Origin: Bacillota bacterium
Lineage (GTDB): Bacteria; Bacillota_A; Clostridia; Lachnospirales; Bianqueaceae
Length of the DNA stretch: 12,978 nucleotides
Direction: 5' to 3'
Assembly: GCA_017420625.1 (NCBI GenBank)
Contig: JAFOIR010000216.1
Span: 1 to 12,978 of the forward strand
Made by a program: the position numbers and the translations under genes. Below are positions 1 to 12,978 of this stretch, piece by piece; position 1 is the first letter of the stretch, and every line of letters starts with the position of its first letter. The notes below the pieces were generated by a model. The model saw only the letters and a list, made by a program, of their open reading frames with translations, was not told the origin of the DNA and did not search any database.

Positions 1-2
1 AG

Positions 3-164
3 GCAGTACGCGAGAATGTAGTGGATGCGACCTGCACGGCTGCTGGCAGCTACGACGAAGTCGTATACTGCACCGTTTGCGGTGAGGAACTGAGCCGCGA
101 GGCAAAGGCGATCCCGGCCCTTGGCCACGATCTGGTGCATCACGAAGCCAAGGCGGCGACCTGC
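3..164 (+). pseudogene. Broken 3' fragment of a surface-protein gene (Cys-rich repeat module)
   Basis: A reading frame enters from the left edge (frame starting at base 3) and encodes 54 recognisable residues with a CTVCGEEL segment, an IPALGHDL segment and a final KAATC. This resembles the repeated Cys/GHD modules found in large clostridial secreted or surface proteins, often with Ig-like domains. From about base 160 the frame runs into the antisense of a GNAT gene, so all later residues up to the stop at 563 are an artefact. The gene is therefore truncated at its 3' side by a rearrangement. The family assignment rests on motif style only. Confidence 0.45.
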
Positions 165-560
165 CTCCGTCGCTTCCAGGGAAACAGAGATGATTCCTTT
201 TTTCCGGGCATCCCGGATCAGCAGATCCAGGGTATGAAAAGCGATCCCCTTCCTTCTGTATTCAGGCCGGGTATACATGTTCATAATATACCCTTTTTTA
301 CCGGTCGGATTGTGATATGTCGGCATGACCCGGTAATAGCTGATGCCGCCTGCGCCAACAAACTGGCCATGGTCAGAAACCAGGTAAGCAGTATGTGTTT
401 CATCAGCAAGCGCTTTCTCATAATACTCATGGGACTGCTTTTCAACTTCACTCATGTCCGTGGTGTCTGTCAGTCCGTTGGCTGCACGCAATACTTCAAT
501 CCGCGTCCTAACCAGCAGGTCAATATCCTCCGGCGTCGCTTTTCTGAATTCAATATTCTT
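165..560 (-). pseudogene. Truncated GNAT-family N-acetyltransferase remnant
   Basis: The minus strand encodes about 132 residues in one open frame. It starts NIEFRKATPEDIDLL, then LVSDHGQFVGAGGISYYRV, then the acetyl-CoA-binding region MYTRPEYRRKGIAFHTLDLL (R/Q-x-x-G-x-A loop), then ISVSLEATEAGR. This is the GNAT fold in normal order, transferring acetyl from acetyl-CoA to an unknown amine. Two lesions are visible. The upstream in-frame codons are TAG, CAT, TTA, AAG with no ATG/GTG/TTG where the start should be. The C-terminal strand (usually GRPLYEKYGF and beyond) is missing because the frame runs into the surface-protein fragment near base 165. It is probably non-functional; an ATT start cannot be excluded but would not repair the C-terminus. 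Confidence 0.65.
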
Positions 561-564
561 TAAA

Positions 565-908
565 TGCTATTTCACACTGATACCTCATCGTCCGAAAATA
601 ATAAGTTGGAAACTTGCCGTTGGGAAGATTATCTCCCGGGTTGCCTTATCAAGCCTTGTATACCGGCGTTCCGCATCTGTCTCCGTTCTGCATTATTCTG
701 ACATGCATAACAGTACTATATCATTTTTATGTATGCAGATAAATGGATATCATTGAAATATCTTTTTGCATGGGATCTGTGCAAAGATGCAGGAGGTGAT
801 TTTTTTGAATACATTTGCAGAAACAGAACAATTGTTGCGAACAGCAATGGATGCGCAAAAGTGACGCAACAACAGCACAACTGTGCGTGCCGAAAGAACA
901 TCAAAAAA
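565..908. other. Intergenic stretch without a recognisable gene
   Basis: Nothing in either strand between the GNAT remnant and the rubrerythrin terminator resembles a known protein. The only suggestive item is a strong ribosome binding site (AGGAGGTGAT, 791-800) followed by a TTG at 805 that opens a 19-codon frame (NTFAETEQLLRTAMDAQK) ending at 864. This could be the decapitated start of a lost gene or a leader peptide. Confidence 0.4.
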
Positions 909-933
909 GGATTCCCTCATTGCGAGAGAATCC
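903..933 (-). terminator. Rho-independent terminator of rubrerythrin copy 1
   Basis: A stem at 909-918 pairs with 924-933 (ten pairs, one mismatch) around a five-base loop. On the minus strand it is followed by six T (A-run at 903-908). It lies about 20 bases after the stop codon of the outermost rubrerythrin 3' fragment and probably is the host's original terminator. Confidence 0.8.
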
Positions 934-953
934 CCCTGAATCCCTTGAAATTA

Positions 954-1001
954 TTACTTTTCGAAATACCGCTCCAGCAGGCCCTTGAAGGATTTACCCT
1001 G
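954..1001 (-). pseudogene. Displaced 3' end of rubrerythrin, copy 1 (old attachment site)
   Basis: On the minus strand the last codons read [15 protein letters not shown] then TAA. This matches the C-terminus of the rubrerythrin at the right edge of the window ([14 protein letters not shown]) and the copy at 1319-1392. Upstream of the GGTAAA codons (about 998) similarity stops and the sequence runs into the stop of the helix-hairpin-helix gene. The residue differences (S for A, EK ending) show a rubrerythrin allele different from the other two copies. It reads as the chromosomal 3' end displaced by an earlier insertion; the T-tailed hairpin behind it supports this. Confidence 0.75.
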
Positions 1002-1014
1002 ACAGGCTGTGACA

Positions 1015-1254
1015 TCAGGATTCCCCGCCGACTGGCTGCGATGTATACTGTGCCTGTGCATCGAGAATGCCGTCCGCAATCACCGGACCGATTCCCCGGA
1101 TGAGCAGGAGGTCTTCTCTTGACAGGGCACGCAGCTGCGCAAGCGTATTTATCCCTGCCTTCAGCAGACAGCGCTTTGAATGGGGACAGGTGATTACCTG
1201 ATCCAGCTCAGAGAGCGGAAGATCCGCACACTTTTTCCGCCCGGCTCCTTTCAT
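1015..1254 (-). CDS. Small helix-hairpin-helix protein resembling the RNA polymerase alpha C-terminal domain
   Basis: The product has 79 residues. I chose the ATG at 1254 because it follows a strong ribosome binding site (TAGGAGGCAGCTC); a longer upstream extension of the frame only reads the rubrerythrin fragment out of frame. Residues 12-67 follow the alpha-CTD/HhH pattern: LPLSELDQV, then LLKAGINTLAQLRALS, then EDLLLIRGIG and a closing helix. Such domains bind DNA non-specifically through the GIG hairpin. Known stand-alone relatives are mostly unstudied, so a role in DNA binding is inference. It lies between two rubrerythrin 3' fragments, directly downstream of a terminator (1289-1306), with little room for its own promoter. 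Its stop codon is about 14 bases from rubrerythrin copy 1. It may be the surviving gene of an earlier insertion. Confidence 0.72.
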   Translation of the reverse strand: MKGAGRKKCADLPLSELDQVITCPHSKRCLLKAGINTLAQLRALSREDLLLIRGIGPVIADGILDAQAQYTSQPVGGES

Positions 1255-1284
1255 GAGCTGCCTCCTATCATGTCTGCACAGACC

Positions 1285-1306
1285 AAAAAGGGCGGAATTC
1301 CGCCCT
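1285..1306 (-). terminator. Rho-independent terminator of rubrerythrin copy 2
   Basis: A perfect 18-base palindrome (AGGGCGGAATTCCGCCCT, 1289-1306) is followed on the minus strand by a T-run (A-run 1285-1289). It lies 13 bases after the stop codon of copy 2. Its sequence is unrelated to the terminators behind copies 1 and 3. Confidence 0.8.
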
Positions 1307-1318
1307 CTCTGTTGATGA

Positions 1319-1392
1319 TTACTTCCCGAAGTACCGATCCAGCAGGCCTTTGAAGGCTTTGCCGTGCCGGGCTTCGTCGCGGGCCATTTCAT
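1319..1392 (-). repeat. Left attachment site (attL): displaced rubrerythrin 3' end, copy 2
   Basis: On the minus strand this reads [23 protein letters not shown] and TAA, the rubrerythrin C-terminus. Against 12880-12950 it holds 15 identical bases (GAAGGCTTTGCCGTG) and 21 identical bases ending at 1392, with a few scattered differences. The frame continues at 1393 into sequence unrelated to rubrerythrin, so the fragment is headless. It is the displaced 3' end left when the element entered. The crossover must lie within one of the identical blocks; which one cannot be decided from one copy of the locus. Confidence 0.82.
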
Positions 1393-1393
1393 C

Positions 1394-1410
1394 GCAGGGC
1401 TCCGCCCTGC
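1394..1410. repeat. Seven-base-arm hairpin at the left junction
   Basis: GCAGGGC (1394-1400) and GCCCTGC (1404-1410) form a perfect hairpin with a three-base loop. It begins one base after rubrerythrin homology ends, as expected for element DNA abutting attL. There is no T-run, so it is not an obvious terminator. Confidence 0.5.
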
Positions 1411-1488
1411 GGCTGGTGAAGGTAACAAAATAATTCTGCATTGGAATTACCGCCTTTCAGTGGTAGTCAGTATGCCAGAACGATTGAT

Positions 1489-1530
1489 TTCATTGACATT
1501 TTACAGTGAAATACTCTGATTGTCAATGAA
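1489..1530. repeat. Ten-base inverted repeat upstream of the integrase
   Basis: TTCATTGACA (1489-1498) is repeated inverted as TGTCAATGAA (1521-1530), 22 bases apart. It lies between attL and the integrase, where integrase, excisionase or repressor sites are usual. It includes a TTGACA that could be a -35 box, but I see no good -10 at 16-18 bases. Confidence 0.5.
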
Positions 1531-1588
1531 TCTGGAAGGATGCAAAAGGGAATCAACTTTGATACATCTTTTTATCATCTTCAACACA

Positions 1589-1648
1589 ACTGTTGGGCAT
1601 CTCAAATACATTTTCCAAACATGTTGACCCACCTTTTAGCCCAACAGT
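1589..1648 (+). promoter_or_regulatory. Leader inverted repeat before the integrase, possible arm-type sites
   Basis: ACTGTTGGGC (1589-1598) and GCCCAACAGT (1639-1648) are a perfect ten-base inverted repeat with a 40-base loop. The second arm ends 13 bases before the integrase ATG, next to its ribosome binding site, so a transcript starting upstream could fold and hide it. The core CCCAACA also occurs as direct repeats near the right end (12709-12793), so the arms may instead be integrase binding sites. Confidence 0.5.
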
Positions 1649-1661
1649 AGAAGGTGAAACC

Positions 1662-2876
1662 ATGGCTACAAAGAACACTGGGAGTGTTTTTCAAAAGGAT
1701 AATGGGTACTGGGGTTATCGTTTTGTTGTCAAGATTGATGGCAAGAGGATTGAGCGCAAATGCAGTTTTGATGAACATGGAAATAAGTTCCGAACAAAGA
1801 AAGAAGCGGCTGCGGCAAGAGCAGCGGCGATTGTGAATCTGCGGATCGAAAAGACTGAGAGACCAAAGATTGTTCGCCGCAAGGTCAAGGAAGTGTTTGA
1901 TGAGTTTTGCGCGGAGGGCCGCAAAGATCGTGCTTACATGACAATTCGCAAACAGGACAGCATCTGGGAAAACCACCTGCGGGATCGGTTCGGAGATCGC
2001 TACGTTGATGAGATCAGTTGCGCGGAGGTTGTGGACTATCTTTCAGAACTGTACTACGTGGACAATTTGGCATTTCGCTACGTGGAATCGTTCCTGAAAA
2101 TGTTTTACCTGATCTTCGGGCAGGCGTATTCCCGTAATTATCTGGATGTGGACACCTACAACAAGCTGTGCGTCAACAAAAACACAAAAATCCACATGCC
2201 GAAACTGAAAACTGAAGACGACACGGACATTGTTGCTTTCAGCAAAGAAGAATTGGAACGGCTGGACGAGTATTTCAAGGGAACGAATGCTGAAACGGCT
2301 TACCTGCTGGGCCGTTACTGCGGGCTTCGGATCAACGAAGCCTTTGGCCTGAAATGGGATCACGTGGATTTGGACGAAGGGACAATCACCATTGATCGGC
2401 AGATGCAGTATCAGGACAGCCTGATCAAACTGGTTGGCCCGAAGACAATCAATTCCAAGAGAACGATCATCCTGTGCGATGTGCTGAAAGAGCATCTTCG
2501 GCAGAAGAAAAAACAGCGGGACGAAGACGAGAAAACCTACAAGGCAGTCCGTGTGCAGAAGCGCCGCCTGATCGATGATGTTGATGGAAAGAAGATTTAT
2601 TCCACAGAACTTGTAAACTGCCTGCCGAACGGTACGATTCAGACGGTCAATTCGTTCAAGTATCCATCAAGAGAGATCAAATCAAAACTGGGGATCAACT
2701 TCAAGTATCATTTCCTCCGCCACACTTTCGGAACCATGATGGCGGAAATGAATACACCAACTCATTTGCTGTGCAATCAGATGGGGCATGGCAACATTCA
2801 TGTCACGCAGCGATACTACATCGCGATTTCAAAGAGTGGGATAGACATCCTCCGCCACAATCTGAACAGTCTGTAA
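1662..2876 (+). CDS. int: Tyrosine recombinase/integrase of the island
   Basis: The 404-residue protein catalyses site-specific integration and excision by the phage-integrase mechanism. Order of domains: an N-terminal arm-binding region (residues 7-60, GSVFQKDNGYWGYRF...), a SAM-like core-binding domain (about 74-165), and the catalytic domain (about 190-404). Catalytic residues visible are R223 in GLRINEAFGL, K261, H350 and R353 in HFLRH, H376 in MGHGNIH and the nucleophile Y386 in TQRYYI, so the active site is complete. I chose ATG 1662 because it follows GAAGGTG at a good distance; an upstream in-frame TTG at 1593 has no support and would lie in an inverted repeat. It sits 270 bases from attL and reads inward, the normal arrangement. 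A hairpin at 2885-2907 separates it from the convergent WYL gene. Confidence 0.93.
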   Translation: MATKNTGSVFQKDNGYWGYRFVVKIDGKRIERKCSFDEHGNKFRTKKEAAAARAAAIVNLRIEKTERPKIVRRKVKEVFDEFCAEGRKDRAYMTIRKQDSIWENHLRDRFGDRYVDEISCAEVVDYLSELYYVDNLAFRYVESFLKMFYLIFGQAYSRNYLDVDTYNKLCVNKNTKIHMPKLKTEDDTDIVAFSKEELERLDEYFKGTNAETAYLLGRYCGLRINEAFGLKWDHVDLDEGTITIDRQMQYQDSLIKLVGPKTINSKRTIILCDVLKEHLRQKKKQRDEDEKTYKAVRVQKRRLIDDVDGKKIYSTELVNCLPNGTIQTVNSFKYPSREIKSKLGINFKYHFLRHTFGTMMAEMNTPTHLLCNQMGHGNIHVTQRYYIAISKSGIDILRHNLNSL

Positions 2877-2884
2877 TGAAGAAT

Positions 2885-2910
2885 CGCAGGCGGATCAACC
2901 GTCTGCGTAT
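2885..2910 (+). terminator. Hairpin terminator candidate between integrase and WYL gene
   Basis: CGCAGGCGG (2885-2893) pairs with CCGTCTGCG (2899-2907), one G-U pair, loop ATCAA, followed on the plus strand by TATTCTTTAT. It lies 9 bases after the integrase stop and overlaps the stop codon of the convergent WYL gene. The T-tract is poor, so termination is plausible rather than certain. Confidence 0.5.
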
Positions 2911-4025
2911 TCTTTATACATTTCACTGATCTTCTCGATGTACGCTGTGAATTGCTCTACAACGTGATTCGGAGAAAGAATCGCTGCCCTCCGCCCGAAG
3001 CCCAAGATCCAGCCAAAGAACTGATCACTGATTTTGACATCTGTGGTCACTGTAAAATACTGATCACCTTTCTGAAAATACTGAACATCTCGACTGGTGC
3101 CAAACCGATCAATCACGGTATCCAACAGGGGCATGATAAACTGCAACGTTACATGCTCCTGTTTTCCTTCATACATCGAAAAGGTTCGTTGTGCGTATGT
3201 TCGAATGTCGATTGAACGAAATACTTCTTCGCCGTCACGCGGCTCTTTGGTTGGACTGACGTTTTTCATGCGGTCAACGCGATAAGTCCGCATTTTCTGG
3301 CTCTTGTCATCAAAAGCAAGAAGATAGTAATTTCCATCATTGATCAGCAGTCTGTAAGGGCTGACTTTGTAGGTTTCGCCCTGCCGCCTTTCAACCTGAT
3401 TGCTCAGATCATGGATCGAATACTTCAGATATTTGAAAGTCACCTTTTCTGGAACATGCTTGACCCCGCCGATGCTTTTGCTCATGGCATCGTTCAAAGT
3501 AGAAATGTAATTCAGGACATTTTTATTGTTGGTTTTTACACGATCAGTCAGGAAAGCATCATGCTGGATTTTTTCTGCCTCATGATCGCTGACAAAGCTG
3601 CTCACAACGTTGACAAGCCGCTGGGCTTGACTTTCAGCGATGAATTTTGCGGAGTAAACACATTCTGCCAATAGTCGAATATCATTCAGATCGTACTTGC
3701 GGCGATACGGATCAATGTAGAATCCTTTTTTTGAACTGTCGTATTTGACCAATTTCAATTCGTCAGAATCGTCTTCACTCAGCATTTCATCTGCTTCATC
3801 CAAAGTGCAGTCTTCATCCAGAGCCAAGGCGATTCTGTTGATTTCCTCAATGTCTTTGTAAATTGACCGACGGTCAGCATACATTCCGCAGCACTCAAGT
3901 AGGAATCCCTTGATTTCTGTTGCAGAGACGAAATGGTTTTCATCAGAATTTTTCAAAAGGTATTGTAGAACAGCGTATGGCTTGAGTTTCTGGTTTGGTT
4001 TTTTCCCGCGCTGTGATTTCTTCAA
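2895..4025 (-). CDS. WYL-domain transcriptional regulator
   Basis: The 376-residue protein has the layout of WYL regulators. An N-terminal winged-helix region (about 12-70) includes ATEIKGFLLECCGMYADRRSIYKDIEEI. The WYL domain is at about 192-262 (YKVSPYRLLINDGNYYLLAF, then TYRVDRMKNV), with YYL in place of the WYL signature. A C-terminal WCX-like domain (about 290-370) includes FFGWILGFGRRAAILSPNHV. WYL domains bind small ligands or nucleic acid and control stress, phage-defence and mobile-element genes. The start is a TTG at 4025 behind GGAG at nine bases. A sigma-A promoter lies at 4059-4087. It is convergent with the integrase and divergent from the small-gene cluster at 4273, across a large palindrome; control of that cluster or of the element is inference. 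Confidence 0.88.
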   Translation of the reverse strand: MKKSQRGKKPNQKLKPYAVLQYLLKNSDENHFVSATEIKGFLLECCGMYADRRSIYKDIEEINRIALALDEDCTLDEADEMLSEDDSDELKLVKYDSSKKGFYIDPYRRKYDLNDIRLLAECVYSAKFIAESQAQRLVNVVSSFVSDHEAEKIQHDAFLTDRVKTNNKNVLNYISTLNDAMSKSIGGVKHVPEKVTFKYLKYSIHDLSNQVERRQGETYKVSPYRLLINDGNYYLLAFDDKSQKMRTYRVDRMKNVSPTKEPRDGEEVFRSIDIRTYAQRTFSMYEGKQEHVTLQFIMPLLDTVIDRFGTSRDVQYFQKGDQYFTVTTDVKISDQFFGWILGFGRRAAILSPNHVVEQFTAYIEKISEMYKEYADG

Positions 4026-4058
4026 CGAACATCACTCCGATCTGCATGCTCTTGATAC

Positions 4059-4087
4059 ATTATAAAATCTGGCAAATCAGAACGCAA
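4059..4087 (-). promoter_or_regulatory. Sigma-A promoter of the WYL gene
   Basis: On the minus strand a perfect -10 TATAAT (4059-4064) sits 17 bases after a -35 TTGCGT (4082-4087). Transcription would start about 27 bases before the TTG start codon. Confidence 0.65.
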
Positions 4088-4130
4088 CCGAAAATCCCGT
4101 CACAGTCGTCATGTGCCGTCTGACTTTGCA

Positions 4131-4188
4131 TTCCTCAAACGTTGATTCTTGTAATAGTCATTTATTGGATTGATCAACGTTTGAGGAA
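4131..4188. repeat. 58-base palindromic repeat, copy A
   Basis: TTCCTCAAACGTTGAT (4131-4146) is inverted perfectly as ATCAACGTTTGAGGAA (4173-4188) around a 26-base AT-rich loop. A second copy with one changed base pair in the arm lies at 10631-10688. The loops are also alike at their left side (TCTTGTAATAGT versus TCCTCTAATTGT), so the two are homologous and have the same orientation. Copy A lies between the divergent WYL and 56-residue genes. It has no T-run in either direction, so it is not a simple terminator. Confidence 0.8.
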
Positions 4189-4272
4189 AACACCTTTGGG
4201 CAAAGCGTGTTACGGAGTGTTTCTGAATCTTCAACAATAGTGAAGAAAAAACACGAGAAGGAGTTGTTTGTT

Positions 4273-4443
4273 TTGACAACGATTCAGTTCAAAATTGATT
4301 ATGACAAGAAAACAGGCGTTGCGCATGATGCGGCGAAATGCGAACTATCTCTTTCTACAATCATGCGGCGCATGGTAGAAATCTACTTGACTGATTACGA
4401 TTTTCGCAGGCGAGTATTACAGTACAATCCTTACAGCGGATAG
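4273..4443 (+). CDS. Small protein of unknown function, possibly ribbon-helix-helix-like
   Basis: The product has 56 residues from the TTG at 4273, chosen because it follows GAAGGAG at nine bases. A GTG at 4207 would add 22 residues but lacks a ribosome binding site. The sequence starts with a short strand (TTIQFKIDYD) and continues into two predicted helices (AHDAAKCELSLSTIMRRMVEIYLTDYDFRRRVL). That order and the LSLSTIMRRMVEIYL helix resemble ribbon-helix-helix DNA-binding proteins, but no strict motif proves it. It is the first gene of a rightward cluster of three small genes, 17 bases ahead of the next, and follows palindromic repeat copy A. Confidence 0.6.
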   Translation: MTTIQFKIDYDKKTGVAHDAAKCELSLSTIMRRMVEIYLTDYDFRRRVLQYNPYSG

Positions 4444-4460
4444 GAAGGAGTGCGTTGATC

Positions 4461-4775
4461 ATGGGACTATCCACAGCAGACATTGCCAGTGATCGTGCGG
4501 CTGTTATTTCTCATGTTATGAGAACGGAAGCGCAATTAGAAAACCAACCAAACCACATGCGGCATGTGGAAAACCAAATCCGATACACAGATGCGCAGTG
4601 CGCAGCAACAGAATTGAGAATCAAAGCATGGGTCGCATCCGAAGTGCCGAAGATCGTTCAACGGGTATTGAAAGACCCGAGGAATCAAGTTGCGATTGAA
4701 ACCAAGGTTGATGAAAAATCATTAGCCGAGGCAAAACGGAAAATCACAGACATGATCAAGTCCATTTTCCACTAA
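4461..4775 (+). CDS. Unknown 104-residue protein, paralogue of the next gene
   Basis: I chose ATG 4461, behind GAAGGAG at 4443-4449; TTG 4455 is a poorer alternative. The N-terminal 60 residues are helical and charged (TEAQLENQPNHMRHVENQIR), likely coiled-coil. The C-terminal part, AWVASEVPKIVQ then KVDEKSLAEAKRKITDMIKSIFH, matches the whole second half of the neighbouring 60-residue protein (WIDSEVPQMM, then DKETLKQVEKKVTEMLKQYFK). The pair therefore shares a W-x-x-SEVP element and an amphipathic C-terminal helix ending in an aromatic. No family is recognised. The gap to the next gene is 19 bases, so they are probably cotranscribed. Confidence 0.65.
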   Translation: MGLSTADIASDRAAVISHVMRTEAQLENQPNHMRHVENQIRYTDAQCAATELRIKAWVASEVPKIVQRVLKDPRNQVAIETKVDEKSLAEAKRKITDMIKSIFH

Positions 4776-4794
4776 TGCGAAGGGAGTATTTCTT

Positions 4795-4977
4795 ATGAAC
4801 GTAACAAAAGAAAGAAAAACCGGTACAAACGAATTGCATAATTGGATTGATTCAGAAGTGCCACAAATGATGGACGATGAAGCTGAAAAACCAAATACTG
4901 AAATTGTGATCGACAAGGAAACGTTGAAACAGGTTGAAAAAAAAGTCACTGAAATGCTCAAACAGTATTTCAAATGA
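4795..4977 (+). CDS. Unknown 60-residue protein, short paralogue of the preceding gene
   Basis: The start ATG follows AAGGGAG at eight to nine bases. The protein is small, charged and probably helical. It shares with the preceding gene product the W-x-x-SEVP motif and the C-terminal helix with the pattern K-x-V/L-x-x-x-x-K-V/I-T-x-M-I/L-K-x-x-F. It lacks the N-terminal coiled-coil-like half, so it looks like a tandem duplication followed by loss or gain of that domain. A strong terminator follows eight bases after the stop and closes the cluster. Function unknown. Confidence 0.62.
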   Translation: MNVTKERKTGTNELHNWIDSEVPQMMDDEAEKPNTEIVIDKETLKQVEKKVTEMLKQYFK

Positions 4978-4984
4978 CATGCGG

Positions 4985-5026
4985 CGGGCTGTTGATGTAA
5001 GAATCAGCAGCCCGTATTTTGTTTTT
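4985..5026 (+). terminator. Rho-independent terminator of the small-gene cluster
   Basis: A 12-pair stem (4985-4996 with 5003-5014, one G-U pair) is followed by TATTTTGTTTTT. Confidence 0.85.
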
Positions 5027-5177
5027 CAAGCCTCCGCCACCGTCTTTCAAAATCGAAGACACTCTTGGAATCTGTGCAGACCTGGGCGGGCGGGGTGTGG
5101 GATGCGCCAGTTTTTCCGCCCGTAATACGCCCCCCCGCCACCACTTCGGAATCAGCTCTCCCGCATGCTTGGGCGGC
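5027..5177. other. GC-rich spacer without a gene
   Basis: This stretch is far richer in G and C than its surroundings, with G-runs at 5084-5095, a C-run at 5129-5136, and CGGGCGG (about 5086) inverted as CCGCCCG (about 5115). No convincing protein is encoded. It may be the tail of the leftward Xre transcript. Confidence 0.4.
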
Positions 5178-5390
5178 TCACGCCTGTTCGTCTGGGATGT
5201 ATTCCATCAGATCGCCGGGCTGACATTCAAGCACAGCGCAGATTTTTTCAAGTGCATCGATGGGCAGGTGCTTCACAGACCCCGTACAAATTGCCGAGAT
5301 GGTCGAAGGACGTACCCCGGTCAAATCAGCCAACTGCTTTTGATTGATCTCTTTCAGGGCAAGTTGTACCCTCACGCGAAATTTGATCAT
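5178..5390 (-). CDS. Xre/Cro-CI family repressor
   Basis: The product has 70 residues, nearly all one helix-turn-helix domain of the five-helix lambda-Cro/CI type. The HTH is at residues 18-38 (QKQLADLTGVRPSTISAIC), and the closing region LPIDALEKICAVLECQPGDLMEY is typical of the short YozG-like group. ATG 5390 follows AAAGG at ten bases; upstream in-frame codons would lie in the promoter. Its promoter (5414-5442) and the promoter of the divergent gene (5494-5522) carry the same operator in the spacer. The family and layout indicate that it represses both itself and the rightward 91-residue/ArdC unit. Confidence 0.88.
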   Translation of the reverse strand: MIKFRVRVQLALKEINQKQLADLTGVRPSTISAICTGSVKHLPIDALEKICAVLECQPGDLMEYIPDEQA

Positions 5391-5413
5391 CGAATCACAC
5401 CCTTTCAGGCGGG

Positions 5414-5442
5414 ATTGTATCACGAATTGAGTTATTTCACAA
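5414..5442 (-). promoter_or_regulatory. Promoter of the Xre gene with operator O1 in the spacer
   Basis: On the minus strand: -35 TTGTGA (5437-5442), 17-base spacer AATAACTCAATTCGTGA, -10 TACAAT (5414-5419). The spacer matches the spacer of the divergent promoter in 15 of 17 bases. Confidence 0.75.
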
Positions 5443-5493
5443 CTGTTTGCGTGAAAAAATTCTAAAAAAATGAAAGAAAATAACGAAAAAGTG

Positions 5494-5522
5494 TTGACAA
5501 ATAACGCAATTCGTTATATAAT
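5494..5522 (+). promoter_or_regulatory. Consensus sigma-A promoter with operator O2 in the spacer
   Basis: TTGACA (5494-5499), a 17-base spacer and TATAAT (5517-5522) match the sigma-A consensus exactly. The spacer and the first -10 base contain the palindrome ATAACGCAATTCGTTAT (5501-5517), with half-site ATAACG. A bound Xre dimer would cover both promoter boxes. The short leader behind it has a GGGG/CCCC hairpin around 5535-5550. Confidence 0.85.
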
Positions 5523-5576
5523 AACAATGTCAAGAGGGGCAGCAAGTCCCCACGAATGAAAGGAAGGTAAAAAACA

Positions 5577-5852
5577 ATGTGTAAGGCGAACGACAGCATC
5601 ATCACCAAGGTTTCCGATCTGATGGAACTCCGTAAAATGATCGAAGACTTGCAGACCGAAGCCGAAGCCCTGACTGATGAAATCAAGGCTTACATGGGCG
5701 AAGAGGAAACCATGATGGCGGGAACTTGGAAAGTCACCTACAAAGCCACGGTTTCCCGCAGGATGGACACCACGGCGCTGAAAAAGGTTCTGGGCGATGC
5801 GCTTGAAGGGTATTACAAGACCGTGGTCACCAGACCCTTCAAGGTTATTTGA
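5577..5852 (+). CDS. Phage-like small protein of unknown function (91 residues)
   Basis: The start ATG follows GAAAGGAAGG. Residues 1-45 form a charged helical, probably coiled-coil region (LMELRKMIEDLQTEAEAL). Residues 46-91 (MAGTWKVTYKATVSRRMDTTALKKVLG..., ending KTVVTRPFKVI) resemble the C-terminal motif of phage-borne small proteins with the pattern S-x-R-x-D-T-x-x-L-K and a final R-x-F. These occur next to phage recombination genes, but their function is not settled. It is the first gene behind the strong repressed promoter at 5494, so it is likely expressed on induction together with ardC downstream. Confidence 0.7.
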   Translation: MCKANDSIITKVSDLMELRKMIEDLQTEAEALTDEIKAYMGEEETMMAGTWKVTYKATVSRRMDTTALKKVLGDALEGYYKTVVTRPFKVI

Positions 5853-5854
5853 AA

Positions 5855-5947
5855 ACCGGGCACCTACCACAGCACCCGGTCAGATGCTCACCACGGAATC
5901 ATGACAAACCACGGGAGCGGGAACATTCTACCACGGTTCCCGCTCCC
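5855..5947 (+). promoter_or_regulatory. Structured leader with two hairpins before ardC
   Basis: ACCGGG (5855-5860) pairs with CCCGGT (5875-5880). A perfect 12-pair stem (5913-5924 with 5936-5947) follows, with an 11-base loop. The motif CCACRG recurs in both loops and between them. There is no T-run, so these may be attenuation, RNA-processing or DNA-binding structures. Confidence 0.5.
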
Positions 5948-5973
5948 CTCACAAGAGGAAGGGAGCAAATCAA

Positions 5974-6798
5974 ATGGACATTTACGGCGAAATAACCAAC
6001 AGGATCATCAGTGAAATGGAAAAGGGAATCATCCCTTGGAAAAAGCCTTGGATCGCAAGCGGCGCGGCAATCAGCCACACGACCGGCAAGCGTTACTCCC
6101 TGCTGAATCAGATGCTCTTGGGTCGTCCCGGCGAGTACATCACTTTCAAGCAGGCACAGCAGGAAGGCGGGCACGTGCGGCAGGGTGAAAAATCTCACAT
6201 CGTGGTTTTCTGGAAGTTCCTGCCGGTGATTGACGAAGACACGCAGGAAGAGAAGCAGGTTCCCTTCCTGAAATACTACAACGTTTTCCACATCGACCAG
6301 TGCGAAGGGATCACGGCAAAGCACACGCAGCCCATGCCGAACAGCGCAACCGCAGACGAAACTGCGGAAAGCATCATCGCCGCATATGTGGAGCGTGAGA
6401 GCGTCAGTCTGGAACATGCCGAAGGGGATGCCGCTTTTTATCAGCCCGCCGCAGATCGGATTGTGCTTCCTCTCTTGGCACAGTTCGCCGAGACTGCCGA
6501 GTATTACGGAACCGCCTTCCATGAAATGGTTCACAGCACAGGCCATATGAAACGGCTTGCGAGACTGGAAACGCCTGCACACTTTGGCGGCGAAGAGTAC
6601 AGCAAAGAGGAATTGATTGCCGAGATCGGCAGCGCAGCCCTTGTCAGTCATTGCGGACTGGAAACGCCGCAGTCCTTCCACAACAGCGCCGCGTACATTC
6701 AGGGATGGCTGCGAGCCTTGAAAGATGACAAGCGCTTCATTGTCAGCGCCGCGGGTAAGGCTGAAAAAGCAGTAGATTACATCCTGATGGGGACTTGA
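5974..6798 (+). CDS. ardC: ArdC-family antirestriction protein (ssDNA-binding plus zincin-like domain)
   Basis: The 274-residue product starts with the ArdC N-terminal ssDNA-binding domain (MDIYGEITNRIISEMEKGIIPWKKPW, then YSLLNQMLLG, then EGGHVRQGEKSHIVVFWK, to about residue 110). It continues with a zincin-like metallopeptidase domain. The zinc motif is HEMVH at 183-187 with a following H191, and a likely third ligand lies in EELIAEIGSAAL (about 212-223). ArdC of plasmids and ICEs shields incoming single-stranded DNA from restriction. Length is close to the family norm of about 290. It is preceded by GGAAGGGAG and lies behind the Xre-controlled promoter. It is notable here because no conjugation genes are present, so the island may be mobilised by a helper. 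Confidence 0.9.
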   Translation: MDIYGEITNRIISEMEKGIIPWKKPWIASGAAISHTTGKRYSLLNQMLLGRPGEYITFKQAQQEGGHVRQGEKSHIVVFWKFLPVIDEDTQEEKQVPFLKYYNVFHIDQCEGITAKHTQPMPNSATADETAESIIAAYVERESVSLEHAEGDAAFYQPAADRIVLPLLAQFAETAEYYGTAFHEMVHSTGHMKRLARLETPAHFGGEEYSKEELIAEIGSAALVSHCGLETPQSFHNSAAYIQGWLRALKDDKRFIVSAAGKAEKAVDYILMGT

Positions 6799-6809
6799 TC
6801 CCCGTCAGG
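6783..6809 (+). other. Hairpin spanning the ardC stop codon
   Basis: CCTGATGGGG (6783-6792) pairs with CCCCGTCAGG (6800-6809), one G-U pair, and the loop holds the ardC TGA. No T-run follows, so it is more likely an mRNA-stability or attenuation element than a terminator. Confidence 0.45.
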
Positions 6810-6829
6810 TCTGGAAAGGGTGATTGATT

Positions 6830-6988
6830 GTGTTCTACATCGTGCGGGTCTGGGAACCTGATGGAGTCAATGACTATGAATACAACAGTCAGGAAGACGC
6901 ACAAGCGCATATGCAAACGACCGAATACCACGCTGAAATGTATGTCTGGCTTGCAGGGCGTGAGTGGTTCATGAGCAGCGCGAATTGA
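6830..6988 (+). CDS. Unknown 52-residue acidic aromatic-rich protein
   Basis: A GTG at 6830 follows GGAAAGGGTG and opens a frame of 52 residues, MFYIVRVWEPDGVNDYEYNS to WFMSSAN. It contains eight Tyr/Trp residues and many acidic ones, with a strand-rich look (FYIVRVWEP, MYVWLAG). It begins 31 bases after ardC and is probably cotranscribed. No family is recognised. Small acidic proteins beside ardC genes can act in antirestriction or regulation, but nothing in the sequence proves that here. Confidence 0.6.
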   Translation: MFYIVRVWEPDGVNDYEYNSQEDAQAHMQTTEYHAEMYVWLAGREWFMSSAN

Positions 6989-6992
6989 ACAG

Positions 6993-7044
6993 TCGTGTCA
7001 GAACTTTTGAGTTCTGGCACGGAGCTGAAATCGTGCCAGAACTT
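6993..7044. repeat. Triple half-site cluster upstream of the serine recombinase
   Basis: TCGTGTCAGAACTT (6993-7006) is followed by its inverted copy AGTTCTGGCAC (7010-7020) and a direct copy TCGTGCCAGAACTT (7031-7044). The inner pair makes an 11-pair hairpin with a four-base loop. No T-run follows. It may be a recombinase or repressor binding region, 50 bases before the recombinase start. Confidence 0.6.
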
Positions 7045-7094
7045 ATGATCAAATCGGTTCAAAAGATAGGATCATCAGGAAGGAGCGAAAAGCA

Positions 7095-7661
7095 ATGATT
7101 TACGGATACGCTCGCGTGTCAACCGCCACGCAGAGCCGCGATGGCAACAGTCTGGAAGAACAGGTTGCCGCACTCACTGCATATGGATGCCAAGAGATTA
7201 TTCAGGAAGCCTTTACAGGGAAGACGATGGAACGACCTGCCTTTCAATCTCTCTTGGGTAAGCTGACCGAATCAGATATGCTTGTGGTCACGAAACTGGA
7301 TCGTTTCGCCCGCACAGCGATTCAAGGTGTTCAGACTGTGCGGGACCTGTTTCAGCGTGGTGTGAAGGTGCACATCCTCAACATGGGCTTGGTGGAGAAT
7401 ACCTTGACAGGGAATCTTATATTGACTGTGATGCTCGCTTTTGCAGAATACGAGCGTGGAATGATCGTAGAACGCACTCAATCAGCAAAACAGGTCTTGC
7501 GGCAGAACCCTGATTTCAGGGATGGCAGACCGCGCAAGTTTACGGATGAACAAATCAGTCTGGCTCTTGACCTCTTGGGATCAGGCAAGAGTTACGGGCA
7601 GGTGCAGAAGATGACAGGGATTAGCAAAAGCACACTGATCAGAGCCAGAAGAACACAGTGA
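7095..7661 (+). CDS. Small serine recombinase (resolvase/invertase family)
   Basis: The 188-residue protein has the resolvase N-terminal catalytic domain: YGYARVST with nucleophile S9 and R7, [11 protein letters not shown] (about 63-73) with the conserved D-R-x-x-R, then the long E helix ([19 protein letters not shown]). The C-terminal HTH of the Hin/Tn3 type is at about 140-185 ([10 protein letters not shown], then [19 protein letters not shown]). It catalyses DNA resolution or inversion through 2-base-staggered cuts. It is full-length. The start follows AGGAAGGAGCG at a good distance. The repeat cluster at 6993-7044 lies upstream. Its target site is unknown; the paired 58-base palindromes flanking the region are one candidate. 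Confidence 0.92.
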
Positions 7662-7688
7662 AATCAATCAGGAGAGGCACGTTCTTTG

Positions 7689-7716
7689 TTGTGAATCTGG
7701 ATATTCGTGATATAAT
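7689..7716 (+). promoter_or_regulatory. Promoter of the AAC(3) gene, similar to the Xre-controlled promoters
   Basis: TTGTGA (7689-7694), a 16-base spacer, and TATAAT (7711-7716). The last 14 bases, ATTCGTGATATAAT, match the same part of the Xre promoter (ATTCGTGATACAAT) and of the divergent promoter (ATTCGTTATATAAT), while the left operator half is missing. Confidence 0.65.
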
Positions 7717-7779
7717 AATCAATGTTTATTTTTTGATTTTGTCGGCTATAACAATCAAGAGTCATGGAGGAAGTATTCA

Positions 7780-8562
7780 ATGCGTCCAATAATCAAGGAT
7801 GATTTTTTGCGCGTTTTTCATTCTCTCGGACTGGAGAAGGGACATACGCTGATGGTTCATACATCATTGTCGAAATTCGGATATGTGTGCGGCGGCGCCC
7901 AAACTGTCATTGAGGCTCTTCTTGAAACGGTCGGTGAAGAGGGTACGGTTATGATGCCGACACAGTCGTGGAAGAATCTCGACCCCGAAGACGGAGTCCA
8001 TTGGGACGTTGCAGAAGAATACTGGCAAATGATCCGGGATCATTGGCCTGCATACGACAAGCGTATTACACCTACCAATACGATGGGATCTGTAGCTGAA
8101 ATGTTTCGTTCCTGGCCCGGCGCTGTTCGGAGCGATCACCCCGCAAGATCGGTAGCAGCCTGGGGAAAGCACGCTGAGTATCTTGTTTCCGGTCATGATT
8201 TTTCCAACATTTTCGGAGACGGCTCCCCCATTGGAAAACTATACGAATTGGACGGCGACGTATTGCTTCTCGGCGTTGGTTATGACAAGAACACTTCGCT
8301 CCACCTCGCTGATACACGCGCTGCCTACCCCGGCAAGCACAACTGCGTTGAACACAGCGCCATTATGGAAAACGAAAAACGTGTCTGGAAAGCATATGAA
8401 ACGCTCTTCGTTGACGGCGAAGATTTTGAACAGATTGGAACGGCATTTGAACAGGCATGCACTGTCAGACATGGTAAACTTGGAAATGCTGAACTTCGCC
8501 TGATGAAGCAGCGAGAGCTTGTGGATTTTGCAACTGACTGGATTCAGCATAACAGAACATAA
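7780..8562 (+). CDS. AAC(3)-family N-acetyltransferase, cargo gene
   Basis: The 260-residue protein matches the aminoglycoside 3-N-acetyltransferase family (not the GNAT fold). Landmarks are MVHTSLSKFGYVCGGAQTVI (25-44), GEEGTVMMPTQSW (52-64), RSDHPARSVAAWGKHA (117-132), SPIGKLYELDGDVLLLGVG (149-167) and NTSLHLADTRA (171-181). Known members transfer acetyl from acetyl-CoA to the 3-amino group of deoxystreptamine aminoglycosides; others (YokD-like) have unclear substrates. Where relatives usually have H-x-x-E, this protein has H175 and D178, so resistance should not be assumed. Length is normal. The start follows GGAGGAA at a good distance, and the gene has its own promoter at 7689. It lies between the recombinase and DUF6273 genes and is probably acquired cargo. 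Confidence 0.87.
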   Translation: MRPIIKDDFLRVFHSLGLEKGHTLMVHTSLSKFGYVCGGAQTVIEALLETVGEEGTVMMPTQSWKNLDPEDGVHWDVAEEYWQMIRDHWPAYDKRITPTNTMGSVAEMFRSWPGAVRSDHPARSVAAWGKHAEYLVSGHDFSNIFGDGSPIGKLYELDGDVLLLGVGYDKNTSLHLADTRAAYPGKHNCVEHSAIMENEKRVWKAYETLFVDGEDFEQIGTAFEQACTVRHGKLGNAELRLMKQRELVDFATDWIQHNRT

Positions 8563-8679
8563 TGAGATCCCGGATAAATCGAAATATATTTTGATTTTCC
8601 TGCCCATCGGTATGGAGGAAACAGATTTGCAGGATATTTCGTTTATATCAGTGGAATCCATGAAAAGGAATTGAAGCTG

Positions 8680-9669
8680 ATGAAAAAGCATTTTGCGATC
8701 GCAATTCTACTCATATTGGTTTTTGCTGTCTCTATAAGTACAGTCCTGGCAGAAACACCGATCACTCAGTCTTTCGATACCATTGGCAGTATTGTGACTT
8801 TTGGCCGCTATGAGCAGGACGGCGACAAAGAGAACGGTCCTGAGGAAATTGAGTGGGTTGTGCTGGATGTGCAGGATGGAAAGGCCTTGCTGCTGAGCAA
8901 ATACGGGCTGGAAGCGAAGCCGTACAATACGGAATATACAGATGTCACATGGGAAACCTGCACGCTGCGTGCCTGGCTGAACAGCGATTTCCTGAATAAG
9001 GCATTCAGCGCGGAAGAACAATCCGCCATCCTGACCACCACGGTGGACAACAGCTCCAGCCAGGGTTACAACGATTTGAATTCGATCGATGGGAACAATA
9101 CGCAGGATAAAATCTTCCTGCTGAGCTATGCGGAGGCGAACCGGTACCTCAGTGTAAAATACTGGAAAGAGGACGACGGCAATAACACAAAATCCCGCGT
9201 TGCGCCTACAGATTACGCCATCGAAACCGGCGCATACAGCACTGACATTTACCAGACGGCAGACGGAAAGCCGGCAGGGTGGTGGTGGCTTCGGATGCCC
9301 GGCCTCAGTAATTTCGACGCCCCGTACGTGCACAACGGCGGCTCGCTCTACTACGAAGCTGTCTTCCGCGACTATGGTGTTGTCCGCCCCGCTTTCTGGC
9401 TGAATCTGTATGCTGCAGACGAAAAAGGCGGAGATACAACCGTAAAGATTCACGGCATCGTATATTACAACACGAAAAAAGTCATTCCGGTTGAACCTGA
9501 AGAGAGTGCTATTGTAAACGAGGAACTTCCAATAAATGGAAGTATGACTGATAAAAAAATAACTGCATATGCGTTCATAAACGATGAACAATCGGATGAT
9601 ATTCTGGTGTGCCTTATTGATGGAGAGTGGTATCAGTTTCTGGCTACAGAACGAGTAGGACAACCTTGA
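8680..9669 (+). CDS. Secreted DUF6273-domain protein
   Basis: The 329-residue product has a signal peptide: KK, a hydrophobic core FAIAILLILVFAVSIS, and probable cleavage after VLA at residue 24. The mature part starts with a small beta region (GSIVTFGRYEQDGD, IEWVVLDVQDGKALLLSKYG). The DUF6273 body follows: WETCTLRAWLNSDFLNKAF, IFLLSYAEANRYL, and the signature WWWLRMPG with GVVRPAFWLNL (about residues 205-245). DUF6273 domains, related to formylglycine/lectin-like folds, are common in clostridial secreted proteins; their role is not known. ATG 8680 is preferred because AAAAGG lies 11 bases ahead; the TTG at 8671 is too close to it. No lipobox or membrane anchor is seen. It may travel with the AAC(3) gene as cargo. 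Confidence 0.82.
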   Translation: MKKHFAIAILLILVFAVSISTVLAETPITQSFDTIGSIVTFGRYEQDGDKENGPEEIEWVVLDVQDGKALLLSKYGLEAKPYNTEYTDVTWETCTLRAWLNSDFLNKAFSAEEQSAILTTTVDNSSSQGYNDLNSIDGNNTQDKIFLLSYAEANRYLSVKYWKEDDGNNTKSRVAPTDYAIETGAYSTDIYQTADGKPAGWWWLRMPGLSNFDAPYVHNGGSLYYEAVFRDYGVVRPAFWLNLYAADEKGGDTTVKIHGIVYYNTKKVIPVEPEESAIVNEELPINGSMTDKKITAYAFINDEQSDDILVCLIDGEWYQFLATERVGQP

Positions 9670-9770
9670 GTATTCGCCCGACGTGCTGGAAATATTTTTT
9701 TGGTTTATTGAGCAAATTATGGAATGAAATCTCGGAAGTTATCTATTCAATGTGAAGATTGATGAATCAG
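9670..9770. other. Spacer after the DUF6273 gene
   Basis: I see no gene and no hairpin terminator on the plus strand directly after the DUF6273 stop. The only strong structure is the hairpin at 9775-9803, which could also stop rightward transcripts but lacks a T-run on that side. Confidence 0.35.
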
Positions 9771-9803
9771 AAAAAAGATGGAAGCGCAATTTGCTTCCAT
9801 CTT
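9771..9803 (-). terminator. Rho-independent terminator of the leftward block
   Basis: AAGATGGAAGC (9775-9785) and GCTTCCATCTT (9793-9803) form a perfect 11-pair stem with a seven-base loop, followed on the minus strand by a T-run (A-run 9771-9776). It lies about 50 bases after the 251-residue gene. Confidence 0.85.
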
Positions 9804-9855
9804 CGCAGTTTATTCAGTTTTCGGTTCATGTGCAGACGATTCCTTTCTGCGGGGA

Positions 9856-10611
9856 TTATTGACCTTTCATCAGTGCGGCAAAGTGATCATCTACGATCTT
9901 ATCAACCAGCGCCAGCACGGTTTCGGTATCTTCATCTGTGAGGCCGTTTACCTGCAAGCACTTACACTGATAGTAACGGCAATGGAATACTGCCCACAAG
10001 CATTTTTCCAGTAGGTGATAAGCGGTGTTGACATTGCCATTGGTTCGGCGGAGCATCTCTGGGAGTATTTTTGCTTTGTATTCCCGGTAATTGATCAACT
10101 CAGGATCGGTTTCATCAACGGGGACACGATGCTTGACTCCATCGATGTAGTAAGTCATCCACCACATAGCTCCGGTACTGCTTTTATTCATGATGTCATG
10201 CACTATTAGGCGGTTTGTCCATCGTTGAAGACACGGCGGACAAGCTGTGACACCATAGTTTTCGTTCAACCAAGCGTAACGCTCATCCCAAGGCATGGTT
10301 TCTGCGATCTCCTCTGTCATCATGAAGTGAAGATAGCAGGCGAACACTGTTGATCCGTTATCCATCTCACCATTAGTTCCAGTTTGGGTATCCAGTTCGA
10401 ACAGCCTGAACATAATTTCTTTCAGCCTGTCTTCGGGTGTTTCGGGCTTGCCGGTGATGATGACAGGGCCGCGGTCAACGATGACGTATTGATAACCCCA
10501 TCTGCTCAGACGATTTTCCGTGTCACGCTTGAAATTCTTTGGAGCAGGATTCACATGCAGGATGCTTGCAATCTCTTTGCGATCATAACTCCGCAATTCT
10601 AACTGTTCCAT
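9856..10611 (-). CDS. Unknown 251-residue protein with N-terminal HTH
   Basis: The ATG at 10611 follows GGAGGGATGGATC. Residues 5-55 (LRSYDRKEIASILHVNPAPKNFKRDTENRLSRWGYQY...VIITG) look like a winged helix-turn-helix of the kind found at the N-terminus of plasmid or phage replication and DNA-binding proteins. The remainder has no family I recognise. It contains six cysteines in two clusters (C124-P-P-C127, and C204, C211, C216, C218), which could bind zinc or a metal cluster. It is the last gene of the leftward block, behind palindromic repeat copy B and ahead of a strong terminator. A role as element replication initiator or regulator is possible but unproven. Confidence 0.7.
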   Translation of the reverse strand: MEQLELRSYDRKEIASILHVNPAPKNFKRDTENRLSRWGYQYVIVDRGPVIITGKPETPEDRLKEIMFRLFELDTQTGTNGEMDNGSTVFACYLHFMMTEEIAETMPWDERYAWLNENYGVTACPPCLQRWTNRLIVHDIMNKSSTGAMWWMTYYIDGVKHRVPVDETDPELINYREYKAKILPEMLRRTNGNVNTAYHLLEKCLWAVFHCRYYQCKCLQVNGLTDEDTETVLALVDKIVDDHFAALMKGQ

Positions 10612-10630
10612 GATCCATCCCTCCGCCTTT

Positions 10631-10688
10631 TCCTCAAAGGTTGATTCCTCTAATTGTTTTATGTTATGGCATGATCAACCTTTGAGGA
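10631..10688. repeat. 58-base palindromic repeat, copy B
   Basis: TCCTCAAAGGTTGAT (10631-10645) is inverted perfectly as ATCAACCTTTGAGGA (10674-10688) around a 28-base loop. Against copy A (4131-4188) one arm position changed C to G, with the matching change in the other arm, so the pairing is preserved. It lies between two leftward genes, 5 bases after the stop of the 145-residue gene and 20 bases before the start of the 251-residue gene. Confidence 0.8.
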
Positions 10689-10693
10689 GAGGA

Positions 10694-11131
10694 TCATGCA
10701 GCGGTCTGCAAAGTGGTTTCTGATTTGGAAGCGCGATCAGCATCTTGCTTTTCAGACGGCAGACCAAATTTGACAATTTCAGGGTATTTTTCCAGAAACC
10801 AACTCTTGATCGCGGGATAACGGAATGCTTTTCCGTGACATTCGGAGATCAAACGCTTCTCGTAGAATTCTGCCAGATTCGCGTTCCGTGTCTCTTCTGG
10901 TCCGTGAGTCAAAATGTAGTCTTCCATGTACTCGTAAGTCAAACCCTGATAGGTTTCTTTGTGCGGATTCTTGCGGATTTGACGCTGAATCACTTTGTAT
11001 TCAGGATAATCCCGGCGAACCCGCTGTAACTGTTCGTATTCTTTGAACCATGTCTTTGTTGCATTCTTGGCAAAAGTGCGATCCATGACAATAGTCCGAT
11101 CTTTGTGGTTGACGATCAATGTGTTCTTCAT
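10694..11131 (-). CDS. Unknown 145-residue protein, paralogue of the upstream gene
   Basis: ATG 11131 follows GGGAG at eight to nine bases; a TTG six codons upstream overlaps the binding site and is less likely. The protein matches its neighbour (11179-11583) along its length: a start with strands (NTLIVNHKDRTIVMDRTFAK), a helix with RRDYPEYKVI, the core motif YQGLTYEYMEDYILTH (about 67-82), and the closing KSWFLEKYPEIVKF. Proteins of this type recur in clostridial conjugative and integrative elements from memory, but no function is known to me. It is probably cotranscribed with its paralogue. Confidence 0.72.
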   Translation of the reverse strand: MKNTLIVNHKDRTIVMDRTFAKNATKTWFKEYEQLQRVRRDYPEYKVIQRQIRKNPHKETYQGLTYEYMEDYILTHGPEETRNANLAEFYEKRLISECHGKAFRYPAIKSWFLEKYPEIVKFGLPSEKQDADRASKSETTLQTAA

Positions 11132-11178
11132 CCTTATTTCTCCCTTCAAATTGCATGAATAGTAGGTTGAGCCGTGGG

Positions 11179-11583
11179 TCAGGCTGCTTTCCGATCAAGC
11201 AGCCTGGCACGTGCTTCGTGATGAGCGGCGATTTGCGGATACCGGTTCAGGAACCATACTTTGATTTCCTGATAGCTGAAGGATTCGTCCAGCATTTCTT
11301 CCGATTCGGTATCCTTGGCGCGCAGGGATTTGTACTCTTTCATGATGCTGTTGTTTTCATCATCATGATTGGAGATGTACTTTTCCATGTACTTGTAGGT
11401 CAGACCCTTGAAGACAGGCTTTACAGTCTTCTGAGCGATGATCACAACACGGTAAGTCGGATGGTCGTTGCGTGCATCCCGAAGCAGTCTGTAGGCTTTA
11501 CTGTCGAAGATGCTGGCTTTTGCGGCAAAGGTCTTGTTGATCTCGAGGGTGCAGTTCTTGTCGTTGATTTTGATGGTACTCAT
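11179..11583 (-). CDS. Unknown 134-residue protein, paralogue of the downstream gene
   Basis: The ATG at 11583 follows GAAGGAAGGAA. The sequence parallels the next gene: TIKINDKNCTLEINKTFAAK, RNDHPTYRVVI, FKGLTYKYMEKYISNHDD and KVWFLNRYPQIAAHH. The shared core is F/Y-x-G-L-T-Y-x-Y-M-E-x-Y-I-x-x-H and the shared end is W-F-L-x-x-Y-P-x-I. The fold appears alpha/beta; no catalytic motif is seen and no signal or membrane segment is present. It has its own promoter (11642-11673), of the same unusual kind as that of the 90-residue gene, so the two transcription units are probably co-regulated. Confidence 0.74.
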   Translation of the reverse strand: MSTIKINDKNCTLEINKTFAAKASIFDSKAYRLLRDARNDHPTYRVVIIAQKTVKPVFKGLTYKYMEKYISNHDDENNSIMKEYKSLRAKDTESEEMLDESFSYQEIKVWFLNRYPQIAAHHEARARLLDRKAA

Positions 11584-11641
11584 TTTTTTATTCCTTCCTT
11601 CTCATGGGTTTTTTTAGTGTTTTCCTTCACTTGATGTCATT

Positions 11642-11673
11642 ATTGTAACTCTTGAGTTTTGATAACCTGTCGT
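11642..11673 (-). promoter_or_regulatory. Promoter with spaced motif ACGACA-N16-GAGTTA (copy 1)
   Basis: On the minus strand ACGACA (11668-11673) lies exactly 16 bases before GAGTTACAAT, which contains a -10 box TACAAT (11642-11647). No good -35 lies at 17 bases. The same motif with the same spacing is found at 12465-12496. Confidence 0.6.
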
Positions 11674-11704
11674 TTTATTGGTACACATTTAGAAGTTGTT
11701 CAGA

Positions 11705-12079
11705 TCAGTCAGTCAGATAGTCTTCGCACAGAACCGTAACGAATTCACGGCGCGATGATTCATAATCGTCAAAGTAGTAACCGCAGTTCAACAAATCTTC
11801 GAGATTGCTGACGCCTTTCAGACATTTTCTGCGCGAATGCCTTTTGATGTCCCTGATCATTGTGTCGATGATTCCGTCACACAGTTTGATGGCAGTGGCA
11901 TAGAAGTTTTTGTTGTATGCCATCAGCAGCTTCCGATCTGAGTAATCGATGGATTTCAGGGTTTCCAGCGAATCTGGGGAATAGTCCAGAGTTGCAGCCA
12001 CCTTGATGTTTTCCATGAATGCCTTTACGAAATTACTGGTATTGGGATCAATGACGGGCAGAACGTGGATGGTATTCAT
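11705..12079 (-). CDS. Unknown 124-residue protein
   Basis: The ATG at 12079 follows GAAAGGAGTGAG. The sequence is mostly helical after residue 15 (NFVKAFMENIKVAATL, LMAYNKNFYATAIKLCDGII, TMIRDIKRHSRRKCLKGVSN) with an acidic C-terminus. No domain is recognised. It starts 25 bases after the 90-residue gene and shares its promoter. Conserved cell location is likely cytoplasmic: no signal peptide or membrane helix is visible. Being in the regulated leftward block of the island, it may serve maintenance or anti-host functions, but that is context only. Confidence 0.65.
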   Translation of the reverse strand: MNTIHVLPVIDPNTSNFVKAFMENIKVAATLDYSPDSLETLKSIDYSDRKLLMAYNKNFYATAIKLCDGIIDTMIRDIKRHSRRKCLKGVSNLEDLLNCGYYFDDYESSRREFVTVLCEDYLTD

Positions 12080-12104
12080 TTTCTCTCACTCCTTTCCTTA
12101 CTTA

Positions 12105-12377
12105 TTAGGCAACCATCATTTTGATGGATGACTTTACGATGATAGTGCTGGGATCCATGGCAATTGCAATCTGATTTGCAATCACGTAGTCAGTGGCTTC
12201 CTCAAACATCAGTGGCTTGGATTCTTTGACGGAGATGATGGAAAGCATCGGAACGTTGTTGAGCTTGCAACAATCTTCCAGAGTGAAGTCCAGAGGCGCG
12301 ATGGCCTGAACTGTCCGCAGGTTTCCGCTTGTGGCTCTTGCTTTGATCTCGATGATTTTCGTGGTTTTGCGATTCAT
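12105..12377 (-). CDS. Unknown 90-residue protein, first gene of the leftward block
   Basis: The ATG at 12377 follows AGAGAGG at about six bases. The product begins NRKTTKIIEIKARATSGNLR and contains strand-helix alternation (PMLSIISVKESKPLMFEEATDYVIANQIAIAMDPSTIIVKSSI). No family is recognised and no catalytic motif is seen. It lies about 90 bases downstream of a promoter with a palindrome (12465-12509) and ahead of the 124-residue gene, with which it forms an operon. Confidence 0.65.
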   Translation of the reverse strand: MNRKTTKIIEIKARATSGNLRTVQAIAPLDFTLEDCCKLNNVPMLSIISVKESKPLMFEEATDYVIANQIAIAMDPSTIIVKSSIKMMVA

Positions 12378-12464
12378 TTGAACCTCTCTTTCTTTTGATG
12401 CGGATTATTTGGCCCGCCGACCTTTACTTCTGGTTTCGGTTGCTCACCTCAACCTTGTGACCAT

Positions 12465-12509
12465 AGTATAACTCTGGAAATTACAAAATGTGTCGTTATA
12501 ATGCGACAC
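12465..12509 (-). promoter_or_regulatory. Promoter with ACGACA-N16-GAGTTA motif (copy 2) inside a palindromic operator
   Basis: On the minus strand ACGACA (12491-12496) lies 16 bases before GAGTTATACT with -10 TATACT (12465-12470). The upstream box is part of the palindrome GTGTCGTTATAATGCGACAC (12490-12509), a likely regulator site just upstream of the polymerase footprint. Confidence 0.6.
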
Positions 12510-12708
12510 GTTGGAGAAATCAAAAAAGATTTTTCAAAGAATTCGAGCGAAACATAAATGCGCTTGAAAACAAGTAAAATCAACGTGTAGAGATAACAGA
12601 AAGATGTATCAAAGTCGTTTGAAACATGCTTCGATCTCACTTGCGGCTTGTAGCAGAGTTGTTATTGTTTTCAATGCTTCTGAGTGGTAAAATGAGTGCG
12701 CGAAAGGT
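12510..12708. other. Right-end non-coding stretch
   Basis: Between the promoter palindrome and the first CCCAAC repeat I see no gene. Open frames here lack ribosome binding sites, and the longest (12609-12962, minus) reads the rubrerythrin end out of frame. Confidence 0.5.
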
Positions 12709-12793
12709 CCCAACATTTTGGAGACCCAACATTTGAGATAAATCGAGCAGTTTTTACCTGCGGGAAGGAGGGAAGTCCCAACCGAGGCCCAAC
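12709..12793. repeat. CCCAAC direct repeats near the right end, candidate integrase arm sites
   Basis: CCCAACATTT occurs at 12709-12718 and 12725-12734 (period 16), and CCCAAC at 12777-12782 and 12788-12793 (period 11). The related CCCAACA is found in both arms of the inverted repeat beside the integrase (1591-1597 inverted, 1640-1646 direct). Repeats of this kind at both ends fit arm-type sites bound by the N-terminal domain of tyrosine integrases. Confidence 0.55.
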
Positions 12794-12814
12794 CCTGATC
12801 GTTGAGATGAGCAT

Positions 12815-12845
12815 GAAAAAAGAGTGACCCTCTTCGGATCACTCT
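12815..12845 (-). terminator. Rho-independent terminator of rubrerythrin copy 3
   Basis: AGAGTGACCC (12821-12830) pairs with GGATCACTCT (12836-12845), with one wobble pair in the minus-strand RNA. On the minus strand it is followed by a run of seven T (A-run 12815-12821). It lies about 35 bases after the stop of the active rubrerythrin copy, so it is provided by the element. Confidence 0.82.
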
Positions 12846-12879
12846 TGCCTGAAACCGTTGATTTACCTTGGTTTGCGGA

Positions 12880-12978
12880 TTACTTGAAGTACCGCTCCAG
12901 CAGACCCTTGAAGGCTTTGCCGTGACGGTCTTCGTCGCGGGCCATTTCATGCACGGTGTCATGGATGGCGTCCAGGCC
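12880..12978 (-). CDS. rbr: Rubrerythrin, C-terminal end (partial), rebuilt at the right attachment site
   Basis: The frame enters from beyond the right edge on the minus strand and reads 32 residues from [20 protein letters not shown] to [12 protein letters not shown] and TAA. EMARDE-x-RHGKAF with its E, D/E and H ligands is the last helix of the rubrerythrin di-iron four-helix domain; rubrerythrins reduce hydrogen peroxide with electrons from rubredoxin in anaerobes. The short rubredoxin tail is absent, so the protein may be a short or reverse-order (rubredoxin-first) type. The last ~70 bases equal the left copy at 1319-1392. They are therefore attR and were brought by the element, leaving the host gene intact with a new terminator (12821-12845). 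Confidence 0.85.

Follow-up and report, generated by a model that had tools for sequence, protein, structure and literature searches.

Integrative elements and single-gene modules at the 3' end of a rubrerythrin gene in Clostridia

Why does the end of a rubrerythrin gene (rbr) occur repeatedly in one stretch of clostridial DNA, and what has come to lie between the copies? In the window, i.e., the whole 12,978-nt stretch of contig JAFOIR010000216.1 (Bianqueaceae) that was analyzed, an 11.5-kb unit is enclosed by two copies of the rbr 3' end, with a tyrosine integrase just inside the left copy. Repeat finding aligned 1328–1392 with 12886–12950 (65 nt, 92% identity); with their stop codons, the copies comprise 1319–1392 and 12880–12950, both on the minus strand and both the end of a rubrerythrin gene, although Pfam Rubrerythrin matches them only weakly (E values of 0.092 and 0.029) owing to their short length. 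The right copy gives an uninterrupted reading frame of 32 codons between the window end and its terminal stop codon, and the corresponding junction in a related genome, G001, continues into a complete 179-aa rubrerythrin. At the left border, homology ends at about 1392, and element DNA follows. The target is a reverse rubrerythrin, with RUBY_RBDX at residues 3–31 and Rubrerythrin at residues 60–116 of the G001 protein, of which the window holds the gene end only. An earlier sequence-only reading had described rbr ends at both borders with an integrase inside the left one, an identity that stops sharply, and a right copy in an intact reading frame, all of which were borne out.

That reading overlooked a third, weaker rbr-end copy at 957–1008 (30 bits, model positions 6–51 of a 51-nt profile). 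Between it and the copy at 1319–1392 sits a 79-aa gene, whose stop codon lies 6 nt ahead of the next rbr copy; related modules are present in four other genomes (G014, G020, G021 and G058). No tRNA or tmRNA gene was found in the window. Its features are as follows.

957–1008, minus: third copy of the rbr 3' end, where an older unit to its left begins (51-nt profile, 30 bits)
1015–1254, minus: module of a single gene flanked by two rbr ends; its 79-aa product has a weak helix-hairpin-helix match (ORF and family scan)
1285–1306, minus: terminator-like hairpin behind the displaced rbr end (by eye; absent from the list of the scan)
1319–1392, minus: displaced rbr 3' end, the left border of the island (repeats and profile)
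1370–12882, no strand: island, the unit conserved between the window and G001 (alignment)
1498–1526, minus: outward promoter-like site TTGACA-17-TAAAAT, directed toward the displaced rbr end and on to the module beyond (scan: 1 found, 0.8 expected in the region)
1551–1580, plus: left arm of a terminal inverted repeat, containing ACTTTGATACATCTTT; possible integrase arm site (repeat finding)
1662–2876, plus: tyrosine integrase, 404 aa (Pfam Phage_integrase, 6.2e-16)
2895–4025, minus: transcriptional regulator of the WYL/WCX type; 17 of the 30 bounded elements have a relative (family scan)
5178–5390, minus: Cro/C1-type HTH regulator (family scan)
5577–5852, plus: 91-aa protein; 9 of the 30 elements have a relative (comparison of bounded elements)
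5974–6798, plus: ArdC-like antirestriction protein (family scan)
7095–7661, plus: small serine recombinase, resolvase/invertase (family scan)
7780–8562, plus: aminoglycoside 3-N-acetyltransferase-like protein (NCBIfam AAC_3, 210.5 bits, below the cut-off of 270)
8671–9669, plus: DUF6273 protein (family scan)
9856–10611, minus: 251-aa protein, no family (family scan)
10694–11131, minus: protein family present in 15 of 30 elements (comparison of bounded elements)
11179–11583, minus: protein present in 11 of 30 elements (comparison of bounded elements)
11705–12079, minus: small protein, no family (family scan)
12105–12377, minus: small protein, no family (family scan)
12591–12620, plus: right arm of the terminal inverted repeat (repeat finding)
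12816–12846, minus: terminator-like site at the right end of the island, now behind rbr; stem 12846–12820 and T tail (terminator scan)
12880–12978, minus: right border, the 3' end of the rubrerythrin gene that is currently used (repeats, ORF, G001 junction)

Two relatives carry the site without the island. In G014, an intact rbr runs straight into the left flank of the window (953–1392, 96.4% over 440 nt), and G020 has the same arrangement (954–1392, 93.4% over 439 nt), so that the flank adjoins rbr with a single end at the island position, as had been proposed for an empty site. G001 in turn bears the same element at its rbr in different flanking DNA, 99.84% identical over 11,558 nt, with 11 substitutions and 1 indel within 1393–12874. 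A site-specific island at rbr is supported by both observations. It could also be argued that rbr, or its 3' end, was duplicated long ago and that the island merely lies between the resulting borders; the two borders do differ by about 8%, and both G014 and G020 hold rbr-end copies in the absence of the island. The sequence-only reading had itself named relatives with two rbr ends and no island as evidence against integration, and these two genomes literally fit that description since they carry further rbr ends downstream. However, those further ends belong to older modules of an array, and the two copies that bound the island collapse to one, continuous with an intact rbr. As the copy of the element in G001 is likewise bounded by rbr ends, and 30 other elements of the same integrase family have borders of the same kind, an old duplication is very improbable.

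The preference for rbr extends across the integrase family. R223, H350, R353, H376 and Y385/Y386, which we take to be residues of the catalytic type, are invariant across 29 sequences. Among the 80 loci fetched for related integrases, 66 were assessable, and in 62 of them an rbr 3' end precedes the integrase by less than 450 nt; the four without an upstream copy are L019, L038, L042 and L070. In 30 of these 62 loci, a full-length rbr match follows 3.4–11.0 kb beyond the integrase. The other 32 have no full-length rbr downstream, 21 with a short stretch (6.1 kb or less) and 11 with 10.7 kb or more; L001, the only one of these 11 to be followed past its end for rbr itself, proved to have the gene there. 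Scanning all 80 loci (1.265 Mb) with a profile built on the final 51 nt of rbr gave 113 matches above 10 bits, of which 5 were on the plus strand. The recurrence of the same left border at 62 of 66 loci, together with profile matches nearly all on the minus strand, places the borders of the island beyond chance. The family is an rbr specialist, and the earlier view of rbr as an uncommon target does not hold within it, for here rbr is the rule. A phage or plasmid origin was rejected, as the integrase had no match at 1e-60 in 72,556 plasmid records or in 50,697 phage records, and no relative was confirmed in the viral contigs scanned.

The arrangement most probably reflects a site-specific integrative element whose rbr-targeting integrase leaves rbr intact and whose site, being reusable, piles up a tandem array. 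The integrase would insert into the last codons of reverse rubrerythrin, around the DNA for the C-terminal E-x-x-H. After integration, rbr would have a complete C-terminus with its stop codon, behind which comes a terminator-like site brought by the element; the earlier 3' end would be displaced downstream. Because an rbr end thereby stays beside rbr, the site may be used again, so that elements and compact single-gene modules would accumulate in the orientation of rbr. The small modules may owe their movement to this integrase, supplied in trans or carried on passing elements, and may be read from rbr or from an outward promoter of an element. At the level of sequence, the genomes display the target, its empty sites, the element in a second context, stacked copies, and modules common to several genomes in different order.

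The site at the rbr 3' end is an accretion array of elements and single-gene modules. Between consecutive rbr-end copies, 47 modules were delimited, and no copy lies in the opposite orientation. Modules shorter than 1.3 kb were compared with random segments using three cassette criteria, namely one sense ORF, an ORF end within 16 nt of the next rbr copy, and an ORF that fills at least half of the module; 25 of the 40 small modules have all three properties, compared with a mean of 1.4 and a maximum of 5 in the control. Many single-gene modules measure 0.26–0.37 kb, and several compact modules recur in different genomes at different array positions. Small uncharacterized genes carried in such arrays include those for membrane proteins, HEPN-type proteins and perhaps bacteriocin-like peptides.

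Alternatively, the small modules could be worn-down remnants of larger elements, reduced to one gene plus borders, rather than purpose-built cassettes. Cis-mobilizable elements (CIMEs) and tandem accretion are established, as set out in the part of a review used here (PMC5704250), and the small modules have the form of a CIME, an att-bounded unit without integrase or transfer genes. On our own reading, a 502-nt module in L123 and an 842-nt module in L114 resemble bare element ends, and 15 of the 40 small modules lack at least one cassette property. However, decay is not expected to end at gene borders so often; the compact fit of a single sense ORF in 25 of 40, against 1.4 in random segments, argues against ICE/IME loss products for those modules, as does the same compact module in several genomes with different neighborhoods. 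Remnants are a rather unlikely source of the small modules.

Between copies of one element or of one module, divergence is far greater in the rbr core than in the body; neighboring copies in the same array are 80% alike on average (46 pairs). Target-site duplication was rejected since the two copies in a genome differ, by 8% in the window and by about 10% in G001 (6/57 nt, by eye), although both genomes have nearly the same element. The divergence of core versus body is incompatible with a fixed crossover point and a core that travels with the element; left copies would place such a point at or before repeat position 9–10, and right copies would place it at the last codon or the stop. The earlier claim that the island rebuilds the gene therefore holds for the outcome, an intact C-terminus with an element-borne terminator-like site, but not for simple inheritance of the border cores with the element. 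Strand exchange may instead occur at variable points within the core of about 45 nt.

The independent exchange of cores and modules would also suit homologous recombination after DNA uptake, with the integrase bringing in only the large elements, and the integrase is indeed absent from 148 of the 150 relatives of G001 searched. However, shared ends of about 45 nt that are some 80% alike are short and diverged for efficient homologous recombination, and the core differences extend as far as the final codon ahead of the stop, past which different neighbors have no homology. Homologous recombination as the main shuffler is accordingly rather doubtful. Against the explanation favored above, the integrase occurs (E ≤ 1e-80) in only 2 of these 150 relatives although 32 of them have at least two rbr-end copies, so that most arrays have no visible mover.

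Of 63 element left ends, 18 carry a promoter-like site pointing outward, well above shuffled sequences (mean 1.3, maximum 4), and 3 carry one pointing inward. Five of 31 elements have the word ACATCTTT at each end; terminal inverted repeats as a general feature held only in part, the repeat lengths being near the control for most elements.

Among known systems, Tn916 is conjugative, shows little site specificity and has a single tyrosine integrase near one end. The rbr elements resemble this type in having one tyrosine integrase of similar length at one element end, but they are rbr-specific, with 3.4–11 kb between borders. They have the traits of site-specific integrative elements, namely a tyrosine recombinase beside a border, the target repeat at both borders, and an empty site. 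In the parts of the sources used here, further parallels are described. The ssrA islands of Dehalococcoides (PMC3146451) also stand in tandem behind one gene with a direct repeat of its 3' end, some units with an integration module and some without, and no conjugation genes; however, their target is a tmRNA gene and their integrase a serine enzyme, where the rbr array has a protein gene, a tyrosine integrase, and compact single-gene modules, many of 0.26–0.37 kb. ICE/IME/CIME accretion (PMC5704250) shares attL/attR formed by copies of a gene 3' end, entry adjoining the gene, and integrase-less units that retain att sites, whereas many rbr modules are single genes, and no relaxase or conjugation gene was found among the scanned ORFs of the window or in the 25 of 29 families viewed (143 ORFs, 30 elements). 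Rubrerythrin does not occur in that review, and no paper on rbr as an integration site was apparent by title or abstract start among the matches listed for rubrerythrin-integration, accretion and integron-like literature.

Integrons and CALIN, as covered by the part of PMC8618304 used, likewise have arrays in one orientation, mostly single-ORF cassettes whose order varies between genomes, toxin-like cargo in some, and an often missing integrase, and the one-way orientation with 25 of 40 small modules passing as cassettes agrees with this. The platform of the rbr array, however, is the end of a housekeeping gene and not attI. Membership was rejected because the integrase is not IntI (TIGR02249, 26.1 bits against a cut-off of 265) and the rbr repeat, of which six strands were folded as DNA with only one site on both strands, folds no better than shuffles (z from −1.40 to +0.72). 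Somewhat short of an even chance, in our estimate, is the wider proposal that the rbr 3' end is the landing platform of an integron-equivalent system of Clostridia, in which promoterless single-gene cassettes would be captured behind a gene of oxygen defense, expressed from the rbr promoter or from the portable outward promoter of visiting integrase elements, and shuffled by a non-IntI tyrosine recombinase, with the codons of a catalytic motif serving as a swappable attachment core.

A whole integrase family gains a defined, testable target in a conserved oxygen-defense gene, and Clostridia, many of them uncultured, a gene-capture array that works like an integron without being one. The arrays of small genes can be found through a 50-nt signature. 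Should the small modules be co-expressed with rbr, newly captured genes would be governed by a housekeeping gene that is elsewhere stress-controlled, which could be tested in cultured members.

The island is bounded by two minus-strand copies of the rubrerythrin (rbr) 3' end, at 1319-1392 and 12880-12950, as the sequence-only reading had proposed, and 65 nt of these copies align at 92%. The right copy is in frame with a gene that continues past the end of the window, 99 nt from this border, in line with the earlier reading; at the equivalent right junction of genome G001 (a MAG from an uncultured member of Clostridia, record CAMKNZ010000001.1), rbr is complete and encodes a 179-aa protein. The integrase noted just inside the left copy is a tyrosine integrase at 1662-2876. 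A third rbr-end copy, overlooked in the earlier reading, is located at 957-1008, and the sole gene between the second and third copies (1015-1254, 79 aa) has its stop 6 nt from the next copy. At the left extremity of the window (1-180), two reading frames, a GNAT acetyltransferase on the minus strand and a surface-repeat-like one on the plus strand, seem broken near 170-180, as if two sequences were brought together by rearrangement or an assembly join.

Empty sites, which the same reading had named as the check on its claim, are present in two genomes, G014 and G020, in which intact rbr is directly joined to the left flank of the window, matched at 96.4% over 440 nt in the former and at 93.4% over 439 nt in the latter; lacking the 11.5-kb unit at that place, both are empty sites for it. 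The unit itself is found in G001 at 99.84% over 11,558 nt, in flanking DNA different from that of the window: on the left, a small membrane-protein-like gene follows the displaced rbr end, and on the right, the end of the unit adjoins intact rbr. Within 1393-12874, the two versions differ by 11 substitutions and one indel. Many of the related genomes compared are split over many contigs.

The integrase belongs to a large family, with 3,816 relatives at E ≤ 0.001 among 7,997 scored in the protein collection, and had no match at 1e-60 in plasmid and phage records. Scanning species-representative genomes with a 29-member integrase alignment yielded 87 relatives, and the best 80 of these served as loci; going by record titles, most are Clostridia, and many were sampled from ruminant gut. 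Assessable loci, in which the start of the integrase and no less than 350 nt of sequence before it were readable, numbered 66. A minus-strand rbr 3' end lies at most 450 nt upstream of the integrase in 62 of these 66. Thirty of the 62 also contain a downstream full-length rbr match inside the locus, with border-to-border spans of 3.4-11.0 kb, while 32 show no full-length rbr in the stretch covered, which was 6.1 kb or less in 21 and 10.7 kb or more in 11; L001, the only one of those 11 to be extended further, has rbr just beyond. The upstream rbr end is absent from four loci (L019, L038, L042 and L070), although L038 and L042 keep the downstream full-length rbr. In L045, rbr ends occur at the locus start and at 7.4 kb, reversed relative to the integrase. 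The left copies in L010, L013, L015-L018, L021, L039 and L058 match 53-87 codons instead of approximately 20, so that a longer piece of rbr is either part of some elements or was acquired by them.

Copies of the rbr end also accumulate in arrays. A 51-nt rbr-end profile was applied to the window together with 61 loci fetched from G001 and its relatives, many of these loci having been picked for several copies seen in a prior search; two or more copies, every one in rbr orientation, are present in 28 of the 61 and in the window. Of 150 relatives of G001 searched at E ≤ 0.001, 106 match the rbr end at least once and 32 at least twice, a hand count in which some pairs lie on separate contigs and multiple copies within one genome are not necessarily stacked. 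With the threshold tightened to E ≤ 1e-4, two or more copies occur in 18 of 120 relatives of the carrier G152 (a set overlapping that of G001) and in 11 of 99 relatives of G153, a Butyricicoccus record; these lower figures may partly reflect a profile built from the first group. The integrase is detected at E ≤ 1e-80 in only 2 of the 150 relatives, and the arrays therefore mostly stand without it.

Between consecutive copies lie 47 modules, 40 of them shorter than 1.3 kb. The longest ORF of these small modules is on the rbr strand in 34, ends no more than 16 nt from the next copy in 27 and spans at least half of the module in 31; all three features coincide in 25 of 40. In a control that drew length-matched segments of random strand 200 times from these fetched loci, arrays included, the three coincided in 1.4 on average and in 5 at most. 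Six modules of 1.8-3.3 kb have the longest ORF, up to 873 aa, in rbr orientation in four cases. Module proteins above the Pfam cut-off comprise HTH_3, HEPN, HepT-like, DUF4234, DUF2442, DUF3795 and DUF3592, with weak matches to helix-hairpin-helix, DUF4177 and Gly-zipper; several small proteins, often membrane-like, had no family match. In locus L142 (genome G067), successive modules of 767 and 851 nt encode HepT-like and HEPN-domain proteins, a pair that would represent toxin-like cargo. Module proteins of L114 and L135 carry, by eye, a double-glycine (GG-type) leader and look like bacteriocin-like peptides.

Six module families are shared by two or more genomes at 93% protein identity or higher. 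The helix-hairpin-helix module occupies the first position after rbr in G014 and G020 and the second in the window, where the 11.5-kb unit precedes it; in G021, the last of the modules found is a relative with 75% identity. A module with a membrane-protein-like product holds the second position in G014 and G012 and the first in G058. The HTH module, another of the six, gives no information on order because it is first in both G010 and G070 and is followed by the same sequence. The helix-hairpin-helix protein has four matches in 150 genomes at E ≤ 1e-15, each with rbr-end copies on both sides. The membrane-like protein has 22 matches at E ≤ 1e-12: three at 96% or more and one at 64% are in arrays, one each at 69% and 56% has a single rbr-end copy in the fetched stretch, and the remaining 16 have none there.

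The position of strand exchange is approached through the copies themselves. The shortest left copies (L005, L026 and L040) are reduced to about GARGC; the kept homology therefore begins with the codons for the E-x-x-H segment. In alignment, this segment coincides with an E-x-x-H of a solved rubrerythrin, an iron ligand. Eleven like-module pairs, which fall in seven groups and are hence not independent, share 90-99% identity in their bodies; conservation of the 3' copy extends over positions 1-20 of 51 and is at background level thereafter, and the 5' copy is barely over background along its whole length. For the large element, the unit common to the window and G001 is 1370-12882, and the bordering cores differ, the left one by 4 substitutions plus a 3-nt gap and the right one by 8 substitutions; a mis-assembled contig end is possible for the right border of the window, in this one case. 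Neither a fixed crossover with an inherited core nor target duplication explains the core differences in the module pairs and the 11.5-kb element. Exchange would instead be resolved at variable points within the homologous core of approximately 45 nt, such that cores are swapped.

In the 30 bounded elements, relatives of window genes include the WYL regulator (17), the resolvase (11), the 10694 protein (15), the 11179 protein (11) and ArdC (1). Pfam searches of 143 of 207 mechanical ORFs, the longer ones, identified resolvase in 17 proteins and WYL in 14. The elements are not classed as mobilizable because no relaxase occurs among 25 of the 29 Pfam families listed for these ORFs or among the scanned ORFs of the window. 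The island also encodes an AAC(3)-family acetyltransferase (7780-8562), which scores under the curated threshold for named aminoglycoside enzymes and has relatives in none of the 30. Two adjacent minus-strand island genes, apparently paralogues, have a 43-nt repeat in common (10905-10947 and 11366-11408, 79%), and each has relatives in other elements.

Candidate expression signals are positioned at both ends of the element:

12816-12846, terminator-like site at the right end, behind rbr
1526-1498, outward promoter-like site at the left end

Outward promoter-like sites (at least 10 of 12 matches) occur in 18 of 63 left ends, i.e., the window and 62 loci, some closely related and one (L001) with the same element as the window, compared with 1.3 on average and at most 4 in 50 shuffles; inward sites number three in the same set. 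The outward sites could feed the displaced array or, were the element to exist as an excised circle, its own minus-strand genes on the right-hand side.

The rbr array resembles the tandem accretion described for Dehalococcoides ssrA islands (PMC3146451) and CIME/IME tandems (PMC5704250), in which islands stack up at the 3' end of a gene, and is similar in array logic to integrons and integrase-less cassette clusters (PMC8618304). Integron identity is ruled out by two tested features, integrase type and repeat folding. In C. difficile, reverse rubrerythrins reduce O2 and H2O2, are under sigma-B control and aid growth at low O2 (PMC7482061). This physiological role proves nothing on the captured genes; rbr as the chosen site is physiologically interesting in view of these functions.
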